DNA of 48,895 bases, from assembly GCA_003242955.1 (NCBI GenBank), contig QJPH01000283.1, positions 1 to 48,895 of the forward strand, written 5' to 3'. Within the stretch, counting starts at the first letter, position 1. Each line of letters opens with the position of its first letter. The translations under genes and the position numbers were made by a program. Shown here piece after piece: positions 1 to 48,895 of the stretch. The notes below the pieces were generated by a model. That model did not search any database and was not told the DNA's origin. It worked only from the letters and a program-made list of their open reading frames with translations. This DNA is from Candidatus Methylumidiphilus alinenensis. Lineage in GTDB: Bacteria > Pseudomonadota > Gammaproteobacteria > Methylococcales > Methylococcaceae.

Positions 1-2
1 GC

Positions 3-347
3 CACGGGCAACGCCAGCGAAACCTCCACCTCATCGTCAACAACGCCCGTTTTCTAATCCTGCCCTGGATATGCTCGAACAACCTCGCATCCAAAATATT
101 GGGGCTGGCGGCCAGGCAGCTTCCGGGGGACTGGCAGCACCGCTATGGCTACCGCCCGCTGCTGCTGGAAACCTTTGTCGAAAAAGACCGTTTCACGGGC
201 ACCTGTTACCGGGCGGCCAACTGGATTCATGTCGGCCAGACCCAGGGGCGGGGCAAGCTCGGCCCATCCGGCAAGCAGAGCGTCCCCATCAAGGACGTAT
301 GGCTGTATCCCTTGGGAAAAGGTTTCAAAAATAGGCTGATCCGATAA
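3..347 (+). CDS. DUF4338 / DruA-like protein, 3' end only
   Basis: The frame is open from base 3 to a TAA at 345-347, so the 5' part lies outside the window. The translation contains LIVNNARFLILPW, RYGYRPLLLETFV, GTCYRAANW and the ending PIKDVWLYPL, which I recognise as the conserved C-terminal half of the DUF4338 family. That family includes DruA of the Druantia anti-phage system and many stand-alone, transposon-associated copies. Nothing else of a Druantia system (no large DruE-like helicase) follows downstream, so a stand-alone, mobile-element-linked copy is more likely than a defence locus. The last ten residues after YPL look like a non-homologous tail. The role of these stand-alone proteins is not established. 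Confidence 0.75.
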   Translation, partial: HGQRQRNLHLIVNNARFLILPWICSNNLASKILGLAARQLPGDWQHRYGYRPLLLETFVEKDRFTGTCYRAANWIHVGQTQGRGKLGPSGKQSVPIKDVWLYPLGKGFKNRLIR

Positions 348-903
348 TTTTCGGAGACGGGTTGGCCGAATATTTACCTTCACGTCGCACTTTACGAAGG
401 AATCCTTACGCCTACCCTCTCTTGCCGAACTTCGATTTTATCCACAGTTGCGGTGGAAAACTGTGTGGCTCAACTTTCAAACCACGCCAATTCTGCGGCT
501 TCTGGGCAATGGGCAAAAAGTGACAAATCCTTTACGCATGGTGTCGTTGACACGCTGTTACTCATTTACGAATACTAATAAATCCATGCACCAACCCTAC
601 CCTAAGACGATCTATTTCACGTTAATAAAACTGGATTGAAGGCTGATTTTACAATTTCGTATGCCGCCGATTTCTAAAAGACAGATTCTGACGTTTGCCA
701 GGGGCAGCTTAAATTGTCAACTTTTCCAGTAGGCCATAATTCCCTACTAAAACATTCTTGATTGACAATTTCATACGAATGGGAATAGATTCACAGCCGA
801 CAAGTTAAACCCGGCTAGAATGGCACGCAAAGACGCAGGTCCGGGATGGTTTGTTATTCAACTGTTCATTTTGGAGCTAAAAACCATTTTAAGGATTTGC
901 GTT
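348..903. other. Intergenic stretch upstream of the RHS locus
   Basis: About 550 bp without a convincing gene. It is AT-richer than its left neighbour. Short open frames here show no family signature or ribosome binding site. The only functional signal I can propose is a promoter-like pair at 762-790. Confidence 0.5.
762..790 (+). promoter_or_regulatory. Possible sigma-70 promoter of the RHS locus
   Basis: A perfect TTGACA at 762-767 is followed after 17 bp by ATAGAT at 785-790, a weak -10 match. It lies about 110 bp upstream of the small ORF at 904 and points towards the RHS gene. The -35 box and spacing are good and the -10 box is poor, so this is only a candidate. Confidence 0.4.
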
Positions 904-1257
904 ATGGATCGTTTAACTGTCTCTAAATCTCTAAATCCCGTCTGTCATACAGGTGTAAGGCTTACCCCCCGGTCATACAGAGACATGCATGGCCGATTTA
1001 CGCACAAATCCCGTTCCTCGACGCCATCCTTCGAAAGTCTCATCTTGTGGCTTACCACCGGCTTCAGCGGCATCAAGGCGGTGATCTTTGTCTTTCTGTT
1101 TGCATCAATGATGATGCCAGCATGTCTTCGTGCAGCTAATGTGACCTACACTGCCGGAATTGATACGCCCTCCTTGCCAAGCTTGAGTTCGGCATCACTA
1201 AATGTTCAAGGAAGCAATCTGCCTTGCTTTTTCCAAGAATGGAGCAACTCAAAATGA
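904..1257 (+). CDS. Small N-terminal-like ORF upstream of the RHS gene
   Basis: The ATG at 904 follows an AAGGA Shine-Dalgarno with 8-nt spacing, which is better supported than the upstream in-frame ATG at 820. The product is 117 residues: a polar, basic N-terminus, then a hydrophobic segment around residues 53-76 (KAVIFVFLFASMMMPACLRA) that looks like a long signal peptide or anchor, then a Ser/Pro/Leu-rich tail. I recognise no domain. Its TGA overlaps the start of the 2753-residue RHS protein as ATGA (1254-1257), which suggests translational coupling. An alternative reading is that this is the original N-terminus of an RHS-type gene, cut off when an AT-rich module carrying its own signal peptide replaced the adjoining part. 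Function unknown. Confidence 0.5.
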   Translation: MDRLTVSKSLNPVCHTGVRLTPRSYRDMHGRFTHKSRSSTPSFESLILWLTTGFSGIKAVIFVFLFASMMMPACLRAANVTYTAGIDTPSLPSLSSASLNVQGSNLPCFFQEWSNSK

Positions 1258-4200
1258 AATATATTAATATAATAATATTATTTGCCCTGTTATTTATTAT
1301 AAATAATTCTCGTGCCGACCTTGTTAGGCATTATCCATTTGATGGAAATGCTAACAATGCGATTGGGAATGGTTATAATGGGACAGTAAATGGAGCTACA
1401 TTAACTACTGATAGATTTGGAAATGCTAATAGTGCCTATCAATTTAATGGAAATGGAAATTATATTTCAGCCAGTGCTGATAACTTACCTACAACTATAA
1501 GAACTGTAGCTTTATGGTTTAACCCCGTTTCATTTGTTAGTAAACCAATTATTCTTGGATATGGTGGGGGTTCTTGTGGTACATCTTTTTATTTTGGTGG
1601 CAACCAAAATTCTTATCATGTATCGTCTCATTGTAATGTTAATAGTCTTGTTCAGTCGTATTCACAGTCTCCTTTAAATTCATGGCATCATCTAGCCGTT
1701 ACCACTGATAATCAAGGTACTGTAATGTATCTTGATGGATATATTATAGGGTCAAATAATATATTTATTTCTAACACGTTTGTTCAAGGAAAACAGATAG
1801 CTATAGGGGTAGATGTTAGTGCATCAGGATATGCCCCATATATCGATAGCAATGTTGGCTATTTTAACGGCAAAATTGATGATGTACGAATCTATGATAA
1901 CGCCATTTCTCCCCAAGAAATAGCCCAACTTGCTGATAAGGGTTCTGCTTCTGATTTGCCATTCCAAGATACAAACTTCGATCAGTTAGACTGGGGAAGT
2001 TGGTTCGCTGATTACTATAGTGTTTGGCAGTTAGGCCATCCTACGAGTGGGCCAATGAATGGCCATACCGGGGCCTATGCAATGGCGACTGTTCTTGGGG
2101 GGAACTATGCGGCTAACTCCACCGGGCGGCTTATCACTCCTTACATATTGGTTCCAGCCGTGGATGCGGGTGGTGTGGTTACATTCCGCTTCTGGCAATG
2201 GTATCAATATGGTACTGGCGATACTGGAAAAGTACAGATATCGAGATTTGACGGCACTTCATGGTCAGATTGGGAAAATCTCACCACACCCGCTGTAACA
2301 GGAGACTCGACCATATGGCAGCAACAGACGATTGACTTATCTGTTTACCAAGGGCAAAAAGTACGCATAGGTTTTTTGCATACAGCCAATAGTGATAGTT
2401 CCGTCGGTGCAGGTTGGTACATCGACGATGTCCAGATTTCTTCCTTTGTGCCTACCCCAATAACGCTTGGCAAGTCTGTTAGCGGTCATTTCTCTGCCAG
2501 TGGCGAACGAAAATTCTATGCCTTCCAAGTTCCGGCGGGGGGACATCTAAGCGTTAAGCTGAATAGTTTGGACAAGCTTGGCTCCAATGAGTTGTATGTA
2601 CGTTTTGGCGCATTGCCTTCGGCAGGCGAGTATGACTATCGCTTCAGTACCGCCGGGGCCGACCAGCAAGTTTTCGCGCCGAATGCAAAAGCGGGCACTT
2701 GGTATGTGATGGCTTATAGCGATACCCTTGCCGGGACGGGCGATTTCACCCTAAGCACCGAACTTACATCAGGGATAATATTAAGTTCACTTTCCCCTGA
2801 CCGTTCAGCGGCAGGCGGGGTTGTCACCATTCAAATAGAGGGGGCTGGATTTAATGACACAGCGCAAGTTTCGCTGGTAAATGGCGCGTCAAAATTTACC
2901 GCCAGCACGGTAAGCGTCATCTCCGACAGTCGTTTGTTGGCAGATTTTAATCTTACTTCGGTTCCTGCCGGGAATTACCAACTTACCGTCACTCAAGACA
3001 GCCAAATCATAACCCTGCCTTTCGAGGTCACTGCGCAATCCATTGGTGCAAAACTGGAAACCCAACTGACAGTGCCTAGCTCTGTCGGTCGCCACGCCCC
3101 GGCGATGCTCTACGTCGAATATGCTAATGTCGGCGATACACCCATGCCTGCCCCTTTGCTCGTTCAAACCGGAACGGAACGGCCCATCTTGCGGACGATT
3201 CCTTTGGGCGGTCCGATATCGGCGGATACCTTCCAGCAAGGTTTCTGGACTTCCACCATGCCTACCGGTTGGAGCAATGCGGTGCAATTCTTGGGTTGCG
3301 GTGAGACGGCCGGCTTACTCCAGCCCGGCGAGAAGCTACGCATTCCTATCGCTTATGCTGGCTTGCAGCAGCCATGGTCCTGGTCGCCGAGCGTGAGGTT
3401 CGATCTGGGTGTGATTACGGTAGACAACACTACGGCGGTGGACTGGGCTTCCCTCAAATCCACTATGCGCCCGCCCAGCATCAGCGTGGATGCATGGGAT
3501 GCCATTTGGCAAAACTTCACCCAACAGGCAGGCACTACGTGGGGCGATTATGTCCGCCTATTGAACAACAATGCCGCCTATCTGCGGCGGTTGGGCTTGG
3601 AGGTCTGCGACCTTAGCGACCTGCTGGCTTTTTCGTTTGCCCAGGCCGATGGCCTGAATATCGTGAAAACCCTAGATTCATCGGTTGATGCCGCTGCGAC
3701 CGTGCCGGGCTTGCCGCTGGTTTTCGGGCGAACTTACCCGCAATCCATCAGCCAGCGCTTCACAGTGGGGGCTTTCGGGCGCGGCTGGTCGCATAATTGG
3801 GATTACACGCTGACTAAAAGCAGTTTGGGCGATGTGACCATTACCGGGCCGGGCGGATCACGCCGTCTGTTCCAACCGGACAGTCGGGGCGGTTACTTTG
3901 CCCAAACCGGCGACCATGCAAAACTCACCGATCTTGGCAGTGGACGTTATTCATTGCGCGAACTGAATGGTTTGCTGCGGGTGTTCCGTGCCGATGGCAA
4001 GCTCGATTATGTCGAAGATTCCAATGGCGTTCGCATCACCTGCCAATACACAGGCGGTTTGTTGACCGGCCTTAATCATTCGTCGGGTCAAAGTCTGCAA
4101 ATCGGCTATTCTGGCAGCCTCATTAAAACGATCACCGACCCAATCGGGCGGGTGACGACGTTTAACTACAGCGGGGATCATCTCATCCAAGCCCAGTTCC

Positions 4201-7200
4201 CGGATGGCTTGAGCATAGGCTATGCCTACAATGCCGGTTTGAACCCGGTGACTAAGCATGCGCTGGAAAGCATCACCTATCCCAGCGGTATCAGCAAAAA
4301 GATCGACTATGATGCGCGTGGCCGCATTAAAAGCATTGCTTACGGAACTACCAGTGGCCGTGTTGATTTTGCTTACGGTGACGGCGGTCAGATCACGGCA
4401 ACCGATGCCATCGGCAGCGCAAGCAATTATTATCTCGACCACCGTGGCCTCGTCGCCAAGCTGCAAAGCCCCCAGGGTCGCACCGTGCGGCTGGGCTATG
4501 ACAGCGAATACAACCTGACCTCTTTGACCGACCCGGCTGGACGCGCCAGTTCATTTGGCTACGATAGCAAAGGCAATGTCATCCAAGCGACCGATGCCTT
4601 GGGCAATATAAGCCGTTTTGGCTATTCCAATGCCTTTAATCGTTTGGCAACGCTGACTGACGCAAAGAGTAATCTCACTCGCTACACCACCGATGCGAAA
4701 GGCAACCTCTCCGCCATCACCTACGCCAACAGCTTGGCGGAACGATGGGATGAATATGATGCCAGCGGCAATCCGAAAAAATGGACCAACCGCCGCGCCC
4801 AGCCGATCAATTACACCTACAACAGCCTCGGCCAGGTGACAGAAAAGCTGTATCCCGACGGCTCAAAGGCCACTTACACCTACGATGCCCGTGGCAATCT
4901 CGAAACTGCGACCAATGCCGTAGGCACGATCAATCTAGACTACTATCCCGATGATCGCTTAAAACGGATTACCTATCCGGGCAACCACTGGTTGGAGTAT
5001 ACCTACGATACCGTTGGGCGGCGCGACACCATGACCGACCAGTTAGGCTATAAGCTCACTTACCATTACGACATCGACGGTAGGCTGGAATCGGTCACCG
5101 ATGCCTCGGCAAAGGAATTGGTGAAGTATGGCTATGACACTAGCGGAAGACTATCCCAAAAAACCCTAGGCAACGGGGTTTACACGACTTACGACTATGA
5201 CACCGATGGGCAATTATGGCATTTGCGGAATTTCAAGCCGGATGCGTCGGCGTTGTCATTCTTCACCTATGCCTATGACACTCAAGGCCGTCGTAAGAGC
5301 ATGGAAACCGTTTACGGCGCTTGGGCCTATTCGTATGATGACCAAGGCCAGCTAACCCATGCGGTATTGGTTTCCAACAACACAGCCAAAGTCCCCAATC
5401 AAGATTTGACCTATGTTTATGATGCCCTAGGCAACCGTATTCACACCAATGAGAATGGGGTGACGACCGAATACACGGCCAATAATCTGAATCAGTACAC
5501 CACTGTGGGTGGCGAGACACTCACTTATGATGATGATGGCTCGCTTACCAACAAAGCCAATGGTTCCAATACCAGTTTGACAGTCACGAGCAACCCGGAA
5601 AACCGGGTGACTGGCTACAGTTCGGCGGGCGGTACGCGGCAGTTTGAATACGACGCGCTGGGTTTCCCTTCGGTGGTGGTGCGGGATGGTCTACGCCAAT
5701 ATCAAGTCCACGACCCGGCGGGTTTTGGCGACTTGGTGGGCATTTATGACAACTCGGGTACATTGCTGGAACGCCAAAATCATGCCTTTGGAGCCATTAG
5801 CACCTCAAACGGCGGAACGCCCACCTATCTGACGTTTGACGGCATTGGCAACGCCAGCGAAGCCACGGCGGGCGATGCGTCGTTGCTTGGGAGCCAAGCT
5901 TACCGGCCTTTTGGTGAACGCTTGCTCACTTCCAGCGGAATGACTTCCAAACTAGGATTTAATGGGGAGTTTGGAGTGATGCAGGAAGGGGATTTGGTTT
6001 ATATGAGGGCGAGGTTTTATTCTTCTAATTCTGGTAGATTTTTATCTACAGACCCAATTGATTTGGCTAGCGGTATCAATCTGAATAAATATGCCAATAA
6101 TAACCCGCTAGATTTTATTGACCCATCTGGCCTTGCTTCATATCGAGAAGCCAAGGGGCCACTGAATATTCATTGGCATTTCTTTTTTGATAAACCAGTA
6201 GTATTTCATACACCTAATGGCCCAGTTACGGTTAAAGATATTGGATTTTATCCAAGCAAATCTGATATGGCATTAGGATGGTTAACTCTGTCGGGACCAG
6301 GTACTTTAGGGTTTAAGCAAGATCAAAATGGCTATGACGTGAAACTTGGTCTTGATAACCTTGATGATGATATTTTGCGTGATGCGATTGAAGCCGTTGG
6401 CACACCAAAAAGATGGAGATTAATTGTAAACGATTGTGGAACTTGGGCTAAAAGAGTTCTCGAAAAATATAGAGAACTAAGCAAAAATCCACCTAATGTA
6501 CCTGTCACCCCAACCAATAATGGTGGGTCTGGTGTGGTCAATGCCGCTGATCCCAACGAACTGATTGGCCCTTCTGGTTACGGCACAGGAAACTATATAG
6601 CCGATGTAAATATCTTGCCCTATCGGATCAACTTCGAGAATGATGCGAAAGCCACCGCACCGGCGCATCAGGTGACGATTAGCAATCTGCTCAATGCCAA
6701 TATGGATGGTGCCACCTTCGAACTGACAGAAATCGGTTTCGGCGACCATCTGATTATGGTTCCAGCGGGGACTCAGCATTTCGAGACAACCGAGAAGATG
6801 AGCTTCAACGGCGTTGAGTTTAACGTGGTGATCGAAGCGGGCATCCATTCGGCAACCGGGGAAGTGTATGCGCGTTTCCAATCGCTAGACCCGTTGACGG
6901 GCTTGCCCCCTGCCGTCGATATTGGCTTCTTGCCGCCCGAAGACGGCACAGGCCGAGGTCAGGGTCATGTCAGTTATGTCGTCAAGTCAAAACCTGGATT
7001 GCCCAAGGGTGTCGAAATCCGCAATATTGCCAATATCGTCTTCGACAGCCAGCAAGGGATTGCCACCAACCAAGTCGATCCGCATGACCCGACCAAAGGC
7101 ACTGACCCTAACAAAGAAGCCTTGGTGTCGGTTTGGACTGGCCCGTTCCCTGTTGTAACAACCGGCACAGCCAGCAATATCACGTGGGCTTCTGCAAGCG

Positions 7201-9515
7201 TGAGCGGAACGGTGAATCCGGCGGGTTTGACCAGCACGGCAAAGTTTGAATACGGGCTGACCACCGCCTATGGCAGCACGGTCGATGTGACGTTATCGCC
7301 CAACAATGGCACGACGGCGCAAAACGTCAACGCGACAATCAGCAGTTTGCAAGCGGGTGCGACCTATCATTACCGATTGTCAGCCAATACCAATTTGTTG
7401 GGGGATTGGGCGGGCAACGATGCCACTTTCACGCTTCAGTCAAGCCCTCCCGTGTCGCATCTGACAATCAACAAACTCGGCAGTGGTGGAAAGGTGACCA
7501 GTACGCCAGCGGGCATTGACTGCGGTAACACCTGCGACTATGCCTTTTTACAGAGTAGCCAAGTGACTCTTAACGCCATAACTGAAACTGGATCAACCTT
7601 TATCGGTTGGGCTGGCCCGTGCAGCGGTACAGGAAATTGCCAAGTCACCATGGATCAAGCGAAAACGGTTGTCGCCTGGTTCAAACCCATGGTAAAAAAT
7701 GGTATATGGGATATGACTTCGCAATATTCCAATTCAAATAACCCCAACGGAACTTGGTCTTACGGTTATAGAACGTCACCAAACGGCGACGGATTTAGCT
7801 TGATGACGTATAGATACCAAAATACTTTTTGGTTGCGAGGTTATGGCATTTGGGCACCCAGTATTCAGGCAGGACCCAATGTTTGGCCGAATGACAACAC
7901 AAATGGAGATGTCGTCGTTCGCTGGACTGCCCCGCAGACTGGCACATATATTATTGACTCAGCGTTCACCGGATGGGATTCTCGTGGAGACGATCTCTTA
8001 GTCTGGGTAATTATTGGAGGAAACCCAGTTTTTTCAGGTGAAGTCCATGGCTACCTAAACTCGGCAAAGTATAAGACCACGGTCAAGCTTCAACAAGGTG
8101 CTTATGTCGATTTCATGGTGAGATATGACAACAGAGTTATACCTAAAGATGCCAACTGGACACTAATTACTGGAACGATTACATCTGACCCTAGCTCCGG
8201 CTATAGTTTAAATATTTCCCAAAACGGAAACGGCAGTGTAACCAGCGGTCCGCCCGGCATTGAATGCGGCAACGTCTGTAGCTATGTTTTCACTCAGAAT
8301 AGCCAAGTCACACTGACCGCTACGCCCAAAACTGGCTATACCTTTGGCGGCTGGACAGGTGATTGTACCGGCGCAGCGCTGACTTGCAGCTTGTCGATGG
8401 ATTCAATCAAATCCGTGGATGCTAATTTTAAAGCCAATCAGTCCATCACTTTCGGGGCAGCGCCTACCTTAATCGTGGACGGCATTGGCGCAGTATCCGC
8501 AATAGGCGGTGCGTCCGGTAACCTGGTGACTTTTAGCTCACTAACACCCACGGTTTGCACCACCAGCGTAACTAACAGCAGTATCGTGACTGGCGTGTCG
8601 GTCGGTTCTTGTATCATCGCCGCAAACCAATTAGGTAATGCCAACTATAATGCCGCACCACAAGTGACGCAGAATTTTAACGTCGCCAAGGGCAGCCAGA
8701 GCATTTCTTGCGGTGGAGTGCTACCGCCTATATCGGTTGACTTAACCGTCGGAGGCACGGCCCAACTGCAATTGTCTTGCACTGGCGGAAAATCGGGCAA
8801 TCCGGTGACGTTCACCTCTGCCACAACCGGCATTTGCACGGTCAACGGCAGTACCGTAACGGGAGTAACCGCTGGTATTTGCATTATTGCTGCCAATCAA
8901 GACGGCAACGCCAACTACAACGCAGCATCTCAAGCCACCCAGGCCATCACCGTTGGCAAGGGCAACCAGACCATAATTTTCGGGGTGGCACCAACCATTA
9001 TCGTCGGCGGCACAGGCACGGTTTCGGCAACTGGCGGTGCGTCGGGGAACACAATGGTGTTTAGCTCCCAAACCTCTGGAGTCTGTACGGTCAGCGGCAG
9101 CACGGTCACAGGCTTAACGGTAGGCACCTGCACCATTGCAGCCAATCAAACAGGCAACGCCAACTACAACGCAGCACCGCAGGCGACGCAGAGTTTTGGC
9201 ATAACGGCTGGATTTACCCTAACCGTCATCAATGCCAACGTCACGTTTGGAACCCTGTACAGCGATGTGGGCGGGATTGTCTGCGGCACGACATGCAGTG
9301 CGAATTTCGCCAGCGTGACGAAAGTCACGCTCACTGCCATTCCGGTCAGCGGATACGAGTTCACCGGCTGGAGCGGGGCTTGCACAGGTTATGGGAATAC
9401 CTGCACCGTCACTGTGGACGCCCCCAAAACCGTCACCGCAAAGTTTGCCGCCTTCAAGATTCACCAGCCTGCTTGGAAGCGGGCGATAGGCTCGATCATC
9501 CAAGGAGGGGGTTAA
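1254..9515 (+). CDS. Giant secreted RHS/YD-repeat protein with adhesin-like modules
   Basis: 2753 residues, starting at ATG 1254 with a clear Sec signal peptide (hydrophobic IIILFALLFII, then SRA). Modules in order, by approximate residue: LamG/concanavalin-like 20-235; jelly-roll or MAM-like domain ending in WYIDDVQI 239-395; pre-peptidase-like beta domain 400-505; IPT/TIG-like domain 507-595; RHS entry motif GRGWSHNWDYTL near 850; about 700 residues of YD repeats (repeated Y-D/G-x-x-G-R/N-L motifs); RHS core with YSSNSGRFLSTDPI and NNPLDFIDPSGL near 1590-1626; a small unique domain with NDCGTWAKRVL 1627-1750; a DUF7619-like beta domain; a fibronectin III-like domain; three InlB-B-type repeats with paired Cys; one carbohydrate-binding-like insert; and three tandem repeats of about 82 residues. 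RHS shells usually encapsulate a C-terminal toxin; here more than 1000 residues follow the core, which suggests a surface protein. No immunity gene is evident downstream. Confidence 0.85.
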   Translation: MKYINIIILFALLFIINNSRADLVRHYPFDGNANNAIGNGYNGTVNGATLTTDRFGNANSAYQFNGNGNYISASADNLPTTIRTVALWFNPVSFVSKPIILGYGGGSCGTSFYFGGNQNSYHVSSHCNVNSLVQSYSQSPLNSWHHLAVTTDNQGTVMYLDGYIIGSNNIFISNTFVQGKQIAIGVDVSASGYAPYIDSNVGYFNGKIDDVRIYDNAISPQEIAQLADKGSASDLPFQDTNFDQLDWGSWFADYYSVWQLGHPTSGPMNGHTGAYAMATVLGGNYAANSTGRLITPYILVPAVDAGGVVTFRFWQWYQYGTGDTGKVQISRFDGTSWSDWENLTTPAVTGDSTIWQQQTIDLSVYQGQKVRIGFLHTANSDSSVGAGWYIDDVQISSFVPTPITLGKSVSGHFSASGERKFYAFQVPAGGHLSVKLNSLDKLGSNELYVRFGALPSAGEYDYRFSTAGADQQVFAPNAKAGTWYVMAYSDTLAGTGDFTLSTELTSGIILSSLSPDRSAAGGVVTIQIEGAGFNDTAQVSLVNGASKFTASTVSVISDSRLLADFNLTSVPAGNYQLTVTQDSQIITLPFEVTAQSIGAKLETQLTVPSSVGRHAPAMLYVEYANVGDTPMPAPLLVQTGTERPILRTIPLGGPISADTFQQGFWTSTMPTGWSNAVQFLGCGETAGLLQPGEKLRIPIAYAGLQQPWSWSPSVRFDLGVITVDNTTAVDWASLKSTMRPPSISVDAWDAIWQNFTQQAGTTWGDYVRLLNNNAAYLRRLGLEVCDLSDLLAFSFAQADGLNIVKTLDSSVDAAATVPGLPLVFGRTYPQSISQRFTVGAFGRGWSHNWDYTLTKSSLGDVTITGPGGSRRLFQPDSRGGYFAQTGDHAKLTDLGSGRYSLRELNGLLRVFRADGKLDYVEDSNGVRITCQYTGGLLTGLNHSSGQSLQIGYSGSLIKTITDPIGRVTTFNYSGDHLIQAQFPDGLSIGYAYNAGLNPVTKHALESITYPSGISKKIDYDARGRIKSIAYGTTSGRVDFAYGDGGQITATDAIGSASNYYLDHRGLVAKLQSPQGRTVRLGYDSEYNLTSLTDPAGRASSFGYDSKGNVIQATDALGNISRFGYSNAFNRLATLTDAKSNLTRYTTDAKGNLSAITYANSLAERWDEYDASGNPKKWTNRRAQPINYTYNSLGQVTEKLYPDGSKATYTYDARGNLETATNAVGTINLDYYPDDRLKRITYPGNHWLEYTYDTVGRRDTMTDQLGYKLTYHYDIDGRLESVTDASAKELVKYGYDTSGRLSQKTLGNGVYTTYDYDTDGQLWHLRNFKPDASALSFFTYAYDTQGRRKSMETVYGAWAYSYDDQGQLTHAVLVSNNTAKVPNQDLTYVYDALGNRIHTNENGVTTEYTANNLNQYTTVGGETLTYDDDGSLTNKANGSNTSLTVTSNPENRVTGYSSAGGTRQFEYDALGFPSVVVRDGLRQYQVHDPAGFGDLVGIYDNSGTLLERQNHAFGAISTSNGGTPTYLTFDGIGNASEATAGDASLLGSQAYRPFGERLLTSSGMTSKLGFNGEFGVMQEGDLVYMRARFYSSNSGRFLSTDPIDLASGINLNKYANNNPLDFIDPSGLASYREAKGPLNIHWHFFFDKPVVFHTPNGPVTVKDIGFYPSKSDMALGWLTLSGPGTLGFKQDQNGYDVKLGLDNLDDDILRDAIEAVGTPKRWRLIVNDCGTWAKRVLEKYRELSKNPPNVPVTPTNNGGSGVVNAADPNELIGPSGYGTGNYIADVNILPYRINFENDAKATAPAHQVTISNLLNANMDGATFELTEIGFGDHLIMVPAGTQHFETTEKMSFNGVEFNVVIEAGIHSATGEVYARFQSLDPLTGLPPAVDIGFLPPEDGTGRGQGHVSYVVKSKPGLPKGVEIRNIANIVFDSQQGIATNQVDPHDPTKGTDPNKEALVSVWTGPFPVVTTGTASNITWASASVSGTVNPAGLTSTAKFEYGLTTAYGSTVDVTLSPNNGTTAQNVNATISSLQAGATYHYRLSANTNLLGDWAGNDATFTLQSSPPVSHLTINKLGSGGKVTSTPAGIDCGNTCDYAFLQSSQVTLNAITETGSTFIGWAGPCSGTGNCQVTMDQAKTVVAWFKPMVKNGIWDMTSQYSNSNNPNGTWSYGYRTSPNGDGFSLMTYRYQNTFWLRGYGIWAPSIQAGPNVWPNDNTNGDVVVRWTAPQTGTYIIDSAFTGWDSRGDDLLVWVIIGGNPVFSGEVHGYLNSAKYKTTVKLQQGAYVDFMVRYDNRVIPKDANWTLITGTITSDPSSGYSLNISQNGNGSVTSGPPGIECGNVCSYVFTQNSQVTLTATPKTGYTFGGWTGDCTGAALTCSLSMDSIKSVDANFKANQSITFGAAPTLIVDGIGAVSAIGGASGNLVTFSSLTPTVCTTSVTNSSIVTGVSVGSCIIAANQLGNANYNAAPQVTQNFNVAKGSQSISCGGVLPPISVDLTVGGTAQLQLSCTGGKSGNPVTFTSATTGICTVNGSTVTGVTAGICIIAANQDGNANYNAASQATQAITVGKGNQTIIFGVAPTIIVGGTGTVSATGGASGNTMVFSSQTSGVCTVSGSTVTGLTVGTCTIAANQTGNANYNAAPQATQSFGITAGFTLTVINANVTFGTLYSDVGGIVCGTTCSANFASVTKVTLTAIPVSGYEFTGWSGACTGYGNTCTVTVDAPKTVTAKFAAFKIHQPAWKRAIGSIIQGGG
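8439..9197 (+). repeat. Three tandem repeats encoding about 82 residues each
   Basis: Inside the RHS gene, three consecutive units of roughly 240-265 bp each encode a beta-rich domain. Each ends in IAANQ-x-GNANYNAA followed by a Q-rich linker, and begins near QTI/QSI-x-F/C-G. These are Ig-like repeats of the kind found in large adhesins. The second unit diverges most at its start. Cysteine pairs in each unit could form disulfides after export. Confidence 0.75.
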
Positions 9516-9590
9516 CATGAAATGAAAAATAATCGGCAGAATTCATGCAAAGGCAGCGTAATATTTGGCCAAGGTATGTTACCCGACAAT

Positions 9591-9637
9591 GAGTAACATC
9601 GTGACTGATGGGCGGGGGGGAGTTTGCACAAACGGAC
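9591..9637 (-). repeat. Dispersed repeat, copy 1
   Basis: On the minus strand, GTCCGTTTGTGCAAACTC (9620-9637) is followed by a C-rich stretch and GATGTTACTC (9591-9600). The same two blocks in the same order occur on the plus strand at 13091-13108 and 13235-13244, so the copies are inverted relative to each other. The spacing differs (about 20 bp here, about 126 bp there). Confidence 0.6.
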
Positions 9638-9682
9638 AAAAACGATCCCAGAATGTCGTGCATCCTTGCCGCCCGCATCCGT

Positions 9683-9701
9683 AAAAAATGCCTTTGGCAT
9701 T
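9683..9701 (-). terminator. Possible Rho-independent terminator of the membrane hydroxylase gene
   Basis: On the minus strand, AATGCC-AAA-GGCATT forms a 6-bp stem with a 3-nt loop, and the stem runs into a T6 tract. It lies about 135 bp past the stop codon of the minus-strand gene ending at 9837. The stem is short, so confidence is moderate. Confidence 0.45.
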
Positions 9702-9836
9702 AATGCAAGATAATTTCAGTTGTCTGGCTTTGTCGCGCTTACGGGTTCACCCCATCAGTCATAAACCGATAAAACCAACCGGCATCGGCAAGGATTCCGG
9801 CAAAAAAAAACAGAATGCTGGATCAATCAAAGGATG

Positions 9837-10343
9837 TCAATCTGGTCGCCCCCTGACGCGAGTACCCATGACCCAGTCAAACCACGGCCAAGTAATGCAC
9901 CAGTTGGCTTCCGCTACCCTGCCTAGGTGGTGTTCATAGTGCCAAGGCAGATGGGACGCAGCCCAGTCCGGGTCAATGTGTGACCGACGATGGCGGATGT
10001 AATAAAGCACCAACCCGGCATACAAGCCGCAAGCATACCAAGGGATGAGCGTCAGCAATGGCAGATGCAAGATGACAACCATAATCAGGAATGCCGCCTC
10101 TTTGCCTTGTGTGTTCCATCGCAGAGGCAAACTCTTGTATCCAGGGTCCAGCATGTGATTGGCCCTGGCGACATGGTGATGTTCGCTCCAATGATAATTC
10201 CAAAGGCTACCGGGTCTTTTTCCCAAGCCATGGAACACAAAGCGGTGGAAGAACCATTCCCCCGCATTTTCGGCAAGCAGGCCGAGAAATACCTGAAGCA
10301 ACGCCGACAGCAGACCGGTCAAGATTTCTTGGCTTGTTAGCAT
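9837..10343 (-). CDS. Fatty acid hydroxylase / sterol desaturase superfamily membrane protein
   Basis: 168 residues with two or three hydrophobic stretches (about 7-24, 83-116) and the eight-histidine pattern of membrane di-iron hydroxylases: HRFVFH (33-38), HWSEHHH (51-57), H118/H122 and HLPWHYEHHLG (131-141). Proteins of this superfamily use a di-iron centre to hydroxylate or desaturate lipid chains, carotenoids or sterols; the substrate cannot be inferred here. The length is at the small end of the family, near that of carotenoid-hydroxylase-like members, and it appears complete. The ATG is preceded by a GGGGGCGGG tract that can serve as ribosome binding site. It is divergent from the IHF-like gene, with about 137 bp between them. 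Confidence 0.85.
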   Translation of the reverse strand: MLTSQEILTGLLSALLQVFLGLLAENAGEWFFHRFVFHGLGKRPGSLWNYHWSEHHHVARANHMLDPGYKSLPLRWNTQGKEAAFLIMVVILHLPLLTLIPWYACGLYAGLVLYYIRHRRSHIDPDWAASHLPWHYEHHLGRVAEANWCITWPWFDWVMGTRVRGRPD

Positions 10344-10480
10344 GATCCCGCCCCCTGAAGATAATCTTATGGCAATGGAAGAAGTTCGGCTATATTGTCA
10401 CCGTCTGCCTATTTTAACAATCGGTTACACTATGGGCTTTATTCCGATGGCACAGAAATTCCCACTAATGGAAACAGCCG

Positions 10481-10769
10481 ATGACTAGGGCAGAATTCAT
10501 TTTCCGGCTGGCCGACAGGCTCGGCCACCTGCCAGCAGGTGAAGTCAAGGCAGCGGTGCTGGCGATCACCGACCGGATTGGCCTCGCTTTGCAGAACGGG
10601 GAGCGGGTGGAGATTCGCGGGTTCGGCGGGTTTTCGCTGCACCGCCGAGAGCAGGGTGGTCGGACGCAATCCAAAAACCGGTGAGGCGGTCGCTGTGCCA
10701 GCGCGGTTCACCGTCCACTTCAAACCCGGAAAGGAACTCAGGGAACGGGTCAATGCCGCCCGTGATTGA
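10481..10769 (+). pseudogene. IHF-beta/HU-family DNA-binding protein, frameshifted
   Basis: Frame one (10481-10684) reads [14 protein letters not shown], then a typical [18 protein letters not shown], and stops early. The conserved second half, [16 protein letters not shown] and then [13 protein letters not shown], continues in the next frame to 10769. The family motif RNPKTG is rebuilt if one base is removed near 10651-10660 (the GCAGGGTGGT run), so a single-base insertion is the simplest explanation. IHF-beta bends DNA as a heterodimer with IHF-alpha. Unlike the usual rpsA-linked ihfB, this copy stands alone, so it could be a dispensable paralogue that has decayed. A sequencing error in the G-rich run is the other possibility. 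Confidence 0.8.
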
Positions 10770-10916
10770 CCGTCCAGAAAACAGGCATTGGCAGGACAGG
10801 AAACTCGATTTGAATGGTGCTTGGCGTGCGTTCCTGACCCATCGGCTTCAAACCCCCTGTTCTGTTTATTGTCACGTTGGTAATATGACAACCCAAAAAA
10901 CACAAAGGCAATAAAG

Positions 10917-11333
10917 ATGCTAAAACCCGATCAATTTAAAGTAAATGAAGCGTGGATAGCGATTAAAATAAATGACAAATTCCTGTGTTTAGAGGATGAG
11001 TTTTATGATGTCTATATGCTTATGGATGCAGCGAGCACATTTGTATTAGGACATTTGCTTTCAAGGGTCGATGATGTAACGCCACAAGAAGAAGATGTCA
11101 AAAAGATTTTTAAAGATGCATGGGGCGTCAAACGGCAATGGCCTAAAAAGTTAATCATGCCGGAAAATTCTGTGGCAGAAGACGTGTTCAAGGCACAGGC
11201 CAAAAACAAAGGAATCAAGTTTATTGCGGTACCGCTATTGGATTTGTCTCCAATTGTTGAACCTCTGAAACAATCATTTGCCTCATTTCTTCATAAAGTA
11301 TTACAAGAGAAGGCAAGTTTGGTCGAACATTGA
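10917..11333 (+). CDS. Hypothetical protein of 138 residues
   Basis: The ATG at 10917 follows AAAGGC by about 7 nt. Codon use is AT-richer than the upstream gene. The translation has WIAIKINDKFLCLEDEF near the start and a segment YMLMDAASTFVLGHLLS that resembles the first strand of an RNase H-like fold, but no catalytic triad can be confirmed. There is no signal peptide or membrane segment. A match to a small uncharacterised cytosolic family (possibly DUF6930-like) is only an impression. It is followed on the same strand by another unknown gene after 93 bp, and the two may be cotranscribed. Confidence 0.6.
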   Translation: MLKPDQFKVNEAWIAIKINDKFLCLEDEFYDVYMLMDAASTFVLGHLLSRVDDVTPQEEDVKKIFKDAWGVKRQWPKKLIMPENSVAEDVFKAQAKNKGIKFIAVPLLDLSPIVEPLKQSFASFLHKVLQEKASLVEH

Positions 11334-11426
11334 ACAAGAAGTTGACACAAGCCAAAGCCAAAAAGAGATAGTTAGCGTTTAATCCTCTATTTACCCTTTT
11401 ACGTCAATTTATATTTGTATCAAGTT

Positions 11427-12149
11427 ATGTCAATTTCGCAGTTTTTGAAAATCTTCACAAGGAAACCATCATTAGAAAATTACTTTTCCGTTGCACTGCC
11501 GACTTCGGACGAAGTGAAACGATACAAAATTATGCGCTCCTCATGGATTGGCCTTAATGAGAAGTTAGTCAAACAATTGACTCGACAAGCAATTCAAGAG
11601 TGTGGCAAGAAGCTTGGCGTTTACAAACAGGGTAATCTTATACTTGACCACGAAGATGAAATATCGGTTCTAATGGATTACATCATTTTTCATTACAGAC
11701 GCAATAATGTGAATGTTGTGTCACGTTATCTTGCACTATCACACCCCGAAAATGGCTCCCTTGAAATGAGTATGCTCCAGTCGATGCTGGAATCATTCTT
11801 CTCCATTTTTGTGGTTCTTGCCGTTTCTCCTGGAAAGGGTGTCATTGTTGGCGATATTATCAGCGATAACGAATTATTTATAACCGACATAGGTTTGGGA
11901 CACAGTGCAAAACCGAATATGATGTTTGCAGCAAATGTATTTCCGTTTGACAAGTTTTATATGACTTCCGGTGCCGTTCTGCCAATACCAGGTTCTTTGT
12001 TCAAAGAGAAAATTGATTCGATCATTGACAAGTTTTACAAAGACGACAATGAATTGACACCGAACCAAGAAGCTGCCTTTGCTGCGCAAGTCATTTGTTC
12101 AGCCCTACAGGATGGCGTTATAGCGAAAATGAAACATATAGATGTTTGA
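11427..12149 (+). CDS. Hypothetical protein of about 240 residues
   Basis: I chose ATG 11427 (MSISQFLKIF); an upstream TTG at 11415 is the only alternative close by. No clear Shine-Dalgarno is visible. The protein is soluble and mixed alpha/beta, with hydrophobic stretches such as SFFSIFVVLAVSPGKGVIVGD in the middle, and no recognised motif. Like its upstream neighbour it is AT-rich. It lies 47 bp before the DUF433 antitoxin gene, so all four genes from 10917 to 12816 run the same way and could form one accessory module. Confidence 0.55.
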   Translation: MSISQFLKIFTRKPSLENYFSVALPTSDEVKRYKIMRSSWIGLNEKLVKQLTRQAIQECGKKLGVYKQGNLILDHEDEISVLMDYIIFHYRRNNVNVVSRYLALSHPENGSLEMSMLQSMLESFFSIFVVLAVSPGKGVIVGDIISDNELFITDIGLGHSAKPNMMFAANVFPFDKFYMTSGAVLPIPGSLFKEKIDSIIDKFYKDDNELTPNQEAAFAAQVICSALQDGVIAKMKHIDV

Positions 12150-12196
12150 TGCGCTGTGCAGGATTTATTTACACATTTTACAAAAGAGGTTGCACC

Positions 12197-12451
12197 ATGA
12201 AATGGAAAGACCGCATAGTATCCGACCCAGAGATTTTGTTCGGCAAGCCGCGCGTCCAAGGTACGCGCATCGGTGTCGAATTCCTACTTGACCTATTGGC
12301 CTCCGGCTGGACGGAGGCGCAGATATTGGAAAACTATCCACATCTCAAACCGGAAGATTTGCAGGCGCTTTTCTCTTTTGTCCGCGATTGCTTGAAAGAC
12401 GAGACTTTCGTTATGAAGGCTACGCTAAAGGAAGGGCGGGCGGCGGCGTGA
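12197..12451 (+). CDS. DUF433 antitoxin
   Basis: 84 residues. The ATG at 12197 has an AGAGG Shine-Dalgarno 7 nt upstream, so the longer open frame from 12095 is not used. The motifs DRIVSDPEILFGKPRVQGTRI, continuing through LLDLLASGWTEAQILENYPHL to LQALFSFVRD, are the DUF433 signature: a small winged-helix or HTH protein that pairs with PIN-like DUF5615 proteins. It probably binds its own promoter and neutralises the toxin. Its TGA overlaps the GTG start of the toxin gene (GTGA, 12448-12451), the usual arrangement for such a pair. Confidence 0.9.
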   Translation: MKWKDRIVSDPEILFGKPRVQGTRIGVEFLLDLLASGWTEAQILENYPHLKPEDLQALFSFVRDCLKDETFVMKATLKEGRAAA

Positions 12452-12816
12452 CGAAGGGCTTGTTGCTGGCCGACGAAAACTTCCCCCTGTCAGTGATCAA
12501 ACGGCTTGTCGCGTCAGGTTACGATGTATCGTCGGTGGCATTGGGCTGCCCCGGCATTTCTGACCGCGCAGTGCTGGAATTGGCTTGTCGCACGAACCGG
12601 CGCTTGCTTACGTTTGACGCCGACTTCGGCGACCTGGTTTTTTTCCAAGGGTGTCCGCCGCCGGATGCAATCCTCTACGTTCGCATCCACCCTGTCATCC
12701 ATGAAGAAATGCTGAAGGCCGTTTTGCGCGCATTGCCGGAAACCCCCTCCGCCCATTTCGCTGTCGTCACCAGCAAGGGTACGCGGTTGCGCCCGTTCCC
12801 GCAACCAGAGGGGTAA
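12448..12816 (+). CDS. DUF5615 PIN-like toxin
   Basis: 122 residues from a GTG at 12448 that overlaps the antitoxin stop. The N-terminus GLLLADENFPLSVIKRL carries the first acidic residues of the PIN-like fold (ADEN), and the middle has RRLLTFDADFGDL with the second acidic cluster (TFDADFGD). DUF5615 proteins are predicted Mg2+-dependent RNases related to VapC. The acidic residues expected for activity are present, so it is probably intact. It is likely cotranscribed and translationally coupled with the DUF433 gene. Confidence 0.9.
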   Translation: MTKGLLLADENFPLSVIKRLVASGYDVSSVALGCPGISDRAVLELACRTNRRLLTFDADFGDLVFFQGCPPPDAILYVRIHPVIHEEMLKAVLRALPETPSAHFAVVTSKGTRLRPFPQPEG

Positions 12817-13090
12817 ACCTGTGAATGGCCCCTTCTCCCACATCCTATACGGGTTTTTTCGCTGAAACCGCGAAGGGGGGCGTCCAAGCCGAAGGCACGG
12901 TTGCATCGGGTTTTTAACGCGGCTGAATGGTCGTATTAATTAGTTTATAAGTTATAGAAATCACCTATAAACAATTTAATACAAGACAACCGCCCTTGTC
13001 TTGCAATATCATGTTTCGCTGATTGCCCATTCTTGTTCCCCGAACTTTGTGCTACGGTCAGGGGATGCCAAAAGTCCTATGAGAGTTTAC

Positions 13091-13244
13091 GTCCGTTTGT
13101 GCAAACTCACCCCATTTCCCCTTAATCTGGCCCTTGCCGCCGGTCGGCATTTTTGCGGGTTCACGGCGACAGAATCGCCAAAATCGAGGCGATTTTGTCC
13201 ATTTTGGCAAACGCCCCGCCCTGTTGCCTAAGGCGATGTTACTC
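13091..13244 (+). repeat. Dispersed repeat, copy 2
   Basis: GTCCGTTTGTGCAAACTC at 13091-13108 is an exact 18-bp match, in inverted orientation, to 9620-9637. GATGTTACTC at 13235-13244 matches 9591-9600. About 126 bp separates the blocks here, against about 20 bp in the other copy, so this copy carries extra sequence or the other has lost it. Confidence 0.6.
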
Positions 13245-13297
13245 AGTCAGGTAAGGAAGTGGCGTTGCCGCCACTCCCTCCCCTTAAGAACCTGACT
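13245..13297. repeat. Nested inverted repeat (large hairpin)
   Basis: AGTCAGGT (13245-13252) pairs exactly with ACCTGACT (13290-13297). Inside it, AAGGAAGTGGC pairs with GCCAC and CCCTT around a short loop near 13264-13269. No T-tract follows on either side, so it is more likely a structural or mobile-element end than an intrinsic terminator. Confidence 0.5.
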
Positions 13298-13379
13298 TGA
13301 TACTCGATGTTCAAGTTTTTAGCTTTTTCAAACCGCCAAAGTTGGCACGAAACCTGACTACAGCCGTTGTGTCATGTAA

Positions 13380-14770
13380 TCATGCCGTTTCTGCACGATA
13401 CCGCAAGGACGGCGTCGGTTCCAACCGCCCCAAGTCCCTCCCGCTCATGTGTTTGGACGAGGGGGCCAAAGGAAACAGGGTCTTCACTGTCTTGGCGAGT
13501 TCCTCGAATTGCGCCGCCGGGTTGTCCGCCGCCAGTATTTGCCGGATGCAGTCCAAAAACGCCTCACTCTTGCAATGGTCCCGCAGGCTGCCCACGGTAC
13601 ACGCGGGCTGTTTGTCTTCCAGGCGGGTCAGTTGCTCGGGGTGAAGGACGAGGGCATGGTCGCACAGCAGACTCAAGGTCAGGCCTCGGCTTGACCCCTC
13701 TTCGTCGGGTTGTTTGGCCAAATTCCCCCATCCTTCATAGAGTTTCCAATCTTCCAGAAAAACCTCCACCAGCCATCTCAAAGTATGGGCTTGGACGATG
13801 TCCTGTGTGCGCCAGCTTAAGTCGGTCGCCACCAAATAGCGGTATTCGTCCTCCCCGGCGTATTTCAGCGCGATGACAAACCGCTTCTTGCCGTGTGCGC
13901 ACACATGGACGCGGGCGCTACTGACGATGACCTCCACCGGTTCGCCCCCGCGTATGCGGATGGTCTGGGGGACACCCGGATACCTTGCGAAGAACGCCGG
14001 CAGCGAAAGCTCCCGGTTGCAGAGGCGGACCTTCTGGTTGCCCCGCAACTGGCTGACGGTCTGCGCATCCCCGCACAGCGACGAGGCCCCGTCCATGAAG
14101 GGTTGGTTGCCGTACAGCGCATCGGCCAACACCGCCTTGACCTTGACATGTGCGGGTGGTAGTGCCGGAACTCCCTGAGCATCGACAGCACACATTCCTC
14201 CTTGCCGGGATACGCCGGGTTCCGTTCAGGGCACGCCGGACGCTCCGCCTTGCGCACCTTGGCCTTCCTCAGCCGCTTGTCTTCCTTGCGCCAGGCCACC
14301 ATCGCCGGGTCGGGGCGGTAAAACCGGAACCCCACCGGGATGGTCACCCGCCCGCTCACCAGCACCAAAAGCACCACGGTCTGCCCATTGAAATAGCCCC
14401 CGGTCTTTTTGTCAAAGATTTTATGGGCCGCATGGATGCGCTTGGTCCGCTTCGCCCACCGGAGGTCGCTGTCATCGGCGACAGCAACGCCATCCCGTAT
14501 GCCGTGCTGCTCCAACACCCTGCCCACACTGGCTTGGAACAGCTTCTCCCAGGGAATCTTCGCCTTCCTGAACATCCAGGACAGCGCAGACAGCCGATAA
14601 CCTCCCAGTCCAACCCGCTCGAAGCCAGCCCAGCATACGCTGTTGGTCATCAACACGCCCATGAGGCAAAACTTCAGCCAGCAGCGCTGGGCAAAACTTA
14701 AGCCTCGCCCGGTGTTCAATTTCTTTAGCGAGGTGGCAAGCTCTTCGACAAACGCGTCGATAAACGGCAA
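13380..14770 (-). pseudogene. IS4-type DDE transposase, frameshifted
   Basis: The gene starts at ATG 14770 and is read in one frame to about 14155, where the continuation moves to another frame ending at 13380. First part: MPFIDAFVEEL, then VADDSDLRW with the first catalytic Asp. Second part: VLADALYGNQPF with the second Asp, then RWLVEVFLEDWK, an exact R-x3-E-x6-K match to the IS4 YREK signature with the catalytic Glu. The frame break lies in the reading EFRHYHP/AHVKVKA, where one base appears lost. No slippery heptamer is visible, so programmed frameshifting is unlikely. The element is therefore probably inactive unless the lesion is a sequencing error. About 460 residues in total, normal for this group. 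Confidence 0.85.
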
Positions 14771-14937
14771 TGGCTGACTAAAAATGGCAGTTCACCAAAA
14801 CATTCAAATGTGGAAAAAAGCCAATTATACTTTTTGCCAGATTTCAAGGGGGTAGAACCCGAAAAAAAACTTGATGATCGAGTGATAGTTTCCCGTTATC
14901 CGGCTCAAGCCTGTCAAACCCCTCTTTGCGGGTGCCA

Positions 14938-14961
14938 GTGGCACAACAGATGTTGTGCCAC
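14938..14961. repeat. Perfect 10-bp hairpin
   Basis: GTGGCACAAC-AGAT-GTTGTGCCAC, a perfect stem with a 4-nt loop, lies just downstream of the minus-strand hydrolase gene that ends at 14973. No T-tract follows in the minus direction, so it could act in 3'-end protection or termination but is not a classical terminator. Confidence 0.55.
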
Positions 14962-14972
14962 CTTCACGTTTA

Positions 14973-16673
14973 TTACCAAATCCTTAGTCGACGCGCATCC
15001 GGATTTTCAGTTCGTAATTCGAATCCACTGGCTTTCAGCCGGTGCTTGTTTGGTGAAGAAAAAGGCTGGTGGTTTTGCGGACAGATTTTGCCCTCAGCCG
15101 GCAACTCCCCAGTCAGGAAATAGCGCGTCTCTGCTTCGTTGGCGCAATCGCTGGGGTTGAGCATGGCGGTGTGTCCGTAGCCTTGCACGGTCAAAAGCCT
15201 CGCCCATGCCAACTGCCTGGTCATGGCCACAGAATTGGAGTAAATGGTTTCTGGATCGAACCGGTTGCCAACAACCAAGATGGGCGCGGCAGTCCGGCGG
15301 TTCCATGGCCCGGCATAAGGGGCGGCGGCTTTTCCCGGCCAGTTTAGGCAGGGGGAGTCGTTCCAAGACCAATACGGTCCAATCGCACCACCACGGGCCG
15401 TGGCGATTTTCGCTTCGCGTACATAGAAATCCGGTTTTTTCGGATTGGGGGAGTCCACGCATTGCACGGCCCAGCCTTGCTCATCGCCGGCATATTTATG
15501 GCTCCCCGTTCCGGTTTGCTTGCTTTCGTCTGCCGGTTTCACGCCGGGCGTGTTTCGGTTCTGCCAAACGGCTTCCAGCATGTGGGCCAGAAACTTCCAA
15601 CCTTGGCGGGGATTGTCAACCGGCTCCACAAAAGACAGCTTGGTCGCCATCTGGGTGATAGTCAGCGCATGACTGAAATCAATGGCAGGAACCCCTTCTC
15701 CAATAACGTCGGCCGGGACGTGGATAGGCCCTTTTTCAAGCCGGTCAAGCAGGGCTTTCCATTTCTCCGTCGTGGCGACGGGAGTGCCTGCGGAAAACTC
15801 GCATCCGTGTTTCCCCACCTGCCCGCATAACCGCAAAAATTGCTCCAAGGTTTCCTTTCCGCCAATGTCCGAATCCAACCGTAGCGAGAGCGACAGGTCG
15901 GGCTGGGCAAACCACGATTGGGGGTTGATATTGCCATCCAGCACCAAGGCGCGAACTCTGTCCGGGTAAAGATTGGCGTAGGTGGCCCCTAGGAACGTGC
16001 CGTAAGAAAGCCCCAGATAATTGAGCTTGTCATCGCCGACCGCCCGTCTAAGCAGTTCCATGTCTCGGGCAGAGTCAGCGGTGGACACATGGTCCAGCAA
16101 ATCGCCGTTGCGGTCGCGGCAGGGTTTTGCCAAAGCAGCCATTTTTTCCAGCCAACGGGAAACGTCGGCTTGGCCCTCGGGAAAAGCCTTGACCGGAAGA
16201 TCACCGAAAAAGTCAGACCGGGCATCTTCTGAATCAAAGCATTGCACCGCTGCGCTGTCACCGATCCCACGCGGATCCCAGCTTACAATGTCAAAACGCT
16301 GCCGCAAGCCTACGGGTACGAATTTTTGCCATTGGGGCAAGTTGACAGTTCCCGGCCCTCCCGGCCCGCCGGGGTTGAAAAACAGTGTGCCTAGGCACCG
16401 GTTTGGGCCGGATGCTTTTAACCGGATGGCAGACAAATTGATCGAGCGGCCTTCGGGTTGCCCGTAGTCGAGAGGAACCTCGACCGTCGCGCAATCGAAT
16501 TCGACTTGCTTCTTGCAGGTTTTCCATTCGAGGCGAGGGGTGGCTGCCGCATCCGTGTCTGGCTTTGCGGATGGGTAGGCATTCGCCCACTCTGTAAAAA
16601 TAACGGCAGTCGTCAAAAATAACCAACAAAAGCCCTTATTACAGAGGGCAAACAATATTTTTTCTTTTGCCAT
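14973..16673 (-). CDS. Secreted alpha/beta hydrolase, TAP-like (peptidase S33 type)
   Basis: 566 residues from ATG 16673. Signal peptide at about residues 5-32 (GFCWLFLTTAVIF, then EWANA). Oxyanion region NPGGPGGPG near 100-108, DPRGIG at 133-138, nucleophile Ser223 in GLSYGTFLGA, acid Asp in VGNRFDPET and His in GYGHT. The C-terminal part matches the TAP-like domain of tripeptidyl aminopeptidase-type enzymes, which release N-terminal peptides or cleave esters outside the cytoplasm. An upstream ATG at 16793 overlaps the previous gene's stop as TAATG and would add 40 residues; I prefer 16673 because the added region resembles a non-coding repeat near 47.0 kb and would bury the signal peptide. 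Neither start has a strong ribosome binding site. It is downstream of the 1195-residue gene on the same strand. Confidence 0.85.
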   Translation of the reverse strand: MAKEKILFALCNKGFCWLFLTTAVIFTEWANAYPSAKPDTDAAATPRLEWKTCKKQVEFDCATVEVPLDYGQPEGRSINLSAIRLKASGPNRCLGTLFFNPGGPGGPGTVNLPQWQKFVPVGLRQRFDIVSWDPRGIGDSAAVQCFDSEDARSDFFGDLPVKAFPEGQADVSRWLEKMAALAKPCRDRNGDLLDHVSTADSARDMELLRRAVGDDKLNYLGLSYGTFLGATYANLYPDRVRALVLDGNINPQSWFAQPDLSLSLRLDSDIGGKETLEQFLRLCGQVGKHGCEFSAGTPVATTEKWKALLDRLEKGPIHVPADVIGEGVPAIDFSHALTITQMATKLSFVEPVDNPRQGWKFLAHMLEAVWQNRNTPGVKPADESKQTGTGSHKYAGDEQGWAVQCVDSPNPKKPDFYVREAKIATARGGAIGPYWSWNDSPCLNWPGKAAAPYAGPWNRRTAAPILVVGNRFDPETIYSNSVAMTRQLAWARLLTVQGYGHTAMLNPSDCANEAETRYFLTGELPAEGKICPQNHQPFSSPNKHRLKASGFELRTENPDARRLRIW

Positions 16674-16705
16674 ATTGGACGCAGAGAGCTTGCTGGACCC
16701 CGATG

Positions 16706-16760
16706 AATGTCGAACCTTTTGATCCCCGGCAAAACTGTTACCCGGCTTTGAACTACGCCC
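16706..16760 (-). repeat. Degenerate dispersed motif, copy 1
   Basis: The plus-strand reading GATCCCCGGCAAAACTGTTA continues with CCC, a few variable bases, then TTTGAACTACGCC. A close relative lies near 47018-47075 with GATCCCGGCAGAAATTGTTA and TTTGAACCACGCC. About 80 percent of the core positions agree by eye. It sits between the 1195-residue gene and the hydrolase gene. Confidence 0.45.
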
Positions 16761-16792
16761 TGACCGAGATGCAGATATCACTTTTAAAACCA

Positions 16793-19700
16793 TTAAGCTG
16801 AAGCCTCATCAGTGTCGCTCCCATATCGCTGATCTATCTCTGGTTTGTGACTGGGCAACGATTCTGGAGGATACCATACTGTAAGAGTTTTCGTAGCTGT
16901 CATCATTTGTTCAAAGGGAATATTTTTTGACACGTTGTGGGAATAGGTGTCGCCGTTTGGACAACTGGTGTCATTGCTGAAGGATTTCTTTGGATCCGGG
17001 TATGGTTGGGCATCCCATTTGTAATCGATAGCCGGGCCACTTGGCGGAAACAAATTTCCAAGCTCATCGTAATAGCGCACAGGTAATGACCCTTCTTGTT
17101 GGGAGAGATAGGCTCCGGTCAAGTTTGCACCTTGCAACTGTGTGCCTTGCCAATTGACTCCGAACAGGACGGCTCCCTCAAGGGGCGAAGCCTCCGACTC
17201 GTCATTGGCGGGTGCGAGGTTGGCATTGGTGAGGTTTGCATCCGCCAAGAAGGCAAACGTCATGCTTATCCCTTCCAAATCGGCATCGGTGAAATCTGCC
17301 AAAGGCAGGTAGGCTCCATCGAAACTGGCCTTTTGCAGGGTAGTGGCCGTGCCTTGGAATTTGGCTTCAATCAAGGTCGCCCAGGTGAAATCGACTCCAT
17401 TGAGGTTCGCCCCGCAGAATGTGCAACTGTTAAAGTAGGATTTGATGAATTTGGCGGCAATTGATTTGTCTTGGTCACCCAGAATGCTGCCTGTAAAGTC
17501 GGTGCCATCAAAGTCCGCATACGTCATCTGCGCACCCACTAGATGGGCGCTGTTAAATTTAACGCCTACCTTGTTGTGCTTCTTGAGCTTGGCCTTGACG
17601 AAATCGGCATCGTCCAAGACGGCGTTTGAGAAATCCGCGCCATTCAGGATGCAGCCCTTGAGTGGCGCGGATATCCATTTTAGCCCATAGGCATTGAGTC
17701 CCGCCAAATCGGTCGGCAACCCAATGACGGTGGCCCCGGTGAGGTCTAGGCAGGACCAGTTCAAGCCGATGACGGAATAGGGGAGCGTTGCGTTGACGAA
17801 GCTTGTCCGATGGGTTGGGTCGGTGGATTGGATGATCGGCGCCGAGAAGACGGTATGGGTCAGATCGGTATTGTCGAAAATAGTGCCTTCCAAGTTAGCA
17901 TCGGTCAAAATAGTGGAGTACCCCTTAAGTAGCCATTCAGAGAATTTAGCGTTGGAGAAAGTAGCGCAGGAGAGTTTTGCACCCGTGAAATCAGTGCCCT
18001 CCAGTTTTGTGCTATCAAGGTGGGTGCGAATGAGGGTGGCACCCTGAAAAGAAAACTGAGTGAGATCCCTGTACGTTAAAATGGCATCAGTCAAAATTGC
18101 TTCTTTAAAACTCAAGTTCGAAAAGTCGATCAAAGAGAGGAAATCGATCCCCGTTAAATCTGCCCCGGTTAGATCAAGATCATACCAGGCGCCTCCATGC
18201 ACTATGGCCCCCTGAAATTTCGCCTCTTGCAGAGTACAGGTATTAAATGAGGTATCTGTAAGATCCGCTGCTCCCTCGAATACTACCTTGCTGAAATCCG
18301 AATTCCAGATATAACAGTTGCTCAGCTTGACACCGGTAAGATCGGCGCCCAAGCCGAGAGCCATGTCGCCGAGTTTCATGTTGGTCCACTCAGCCGAATT
18401 ATTAGAATGGAGATTCAACGTCGCCCCAATGAGTTTAGCCCCGAGCATGTTGACGTTAGATAAGTTGATGCCTTGAAGTATGGAGTTAGAGAGGTTGGTT
18501 TGGGTGAATGTGGGGAGGATGTTGGACGGCGGGTTGGGGCGGTCTTTCTCAAGCAGAAACAGAGTTTTGGCAGCGGGCCGGTAAAACGCTAGATTGTTGG
18601 CCTTGCCCCCTCCGAAGTAATCGCAGGCAAAGCCTAAGTCTGCCTCATTTAACAGGTCATAACCGCCGATGCCAGAGGAGGAACTGTAGACATCGGTAAA
18701 GGTTCCATCGCGGTTGTTTCGGATAATGCTGATCTTGCTCAAGCCAGGGCTGTAAAAGACCAAATGGTCAGGTCTTCCGCTGCCGGTGTAGTCAAAGGCA
18801 AAGCCGCGATCTAGGTGAGTGTATAACGCAAACCCAGCGATGCCAGAACTACTTGAGAAGAGGGTTGAGAAGGTCTTATCCCGGTTATTTTTGATGATCC
18901 AGATGGCACTTGAGCCAGGGCGATAGAAGACTAGATGGTCGAGTTTGCCGCTGCCATCGTAATCGAAGGCAAAGCCCAGGTCGTTATCCATTTTAAGGTC
19001 AAATTTGCTCCCTACACTGCCAATGCCGTCGCTGAAGCTGCACGTTGTGGAGAAACCGCTCGCAGCATCGTGTTGAATGAAATAAATGAGGCTCTCACCG
19101 GGGCGGTAAAAGACGAGATGGTCGGTGGCTCCGCTGCCATCGTAGTCAAAGGCAAAACCTCGGTCTCTCGTATCTCTTATGTCAAAGCCACCAATACCCC
19201 GATCAGCATACCTATTGGTGAAGGTTCCATCGCGGTTGTTTTTCATGATGAAGATACTGCCACCTGATGCGCCATCGTCGCCGCTGGGGCGATAGAACAG
19301 CAGATGGTCGAGCTTGCCGAACCCGTCGTAATCGAAGGCAAAGCCCAGGTCAACGCTAACCTTGAGGTCATAGCCACCAATCCCTTGATTGCTGGAATAC
19401 ACCTCCAAAAGCGTGCCATCGCTGGCGACTTTGGTAATTGAGGATAATTGGTTTCCGGGACTGTAGAAAACCAAGTGGTCTGGCGTACCGCTACCGTTAT
19501 AGTCAAAGGCAAACCCCAAGTCAACCGACAGGCCCAGCAGGCTATATTTCCCGATCCCAGCCGCCGTGCCTTTTGGGGCAAAAAGGGTAGAATAGCCAGA
19601 GTCGCTGGCCGTGGTCGGCTCCTGAGCCTGATCGCCGAAAGGTATTCCAGCCGCCAAGGTTAAATCGCAGTTGCTTAAGTCAGCGCCGGTAAAATCAGTA

Positions 19701-20380
19701 TGCGAGAGGGAGGTGCGTTGGAGTGTCAACCGTTCCTGGCGACCGCCTATTGTGGTGTTGATAAGCCTGGCTTCATCCAAGATGCAACCACCAAAAGAGC
19801 TAACTTGGGTGAGATCGCTTTTGGAGAGGTCGATGCCCGTGAAATCCATGCAAGCTAGGTTAGATTGGCCGAATTTTTGGTTCGAAAAGCTGTACCCCAT
19901 AGCAACAAGATCAGAAGCCTTGTAGCCCATGGTGATGAAATCTAGAGTGCTAAGATGATCCACTCCAACAGCATAGAAGCGCGCAGCCTTAGAGATATCT
20001 TGTTGCATCACAACCAAGGGACCTATCGTGTTGTAGATCGGCGGCCAGCCGACTTGCACATACCCACCACCCACCGCCTGTAAGACAAAAAAGCCTCTCT
20101 CTACCAAGATAAACTTAAAAATGGCGGCGTCTTTCAGCCTTTTGTTCCAACTGGTATCTGCCTTCTGGAATTGAAGGCCGGGATTCGCCAAGATAAAAGA
20201 ATTGTCGCCATTGTCGGCTTGAAACGTGATATAACCGTTTCCAAGGTGGCAAAGGTTGACTCTCTCTAGGTCGTGGGTGGATGAACTGATGTCTACCCCA
20301 TATATCCAGTTGAAATCATCCCAGATTCTTACAGGATGTCCGTCCGAGGTGTAAAGAATCCAGCGATTGATCGTTTGCAT
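16793..20380 (-). CDS. Giant pentapeptide-repeat / FG-GAP-like propeller protein
   Basis: 1195 residues; the ATG is preceded by AGGAGA at ideal spacing, and there is no signal peptide or membrane segment. Approximate layout: beta-trefoil- or fascin-like N-terminus 1-135; a first pentapeptide-repeat block (A/D-L-x-x motifs such as FTGADLSNCDL) 168-245; six repeats of about 57 residues at 275-612, consensus GFAFDYDGSGKLDHLVFYRPG-like with a GIGGYDL ending; a long second pentapeptide-repeat block 626-1090; and a polar tail of about 100 residues. The 57-residue units resemble FG-GAP/VCBS-type propeller blades and recur in the 2271-residue protein at 34859. Pentapeptide repeats form a right-handed beta-helix; a propeller inserted between two such blocks is unusual. 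Function unknown; binding or scaffolding is an inference. Possibly cotranscribed with the genes on both sides. Confidence 0.85.
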   Translation of the reverse strand: MQTINRWILYTSDGHPVRIWDDFNWIYGVDISSSTHDLERVNLCHLGNGYITFQADNGDNSFILANPGLQFQKADTSWNKRLKDAAIFKFILVERGFFVLQAVGGGYVQVGWPPIYNTIGPLVVMQQDISKAARFYAVGVDHLSTLDFITMGYKASDLVAMGYSFSNQKFGQSNLACMDFTGIDLSKSDLTQVSSFGGCILDEARLINTTIGGRQERLTLQRTSLSHTDFTGADLSNCDLTLAAGIPFGDQAQEPTTASDSGYSTLFAPKGTAAGIGKYSLLGLSVDLGFAFDYNGSGTPDHLVFYSPGNQLSSITKVASDGTLLEVYSSNQGIGGYDLKVSVDLGFAFDYDGFGKLDHLLFYRPSGDDGASGGSIFIMKNNRDGTFTNRYADRGIGGFDIRDTRDRGFAFDYDGSGATDHLVFYRPGESLIYFIQHDAASGFSTTCSFSDGIGSVGSKFDLKMDNDLGFAFDYDGSGKLDHLVFYRPGSSAIWIIKNNRDKTFSTLFSSSSGIAGFALYTHLDRGFAFDYTGSGRPDHLVFYSPGLSKISIIRNNRDGTFTDVYSSSSGIGGYDLLNEADLGFACDYFGGGKANNLAFYRPAAKTLFLLEKDRPNPPSNILPTFTQTNLSNSILQGINLSNVNMLGAKLIGATLNLHSNNSAEWTNMKLGDMALGLGADLTGVKLSNCYIWNSDFSKVVFEGAADLTDTSFNTCTLQEAKFQGAIVHGGAWYDLDLTGADLTGIDFLSLIDFSNLSFKEAILTDAILTYRDLTQFSFQGATLIRTHLDSTKLEGTDFTGAKLSCATFSNAKFSEWLLKGYSTILTDANLEGTIFDNTDLTHTVFSAPIIQSTDPTHRTSFVNATLPYSVIGLNWSCLDLTGATVIGLPTDLAGLNAYGLKWISAPLKGCILNGADFSNAVLDDADFVKAKLKKHNKVGVKFNSAHLVGAQMTYADFDGTDFTGSILGDQDKSIAAKFIKSYFNSCTFCGANLNGVDFTWATLIEAKFQGTATTLQKASFDGAYLPLADFTDADLEGISMTFAFLADANLTNANLAPANDESEASPLEGAVLFGVNWQGTQLQGANLTGAYLSQQEGSLPVRYYDELGNLFPPSGPAIDYKWDAQPYPDPKKSFSNDTSCPNGDTYSHNVSKNIPFEQMMTATKTLTVWYPPESLPSHKPEIDQRYGSDTDEASA
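17096..18510 (-). repeat. Pentapeptide-repeat coding block
   Basis: About 1.4 kb of degenerate 15-bp periodicity within the 1195-residue gene, encoding successive A/x-D/N-L/F-x-x units. This is the larger of two such blocks in the gene; the smaller one lies near 19645-19880. Confidence 0.75.
18545..19560 (-). repeat. Six 57-residue propeller-type repeats
   Basis: Six consecutive units of about 171 bp, each encoding GFAFDY-D-G-SG-K-L-D-H-L-V-F-Y-R-P and a Gly-rich GIGGYDL ending. One unit carries a short insertion (GDDGASGG) and the last is the most divergent (NNLAFYRPA). Very similar units occur in the gene at 34859-41674. Confidence 0.85.
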
Positions 20381-20459
20381 AGCGTTTCTCCTAAAAAAGA
20401 TTTGATTGATGAGAGGCTAAGGGCTGCGGGAAAGTGGTCGAAAATCGCCCTTTTTTCCT

Positions 20460-20490
20460 AAACCCCTCATCCATGATTGGAGAGGGGCTT
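20460..20490. repeat. Hairpin in leader of the 1195-residue gene
   Basis: AAACCCCTC (20460-20468) pairs with GAGGGGCTT (20482-20490). It lies between two minus-strand genes, about 80 bp upstream of the 20380 start. No T-tract follows, so a role in RNA stability or partial termination is only possible, not shown. Confidence 0.4.
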
Positions 20491-20520
20491 AACCAGAATA
20501 TGCTTGTTTAAAATGCTTGC

Positions 20521-23500
20521 TCAGATGGAAGGCGTTGAAGGTATCCAAGTCGCCATAGATGGCTCGGTGCGGCCTGATCCTTGCAGAATCTCGTAGTCCA
20601 AGGTATAGACATTGCGCCAGATATCCACATGCAGGCTTGCGGCGGCAATGCCGCTGACCTGGGCCAGAAAGCTACCGTCAGGATTGTAGATATCCAAACG
20701 ATAATCCGCAGCTTGCACGATGCCCGAGAGCGAGTAAAGGTACTTCAACACATAAAGGTAGCCTTTGGATTCGACGCTTACGTCAACGAGCTTGACGGCG
20801 GCGGTGCCCTCGCTGCGGAGGGGTATGGACCATTGGCTGCCGGTAAAGTCATACACGGGGTTGCCTGCATGGTCAAAGGAAACGATGCAGCCTTGGGGCG
20901 AGGCGTCAGTGGTTTGTAAGACCAAAATTCGATCCAGCGAACAGGTCAGGGCGACAGGGTTTTGAAGCAAGCCCTCCCGCGAGCCTTTGCCCGACAATAT
21001 CGCCGCCACTGGAGCCTTTGCATCCGGTTGGGGCGGCGCAAGCTTGACGACTTGCAGTTTGCAGGTGGCTTTGCTGAGGGCCACCGCGAAGCCTGCGGGG
21101 TGGATGGCCAAGTCATCTTGGGCACCCGTGAAAAGGCCGAAGGAATCCTTGGGAGAGACAATGAGCGGCTGGCCTTGGTCAAGGGACAGGGCGCGCAAGT
21201 ACATGACATTGCCTTCCGTGGTTGGCTCCAACAGAAATCCATCTGCGAAGGGCTGGGCCATGGTCGGTGGAGGCAACGCCAAACAAGGCATCAGATCGTA
21301 GCCGAAGCCAGGGAACTTCAGGCCGCTTTCGGGCGAACTTCCATCGCCCAATGCCTGGAAGGCATACAGTTGCCCGGAATAGGGCTGTTTGTCGGCATGG
21401 AAGCGCGGCAGGTTTTGCCCGGAGGCCCGCCATAAATAAGCAAAGGCAGACTTGGATTCGTTCAACTCAATGGCTCCTAAATAAGCCAGATTGTTGCCCA
21501 CGTTTGAACCATTCAGGCTGGACACCGTGTCCGCAGGGGCAGGGGTGGTGCCGGTCGCCGCCCAAACCCTTCCTTGGCTTCCGAAAACCAGCTTTTCCTT
21601 GAAGAAATAAGTGGTACCGGTGGAGAGGGGAACCAAGTTCTCGACAATGGCGAAAGCCGGCACAACCAAACAGTTGTTGGCGGTATCCGTCGGCAAGGCT
21701 GGCATCGGGCCGGTCTTGCCCCGCCCTGCCAGCCAGCCCGTGTCCGAATAGAAACATGCCAGCACCGTAAGGCTGCCGCCGGCCGGCAGGCTGGTAAAGA
21801 CGTGGCTGATGGCGCCTTGCTGGGTGGTGTTGTCCAGTTTGCCGTCATAGACATAAGTCGGGCCATCGTCATAGGTGGCGGTGATTCGATAATGGGTGGC
21901 CGTGGCCGGCCATTTGCCAAAATGTTTAGGGTCCGGGTTGACAGTGACCTGTAGAGCCATGGTGCGGAGGATGCTCAGTGACATGGTCGCCGGGCTGGAA
22001 GCCACCGCCACAATGGTTTCGGTGATGCTGGCAAGATCGGCGGCGGCGCCTATTGCTTTGGCAATCCAACCGATAAACGGTTCAGCATCCTCCAACGCCG
22101 ATTCGCCGAGCGTTTCCGCTATGTAAATCGCTAACTCGCTGGTAGCCTCGCTGACGAGAAAATCAGTTAACATGGAATAGGCAATGTTGCCGACCAATGA
22201 CAGAATATCCTCTGTGCTCACCGAACCTGACACCGCACCGCCTAAGGGCCCTTCCATCCCAGCTTCAAGAAGCATGCTGCCTTTGGAAGCAATTTTTTTG
22301 GTCATCTCGGACCATTCCGAGCCAATTTGATCAGCAGCCACTCCGTAGATGATGAATAGCGTAGGAATGGCTAAGTTGAAAAGGGATGTCCAAAAAAGCC
22401 CTTTGAAATCTAAGTCAAGCTCATAAGGGGGTTGACCAAGCCCACCTAGGCTGATGACGGCGGAACTCGCCTTGGGGTCGAATGTGAATGGAATATCCGA
22501 CCAATCAACCGGCAAGGGAATGGCCATGATGGTGTCCACCGGGGAAAGATACCCTTGGGATTCATTCAGGATACCCACCGGCTCGTTGTTTGGCCCAAAT
22601 TGATTGATTGTGACTTGAAGCCAGCGCAAACAGTTGTTTTTAAAGGATGCTGTCGCCGTGGCTGTGCTGGCATCATAAGCAAACTTGTTTTCCACCCCAT
22701 ACTGGGGCGTTAGTTGCTTCACCGTATAGTCTATTGCCGCATCCTTCAGGCTTGGGGATTGCCCGACAACGTTTTGGGTTGAACTGGCCAAAGGCACTTG
22801 CACAATGCCGGCTTGGGTCGTCCAACACTGGCCTTTCAAGTCATCGGTGTCCTTGCTTTTGCGTAGGATGTCCTGCAAAGGGAGGGCCATCATTTCTAGG
22901 GTTTCATCGGACCAAACATAGATATTCTTCCCGGTGGGATTGCCGGTTCGGTAATCTTTGCTCAGATGGTAATCACTCATCACCCAATTTCCGTCATGGT
23001 TCGTTGACTGGATATAGATGGAACCCGCAAGTTCGGTCAACCCTTCGGCATCATCGATCAAGGCATAAATTTTTTCGCCCCATGTGGTTTGCAGGGCCAG
23101 CAACTCAGGATGAAGGAAAATCAGGGTTTTGGCGGTGTCCAAGGCAGTGGGGTAATTGCCAATGTCGATGATGATTTTTTCATCGGGAGGCAGAGGGTTG
23201 GACCCCCATTGAGCCTTTAGCTTGGCCGGCAGGCCTGAGCCTTTGCGCTTGGCCACCCCGGCTGCGCGTGTCGCACGGGGAATATGCAGAGAAACCTGCA
23301 CAAGGCGATCAAGGGGATGTTCCTCACTGCGCTTGGGCGCGGTGACCCGCAGCATGACCAAAGCGTTGGACGGCAACTGCACAGACTCGGCGAAATGGCT
23401 GACCCGCTCATCAGGGAACAGGGCAAGGGCGGAATTGTCCCTGCGACTTTGGGCAAGGCTTTGCGGGGTGTGTGGGGTCAAGGCGTAACGTTGCACGCCA

Positions 23501-23571
23501 ACGTGGAGAGTGAATTTTTGCTGGGCTGCCAAGTGCCCTAAATCGAAGTGAAGGGTAGCGGTTTCAAACAT
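20521..23571 (-). CDS. Large protein of unknown function with hydrophobic core
   Basis: 1016 residues, no signal peptide. I do not recognise a family. The N-terminal third is beta-rich and polar. A central part (about 375-530) has several hydrophobic or amphipathic helices (FNLAIPTLFIIYGV, LVGNIAYSMLTDFLV, WIAKAIGAAADLASI) that could cross or insert into a membrane. The C-terminal 400 residues look like beta-propeller blades, with repeated patterns such as DVSVESKGYLYVL and DIWRNVYTLD that resemble NHL-type repeats. It sits between the 1195-residue gene and the mutarotase-like gene on the same strand, with gaps of 140 and 196 bp. The helix-plus-propeller plan echoes the 2271-residue protein, although no sequence repeat is shared. 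A pore-forming or membrane-associated binding protein is speculation. Confidence 0.75.
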   Translation of the reverse strand: MFETATLHFDLGHLAAQQKFTLHVGVQRYALTPHTPQSLAQSRRDNSALALFPDERVSHFAESVQLPSNALVMLRVTAPKRSEEHPLDRLVQVSLHIPRATRAAGVAKRKGSGLPAKLKAQWGSNPLPPDEKIIIDIGNYPTALDTAKTLIFLHPELLALQTTWGEKIYALIDDAEGLTELAGSIYIQSTNHDGNWVMSDYHLSKDYRTGNPTGKNIYVWSDETLEMMALPLQDILRKSKDTDDLKGQCWTTQAGIVQVPLASSTQNVVGQSPSLKDAAIDYTVKQLTPQYGVENKFAYDASTATATASFKNNCLRWLQVTINQFGPNNEPVGILNESQGYLSPVDTIMAIPLPVDWSDIPFTFDPKASSAVISLGGLGQPPYELDLDFKGLFWTSLFNLAIPTLFIIYGVAADQIGSEWSEMTKKIASKGSMLLEAGMEGPLGGAVSGSVSTEDILSLVGNIAYSMLTDFLVSEATSELAIYIAETLGESALEDAEPFIGWIAKAIGAAADLASITETIVAVASSPATMSLSILRTMALQVTVNPDPKHFGKWPATATHYRITATYDDGPTYVYDGKLDNTTQQGAISHVFTSLPAGGSLTVLACFYSDTGWLAGRGKTGPMPALPTDTANNCLVVPAFAIVENLVPLSTGTTYFFKEKLVFGSQGRVWAATGTTPAPADTVSSLNGSNVGNNLAYLGAIELNESKSAFAYLWRASGQNLPRFHADKQPYSGQLYAFQALGDGSSPESGLKFPGFGYDLMPCLALPPPTMAQPFADGFLLEPTTEGNVMYLRALSLDQGQPLIVSPKDSFGLFTGAQDDLAIHPAGFAVALSKATCKLQVVKLAPPQPDAKAPVAAILSGKGSREGLLQNPVALTCSLDRILVLQTTDASPQGCIVSFDHAGNPVYDFTGSQWSIPLRSEGTAAVKLVDVSVESKGYLYVLKYLYSLSGIVQAADYRLDIYNPDGSFLAQVSGIAAASLHVDIWRNVYTLDYEILQGSGRTEPSMATWIPSTPSI

Positions 23572-23734
23572 ATGGAATTCCTTATAGTTGGGTGCGTTTA
23601 AACAAACGCCTCTTTCGGAGAGGCTTGCAGAATTGTTTCATAGGATTTCTTGAAAAGCCATTGCTAGGGTGGCTTTCGGTCCTTCTAAGGCAACGGGACC
23701 AGTACCTGCATAGCAATGGCTGGAGATGAAATAG

Positions 23735-23751
23735 CCCGCCTGAAAGGCGGG
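23735..23751 (-). terminator. Possible terminator of the mutarotase-like gene
   Basis: CCCGCCT-TTC-AGGCGGG on the minus strand forms a perfect 7-bp GC-rich stem, followed by CTATTTCAT, a weak T-rich tail. It starts about 17 bp after the stop codon of the minus-strand gene ending at 23768. A second hairpin (GCCTCT/AGAGGC) lies near 23608-23625. Confidence 0.5.
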
Positions 23752-23753
23752 GG

Positions 23754-23767
23754 CTTGAAGCTTCAAG
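23754..23767. repeat. 14-bp perfect palindrome
   Basis: CTTGAAGCTTCAAG abuts the stop codon of the mutarotase-like gene and the terminator-like hairpin. It may extend the hairpin structure or be chance. Confidence 0.5.
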
Positions 23768-25126
23768 TTAAGTCAGCTTTGGCGTTATGTGCTCGATTTT
23801 TTGGTCGATGACATCCCTTAACTCCTGCTGCGTTTTCTCGCTATCAAGGCCAGATTCGATTGGCACGATGAAGGCATCCCATGAACTTTCCCCTTGCGGA
23901 AATTCACTGGGCTGAAAAAAACAGGTGTTAAAGCCGCTGCCCCAAGGTTCGTAATATTCCGATTTTGGTCGTCCAGCAGCGAGCGGCGGGTTTTGTGCCA
24001 AGGCTTCCTGGCGGTTGAAAATATCGGGGTTGCCCCATGACCACATTTTGGTGTAATGGGGGGTTTTGTCGTTTGATATAGAAACATAAGCCGTGCCCCT
24101 GCCATCCCCATAACTCACCGCATGGTAATAACCATCCCGGCGAGGATAATCATATAGAATCCCGCCCCAGCCCGAGGGCCAGTCAAGCGGCTTGTTCAAA
24201 TCAGCATTAGTCCAACTAGCCGGGTTAGGCGGGCAGCCGACGATAAAGCCATTCTTTCCTTGGTAGGCTGGCAAGTCATTATCCTTGTCCAGTTGCATAT
24301 CCTGAACCACAAAATTATCCTTCAGCATTCCCATATAAACCCATAAATCCTTGCAGCGACGTTTCTTTTGGTGGGAAATGATTTGGGAGTTCTTGGTGAC
24401 GGGATAGGTCTGCGGCAGCCAAATTTCTGCGGTCACCGGGGTTTCTTTGGTATTGATCAAGGCCGCATTAAGGCGGACGAAAGCCTCTCCGGGTCTGAGG
24501 CTGACGGTGAAGATAAATTCCGCATCAGTGACCGGATATTTGCTCATTGGCACATTGGAGCCTGGGGATAGGAACTGGCCTTTGCTTAAAATATCGCAAA
24601 GGAGATTGCGGTTTTCCTGGGTATCCTTGATCTTGAGTATGATCGCTGATCCGGTTGGGTCGGCGATGAAGTCGATATCCCAATCAGTGTCATAGTACAG
24701 CCCATGTTCGGCGGTCACTGCCGCTACACGAATGCCGCCATGAAGGATAAGCCCGCGATTCAATGGAAAAGCGTCGGAACCCCTGCCGTAATAGGTGGCA
24801 CCTTCCCTATTCTGCCATAAATATTCTTGGCCGCCCTTCTCGATTGACACAACGTTACCGCCCATCAAGATGGCTTTTACCTTGAGTATGCCGTTATCGA
24901 GAACCCAACAATCGACAATCTCCCGGCCAACGATTGGGCCATCCTCAATATTGTTGATTGATTCGACGAAAGTAAGCGCGTAATTGCTTTTGATAATAGT
25001 CACCCCGCTGGGAAAAACATCCGGGAGAGAAGCAATATCTGGTTTGCGCGATGATCTTAGGGGGGTGATGCCTTGTCTTTCGGTCATGATGGTTTTTTTA
25101 GCTATTTGCAAAATCTGGTTGGACAT
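23768..25126 (-). CDS. Galactose-mutarotase-fold protein, DUF5107-like
   Basis: 452 residues from ATG 25126, which has GAGGAA 7 nt upstream; the in-frame ATG 27 bp earlier has no spaced ribosome binding site. No signal peptide. The central region has GGNVVSIEKGGQEYLWQN, LILHGGIRVA and MWSWGNPDIF, an arrangement I associate with DUF5107 and related aldose-1-epimerase-like beta-sandwich domains that bind carbohydrate. The fold family includes epimerases and non-catalytic sugar-binding proteins; catalytic residues cannot be assigned by eye. It is the first gene of a possible minus-strand run that continues with the 1016- and 1195-residue proteins, which suggests a link between carbohydrate recognition and those proteins. 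Confidence 0.65.
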   Translation of the reverse strand: MSNQILQIAKKTIMTERQGITPLRSSRKPDIASLPDVFPSGVTIIKSNYALTFVESINNIEDGPIVGREIVDCWVLDNGILKVKAILMGGNVVSIEKGGQEYLWQNREGATYYGRGSDAFPLNRGLILHGGIRVAAVTAEHGLYYDTDWDIDFIADPTGSAIILKIKDTQENRNLLCDILSKGQFLSPGSNVPMSKYPVTDAEFIFTVSLRPGEAFVRLNAALINTKETPVTAEIWLPQTYPVTKNSQIISHQKKRRCKDLWVYMGMLKDNFVVQDMQLDKDNDLPAYQGKNGFIVGCPPNPASWTNADLNKPLDWPSGWGGILYDYPRRDGYYHAVSYGDGRGTAYVSISNDKTPHYTKMWSWGNPDIFNRQEALAQNPPLAAGRPKSEYYEPWGSGFNTCFFQPSEFPQGESSWDAFIVPIESGLDSEKTQQELRDVIDQKIEHITPKLT

Positions 25127-25271
25127 GGGCAGTTCCTCAGCCTCGAAAGGCATACCTTAGCAAAATCCTAGTTGGTTGGAAATCTACGGAAAATTCTATT
25201 CGTCAGCAAGCAGTAGATTTCCGTCATTAAAGCAAATGGCATGATTGTCCGCAAAGGGTCGGTGTGATGTC

Positions 25272-25826
25272 CTATCGCGGCCTACGCGGGCTGGAGTGCG
25301 GGAGCCGTGTCATCCAAGCATCAATGTGCATCCTGATCTTGCCGGCAGGGTCCCGTCGAATCAGATCCCACTCAATTCTGTCGCGAGATACAAAACGGTC
25401 ATGAATTACGACGGTGCAACCACGCTCATTCGCCCTCCAAGTCAGCGTATGACGCGCTTCGTTCCACGTTCCCGTTCGCTCGAATCGGTTGCCTTCGGAG
25501 TCGAATAGCCAATGGCGGTAGACTTTATTGGCCACATCCCATGTGCTGATCTGCAAATCCTCGTCGAGTGGGTGCCCCGGCACAGCATCCGTTTTCGCTC
25601 GATATTCGACATACCGGTCGCCTAGGGTGACTAGCCCAACGCCTATTCCTGCGGCTTCCATGACACGAGAAGCCATCTTATCTGACTTGATGGTGACGTG
25701 AGTCCGCCACCGGCCTTCAAACCGCCGCAAGACTGCGTCAGCCCCCATCACAGTTTGCGCAGGCGCACCAGATACAGAGCCTCCGCTCAGCAGCAGAGCA
25801 AGCAAGATTAAACGGGCTTGAATCAT
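25272..25826 (-). CDS. Small secreted protein, paralogue A
   Basis: 184 residues with a signal peptide (LILLALLLSGGSV, cleavage near APAQT). The mature part includes LRRFEGRWRTHVTIKS, RTGTWNEARHTLTW and IEWDLIRRDPAGK, a one-domain beta-barrel-like layout resembling the DUF1579 group of secreted proteins; I cannot confirm the assignment. A paralogue about 90 percent identical lies on the opposite strand at 33988-34551. The start has AGGG 11 nt upstream. It follows the alpha/beta hydrolase gene by 14 bp on the same strand, so the two are probably cotranscribed. Confidence 0.75.
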   Translation of the reverse strand: MIQARLILLALLLSGGSVSGAPAQTVMGADAVLRRFEGRWRTHVTIKSDKMASRVMEAAGIGVGLVTLGDRYVEYRAKTDAVPGHPLDEDLQISTWDVANKVYRHWLFDSEGNRFERTGTWNEARHTLTWRANERGCTVVIHDRFVSRDRIEWDLIRRDPAGKIRMHIDAWMTRLPHSSPRRPR

Positions 25827-25840
25827 TCAACTAGTACCCT

Positions 25841-26638
25841 TCAGCCTTGACCTAAAAAGCCCAAGACAGCGGCGGTGAAGTCCTTTGGTTTCTCTATAAA
25901 GATGGAATGGGCTGCCTGCTCGATTTGGGAGAATTCTGCCCTTGGGATGGCTCTGGCGAGTTCGCGGCAGACCCCAGGCGGGAACAGCAGATCCTCACCC
26001 CCCGCAAGCACCAAGGTTTTGGCGTGCACCGAACAGAGCATCTCTCTACAATCGAAATCCGCCATGGCCCGCACTTGCTGGTCAAAGGCGGCTGGACTCT
26101 GAGGATAGGGATAATCCAAGGCAAAGCGTAGGGCGGCTTGGACTGACTTGCTGTCGTCGAAAAAGCCTGCGGTGAAAATCCAATAGAAGAAGTTGCAGAA
26201 CCAGCGCGCCGGGTCCATGCCGGCATTCCGGTCCGCAGCCCAATCGGCGAAGAGGTAATGGTTACGGGCGGAATCGGTGGCTGCAGCTGCCGCGACGATC
26301 AGCTTGTCTACCCGATCAGGAAAGCGGATGGCGGTTTCCAAGGCAATGAACCCGCCCATGGAATGCCCGAGCAAATGGAACTTTTCAATTCCCAATTGTT
26401 GGGCAAGGCCGACGCAATCATCGGCCATCCGGGTAATGCTTGTGGTTGCCTCTTGCGGTGTGGTACGGCCAACCCCGCGATTGTCGAATACAATGACCTT
26501 GAAGTCGGCGGCAAGTGTATCCAGCACAGGCTGCCAACTTTGTGAATCCGACGCAAGCCCTGCGACCAGCAGCAGCGGCGGCCCTTCACCATGGGTTTCA
26601 TAATAAATGTCTAAGTCGTCAACTTTTACTGTGGGCAT
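25841..26638 (-). CDS. Alpha/beta hydrolase fold protein
   Basis: 265 residues from ATG 26638, which has AGGGG 5 nt upstream; a longer frame to 26734 lacks such a site. Motifs: LLLVAGLASD (oxyanion region), DNRGVGRT at 52-59, nucleophile Ser93 in GHSMGG, acid Asp in GGEDLLFP and His in AAHSIFIEKP. The catalytic triad is complete. It belongs to the broad family of esterases, lactonases and haloperoxidase-like enzymes; the substrate cannot be told. It is cytoplasmic, with no signal peptide. It diverges from the methyltransferase gene at 26728 with about 90 bp between the two starts, which must hold both promoters. Confidence 0.85.
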   Translation of the reverse strand: MPTVKVDDLDIYYETHGEGPPLLLVAGLASDSQSWQPVLDTLAADFKVIVFDNRGVGRTTPQEATTSITRMADDCVGLAQQLGIEKFHLLGHSMGGFIALETAIRFPDRVDKLIVAAAAATDSARNHYLFADWAADRNAGMDPARWFCNFFYWIFTAGFFDDSKSVQAALRFALDYPYPQSPAAFDQQVRAMADFDCREMLCSVHAKTLVLAGGEDLLFPPGVCRELARAIPRAEFSQIEQAAHSIFIEKPKDFTAAVLGFLGQG

Positions 26639-26727
26639 GGGCGCCCCTTGTTTTAGGATAGGTTGTTGATGATACAATTCTTCGAGAATTGACGCTATAT
26701 AAACACAAACAGCTTGAGAATTAAACC

Positions 26728-27558
26728 ATGCCAACTGGAGTACACGATTCCGCCCTTATCGTCAATGCCTTTCGAGCCAAATATCCTAGTGTCAGCTCCG
26801 ATCATTTTGCCACATTATGGATAACGGAAGAAAGTGAAAAATGGGCCAAGGCCTATGCTGAAAAAGTTGGCCCGACGGAAGTTTTAGTGCATGCGCTGCG
26901 CCATAGATTTTTCCTAGAGGAATTAAGTCGGTTTCTAGACATGTTTCCAGACGGCGTATTTATCAATATTGGAGCAGGATTCACAAACTATCCTTACCTT
27001 ATCCCTTCGAGAAATTCTTGCTGCGAAATTGATACGGAATTCAACTTAAATTTTAAGAAGAAAAAGCTAGCTGAGTTTAATTTGAACGGTGCTATTCCTG
27101 ATCGCATGATACAGTTCATAACAGTGGATGATTTGAATAATTTAAATGAGATAACAGCCCTTTCCTTGGTGCTTAAGGAATGGGTCGATGGTCGCCCTTC
27201 CTTCATACTTTTTGAAGGTGTTTTCTTCTATCTAAAACCCGAAACCATTAGCTTTCTTTATAGCATACTCGCTTCATTACAAAAGAAGGGCGACATTGTA
27301 GCCGCCACTTCCTTTCGTCCAGAGGAATGCAGCAAAGAAATGTTTAAGCGGCTAGTAGAATATTGTAGAAGGGATTACAGAATGATGGATTTTATGCCAA
27401 CTACTGTTCCAACAATATTTTATGCCCAGCAATCAGGCTATTTATTAGCCTCTCATGAGAACTATTATGGCCTAAGCATGAAGTATGGTTTTCATGACAA
27501 GCTCGACAAACCAGAAGAGGTATTAGAGGAAGATTGTTATATTTTAGAACGGTTGTAG
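26728..27558 (+). CDS. SAM-dependent methyltransferase, leucine carboxyl methyltransferase (LCM) family
   Basis: 276 residues. Motif I is FINIGAGFTNYPYLI (about 77-91), followed by the acidic CCEIDTE that binds the ribose of SAM; later ILFEGVFFYLKPE matches the family's E-G-v-x-x-Y-L motif. Bacterial members, often called PPM1/LCM-like, O-methylate small metabolites. Codon use is AT-rich compared with the hydrolase next door, which hints at separate ancestry. Nothing nearby points to a biosynthetic pathway it would serve. Confidence 0.85.
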   Translation: MPTGVHDSALIVNAFRAKYPSVSSDHFATLWITEESEKWAKAYAEKVGPTEVLVHALRHRFFLEELSRFLDMFPDGVFINIGAGFTNYPYLIPSRNSCCEIDTEFNLNFKKKKLAEFNLNGAIPDRMIQFITVDDLNNLNEITALSLVLKEWVDGRPSFILFEGVFFYLKPETISFLYSILASLQKKGDIVAATSFRPEECSKEMFKRLVEYCRRDYRMMDFMPTTVPTIFYAQQSGYLLASHENYYGLSMKYGFHDKLDKPEEVLEEDCYILERL

Positions 27559-27574
27559 CCAATGTATTCACACG

Positions 27575-27685
27575 GGTTCTTTGGGAATTTGAATGGTGAC
27601 CAGGACAGCCCACAAACATGCCATTGTTTTCAAAGGGCGCAGCTAGTTCACCCAGCACACTTTCCACTCAAATTCCCAAAGAACC
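27575..27685. repeat. Inverted repeat pair, 22 bp arms
   Basis: GGTTCTTTGGGAATTTGA-ATGG (27575-27596) and the reverse complement of 27664-27685 agree at 21 of 22 positions, with a 67-bp spacer. This is either a small non-autonomous element or the trace of two inverted element ends. It begins 17 bp after the methyltransferase stop codon and may also stop its transcription. Confidence 0.65.
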
Positions 27686-27688
27686 GTA

Positions 27689-27780
27689 TTTATGCTGATA
27701 GGGCTCGTAGTATTGTGATTGGAATCGGTGACAAGCCGATTAAATCTCAGGCCTTTCATGGGCGGTGTCCGAATCTTTTG
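27689..27780 (-). pseudogene. Fragment of a di-heme oxidoreductase gene
   Basis: The minus strand encodes IQKIRTPPMKGLRFNRLVTD followed by SNHNTT, nearly identical to IQKIRTPPLKGLRFNRFVTD plus SNHNTT near the C-terminus of the intact gene at 30060-33812. About 30 codons are preserved; nothing on either side matches. It is in inverted orientation relative to the intact copy. Confidence 0.8.
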
Positions 27781-27781
27781 A

Positions 27782-27909
27782 ATATACAGCATTTTCAACA
27801 TCAAAGAGTTACTTGGTAGTGGGTATGATAGCACAGGTTATTCGGTTAACCTGAAGGTTTAACGGAATGTCTGTTTTAGGTATATTTTTAAGATGAAAAT
27901 GCTGTATAT
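27782..27909. repeat. 128-bp element with perfect 16-bp inverted ends
   Basis: ATATACAGCATTTTCA at 27782-27797 is exactly inverted at 27894-27909. Inside lies a short CAGGTT/AACCTG hairpin. The left end meets the breakpoint of the di-heme gene fragment, which suggests it inserted there or caused the break. No coding capacity. Confidence 0.6.
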
Positions 27910-28160
27910 CAAGATTTCTCTATGCTTCATATACCTTTTGCAGAAATGTATGCCAACCAATCATTTAAACGCGTATAATAATGCACCTATGGGCTTCCCT
28001 TAACGCGGTAGGGCGCAACAGGCGTGTTCCGTCGTTTTGGCAACGTCTTTTGTTGACCGTCAAAACGGCCTATGTGCCATTCTTTTCACCGCTAGGAGTC
28101 CCGATTTGCATTCATGTACAGCGTTTTTTCTTAACAAAGGAAAATTAATAAAGGACACTC

Positions 28161-28279
28161 ATTCAAACGTAAGCGTTCACCCCCCCCGCTTTTTCCCGGC
28201 AGCGCGGCCATCTTGGCCTCCATTTCAGCGGGCGAGACGCCCACGCTCCCAGGGGGGGGGTGAACGCTTACATTCAAAC
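28161..28279. mobile_element. MITE with 8-bp target site duplication
   Basis: Terminal inverted repeats GTAAGCGTTCACCCCCCC (28169-28187) and GGGGGGGTGAACGCTTAC (28252-28271) enclose about 65 bp. Both sides carry the direct repeat ATTCAAAC (28161-28168 and 28272-28279), a perfect target site duplication that marks a recent insertion. The interior has no gene but reads PAEMEAKMAALPG in one frame, a phrase I associate with dispersed small repeats. The homopolymer C and G tracts at the ends differ in length by one or two. Confidence 0.85.
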
Positions 28280-28388
28280 TATCCTGTGTGTCTGTGCTTT
28301 GCAAAATGGTATAACCCAACAAGTAACTATTCGATATTAAAAACGCTGTAGATTGGTTTCAAAATTTTAGAGGTTTTTGGCTTACTAC

Positions 28389-28694
28389 CCCAATCTGCAA
28401 AAGACCCTCCGCGGTGATGTGCTGCCTATATCGTCGCGCAATCAGGTGCAACAACGGCTGATTGACGATACCACAGGTAGCCATCGTCTCAAGGCTGGGC
28501 TTCCGGCCAACTGGCAGATTGGCGAAAACACCGGCACCCATTGGTCGGGGGCTAACGATATTGGTATAATATGGCCGCCGAACCGCGCTCCCGTCTTGGT
28601 GTCCGCATATCTCACCGATAGCTCGGCAAGCATCGAGACAAAGGAAGCTAGCATCGCTGCAGTGGGTAAACTCGTGTCAGACATCGCATTCTGA
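28389..28694 (+). pseudogene. C-terminal fragment of a class A beta-lactamase gene
   Basis: The reading SSRNQVQQRL, RLKAGLPANWQIGENTGT and ANDIGIIWPPNRAP to the stop at 28694 matches the last third of the intact beta-lactamase at 47114-48016, at roughly 70 percent identity. The region with the catalytic Ser, SDN and Glu is missing, and the KTG triad has become NTG, so it cannot be functional. It ends 13 bp before the M23 peptidase start. Confidence 0.85.
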
Positions 28695-28707
28695 AAAGGC
28701 AAACCTT

Positions 28708-30003
28708 ATGTATTGCAAAACGTTTTCAGTTCAGGCCATCGCCTCGTTTGTAATGGCTATGTTGGCTCTGGCATCACTCACCAACCGAGTTTCGGCAGAA
28801 GAACACAGAGTAGCTAGACTTCACGGTGTTTCCAGCCAGCATTACGCGACACCCGTATTGACTGCTAATCCACTCATGGTTTCACCCATAGTCTGGTCGG
28901 TTGTGTCTGTCCCTATACACCCGGTCAAAGGCACAGACGGGCGAGTGCATTTAGTTTATGAAATCAATGTCAGAAATGACTCTCGTTACCTTCTCGACCT
29001 GACAGCCATTGACACGCTTGATGGCGTGACCGGTCAGCCTACTGGGCGAAATCAAGTCATCAGTTCGGACGGGCAAGACATCAATGGAAAGATACGACCC
29101 TTCGCGCTGGCAAATCCGACCCAGTCTTCCGTCGATTTCAGCAACCAGCTTGGCCCCGGCCAAGGCGGTGTGATTTATTTCGACCTTACCTATGCGGCTA
29201 GCGAAGTTCCACAGTGCATCAAACACCGAGTCACGGTTTCTTTTCAGAAAACAGACGGCACAACTCAAGCGTACACAACCGAGGACGAGTGTACACAAGT
29301 CAGCCGTGCAAAAACGCTGGAAATTCAAGCGCCCTTGGAAGGCGAAGGATGGCTGAACGTCAATGGCAGCGGGTCGATCATTTCGGCACATCGTTACACA
29401 ACCCAAGCGACCAACGGGGCGTTGCGCTCGCCGGAGCATTTTGCCATTGACTTCGTCAAGCTGAATCAGCAGGGAAAGCTCTACTCAGGCGACCAGAATG
29501 ACAACGCCAGCTACTTTGGCTATGGCCTTAACGTGCGTTCTGCGACGAGCGGACGAGTGATTGAAATGCTAGATGGCATGCCGAATCAGATTCCGGGACA
29601 CCTCGTACCATTGCCGGAGGTTTCTCAGCTTGCAGGCAATTATGTGATCGTGGAAATTAGCCCCGGAAAATATGCGCTATATGCCCATCTAGCCCCCGGT
29701 AGTGTCAAGGTTAAACAGGGAGACCCTTTGGGAGTCGGGCAACTACTGGGCAAGCTGGGCAATTCTGGAAACAGCGAAGCTCCGCACCTGCATTTTCAAA
29801 TCATGGACTCCGCCTCCCCTTTTAACACCAATGGCTTGCCGTTTGTGTTGAAGCGGATGAGCTATCAGGGTCACGCCAAGGGGGCGCTCGCTCCGGCCAT
29901 TGATTCGCTTTTCCAGGGTATAGGTGCGGATGTCGATGACAGTGAGGCTAATCTAAGGAAGCTACAAATGCCGCTGACGCTGGATATCATCCGTTTTAAG
30001 TAA
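28708..30003 (+). CDS. Secreted M23-family metallopeptidase
   Basis: 431 residues with a signal peptide (FVMAMLALASLTNRVSA). The C-terminal half carries the LytM-type zinc site: H244-x3-D248 in SPEHFAIDF, then His near 328 in ALYAHLAPGS and H360-x-H362 in APHLHFQIMD. The family cleaves peptidoglycan cross-bridges or peptides in the cell envelope. The N-terminal half (about 60-210) is an uncharacterised beta-rich region. Its AAAGG ribosome binding site lies in the 13-bp gap after the beta-lactamase fragment, so the promoter is probably within or upstream of that remnant. The di-heme gene follows on the same strand after 56 bp. Confidence 0.85.
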   Translation: MYCKTFSVQAIASFVMAMLALASLTNRVSAEEHRVARLHGVSSQHYATPVLTANPLMVSPIVWSVVSVPIHPVKGTDGRVHLVYEINVRNDSRYLLDLTAIDTLDGVTGQPTGRNQVISSDGQDINGKIRPFALANPTQSSVDFSNQLGPGQGGVIYFDLTYAASEVPQCIKHRVTVSFQKTDGTTQAYTTEDECTQVSRAKTLEIQAPLEGEGWLNVNGSGSIISAHRYTTQATNGALRSPEHFAIDFVKLNQQGKLYSGDQNDNASYFGYGLNVRSATSGRVIEMLDGMPNQIPGHLVPLPEVSQLAGNYVIVEISPGKYALYAHLAPGSVKVKQGDPLGVGQLLGKLGNSGNSEAPHLHFQIMDSASPFNTNGLPFVLKRMSYQGHAKGALAPAIDSLFQGIGADVDDSEANLRKLQMPLTLDIIRFK

Positions 30004-30059
30004 TCGTTGAAAAAAACCAACCACCTACCTAACCAAAAGCTCGTACTAAGGAGCCAATA

Positions 30060-33000
30060 ATGAAAAGTAAAAATCTACTGTACTGGATTGCCGCTGTCTT
30101 CACTATGTTGGCTAGAACTGCCGCAGGCACCGATGTTACGGCTACATTCTATCCAACCGCTCCTCATTATATGATCTGTAATAAACAAGAGCATCATGGA
30201 AATCCAACTACCTGTAGTTTTACTAATAATAAGATCGTGGTTAGTTCCGATAGTTGGGGCGGGCATGCCTCGACTTTTACCCTGACTGGCACTAATCCGC
30301 CCAAGGTCGATATCTCCGGTGATTGCCAGCAGTCTTGGAATCAGGGGTCACCGATGAACTTCAATCTCTCCCCTGTTTGCCTGCCGAAACCAATAGATAC
30401 GCCGCCAACCGCAAATGGAGAACTGCTTGTTGATGAATGGTTCACTGATCTGCCATGGCATCAAAAGCTCAGCACCAAGGACAGCAATTTGATCGATGTG
30501 CCTTTTGTGATGCCCTACGCTGCCATCAATAAAGCTGCCGTCGATACCGATTACTGCAACCAAAGTCACGCTCGCTGCATGTTGCGTTACGGCATCGTCA
30601 ATGTGATGACGATGCATCGGACTGACACGCTTTATTTACCGAGTGATATACCCCCGTCTTACAACCAAGACTGTTCAGATGGTAAATGTGTCCAAGTGAA
30701 GTTGGATATCCAACGGATTCACAGCACTGACACTAATAGCTATGCAGCCGATCAGGCTAAGAACAATACCCACGACAACATTGCCAGTCTTGGATTCGCG
30801 ATTACTGAATCGACCATCTTTGCGCCCTGGCGTCCTTGGTACATGGGACATTACTGCGCTGTCAATTACGATCTTATGGTTGATTCGGTTTGTTATGAAG
30901 ACTATTTCACCACGCAGTTGGTCGCTGCGACGGATCTTTATGCCGGTGAAACATGGTTGAAAGAACACCCTGCCGTGTTTTACCCACAGTCACCTAAGGA
31001 CGGCAATCCGCCTGGCACACAACAATATGGTCATTGGTGTGTAACCGGTGCATATACTTGCTCCATGTACTTGGGTAAAGTCCAGTTCAATGACAATTCT
31101 GCACCTCAGGTCGATAGTTGCGATAAGAACTGTTTAAGCCAAGTGAACACCAAAACGGATGATCTGGACGCGCAGTTTAAAAAATCCCTGAGTGAGTTCC
31201 CCGATATTGGCCGCTATCCTTGGAAAGAGCCATCAGCTTCAGATGCTGCCGCAATCGATCCGCGCGATGCCTATAAAACCAATCCCTTCATTGGCTATTA
31301 TGGGATGACTAAATATGACGAGAATGATAACCTCAGATTCGTTACGATAACCCACCCTGAACTCAACACTGAGAACATTCCTTACGATGCGCCTCATTCC
31401 CTTTTTAGGGCCACAAACTACGTTTTGCCCAAGCAATGTACCCAGCAAAACTTTGCCGATGCGAGACTTGCTAAAGTTAAAGAAGGTGCGCCTGACCAGC
31501 TTGGCGCTGCGTTTCTCGACGCGATTAAGCACTTGAAAGACTGTTCCTTGAATTTTGAGATCCACACCAACGGATTTTTCGAGATTTGGACGCATCTCTA
31601 CGATGGCAAAATCGACGATCAAGCCATCAATGAGATTAAGAAGATGTCCCACGACGCGCTGGTTACCAACCAGTATGGCCGTACCATGTTCCTGTATGCC
31701 GGTGTGCCTGAGCAAATGATTCCGGCTTCCTTTGCCACCGCAGACCTAGCAGCGAATCCCACAGAACCGGCCACTTGGATTCCGACCCATGAGAAAATTT
31801 ACGGTTCAAGCCTGTATACCCAATACCTACCCATGGTGAACCCTGCCGACCAGACCCAGATAAGCAAGGCATATCAGGATGACTTCTGGCATGCCTTGTT
31901 TATGAGCAACCACATGAACCAAACCCCCGACCATTTTATCCGGGGCATTCGGGGGCGGACCTTGTGGCATAACGAGTATCGCTCCAATCTGTTGTATAAG
32001 GCGAAGGAAGTTCCTGATGCCAGTGAACCTCTTAAAGCAACACGTTTTGACGGTCAAGTACTCGCTCATGTTGACTTTCCTGCCGGATTCCAGAAAGAAA
32101 ACGCTTATTCGCCTTATCACGGCAATACCTGTGATTCCTGCCATATCCGTAATGGCAGCGGTATCCCTCTGATGCCTAACGGCAACTTGTCGGAACTCCA
32201 AGTGGGTAGTCGCTATATGAATCCAAACTATCAACTGTTTCCGGCCCCACTCGACTACACATACACGAATAAGGAGAAGGATCCTCATGATCCTACCACG
32301 AGGAAACAGGTTGTCACGCCGATGAAGCTAGTGCTCTTCGATCTAAAAAGCGGAGCCGATCAATGTGACGCAACTGGTCATACGGCAGCGCAACCCCCTT
32401 ACCGCAATAAATACATGAACTTCTATGGCAACAGTTTCCATGTGACGCGATTACCTCAAGATACGCCGGCTTATCAGATGCAGTATACGCCGGTGGCTAC
32501 AAGTGACCGCTTCTACCTTGTGGATAAGACAACCCGTCAACCAGTCGGCAGCAGCAAGCCATATCAGCCGCAACGGCCAGAAATCTCGAGCATGGTGGAT
32601 ACTGGAAATGCACGCTGTGACGACAACATGCCTATTAAACCCGACGCTGTTCTTGCCGATGCTTGGCCCGCAAACTGTGCTGATGTCAATGGCCCTGCCC
32701 TTAAGAAAGCCATTGAGGATGGCGAAATCGGCATTATGCATCTAGTGGGGAAACGACTCGGTAATTCTCCGCTGATCGAGATGATTCCCGATGCGAAAAT
32801 CAAGGACAATGTGAGTTCGCAGCAAAAAACCTTGACCTATGCGGGTTGTTACGGGAAGGTGGCCGGAACCCGGACTATTATTGTGGGCAAGGATACCTCG
32901 GCTGACTATCGCAGTTGCAGCACCCCCAACGATTGTTATATCAGCCGCTGGGGCTGGATTGGGGATCGCGCATCGCTTGAAGACCAGATAGCTAACGCAG

Positions 33001-33812
33001 CCCATGTTGAGATGAACATCACTTCAAAAGATGGGTTTAAGCAAATCCATCCCAATCCACAAGCACCCACACAACTGGTTCGCTACAGCCAAACCCTCTG
33101 TGGTCCCGCCGATCTGAGTTGCCAACAGAGCGCACCCAACTCCGATATTACCGAAGAAGAGGTCAGGAACATGGCCACCTACCAGCGTTGGATCGGCATA
33201 CCCAACCGCTCTCGATATCAAATTGCAACTTCGCTGGTTCAGCAAGGCGAAAAACAGTTTAGGGATTTAGGCTGTAGCAGTTGCCATGTCATAGACAAAA
33301 TCCCTTTTGTCGAAAAAGACAATATGTTGCCTGACGAAGAACGTCTTGCCTTGCAGAAACTTCAAGACAAGACTGGGCAAGTAACGGATTACCCCTTTGT
33401 TTCTTATTTGGGTACGGATTTGCTGATGCACGATATGGGATATTTATCCCAAGTTGCAAAAGCACCTGCGGGGGTGAGTGATTTCCGCAATGCTGAGGGA
33501 GTTATCAATAGTGCTTACGCAGGCTATATTCAAAAGATACGGACACCGCCCTTGAAAGGACTGAGGTTTAACCGGTTTGTCACCGACTCCAATCACAATA
33601 CGACAAAACCTATCCATGACAAAAAAATAGCACAGAATGACATAAAACCGGGCTGTGATTTTCTGCTGCACGATGGAAGGGCCTGCGATGCCATCGAAGC
33701 CGCATTTCTCCATGATGGCCCGGCCGTCAAACAATTGGGCATGATCGACAAGTTGAATCACCTCAATCTCGATCAGTTGACGGCGTTACGCGCATTCTTG
33801 TATTCGCTGTAA
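30060..33812 (+). CDS. Large secreted di-heme cytochrome / oxidoreductase-like protein
   Basis: 1250 residues, strong AAGGAG ribosome binding site, signal peptide (YWIAAVFTMLARTAAG). Two c-type heme motifs: CDSCH at 691-695 and CSSCH at 1072-1076. The C-terminal half, with TPPLKGLRF and the HDGRA ending near the heme, resembles DUF1111 di-heme oxidoreductases related to CcpA/MauG. The first 620 residues, Cys-rich and without heme motifs, are unknown to me and make the protein about twice the usual length. It probably works in the periplasm or at the surface, moving electrons from an unknown donor. A fragment of a second copy lies at 27.7 kb. It may be cotranscribed with the M23 peptidase. Confidence 0.8.
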   Translation: MKSKNLLYWIAAVFTMLARTAAGTDVTATFYPTAPHYMICNKQEHHGNPTTCSFTNNKIVVSSDSWGGHASTFTLTGTNPPKVDISGDCQQSWNQGSPMNFNLSPVCLPKPIDTPPTANGELLVDEWFTDLPWHQKLSTKDSNLIDVPFVMPYAAINKAAVDTDYCNQSHARCMLRYGIVNVMTMHRTDTLYLPSDIPPSYNQDCSDGKCVQVKLDIQRIHSTDTNSYAADQAKNNTHDNIASLGFAITESTIFAPWRPWYMGHYCAVNYDLMVDSVCYEDYFTTQLVAATDLYAGETWLKEHPAVFYPQSPKDGNPPGTQQYGHWCVTGAYTCSMYLGKVQFNDNSAPQVDSCDKNCLSQVNTKTDDLDAQFKKSLSEFPDIGRYPWKEPSASDAAAIDPRDAYKTNPFIGYYGMTKYDENDNLRFVTITHPELNTENIPYDAPHSLFRATNYVLPKQCTQQNFADARLAKVKEGAPDQLGAAFLDAIKHLKDCSLNFEIHTNGFFEIWTHLYDGKIDDQAINEIKKMSHDALVTNQYGRTMFLYAGVPEQMIPASFATADLAANPTEPATWIPTHEKIYGSSLYTQYLPMVNPADQTQISKAYQDDFWHALFMSNHMNQTPDHFIRGIRGRTLWHNEYRSNLLYKAKEVPDASEPLKATRFDGQVLAHVDFPAGFQKENAYSPYHGNTCDSCHIRNGSGIPLMPNGNLSELQVGSRYMNPNYQLFPAPLDYTYTNKEKDPHDPTTRKQVVTPMKLVLFDLKSGADQCDATGHTAAQPPYRNKYMNFYGNSFHVTRLPQDTPAYQMQYTPVATSDRFYLVDKTTRQPVGSSKPYQPQRPEISSMVDTGNARCDDNMPIKPDAVLADAWPANCADVNGPALKKAIEDGEIGIMHLVGKRLGNSPLIEMIPDAKIKDNVSSQQKTLTYAGCYGKVAGTRTIIVGKDTSADYRSCSTPNDCYISRWGWIGDRASLEDQIANAAHVEMNITSKDGFKQIHPNPQAPTQLVRYSQTLCGPADLSCQQSAPNSDITEEEVRNMATYQRWIGIPNRSRYQIATSLVQQGEKQFRDLGCSSCHVIDKIPFVEKDNMLPDEERLALQKLQDKTGQVTDYPFVSYLGTDLLMHDMGYLSQVAKAPAGVSDFRNAEGVINSAYAGYIQKIRTPPLKGLRFNRFVTDSNHNTTKPIHDKKIAQNDIKPGCDFLLHDGRACDAIEAAFLHDGPAVKQLGMIDKLNHLNLDQLTALRAFLYSL

Positions 33813-33987
33813 TCTTTAAGGTTGCCGGTTCTCCGTGTGCCAAAGAGATGGATTGAGTTTAAGCAGTCAGCCGGGTTCTGTTGCATTAATTTGCGGCAGC
33901 GTTCCGGCTGTTTTGCGTGGCTTGGTTCAAAAAACGCATACTCACCTGCGCGTGGGTGTTTTTGCAAACCTTGAAGGTACCGCTCGA

Positions 33988-34551
33988 ATGATTCAAGCCC
34001 GTTCAATCTTGCTTGCTCTGCTACTATTCGGAGGCTCTGTCTTTTGTGCGTCCGCGCAAACTGTGATGGGGGCTGACGCAGTCTTGCGGCGGTTTGAAGG
34101 CCGGTGGCGGACTCATGTCACCATCAAGTCAGAGAACATGGCCTCTCGTGTCATTGAAGCCACAGGCGTAGGCGTTGGGCTTGTCACCCTAGGCGGCCAG
34201 TATGTCGAATATCGAGCGAAAACGGATGCCGTGCCGGGGTACCCAATCGACGAGGATTTGCAGATCAGCACATGGGATGTGGCCAACAAGGTCTACCGCC
34301 ACTGGGTATTCGACTCCGAAAGCAACCGATTCGAGCGAACGGGAACGTGGAACGAAGCGAGTCATACGCTGACTTGGAGGGCGAATGAGCGTGGTTGCAC
34401 CGTCGTCATTCATGACCGTTTTGTATCTAGCGACAGAATCGAGTGGGATCTGGCTCGACGGGACCCTAACGGTAAGATCAGAACGCACATTGATGCTTGG
34501 ATGACACGGCTCCCGCACTCCAGCCCACGTAGATCGCGTAGACCGCGATAG
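33988..34551 (+). CDS. Small secreted protein, paralogue B
   Basis: 187 residues starting at ATG 33988 (MIQARSILLALLLFGGSV), the same start as paralogue A at 25826; a longer upstream frame from 33835 is not conserved. The signal peptide ends near ASAQT. Compared with paralogue A it is about 90 percent identical, with GAAGGTA at the same place upstream as the likely ribosome binding site and a small insertion of Arg codons near the C-terminus. Homology ends about 20 bp upstream and 10 bp downstream of the coding region, so the duplication covers little more than the gene. Confidence 0.75.
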   Translation: MIQARSILLALLLFGGSVFCASAQTVMGADAVLRRFEGRWRTHVTIKSENMASRVIEATGVGVGLVTLGGQYVEYRAKTDAVPGYPIDEDLQISTWDVANKVYRHWVFDSESNRFERTGTWNEASHTLTWRANERGCTVVIHDRFVSSDRIEWDLARRDPNGKIRTHIDAWMTRLPHSSPRRSRRPR

Positions 34552-34592
34552 GAGAATTTACCGGCCATTTTTGATTTCAGACCGCTTCAGGT

Positions 34593-34762
34593 AAGGTGAT
34601 ATCCAATAAAGAACATCCCATCCAAAGGCCAAGCTGGGGCTTGGCGCTCTTGGAAGGAACGCCAAGCCCCAGCTTGGCAAGGTGATTTGCGGAGGAATTG
34701 TTCGTGATTTTCGTGGACAATTCATTTCAGTTTTGGTGGATTCATTATTGGAAATCACCTAA
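34593..34762. mobile_element. MITE-like element with nested inverted repeats
   Basis: Outer arms: AAGGTGATATCCAATAA and the reverse complement of the right end (AGGTGATTTCCAATAAT) match apart from a few bases. Inner arms: CCAAGCTGGGGCTTGGCG (34629-34646) is an exact 18-bp inverted match to 34660-34677 with a 13-bp loop, and each inner arm is itself partly palindromic. No gene. Exact ends and target duplication not resolved. Confidence 0.6.
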
Positions 34763-34784
34763 GGAGGCTGCGCGCAACACTCCC

Positions 34785-34811
34785 CTGCCCTGTGTCGTCA
34801 CAGGGCAGGGC
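34785..34811. terminator. Possible bidirectional terminator hairpin
   Basis: CCCTGCCCTGTG pairs with CACAGGGCAGGG around a 3-nt loop, a perfect GC-rich 12-bp stem between two convergent genes. No clear T-tract follows, so it is a candidate by position and stem strength only. Confidence 0.5.
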
Positions 34812-34858
34812 CTGGAAGTTGCCCCGCCCGTGCCGCTTTGAACTGATGCTGGCAATCC

Positions 34859-37800
34859 TCAAGATTGGGAGGTAAGGGCCAGGAAATCTTGCTGTTCAAG
34901 GGATGGCGGGGTTTCAACGGCCGAGGCGATCACCAAGGCGCAGATGGCACAACCGTCGACAACGCTAAAAGCGGAGAGAGCCAAACCGACATCCCCCCCC
35001 ACTAAGGCAAGCGGCTGTAAGATGCCGGGTATGTCTCCCAAGACCTTGCTGGAAAAACCTAGGTCTTTGCCAATGGCACTGCCTGGTGTTGTTGGGGACT
35101 TCATATAACCCACGACAGCCACCGCCAAATGCGTAATCGACAGCGCACAGGTCCACACCGCCATGATAACTTTCAATGCCTCACTGTCGGCTTTAACCAA
35201 ATCTAACTTAAGCGTGGGTTGAATACTCAATATCGCCAATACGGCAGTAATCCCCCAAAATGCCCATGTGTAAGTGGACACCTTACTGATATCGCTTGTC
35301 GCAAGGGGAAAGCTAAAAGCAGCGATGAGGAAATTTGACGTTATAAAGGCTGGGAATAGCTTTGGGTATGCCTCCATGACATTTCCTGCACTAAACTTAG
35401 AAAAAGAAGTCCAAAACAATATGAGACTACGCATTAGGCCTTGTACCATCCTAGAAATCCCAATAATGGCAGAAAGGGTGATGGAGATGATCCATTTTTG
35501 TATTGCGGGAGTGATCTGGACAGAAACGTCTTGCCTTGCAACCAAGCCGAAAAGGGGTGTCGATGCCAAACCCGCAGAACCCGCAGAGGGGTAATAGCCA
35601 GTGATGACCCGACACAGAACCGTCACTGGAATGGCCACCACCAGAGTAAGCAGGCTTAATATACTCAGCTTATCGCGGGTCAAAACTTCATAGAACCAAC
35701 TCAGGAAAGGAATCTCTATCGTGGCCGTGAGCAACCCGGTGTCAGGGTTGAACAGTGCGTCGATGATCTTATCGAATGCGGTCAGAAGACCGTCGGCTGC
35801 GGCTTTGGTGAGGGCAATGCCGCCGATAATGAGCGACTCAATGGCATCTAGCATTACTTTGATCAGGGTCTTGAAAAAATCGCCCACTGAGTGTTGTTGA
35901 AAAAGACCGTTAAAGTCAGTTCCTAACTGATTCAACACTTGTTTTAAGTCTTGATTATTCTCAATGCTGGTTAAAAAGGCACTGAAAATATCAGTCAATG
36001 GATCGTCGGCGCTTGCCGCGCCAACAGACAATCCTGAAGACGGTGTTTTTGCCCCTGGCATATTGGTCTTCATTTTTTGTATTCCCCAACTGCCCTGCAC
36101 GGCATGGGATTGGGGGTTTTTTCCATTTTTTCCTGCCGACATGGCGGCATGCGCGGTGGATTGTGAAGAGGGCAAGTCGCTCATTTGGTAATCCGTTCCC
36201 AAATCAGCCTTCAAGGTGTCAAACCAAGCCTTGACCTCGTCTTCTGCCGTGTCAAGAAAACCATCCACCGCAGGCAGGATTGTGTTTGTGATCAGCGGCC
36301 CGGCTTGCTGAAGCAAGGATTTCAGATAACTCTCGATCAGCCTATGAGTTTTCAGAATCTCATCAAAATTGAACAACACGCTCAAGGCTTCGATCAGGTC
36401 GTCGAGACCCTTTTCCAGCATGTCAAAGAACGAGCCGACGGCCGAGGCAATATCGTCAAGGAATTTGATCTGGCAGTGGAAAACCTGTTCGACGCCTTGC
36501 ACAAACAAGCGAATCCCAACGGAGACTACTTCGCCGACGACGACGATGATTTCATGGATGACTGTTTCCAACGCCCCGAGCAGCCAATTCCAAAAGTCCG
36601 TCCACCAATTGCCGAGCAACCTAGGCCCGGTTAAGCCGCTTTCGAGCGAAGGCTCCCAAGGTTTATCAGGAAGCTTGTCGATGGCCAGCAAGGCCTCGGC
36701 GTGGGTCAATGGGTTGAAAATGGGCTGGTTGCCGGACGGATTGTTTGGATCGAGGATAGTGAGTCTGAAACCCACTGTGGTAGCCGGAACTGCCGACCTC
36801 CGGTTGGGAATATTGGTGGCAAAATACCCCATGCCCGTCAGGTCGGGGTAGGCGATATAGGCCTGTGGTGCGGCGGCCAGCTTGAGAGCCTCGGCGGAGT
36901 GGTGTGCCAGCCGCCGCCCTTGGGTCAGGTGTGAGTAACTCAGGCGGGTGGATGTGCTATCGCCGCCAAAACCGACACCCTGCCGCATCTGGCCGATGGC
37001 GTCCGCCGCACTTTTGGGCTGACCGGCATTCTGGTCGCTGTCGCTAAACAACGGATTCCCCTGATAGTTTGAGACTTTGTTCATGTTGATTTTGTCAGGA
37101 TCGGGGTCGGTCTCGAGGGGATCGCTGTAAGCGGTCGTGACCCGCTTGTGGAACTCATGGTCGGGGTTGACCACGATGCGCTCATAGGGATTCATGAAGG
37201 TGGCCCAGACCCGCAATGACGTAGCGAACATATTGCCGACTTTCTTGCTGTTCTTCGGGTTGGGGTTGTCCACCACGGCCTCGCTGAAGAGTGTCAAGGT
37301 TCCGTCCACCCCCGTATGGATGTTGGCGAATTGATCTTCGTCCGGCCCGATGGTATAGGACACGCCATCGACAGTGATGGCGGTGTCGGGTTTCTCCGCC
37401 CAGATTTTGACCGGCTCATTGGGGCGTGGTGCTTTGTAATCGTCCACTACGGTCAGATGGGTTTGATAACGGGCGGTCAATCCTTTGGTGTTGTTGGCCG
37501 TGGCTTTGTCTTGGTCAAAATCCTGCATGAGCTGCGATTCGATGATGAAGTTGCGTTGGGTTTGCACCAAGGCATCTACTCGGATACCCATTACTTGGGG
37601 TAGAAAACCCGATGAGTCGCCAGTGTTGTAGCCTGAAACATACAATACCCCATTATGGGAACCGTCCAATGGGCTGATTTCTGCGATGGTTGTTACTCCG
37701 GTGGGAATCTCGCCTGAAGTTCCTGAGTCTGCATCCAAGATATAAAGGCTTCTAAATTCATCGCTGGACTCGTTTGTAATGTCCCCTGTCAACCCGAAAA

Positions 37801-40800
37801 TCACCGACAAATGCCCTTGCGGGTCTTGGTATAGCCGGGGCTGGCTTTCAATTTTGCAGGTGGCAGTTCTGGCCCGATAGGGTGCATTGCCAGTTTTCAT
37901 GGCTGTAGTGGGGTCAATGCTCCATAAGTTACCGAAATTATCCCCAAACCATAATTGCGGGTTGGTCTGACCGGGCCGTTGACCGTCGTCATAGGTAATG
38001 TCGGTGATATTGGTTTGGTTAGGCAACAGAAAGGCCTTGACTTGGTCGGCCTGATTGGGAGCAAAAGGCCGAACGATGTAAACCCCTCCTTGTATGGGGA
38101 TGTATAGCTCTAATTTCGCATCCGGAGTTTTGGAATTAGTCACAATTCTGCTCCCGGAAAAACCTGGAACAGCGGATTGGGCCCCGGTCAATGGTAGTAA
38201 TTGCTGGTCGCTGGAATCGGCATTTTTGCAATGGTTCAGGAAGAAGTTCTTGTCGTCATACAAGAGTGCCACATAAACCCGGTCCCCCAAAACCAAGGGC
38301 GCCAGTGTCACACCTTTGCAAGTGCCGCCGCCATTCGGGTTCGGCGGCAGCAAACTCCAGACAGGCTGAATGGAAGCACCAGCGGCAAACGTCGAGGTGT
38401 CGAACTTGTATAGCACCCCAGAATTATCAACGCAAAAAAGTGACGAACCTTGCAGCGTCGGTGGGGCAGTAAAGTTTGTATTCGTGGAATAGGCGCACAA
38501 AAGTTGCAAGCTGGCGGAATCAAACACCAAAAGACAACCGCCTGGAGAAGTCTCCCAACCATAAGTTGTCACATAGATTAACTGTCTGGCAGAGTCCACT
38601 ACAGGCGGGCTGGGAAAATTCGATGTCGCGAAACTGTAACTTGCCAACTCCTCCCCGGTATGTTGATCCAAACAGACCAACCGGCCATCCCAATTGGTAG
38701 AGTCATTCCCTGAACCTAGGGTTAGATAGAGCTTGCCTAGTCCAACGGTCAACCCGCCGTTTCCATCATATGCCTTTGAAGTCTTGAACAGATAAGGCGA
38801 ATCGTAGCGGTAAACGACCGTGCTGCCGTCGCTGTGCGTGGTCAGGCAATGGGACGCGCCGTAACTGGTCGATGCGACTTTCAACACACTGGACACGGAC
38901 GGGTTGATAACGTGCTGGGACGGGTCGATCATCGATTCTGAAACTAGGCAGAAGGCATTGGGGGAGTGGTCGCAATGCCACACCGTGCCGTCGTTGTTGG
39001 CGGAGATGTGAGCCGCTTTTGTCGTCTGGCTGTTCGGGGTGTATTGCTGGTCGGCGTAGCGCAGGACATTGCCGTTGCTGTCGCGTAGCCAAACCCGGCT
39101 GCTGTCCCCGGCGCTGACTTGACTCAACTCTTCCGGCGGCTGAGGATGCTGCGTCCAGGATTCGCCATCCCAACTGGCCAAGGGCGAGCCGTTATTCCGT
39201 AGGATGAAGATGGCCCCTTCCCCAGGACGGTAGAACACCAGATGGTCGAGCCTGCCGAATCCGTCGTAGTCGAACGCAAACCCCAAGTCAGCCGTGGAAA
39301 GAAGATCATATCCGCCAATCCCGGCCGCAGATTGGTAAAGGATCGAGTATGCCCCTTGTTTGTTCTGGATGATCGTGCTCTTGCCTGAACCAGGACAGTA
39401 GAAAAGCAGATGGTCCTGCCTACCATTGCCCGCATAGTCAAAGGCCATGCAGCGGTCGCTGGTCGAGTTAATCGGATACGTGCCTATCCCCACTCCTGGG
39501 TCGCCTTGACGATATATAGGGTTAAAGGATCCATCGTCCTTTTTCTCTAGGATGAAGATGGCACCGCTGCCTGGACGGTAGAAGACCAAATGGTCGAGCC
39601 TGCCAACCCCTTTCCCGTCAAAGGCAAAGCCCCGGTCAGCCTCGGAGGCAAGGTTGTATCCTCCGATACCCGAACCACCTTGGCCCATCGAATAGACGTG
39701 GCGGAAATCGCCACCGTTGTTTTCCAAGATAAAGATCGCGCCCTGCCCTGGACGATAAAACACTAGGTGGTCGAGCTTGCCTGAACTTTTGTAGTCATAG
39801 GCGAAACAACGATCCTGAGTGCCCTTTAAGTCGAACTCCCCAATGCCGCTGGTAAAGCTTTTTACAATGGAAAAACTACCCTTGTCATTGGCAATGACAG
39901 TGGCCGTCTGCTGTCCTGGCCGGTAGAACAGCAGATGATCCGGGTTGCCTGTGCCCTGATAATCAAAGGCCAAAGCCAAATCAGCGCTAGTCAGAACGTA
40001 ATCGCCAATCCCTGTGCTGCTGGAATAGACGGAAGAAAAGTTGCCGTTGTCATTCTTGATGATTTCAACAGAGTTCTCGGCAGGGTCATAAAAGAACAGG
40101 TAGTTTTGCCGACCAGTGCCTTCGAAATCAAAAGGGAAGCTCTGCACGGTGGTAGACGTTAGCTTCTCACCGCTGATCCCTGATTCTGATGCGCCCGGGG
40201 AATAAATGGGCGTAAAGGCCAGCCTCGCCGCCCATACACTGTTATCAATCCCCACTGAAACCGAACTCCCCTTGCTCCCCCCAGGGGCCAAATTCCAAGA
40301 ATCGCCATCGTGTCGGACGATCTCGCCTCCGGCTGTCGCCACCCATAGGTTGCCGGTCCGTCCGCTCGGTGCGTGTTGCAACACCGGATTCCACTGGACG
40401 GGCCAGCCTTGGAATGCGCTTGGAATATATTGAGCCTTTTGCGTGGCTGAATAAGATATTTCCACTGGTTTGGTCATGCCCATGCTTTCCCTGTCATTGG
40501 GTTTTGCCATTGCTACGGTGGTGGAGGAGGCCTTTGCGAACGTCATGTCCACGCCGCTGAAAATGGCAAGGGTGGGAGGGCTTGCAGTATCCACACAGGC
40601 GGCCGCATCAATGGTCGATAAACCTGGCGGCAGGAGATCAGCAATCGGTTGAGGGCCGGAAAGCACATAGAGGCCACTGTCGGGAAAGTTTTCCGCCACT
40701 ATTGTAATGTACTCAGAGCCGCGAATAAGATTAAAATAACAAAAACTGTCACTTGTGAATGGGGCAGACTCATAACCATACACGGCATCTATCAACCCAT

Positions 40801-41674
40801 TTTCCCAGCCAGGACTGTTCACTGGCCAAGGGTCGGAATCGGTGAGCTTTCTCCGTGAAATCTTACCGTCTACCGATAAATACCAGCCTTCCTTGAATAA
40901 GCAGAGTGACCCGAAAATATTGACAGCACCTGTCACCCCCTGTTGAAAAGAACGTGGCAAATTAGGCCAAGTTTCGGCGATTGCAATTGGCGCACTGGTT
41001 TTATTATTCGACAGATTCACCGTGACGTATTCACTGCCTCGAAATAGGTAGAGCGTTTTATCTATTGTGGCGGCGGCATCAATTCCCTCGCCATGCGCAT
41101 CCCAAATATTGTTGATGGGGTCATAGGAATGGGGTGAGCCTTGCGGATCAATGGCCCACAACGACCCGTCCCAGCCCATGGAAATATCAGTCGGTGTATT
41201 GCCGTTGGGCAGGGTAGAGGCAATCGGGGTGAAAGTTGGTTTAATCCCCTCTATCAGGCTGGGCGCATTGCCGTAGCGCTGGATGGCCGTTTGGGCGGCA
41301 TGGGAGCGCATGACTTCAGCCGAAGCTGTCTGGTGGCCCTTCCCGGCCTTGATGCGACGGTGTTGGCCTGCCCGCTTTTGGCCTTTCATCCGTGCGCGTA
41401 GGCTGCGTCGGGTGTGGCGGTTGCCTTGCGGCATTGCTTGCTTAGTCTGGATGGTTCCGTTCAAGACCTTCAGGATTCCTTCCAAACCGACCTCGGGCTG
41501 ACCAATGCCCAAGCCGCCATCCATCTGTCTTCCGTCCGGCCAACTAGCATGCAAACCGGTCAGCGGCAGCGGCTGGTTTCCGTTGAAAGAACTTCGCTTG
41601 TGTTCAAAATTAAACTCAGGTGATAGGTTTAACTCACTGGCGAAAGACTTGGAAATGAAGTTTGGCTGGGACAT
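34859..41674 (-). CDS. Giant hemopexin / tectonin / FG-GAP-like propeller protein with membrane-spanning C-terminus
   Basis: 2271 residues; AGAGGA 8 nt before the ATG; no signal peptide. Approximate layout: polar start with a strongly basic stretch at 86-115; a tectonin-like blade at 166-190; four hemopexin-like repeats between 195 and 380 (IDAA, then YLFRGSEYV; FNLIRGSEYITI; IDAA, then AIFSGVDM); six 57-residue repeats at 505-860 matching those of the gene at 16793; tectonin-like units (SSRVWLRDSNGNVLRY, NNDGTVWHCD); a PQQ-like propeller near 950-1250; a long middle region; amphipathic helices from about 1650; and six or seven hydrophobic helices from about 1950 to the end. It looks like a chain of binding propellers attached to a membrane-inserting end. 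Function unknown; a contact-dependent or toxin-like role is inference only. Transcribed alone, with large gaps on both sides. Confidence 0.8.
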   Translation of the reverse strand: MSQPNFISKSFASELNLSPEFNFEHKRSSFNGNQPLPLTGLHASWPDGRQMDGGLGIGQPEVGLEGILKVLNGTIQTKQAMPQGNRHTRRSLRARMKGQKRAGQHRRIKAGKGHQTASAEVMRSHAAQTAIQRYGNAPSLIEGIKPTFTPIASTLPNGNTPTDISMGWDGSLWAIDPQGSPHSYDPINNIWDAHGEGIDAAATIDKTLYLFRGSEYVTVNLSNNKTSAPIAIAETWPNLPRSFQQGVTGAVNIFGSLCLFKEGWYLSVDGKISRRKLTDSDPWPVNSPGWENGLIDAVYGYESAPFTSDSFCYFNLIRGSEYITIVAENFPDSGLYVLSGPQPIADLLPPGLSTIDAAACVDTASPPTLAIFSGVDMTFAKASSTTVAMAKPNDRESMGMTKPVEISYSATQKAQYIPSAFQGWPVQWNPVLQHAPSGRTGNLWVATAGGEIVRHDGDSWNLAPGGSKGSSVSVGIDNSVWAARLAFTPIYSPGASESGISGEKLTSTTVQSFPFDFEGTGRQNYLFFYDPAENSVEIIKNDNGNFSSVYSSSTGIGDYVLTSADLALAFDYQGTGNPDHLLFYRPGQQTATVIANDKGSFSIVKSFTSGIGEFDLKGTQDRCFAYDYKSSGKLDHLVFYRPGQGAIFILENNGGDFRHVYSMGQGGSGIGGYNLASEADRGFAFDGKGVGRLDHLVFYRPGSGAIFILEKKDDGSFNPIYRQGDPGVGIGTYPINSTSDRCMAFDYAGNGRQDHLLFYCPGSGKSTIIQNKQGAYSILYQSAAGIGGYDLLSTADLGFAFDYDGFGRLDHLVFYRPGEGAIFILRNNGSPLASWDGESWTQHPQPPEELSQVSAGDSSRVWLRDSNGNVLRYADQQYTPNSQTTKAAHISANNDGTVWHCDHSPNAFCLVSESMIDPSQHVINPSVSSVLKVASTSYGASHCLTTHSDGSTVVYRYDSPYLFKTSKAYDGNGGLTVGLGKLYLTLGSGNDSTNWDGRLVCLDQHTGEELASYSFATSNFPSPPVVDSARQLIYVTTYGWETSPGGCLLVFDSASLQLLCAYSTNTNFTAPPTLQGSSLFCVDNSGVLYKFDTSTFAAGASIQPVWSLLPPNPNGGGTCKGVTLAPLVLGDRVYVALLYDDKNFFLNHCKNADSSDQQLLPLTGAQSAVPGFSGSRIVTNSKTPDAKLELYIPIQGGVYIVRPFAPNQADQVKAFLLPNQTNITDITYDDGQRPGQTNPQLWFGDNFGNLWSIDPTTAMKTGNAPYRARTATCKIESQPRLYQDPQGHLSVIFGLTGDITNESSDEFRSLYILDADSGTSGEIPTGVTTIAEISPLDGSHNGVLYVSGYNTGDSSGFLPQVMGIRVDALVQTQRNFIIESQLMQDFDQDKATANNTKGLTARYQTHLTVVDDYKAPRPNEPVKIWAEKPDTAITVDGVSYTIGPDEDQFANIHTGVDGTLTLFSEAVVDNPNPKNSKKVGNMFATSLRVWATFMNPYERIVVNPDHEFHKRVTTAYSDPLETDPDPDKINMNKVSNYQGNPLFSDSDQNAGQPKSAADAIGQMRQGVGFGGDSTSTRLSYSHLTQGRRLAHHSAEALKLAAAPQAYIAYPDLTGMGYFATNIPNRRSAVPATTVGFRLTILDPNNPSGNQPIFNPLTHAEALLAIDKLPDKPWEPSLESGLTGPRLLGNWWTDFWNWLLGALETVIHEIIVVVGEVVSVGIRLFVQGVEQVFHCQIKFLDDIASAVGSFFDMLEKGLDDLIEALSVLFNFDEILKTHRLIESYLKSLLQQAGPLITNTILPAVDGFLDTAEDEVKAWFDTLKADLGTDYQMSDLPSSQSTAHAAMSAGKNGKNPQSHAVQGSWGIQKMKTNMPGAKTPSSGLSVGAASADDPLTDIFSAFLTSIENNQDLKQVLNQLGTDFNGLFQQHSVGDFFKTLIKVMLDAIESLIIGGIALTKAAADGLLTAFDKIIDALFNPDTGLLTATIEIPFLSWFYEVLTRDKLSILSLLTLVVAIPVTVLCRVITGYYPSAGSAGLASTPLFGLVARQDVSVQITPAIQKWIISITLSAIIGISRMVQGLMRSLILFWTSFSKFSAGNVMEAYPKLFPAFITSNFLIAAFSFPLATSDISKVSTYTWAFWGITAVLAILSIQPTLKLDLVKADSEALKVIMAVWTCALSITHLAVAVVGYMKSPTTPGSAIGKDLGFSSKVLGDIPGILQPLALVGGDVGLALSAFSVVDGCAICALVIASAVETPPSLEQQDFLALTSQS
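39160..40170 (-). repeat. Six 57-residue propeller-type repeats in the 2271-residue gene
   Basis: Six units with the same D-H-L-v-F-Y-R-P-G core and GIGGYDL-type endings as in the gene at 16793-20380. The first unit (NYLFFYDPA) is the most divergent. Some units have 2-4 extra residues in the loop before the Gly-rich ending. Confidence 0.85.
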
Positions 41675-41948
41675 GGTTCATCCTCTTGAATTATGTGTTA
41701 ATTTCAACTACCTTTCAGCGGCTTACCAATCTATGTCGACACCCCTTGCGATGAAAGTTGCCTAATCCTTTCATGGCCCGGATTTGCGTGGCTGGATTCC
41801 CGCAGGACACCCTGCCAAGGACTGATTCTGCGGGGCCGCAGTGAAAGCCTGTTAGCGCAGGGTGGTCACGGTCATTTTCACTGTCTAGTACTGCCCGAGG
41901 TAGCTCACCGGGAGTTCGCCGCCGTGTTGCCACCAATCAGCAGCCCTG

Positions 41949-42671
41949 TCACAGAGATGATTGCCCCAAGATGATTTTTTCGACGGCTGACCGGTAATCG
42001 GCGATAAATCTGGCCTGCCCATCAAGCACCTCGGTGACGATGGAAAGCGGAGCGTTACAGGGATCGCCCGAAGGGGGAATAGGTGGATCCGGCGCATACT
42101 GCAAACCGAGTTGTGTGATTTGCCGTTGTTTCATGCCTTGCCACCTTTGCACCAATTCTAGGGCCAGATCGATGGACGACGAAACGCCTCCGCCGGTAAA
42201 CCGGTGGTGTCCCTCGTCAATGACCCAGCGGGGATAGCCCGACTCAACGCACAGATTGGGAAATAACGCTAGATTTTCGATCTGGCTCCAATAGGTGGTG
42301 GCTCTGCAGCCGTCCAGTAGACCGGCTGTTGCTAGAAGAAAGGCCCCTGTGCATATAGAGCCGACCCAAGCGCATCGCGGGGCGATGCCTTGAAGAAAGC
42401 CGATGTAATTTGTGTCGAACATCGTTTTGGCCACGGCATCCCCACCGCCGGGTATGAAGAGGGTGTCAATCTTCGTCTCGCCAGCAAGGGCATCCGCGAA
42501 CCTCTTATGGGGAAGAACCCGGGCATCTGAGGTCGTGGCCACTGGGTTCAAATCTGTGGACAGCCACAGCACATTATAGCCGCCCGCCCATCTAAACACC
42601 TCGGTGGCACCCACAAAATCGAGCAGGGTGCAGCCTTCGTACAAAGGCATCCCTATAGTCACTTGAGACAT
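41949..42671 (-). CDS. DJ-1/PfpI family protein, isonitrile-hydratase-like
   Basis: 240 residues from ATG 42671, with GGGGAGA 6 nt upstream; the in-frame ATG 15 bp earlier is less likely. The nucleophile elbow is Cys107 in GSICTGAFLLA, with an acidic residue near the start (LLDFVG, Asp18) and the typical pattern IDTLFIPGGGD. This arrangement fits the InhA-like branch of the family (isonitrile hydratase), which adds water to isonitriles; other members are transcription regulators with an AraC domain, which is absent here. It lies 54 bp downstream of the multicopper oxidase gene on the same strand. Confidence 0.8.
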   Translation of the reverse strand: MSQVTIGMPLYEGCTLLDFVGATEVFRWAGGYNVLWLSTDLNPVATTSDARVLPHKRFADALAGETKIDTLFIPGGGDAVAKTMFDTNYIGFLQGIAPRCAWVGSICTGAFLLATAGLLDGCRATTYWSQIENLALFPNLCVESGYPRWVIDEGHHRFTGGGVSSSIDLALELVQRWQGMKQRQITQLGLQYAPDPPIPPSGDPCNAPLSIVTEVLDGQARFIADYRSAVEKIILGQSSL

Positions 42672-42725
42672 TGTTGTTCTCCCCAATTTTTAGAATCCGT
42701 CCAAGCCAATTTGGCAAACCCAGCG

Positions 42726-44471
42726 TCAATGGATCCCCGCCCCGTGCTTGGCAAGGTTTTCGCCTTCAACTACCTGGTCTACTTCCATCATTCCCAAATC
42801 CTCATGGTCAAGAATATGGCAGTGCATGACAAACTGGCCTAAATAGTCCAAGTATTGGGTATAAACCTGTTCCCCTTTGGCACTTACGAAAAGCGTATCC
42901 TTCCAAACCCATTCCGGGTTGCCGTCGGGCCCACTTCGTTCCCATTGGAAGGGGTTTACATGGATATGGAAAACATGGCCTTGACCCTTCAAATTCCATC
43001 GGTCTATGGCACCCAACTGGAGCTTTCTTACTTTGGAAGGATCGAAAGCCTGATAATTGACTTGGAAATAGTTGCGTTGTTTGGCCGGGTCAGGATTTAA
43101 ATCGCTGCCGATTGAGAATTGAACGGTTTGTTGGCCTATGGCCCGGTCCTTGAGCTTTACACCTTTAAACGGGGCAAGTGATGCGATTTGCTCGGAGGTG
43201 GGTAAAGCCATATCCATGGGCTGGCCTTCCACCACTACTTCGGCTAGGACATGTTCCGCTTCCTTCGGCGCACCTAAAAGCCCCATGAACTCAGCCGCTA
43301 TCAAGACCGATGCCTCGGGGCTGGAAGGTACGTCGATAAGCCGATATACCCCCGGCGTGGCGGCTTTCACCAAGACATCGCTGCGATAACCCGGTTGCAA
43401 ATTAAGGCAGCGTGTTTTCGGATCTTGAATGCAGGCTTGTTCGCTCCAAATGTCAATTTTGTCGTGATATATCCCGTCAATGGCGATTTCATGCAAGTCA
43501 TGGCCTTCCAGTCGAAGCTGAATCGATTCGCGATAAGCAGTGTCGACCAGCCGCCAGCGTTGAACCTCGCCAGGCCGCATGGTGATCTTCGGGACAATCT
43601 GACCATTAATTGTGATTAGGCGGTTGGAGAATCCCCAGGTGCATAGTGAATCCTTGTCAGGATTGGATTCACTGCAATTCTTGCGTCCTTGGTCAGGGCT
43701 TCGAGACGGGTCGGGAAAGAAGGAAGTGATGTGATTGACCTCGCCTTGGGTATCGTAGAAGGTGGTCTGGAATACCATGACTTTCTCATGTTCCGGCCTG
43801 CTCGCATCTCGCAGGGCCGGTGGGAGTTGATCGGGGTCATCGTCAATTACGATAGCGCCAGCCATGCCGCTGCTGACTTGGATTGCCACCGAGCCGTGGG
43901 CATGGGCGTGATACCAATACGTGCCCGGAGGATGATTGAGCGGCACCTTGATTTCATAGGGCAGTTCAGTTTGCGGCAGCACAGCCAACAGCACATTGTC
44001 GCTGTTGCCAGTGGGGGAAACATGCAGCCCGTGAGTATGCAGATTGGTCGTGTTATAAGAGTGGGGACGGGTACCCAGCCATGCTTGGCTGGATTCTTGC
44101 TGGAATTGGTCTGCGATTTCTTGCGGAGTTTCTTTCGGAAGCCTGTTCTGTAACAGGATATTCATGGTTTCCCCCGGACGAACCCGCAAAGTTGGCCCCA
44201 CTAATTGCTCGTTGTAGCTTCTCAGCTTCACTGGACAACCGCCGATGGATGTCTTGCTCTTGTCCGTGTAGGCGATTTGGAGGGTTGAAACCAGCTTGCC
44301 TTGTTGCGAGTTGATGGTGGCAGGGTTGGCAAATGGCTTTTTGCCATACTGGTTTACGTCAATTTCAGTGAACAGGCAGTGTGGGTCAACCGCATCTGCA
44401 ACTGCCTGTGCACTCGTCAAGAACCAGCAGACTGCAAGAGCAGTTGCGCTGAAGTGGCAGTTCTTAAGCAT
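42726..44471 (-). CDS. Secreted laccase-like multicopper oxidase
   Basis: 581 residues with a signal peptide (TALAVCWFLTSAQAVA). All four copper-binding motifs are present: HTHG at 145-148, WYHAHAHG at 186-193, HIHVNPF at 502-508 and HCHILDHEDLGMM at 550-562. The last holds the His-Cys-His of the trinuclear and type 1 sites and a Met as axial ligand. Such enzymes oxidise phenols, metals or other donors and reduce oxygen to water. The ATG has GAGGAG at good spacing. It is followed by the DJ-1 gene and lies near the tyrosinase, so three putative copper or phenol-oxidising functions are clustered. Confidence 0.9.
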   Translation of the reverse strand: MLKNCHFSATALAVCWFLTSAQAVADAVDPHCLFTEIDVNQYGKKPFANPATINSQQGKLVSTLQIAYTDKSKTSIGGCPVKLRSYNEQLVGPTLRVRPGETMNILLQNRLPKETPQEIADQFQQESSQAWLGTRPHSYNTTNLHTHGLHVSPTGNSDNVLLAVLPQTELPYEIKVPLNHPPGTYWYHAHAHGSVAIQVSSGMAGAIVIDDDPDQLPPALRDASRPEHEKVMVFQTTFYDTQGEVNHITSFFPDPSRSPDQGRKNCSESNPDKDSLCTWGFSNRLITINGQIVPKITMRPGEVQRWRLVDTAYRESIQLRLEGHDLHEIAIDGIYHDKIDIWSEQACIQDPKTRCLNLQPGYRSDVLVKAATPGVYRLIDVPSSPEASVLIAAEFMGLLGAPKEAEHVLAEVVVEGQPMDMALPTSEQIASLAPFKGVKLKDRAIGQQTVQFSIGSDLNPDPAKQRNYFQVNYQAFDPSKVRKLQLGAIDRWNLKGQGHVFHIHVNPFQWERSGPDGNPEWVWKDTLFVSAKGEQVYTQYLDYLGQFVMHCHILDHEDLGMMEVDQVVEGENLAKHGAGIH

Positions 44472-44553
44472 AGCTTGGCTCCTCTGGTAAGAGAATCGAT
44501 TGAAAATAATAATTAAATGGACCCTGACTTCCTAACGCTCGCCAAAAATAACC

Positions 44554-44931
44554 CTATCGTGTCGCGCCAATTGTCAAGCGAACACTTCTCACCTCATCCT
44601 GCGTGAGTGCGCGTCGCTCGTTGCCAAGCGACAGCCTCAATGCTATACGGTCACCCGAGATTGCATCAGGGGGCAGGGGAATAGCGTAGTGACCGACTTC
44701 TTGGCCTATGCGATTGACGAACGGTGAGATAGTCCCAAGTGGCCTACCCGATGTTGTAGTGATATCGATTTCCTTGCCATGCGCGAGTACGCCGACACTG
44801 ACCTCAAGCCAAGCAGTCTCGCCGGCGCGCAAGGCATGGGGCAAGGTCAGGGTCATCTCGCTTCCGGTGTCGCCATTCGCGGCGCACGCGATAAGCATCG
44901 GGAACACCAGAGTGGGCGCTGATATCCGCAT
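44554..44931 (-). CDS. Small predicted lipoprotein downstream of tyrosinase
   Basis: 125 residues. The N-terminus FPMLIACAANGD fits a lipobox (LIAC), so a lipid-anchored protein is likely. The rest is a single beta-rich domain (LRAGETAWLEVSV, RIALRLSLGNE) with no recognised family. It starts 6 bp after the tyrosinase stop codon, so it is almost certainly cotranslated, and may help deliver copper or fold the enzyme; this role is inferred from position alone. Confidence 0.7.
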   Translation of the reverse strand: MRISAPTLVFPMLIACAANGDTGSEMTLTLPHALRAGETAWLEVSVGVLAHGKEIDITTTSGRPLGTISPFVNRIGQEVGHYAIPLPPDAISGDRIALRLSLGNERRALTQDEVRSVRLTIGATR

Positions 44932-44937
44932 AGCGTT

Positions 44938-46602
44938 TTAGTCAGAAGCTCGCACCGAAACCCCCTTGACCGTCGGAGTACTCTTGCCGCCCTGCGTAGG
45001 CACCACACGGATATTTACGGGGGTGTTTTCTGCATCGCCAAGCAAATGGAATGCCTTTGCCGACTTAGGCAGAGGGAAACTAAACGTTGCGTTTGGTGAC
45101 ATATCTTTCATGTGAGCCATTTTGCCAAAAAACGCAATCGTGCCTGCATAGTAGGGGCTGTCAGCGTCGACTTGGGTCACCTCCGAAGGTGCGCCCACGA
45201 TCACGTCGAACTCGCGCGTATTTGACGTCGCGCTTGGCCACGGCAATGTGACTTCCGCCATCAGCAAGGATACCCCCCCCGTGGCGGCCAGATGATTCTT
45301 TATCGCGGCGGAAGGGATGGCAAGCAAGGCCGAATTCCCCTCCACACTGCCGTTAACCAGCGGCATTGCTTGCTTGGCTGTCGGTTCTGCAATCGGGCCT
45401 TTCATGATGTCCTCGCCGAAGCCTGAATCGTAGGTATAATCAAACCTGCCGGTGCTAAGATATTCGCCAGCGAGGCTATTATTGCCGACCTGTTCGCCAT
45501 TGGCTGTGACATAGAACAAGAATGGCTCATTGGAGAGATCATCCAGTTCTTTTCCAAGGGGTGGCAAATAAGGCAAATTGAAGTGCTTCTGCTTACGTGT
45601 CCATATATCCCACAAACGATCCATGTTGGAATGATGCAAAAAAAAGATCGGATCAACCGGCGACAAGTTGTTCGTCATATTGCCATAAGGCCCTGGATCG
45701 ACTGGGCCTACACCGCCGATAAAGTTGTGAACCTTATTGTGCGGAAATCCTTCGAGCACTGAGAAGTTAGTGGTTTTCGTCGGCGGCGAGTTGTGTGAGT
45801 CAGTCTTTGAACTGGTGAAGCTCTGTTTAATGTCATCATGATAGAAGAATTTCGGCTGTAGTCCCGCGTGGACCATTTCAGGCGACACATTATAACTAGT
45901 CTTAGCGTCTAACTTCGGATTATCGCGCGTTAGATAGCGCGCGGCACAAGTAATGGCAAATGCCATGTTATCCGCAATACCATGCTCCAGTGAGGGAGAG
46001 TAGCCGGTGACGTCATTCCACAGCAAATCTAAGTCTGTGTAGCCACGCTTGTTGAGTTGCCCGCGCTGGGCGGTACTGAGGTTATTCCAGTATTTTGTCA
46101 GGGCTGGTTTTATGAAAGCCGTGAAGACCGCAAGGTTGCGCGTGTAGGGTTCAAAGTCGGCCCCCATGGGATTTAGCGAACCAATGAACATGGAATCTGG
46201 AATCTGCGGCAGCGATGTCCAGTCCCAATAGGGCATGGCAAACGTGTTATCCCCACTCAATTTGCGGATCGTCTGCTCGAAATAGCCCAGATAACCTCGA
46301 TGCCAGACATAGAACCACCAGTTCCCGTGTGGGCAGTCCATAAAATGAATGAAAGCGTTGCGAAACCAGTTCTGTGGATGCTCAGGGGGAAGATTAAGCA
46401 TCGCCTTGATGCCCTTGGCGTAGCTTGCGAGCGCCCTCTGCCCGCCTTCGCTCATGACATTGTAACGGATAAATTTAGCACTGGAGGCGGTTGGAGTGCC
46501 TTGAACACCCGCGAAACTTTGCGGTAGCGCCGCTGCTCCAGCGATGGCGAGGGATGTTTTTAGGAAGTGTCGGCGAGTGAGATTGGAATTCGTGTTTGTC
46601 AT
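44938..46602 (-). CDS. Tat-exported tyrosinase
   Basis: 554 residues from ATG 46602, with GGAAA 8 nt upstream. The longer open frame to 46959 runs into a transposase fragment and is not used. A twin-arginine signal (LTRRHFLKTSLAIAGAAAL) is at residues 8-26. CuA: H86, H92 and H101 (FMDCPHGNWW, then VWHRGYL). CuB: VHNFIGG and FFLHHSNMDRLWDIW. The C-terminal part includes beta-rich segments as in other tyrosinase/hemocyanin-type enzymes. It hydroxylates phenols and oxidises catechols to quinones after export with copper already bound, consistent with Tat use. The lipoprotein gene follows within 6 bp. Confidence 0.9.
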   Translation of the reverse strand: MTNTNSNLTRRHFLKTSLAIAGAAALPQSFAGVQGTPTASSAKFIRYNVMSEGGQRALASYAKGIKAMLNLPPEHPQNWFRNAFIHFMDCPHGNWWFYVWHRGYLGYFEQTIRKLSGDNTFAMPYWDWTSLPQIPDSMFIGSLNPMGADFEPYTRNLAVFTAFIKPALTKYWNNLSTAQRGQLNKRGYTDLDLLWNDVTGYSPSLEHGIADNMAFAITCAARYLTRDNPKLDAKTSYNVSPEMVHAGLQPKFFYHDDIKQSFTSSKTDSHNSPPTKTTNFSVLEGFPHNKVHNFIGGVGPVDPGPYGNMTNNLSPVDPIFFLHHSNMDRLWDIWTRKQKHFNLPYLPPLGKELDDLSNEPFLFYVTANGEQVGNNSLAGEYLSTGRFDYTYDSGFGEDIMKGPIAEPTAKQAMPLVNGSVEGNSALLAIPSAAIKNHLAATGGVSLLMAEVTLPWPSATSNTREFDVIVGAPSEVTQVDADSPYYAGTIAFFGKMAHMKDMSPNATFSFPLPKSAKAFHLLGDAENTPVNIRVVPTQGGKSTPTVKGVSVRASD

Positions 46603-46724
46603 TATTATCTTTCCGCATTGAAGGATAGGAATTTCACTGGGCATCGCCACCCATTGATCCAGATAATGCACCCATGGCGGCGGGGTGTCAACGATAATCA
46701 TTCCTAACTTGCGGGGGTACGTTT

Positions 46725-46885
46725 CCTTTTCGGCCCAGCGGGACAGGCCTAGCATGGTGACGCGACCCGTCATCGCCAGCACGGCCTCAACGACGATAGT
46801 GAGCTGTTTCAGGGTGCGCCGATTCAGGTGTGGACTCAGTGTGTTTAGGATTGCTATGATTCCACTCGTGGTCAGATTCGGCTCG
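46725..46885 (-). pseudogene. Transposase N-terminal fragment, copy 1
   Basis: The minus strand encodes LNTLSPHLNRRTLKQL, then VEAVLAMTGRVTMLGLSRWA, nearly the same as the plus-strand fragment at 48402-48558. The start codon present in the other copy has been lost. It is fused in frame to the tyrosinase upstream region only by chance. Confidence 0.8.
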
Positions 46886-47017
46886 AGAGAGACTACGGCT
46901 ACGCTCTGAATTGCTGCGCCACGGAGAGAGAACAAGATGTCATCGGAACCAGAATCCAAGTGAAGTTTAGGGGGGCGAGTATCCCAAATGAATCAACTCG
47001 CTTCAGCAATTCGCCGG

Positions 47018-47075
47018 ACTCTAGGTTCTTCCCCCTGATCCCGGCAGAAATTGTTACCCTGATTTGAACCACGCC
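47018..47075 (-). repeat. Degenerate dispersed motif, copy 2
   Basis: Matches the motif near 16706-16760 (GATCCCGGCAGAAATTGTTA and TTTGAACCACGCC). It lies 40 bp upstream of the beta-lactamase start and may hold part of its promoter or be an insertion-sequence end. Confidence 0.45.
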
Positions 47076-47113
47076 GTTTAGTCTTCCAAACTCTTAGCCT
47101 CCATGAGGAAATT

Positions 47114-48016
47114 ATGAACCGGAGACAGTTCTTTTCGTTAATCTCTGTCGGCGCGTTTCTTGGCAACCTCGGCATCGCCGCGAGACGCGGTTTTGCCACA
47201 TCCTCGGACGACTTCACCGAACATACCAAAGTAGTAAAGGCGCGCCTGCGCACTCTTGAGGCGGCGGCCCATGGACGTCTCGGTGTACATATTTTGGATA
47301 CTTCCACCGGGCAGGAATATGGCTACCGCTCAGACGAGCGGTTCATGCTGTTGAGTACCTTCAAGCTGTTGGCCAGTGCCTTCGTCTTGCATCGCGTTGA
47401 TGCCGGTCAGGAGTCCATTGTAAGGCGCATTTCCTACACCCAAGCGGATTTGATCGCTTGGTCTCCGATCACCGAGAAACACGCGGATGGGTCGGGCATG
47501 ACGCTGTCAGAGTTGTGTGAGGCCGCCGTGACCGCCAGCGATAACACCGCCGCTAATTTAATCCTGTCTAGTTATGGGGGGGCGCCTGCGCTAACCGCCT
47601 TTATGCGGCGACTTGGCGACGGCGTCACCCGTCTCGACCGAAAGGAACCGGAACTGAACTTTAAGGGTGCGAATGGGTTGTGGGATACCACCTCGCCGAG
47701 GGCCATGGTGTATACCCTGAAAAAGGTCGTTCTGGGTAATGAGCTTTCTTCAACCTCCCGCGATCAGTTGCAGCAATGGCTGCTTAACAATACCACGGGT
47801 GGACGTCGACTCAAGGCTGGACTCCCGGCCAGCTGGCGGATCGGCGAAAAGACTGGCACCAATAGGAAAGGTGCCAATGATATTGGTGTCATTTGGCCGC
47901 CCAACCGTGCCCCCATCGTGGTAGCCGCCTACCTAAACGATAGCTTGGCAAGCGCTGAAATCAAGGAATCCACCCTCGCTGCGGTTGGAAAACTGGTGGC
48001 AGACATCGCAGTATGA
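47114..48016 (+). CDS. Class A beta-lactamase
   Basis: 300 residues with a Tat-like signal (MNRRQFFSLISVGAFLG). All class A motifs are intact: STFK at 81-84 with the nucleophilic Ser, SDN at 142-144, EPELN at 178-182 with the general-base Glu, and KTGT at 246-249. It hydrolyses beta-lactams in the periplasm; the spectrum cannot be predicted by eye. It lies between two inverted transposase fragments, and a third copy of the gene's end is found at 28.4 kb, so it has moved or been duplicated. No LysR-type regulator gene is next to it. Confidence 0.92.
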   Translation: MNRRQFFSLISVGAFLGNLGIAARRGFATSSDDFTEHTKVVKARLRTLEAAAHGRLGVHILDTSTGQEYGYRSDERFMLLSTFKLLASAFVLHRVDAGQESIVRRISYTQADLIAWSPITEKHADGSGMTLSELCEAAVTASDNTAANLILSSYGGAPALTAFMRRLGDGVTRLDRKEPELNFKGANGLWDTTSPRAMVYTLKKVVLGNELSSTSRDQLQQWLLNNTTGGRRLKAGLPASWRIGEKTGTNRKGANDIGVIWPPNRAPIVVAAYLNDSLASAEIKESTLAAVGKLVADIAV

Positions 48017-48401
48017 AGCGATAGGTCAATGATGCAGGCCAACGGCAGCGGCCGCCAGCAGCGAGAGGGCTTGCTTGCGCTCGTCGCCGTCGGGGATCGT
48101 GCAGACGCTTCGCCCGACTGGCAAGCTTCAAAGGGTTGTATCTTATCGAGCAGGTACATGTCCGGCAAATTGATAGAAGGTTGATCGTTCCAGTGTGGCG
48201 TGTTGTTTGATGCTTGCCGTCAAGGATTGGGGGATGCACAAAATAACAGTACCTTCGCCAAACGGCATGAGTGATTTTGGGTGTCAATTTTCGGCGCTAT
48301 GGAGCCTGTGGGCCGAACGATGGCAAAGGCGTAATTGTTGTACAAGGATGGATGGTCAGAAAAGGTAGAATACGGGGGTTCATCACAACATCCGACAATC
48401 G
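48017..48401. other. Intergenic stretch downstream of the beta-lactamase
   Basis: About 385 bp with no gene or terminator I can support. It probably contains the remains of the mobile element whose transposase fragment begins at 48402. Confidence 0.4.
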
Positions 48402-48415
48402 AACCGAATCTGACC

Positions 48416-48730
48416 ATGCATGAAATCATAGCAATCCTAAGCACACTGAGTCCACACCTGAATCGGCGCACCCTGAACCAGTTGGCTATCGTCGTTGAGG
48501 CCGTGCTGGCGATGACGGGTCGCGTCACCATGCTGGGCCTGTCCCGCTGGGCCGAGAAGGGTGGAAGCTACCGGACGGTGCAGCGTTTTTTTGGCGAAAA
48601 AATAGAGTGGCCGACGTTGCGCTGGCAACTCATCAAGCAGAATGTGGCCGGGGCAAAGGGGGCACGGCTTTCTCATAAAAAACCTGATGAGAATTGTAGT
48701 ATAATTCGCGCCCCTAAAATTTTGGCATGA
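48416..48730 (+). pseudogene. Transposase N-terminal fragment, copy 2
   Basis: ATG 48416 begins MHEIIAILSTLSPHLN and continues through LGLSRWAEKGGSYRTVQRFF to about WQLIKQN near 48645. After this the frame runs into unrelated sequence (KGARLSHKK) and stops at 48730. The preserved part is the conserved N-terminus of an IS4/IS701-like DDE transposase; the catalytic domain is gone, apparently cut by the ISAs1-type element that follows. Confidence 0.8.
48700..48705 (+). promoter_or_regulatory. Possible -10 box upstream of the ISAs1-type transposase
   Basis: A perfect TATAAT, about 37 bp before the transposase ATG; no good -35 box at the proper distance. A TTCTCAT/ATGAGAA hairpin (48670-48693) just upstream may be part of the element's end. 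Confidence 0.35.
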
Positions 48731-48742
48731 CATCCACAATCT

Positions 48743-48895
48743 ATGACCAACGAAGTGCCTTTCAGTGACGAGCAAATAAACTGCTTTGTCGACCTGCTCA
48801 ATAATGACCTGCCAGACCCACGGGACAAACGCGGCAAGCTTCACTCATTGGCATTGGTGATTGTCGGGTTTGTGCTGGCAACACTCCTGGGTCGC
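48743..48895 (+). CDS. ISAs1-family transposase, N-terminal part
   Basis: The frame runs from ATG 48743 through the window end (51 codons visible). The start reads MTNEVPFSDEQINCFVDLL, and then DLPDPRDKRGKLHSLALVIV appears, the typical ISAs1 N-terminal motif of D-P-R followed by a Gly and His before a hydrophobic helix. The catalytic DDE domain lies outside. The element seems to have inserted into the older transposase fragment directly upstream. Confidence 0.8.
   Translation, partial: MTNEVPFSDEQINCFVDLLNNDLPDPRDKRGKLHSLALVIVGFVLATLLGR

Follow-up and report, generated by a model that had tools for sequence, protein, structure and literature searches.

A predicted six-bladed propeller module, a candidate lectin head, in two otherwise unrelated large proteins of Candidatus Methylumidiphilus alinenensis

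UmbA4 is an umbrella-toxin protein of Streptomyces coelicolor whose C-terminal six-bladed propeller lectin binds teichuronic acid, according to the available part of the report describing it (PMC13274773). In another report (PMC11062931), the UmbC proteins of umbrella toxins are described as ALF-repeat proteins, and the trypsin-like domains of UmbA proteins as being without catalytic activity. Here we analyzed a window of 48,895 nucleotides (the whole stretch of contig QJPH01000283.1 from Candidatus Methylumidiphilus alinenensis, assembly GCA_003242955.1), in which a first-pass annotation had pointed out a propeller-type repeat shared by two giant proteins and had proposed that both might belong to one undescribed system. 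A literature search found no paper on this combination of features.

The six-unit repeat and its predicted fold

Both open frames were recovered at 16793..20380 (P0001, 1195 aa) and 34859..41674 (P0002, 2271 aa), as first annotated, and both lie on the minus strand, as do all features located below within the two proteins. P0001 is a pentapeptide-repeat protein (PF00805, 225 bits in 13 stretches against a cut-off of 20.2 bits; E 3.6e-68 for the whole protein) with an N-terminal domain of unknown fold, a pentapeptide scaffold enclosing the six-unit module and a C-terminal CPxGxxY tail. Module 1 (residues 263-613; 18542..19594) is flanked on both sides by pentapeptide-type stretches, namely one recognized by eye ahead of it (about residues 155-262; 19595..19918) and the main scaffold past it (about residues 614-1121; 17018..18541), while the tail (CPNGDTY...MMT; 16868..16963) resembles the CPSGLRY... 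tail of pentapeptide proteins in Xenorhabdus and genomes G446 and G484. P0002 consists of a hemopexin/tectonin-like head with the inserted module 2 (residues 487-830; 39185..40216) in a tectonin-type stretch, a PQQ-like region, and an Ig-like plus hydrophobic helical C-terminal core (34859..37414) in which no Pfam match was found. The two scaffolds are otherwise unrelated, as the first-pass annotation had stated. Its reading of P0002 as hemopexin and PQQ-like propellers with a membrane end is best put more cautiously: hemopexin scored below the Pfam cut-off (16 vs 21.3 bits), tectonin was borderline (29.9 vs 30) and the PQQ-like matches were weak, and the C-terminal region is hydrophobic and conserved, with membrane insertion putative. 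Likewise, the lack of signal peptides is putative, in that neither P0001 nor P0002 begins with a hydrophobic stretch; nor does P0003. Elsewhere in the window are a gene for a 2763-aa protein in which a LamG-like start and RHS/YD-type repeats were recognized by eye (1224-9515), a putative di-haem oxidoreductase of 1250 aa (30060-33812; PF06537 E 1.3e-7), and a multicopper oxidase gene beside a TAT-bearing tyrosinase gene (42726-46959).

A DNA repeat search found six copies in each of the two genes. The unit loops begin at residues 293, 350, 412, 473, 530 and 587 of P0001 (spacing 57, 62, 61, 57 and 57) and at residues 516, 571, 627, 686, 746 and 802 of P0002 (spacing 55, 56, 59, 60 and 56), so that the six-fold count stands and the fixed 57-residue length originally given to the unit is replaced by a range of 55-62. 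The unit core in both proteins is approximately D-Y-x-G-S-G-K-x-D-H-L-x-x-Y-R-P. Modules 1 and 2 share 43% identity in a 345-column alignment (E 2e-81 in a single BLASTP comparison), which excludes chance likeness. A profile search of the window's genome returned an intact block in the P0001 and P0002 genes only; a third match, on a different contig, is weak (E 0.02) and interrupted by stops. Among the complete module-bearing proteins from all sources, the unit count was six in 8 of 8.

Module 1 was folded with AlphaFold2 from an alignment of four sequences, namely the two copies of the window, L009 of Magnetospirillum and L010 of Nonomuraea. The model is a six-bladed propeller of 24 strands (pLDDT 82.6, pTM 0.86), the fold for which the first-pass annotation had suggested looking. 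A single strand opens the model, five groups of four come next and three strands end it, and the first strand (residues 2-6) is placed where the last blade wants its fourth strand; the start of the model is of low confidence, with pLDDT 60 for the first ten-residue block and below 50 for residues 9-23. Module 1 is thus predicted to form six four-stranded blades in a ring.

In a tally of 49 units from nine proteins, loop position 1 was Asp in 49, position 3 was Asp/Asn in 21, position 5 was Ser/Thr in 43 and Asp in 0, position 6 was Gly in 49 and position 9 was Asp in 43; three further listed units likewise lacked Asp at position 5. The calcium blade consensus, as written in the available part of PMC3123361, is Dx[DN]xDG, which calls for Asp/Asn as the third and Asp as the fifth loop residue. 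Since position 5 was Asp in 0/49 units, the module departs from that form, and such variants might still bind calcium. With the FG-GAP_3 family PF13517 (cut-off 26.9 bits), P0001 scored exactly at the cut-off (26.9) and P0002 below it (13.8); in other proteins, L009 (36.3) and L058 (27.3) were above, L059 (23.7) and P0012 (22.6) were below, and the Pfam scan listed no PF13517 match for L010, L014 or P0011.

Carriers of the module and its insertion into scaffolds

Carriers outside the window were obtained from a contig scan (2 loci), from plasmid records (3) and from a search of the 55-genome Magnetospirillum family (2 more genomes). The contig scan was narrow, with 81 stretches fitting the peptide pattern and 2 confirmed, and for this reason the rarity estimates may be too low. 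The module occurred in 1/151 relatives and 1/398 same-phylum genomes, both times only in the window's own genome; in 1/296 genomes of the Nonomuraea phylum sample and 1/121 of the order sample, where it was only the already known Nonomuraea genome; and in 3/55 genomes of the family of the Magnetospirillum genome, that genome itself included. These counts speak against a ubiquitous FG-GAP variant, which the first-pass annotation had considered as one half of a refutation of its proposal.

The domains ahead of the module differ among carriers, being M43-type in Magnetospirillum moscoviense (L009), astacin-type in G1003 (L058), pro-kumamolisin/S8-type in G1008 (L059, where the contig end cuts the gene) and trypsin-like in two Nonomuraea (L010, L014). 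The module is the C-terminal domain in L009 and L058, and in both Nonomuraea proteins (L010 9137-11557; L014 11131-13545) it is followed by about 180 more residues of no known family. P0002-type carriers were found on Kovacikia minuta plasmid pA and on a Streptomyces plasmid, the core of the latter being merely 22% identical over 369 residues. Each other carrier searched had one module-bearing gene (G548, G549 and plasmid records W01 and W02 at E 1e-5; G1003 at E 1e-10) in a count that left out L014, with the exception of G1008 (E 1e-10), which has module pieces at two contig ends. In that genome, the kumamolisin-type gene (L059) leaves its contig and the second piece (L060), at another contig end, perhaps belongs to the same gene. 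Judged from sequence, these data show the module to be a rare portable part that is attached, in varying combinations, to unrelated scaffolds.

The insertion into P0002 could be placed by comparison with a relative on Kovacikia plasmid pB. This protein aligned with P0002 in two pieces, residues 64-445 with 74-477 and residues 481-723 with 852-1094, and has about 35 residues at the insertion site vs about 375 in P0002, module 2 included. The tectonin-like stretches directly upstream (about P0002 residues 440-486; 40217..40357) and directly downstream of module 2 (about residues 831-950; 38825..39184) were delimited by this alignment, the second also by Pfam. When the plasmid records were searched for the module, none was found in the Kovacikia pB, Stanieria and Variovorax records, all three of which have the P0002 C-terminal core, and relatives of the core in the Kovacikia, Stanieria, Variovorax and Streptomyces plasmid records and in genomes G005 and G469 bear other heads (tectonin-like, LamG and others). 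The Kovacikia minuta relatives of P0002 are themselves split, that of pB by an IS66 transposase gene and that of pA by a change of reading frame at a point close to P0002 residue 230 (L024 5169-12388; L013 10476-11336). For P0001, we found no direct counterpart that has these flanks and lacks the module.

In a tree of the modules, module 1, module 2 and the Kovacikia module formed one clade with support 100/100, and the order inside this P0001/P0002/Kovacikia clade was not separated (AU p 0.44). The tree supports a shared origin of modules 1 and 2 relative to the protease-type carriers. Given the one clade with the Kovacikia module, the module most likely moved between the two scaffold families or reached both from one donor. 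A recent duplication of the module within the genome was also considered and is ruled out by the 43% identity of the copies, the order in the clade being as given above.

The P0003-pentapeptide gene pair

P0003 (1016 aa; 20521..23571, minus strand) matched nothing in Pfam, NCBIfam, PHROGs or PADLOC under the thresholds applied. Relatives were found in Xenorhabdus bovienii (29% over 1020 columns), G446, G484, G241 and, in two copies, G007; the G446 protein is 98% identical to the Xenorhabdus one, and further P0003-type genes in G009 and G319 lie at contig ends. As G446 is of the same class as the window's genome, this identity points to Gammaproteobacteria as that class. A large pentapeptide gene was located within 5 kb of the P0003-type gene in 6/6 loci that do not run off their contig (window, Xenorhabdus, G446, G484, G007 and G241). 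These represent four clearly different locus versions, since G446, G484 and Xenorhabdus have one operon type. Pentapeptide frames at E <= 1e-5 numbered one in each of G007, G484 and G241, two in the window's genome and three in G446, and with so few per genome we judge chance a poor explanation for the linkage. The comparison thus exposes a recurring gene pair without a name, a P0003-type gene and a large pentapeptide protein. Profile or tblastn searches found no module in the five other pentapeptide partners.

Hydrophobic N-terminal stretches are present in the P0003 relatives of G007 and G319 and in the G007 pentapeptide protein, a hint that the pair may be exported in some lineages. A short stretch may be common to pentapeptide and P0003-type proteins, the matches being weak (BLAST E 0.006 and 0.009). 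A fascin-like trefoil N-terminus of P0001 in common with the Xenorhabdus pentapeptide proteins was considered and found no support: hhalign aligned only about 20 columns of pentapeptide-like letters, and BLAST of P0001 or G241 against the others gave nothing better than E 0.43.

Several other genes accompany the pair. A polyketide synthase gene comes after the P0003/pentapeptide genes in Xenorhabdus and G446. In the Xenorhabdus-type operon (L027 8268-10196, L047 12511-17165), glycine-rich, collagen-like proteins are encoded between the two genes, with three tandem copies in G484, and in G241 (L048 7026-8810) a 594-aa LBP/BPI/CETP-like gene occupies this position (PF02886 E 1.5e-7). In G007 (L033 1370-6584), ABC transporter, HlyD-like and TolC-like genes were seen by eye near the P0003/pentapeptide trio, and the pentapeptide protein has NHL repeats at its end. 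Phage and viral-contig searches, plasmid searches for relatives of the P0001 N-terminus and of P0010, and PADLOC gave no lead; PHROGs gave only matches to function-unknown families, in the pentapeptide part.

Function of the module and comparison with known systems

On balance we favor, as a somewhat better than even proposition, that the module is a self-contained six-bladed β-propeller of the VCBS/FG-GAP kind serving as a portable head that would bind surface glycans, its exposure and steering role being part of the same proposal. In the model the ring closes as propellers usually do, the first strand supplying what the last blade lacks, which would bring both ends next to each other and let the ring fit into a loop of a different repeat scaffold. 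By sequence, the module breaks into the pentapeptide-repeat scaffold of P0001 and into the tectonin-like repeats of P0002, whose hydrophobic C-terminal core is conserved and which is itself of large size. Each carrier would gain an extra binding head for a cell-surface polysaccharide, whether of other bacteria or of its own envelope, and a common module would then mean a common kind of binding head, not necessarily a common pathway. UmbA4 (PDB 9oee) was the only PDB chain matched by sequence at E <= 0.01 (E 4.4e-6), and it ranked 1 in VIA-align with a structural identity of 16%; PVL and other seven-bladed lectins were absent among the best 50 VIA-align rows listed, which bears neither way. The alternative that the module is an integrin-like protein-protein adaptor, docking its carriers to a protein partner, appears unlikely to us because UmbA4, alone among proteins of known structure in giving a significant sequence match, is a lectin that binds a glycan, as described in the available part of its report, and because attachment to protease-type and umbrella-type proteins suits surface targeting.

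The proposal of the first-pass annotation, that P0001 and P0002 form one undescribed system whose common partner is bound by the module, draws on the location of both genes in one 25-kb stretch, on the finding of no other intact gene with the module in that genome and on the grouping of both modules in one clade with Kovacikia's. Set against this are the single gene with the module in each further carrier that was searched (G1008 having pieces of it at the ends of two contigs), the module-free relatives of the P0002 core, the module-free pentapeptide partners of P0003-type genes and the presence of the module on unrelated protease-type proteins. In addition, the P0002 core family was found in 2 and the P0003 family in 5 of 398 same-phylum genomes, and among 61 relatives the P0003 family was found in 3 (window's genome, G007 and G009) and the P0002 core in 2 (window's genome and G005), the overlap being the window's genome alone in both samples, which are small enough that a weak link could escape them. 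We consider the proposal quite improbable, P0001 and P0002 being probably not parts of a single system; the lack of co-occurrence, the other half of what the annotation had foreseen as refuting it, was found in these samples. Of the common ligand or partner that it had suggested, the single clade with Kovacikia's module makes it plausible that both copies bind ligands of a similar type, and a common system partner is not borne out. A purely structural role, in which the module spaces out long repeat proteins and binds no ligand, might fit its placement inside the repeat scaffolds of P0001 and P0002; it is very unlikely, since such a role would be senseless in Magnetospirillum L009 and G1003 L058, where the module is the C-terminal domain.

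Returning to the module as a candidate lectin head, one speculative extension, to which we assign low confidence, is that P0001 and P0003 belong to an assembly not described so far, either secreted or on the surface and serving adhesion or antagonism, which is fitted here with an umbrella-toxin-type head in the way that umbrella toxins swap heads to change targets, and that P0002 is a second, independent user of the head. The likeness to UmbA4 connects a repeat that had lacked an explanation with a class of lectins for which a ligand complex has been solved, making the ligand question directly testable, and suggests that this class of lectin head is portable beyond umbrella toxins, inside other repeat scaffolds, joined to several protease-type domains and in different phyla.

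Compared with described families, P0001 shares its scaffold with large pentapeptide-repeat proteins (PF00805), but the five others beside P0003-type genes lack the module. The flanks of module 2 in P0002 are tectonin-like (PF19193; PDB 5fsb), whereas module 2 itself is not tectonin and breaks up the tectonin-like stretch. The blade pattern of the module is that of FG-GAP_3/VCBS propellers (PF13517, including PVL lectin and TcB); however, position 5 lacks the Asp of calcium blades, P0002 is far under the PF13517 cut-off, and the VCBS examples named in the available part of PMC8023676 are seven-bladed. UmbA4 differs in that Asp is kept at its loop position 5, where the module mostly has Ser/Thr, and UmbA proteins have an N-terminal trypsin-like domain, for which Pfam gave no match in P0001 or P0002 and which is present in Nonomuraea L010 and L014; no ALF match was found with Pfam among the 12 window proteins scanned. 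The module is likewise predicted to be a six-bladed propeller and can be placed as a domain related to UmbA lectins. In both Nonomuraea loci it comes after the trypsin-like domain and the next gene encodes ALF repeats and a DddA-like end, the DddA-like match being above the Pfam cut-off only in L014. As this adjoining gene has the UmbC layout given in the available part of PMC11062931, the Nonomuraea module is most likely the lectin head of an UmbA protein.
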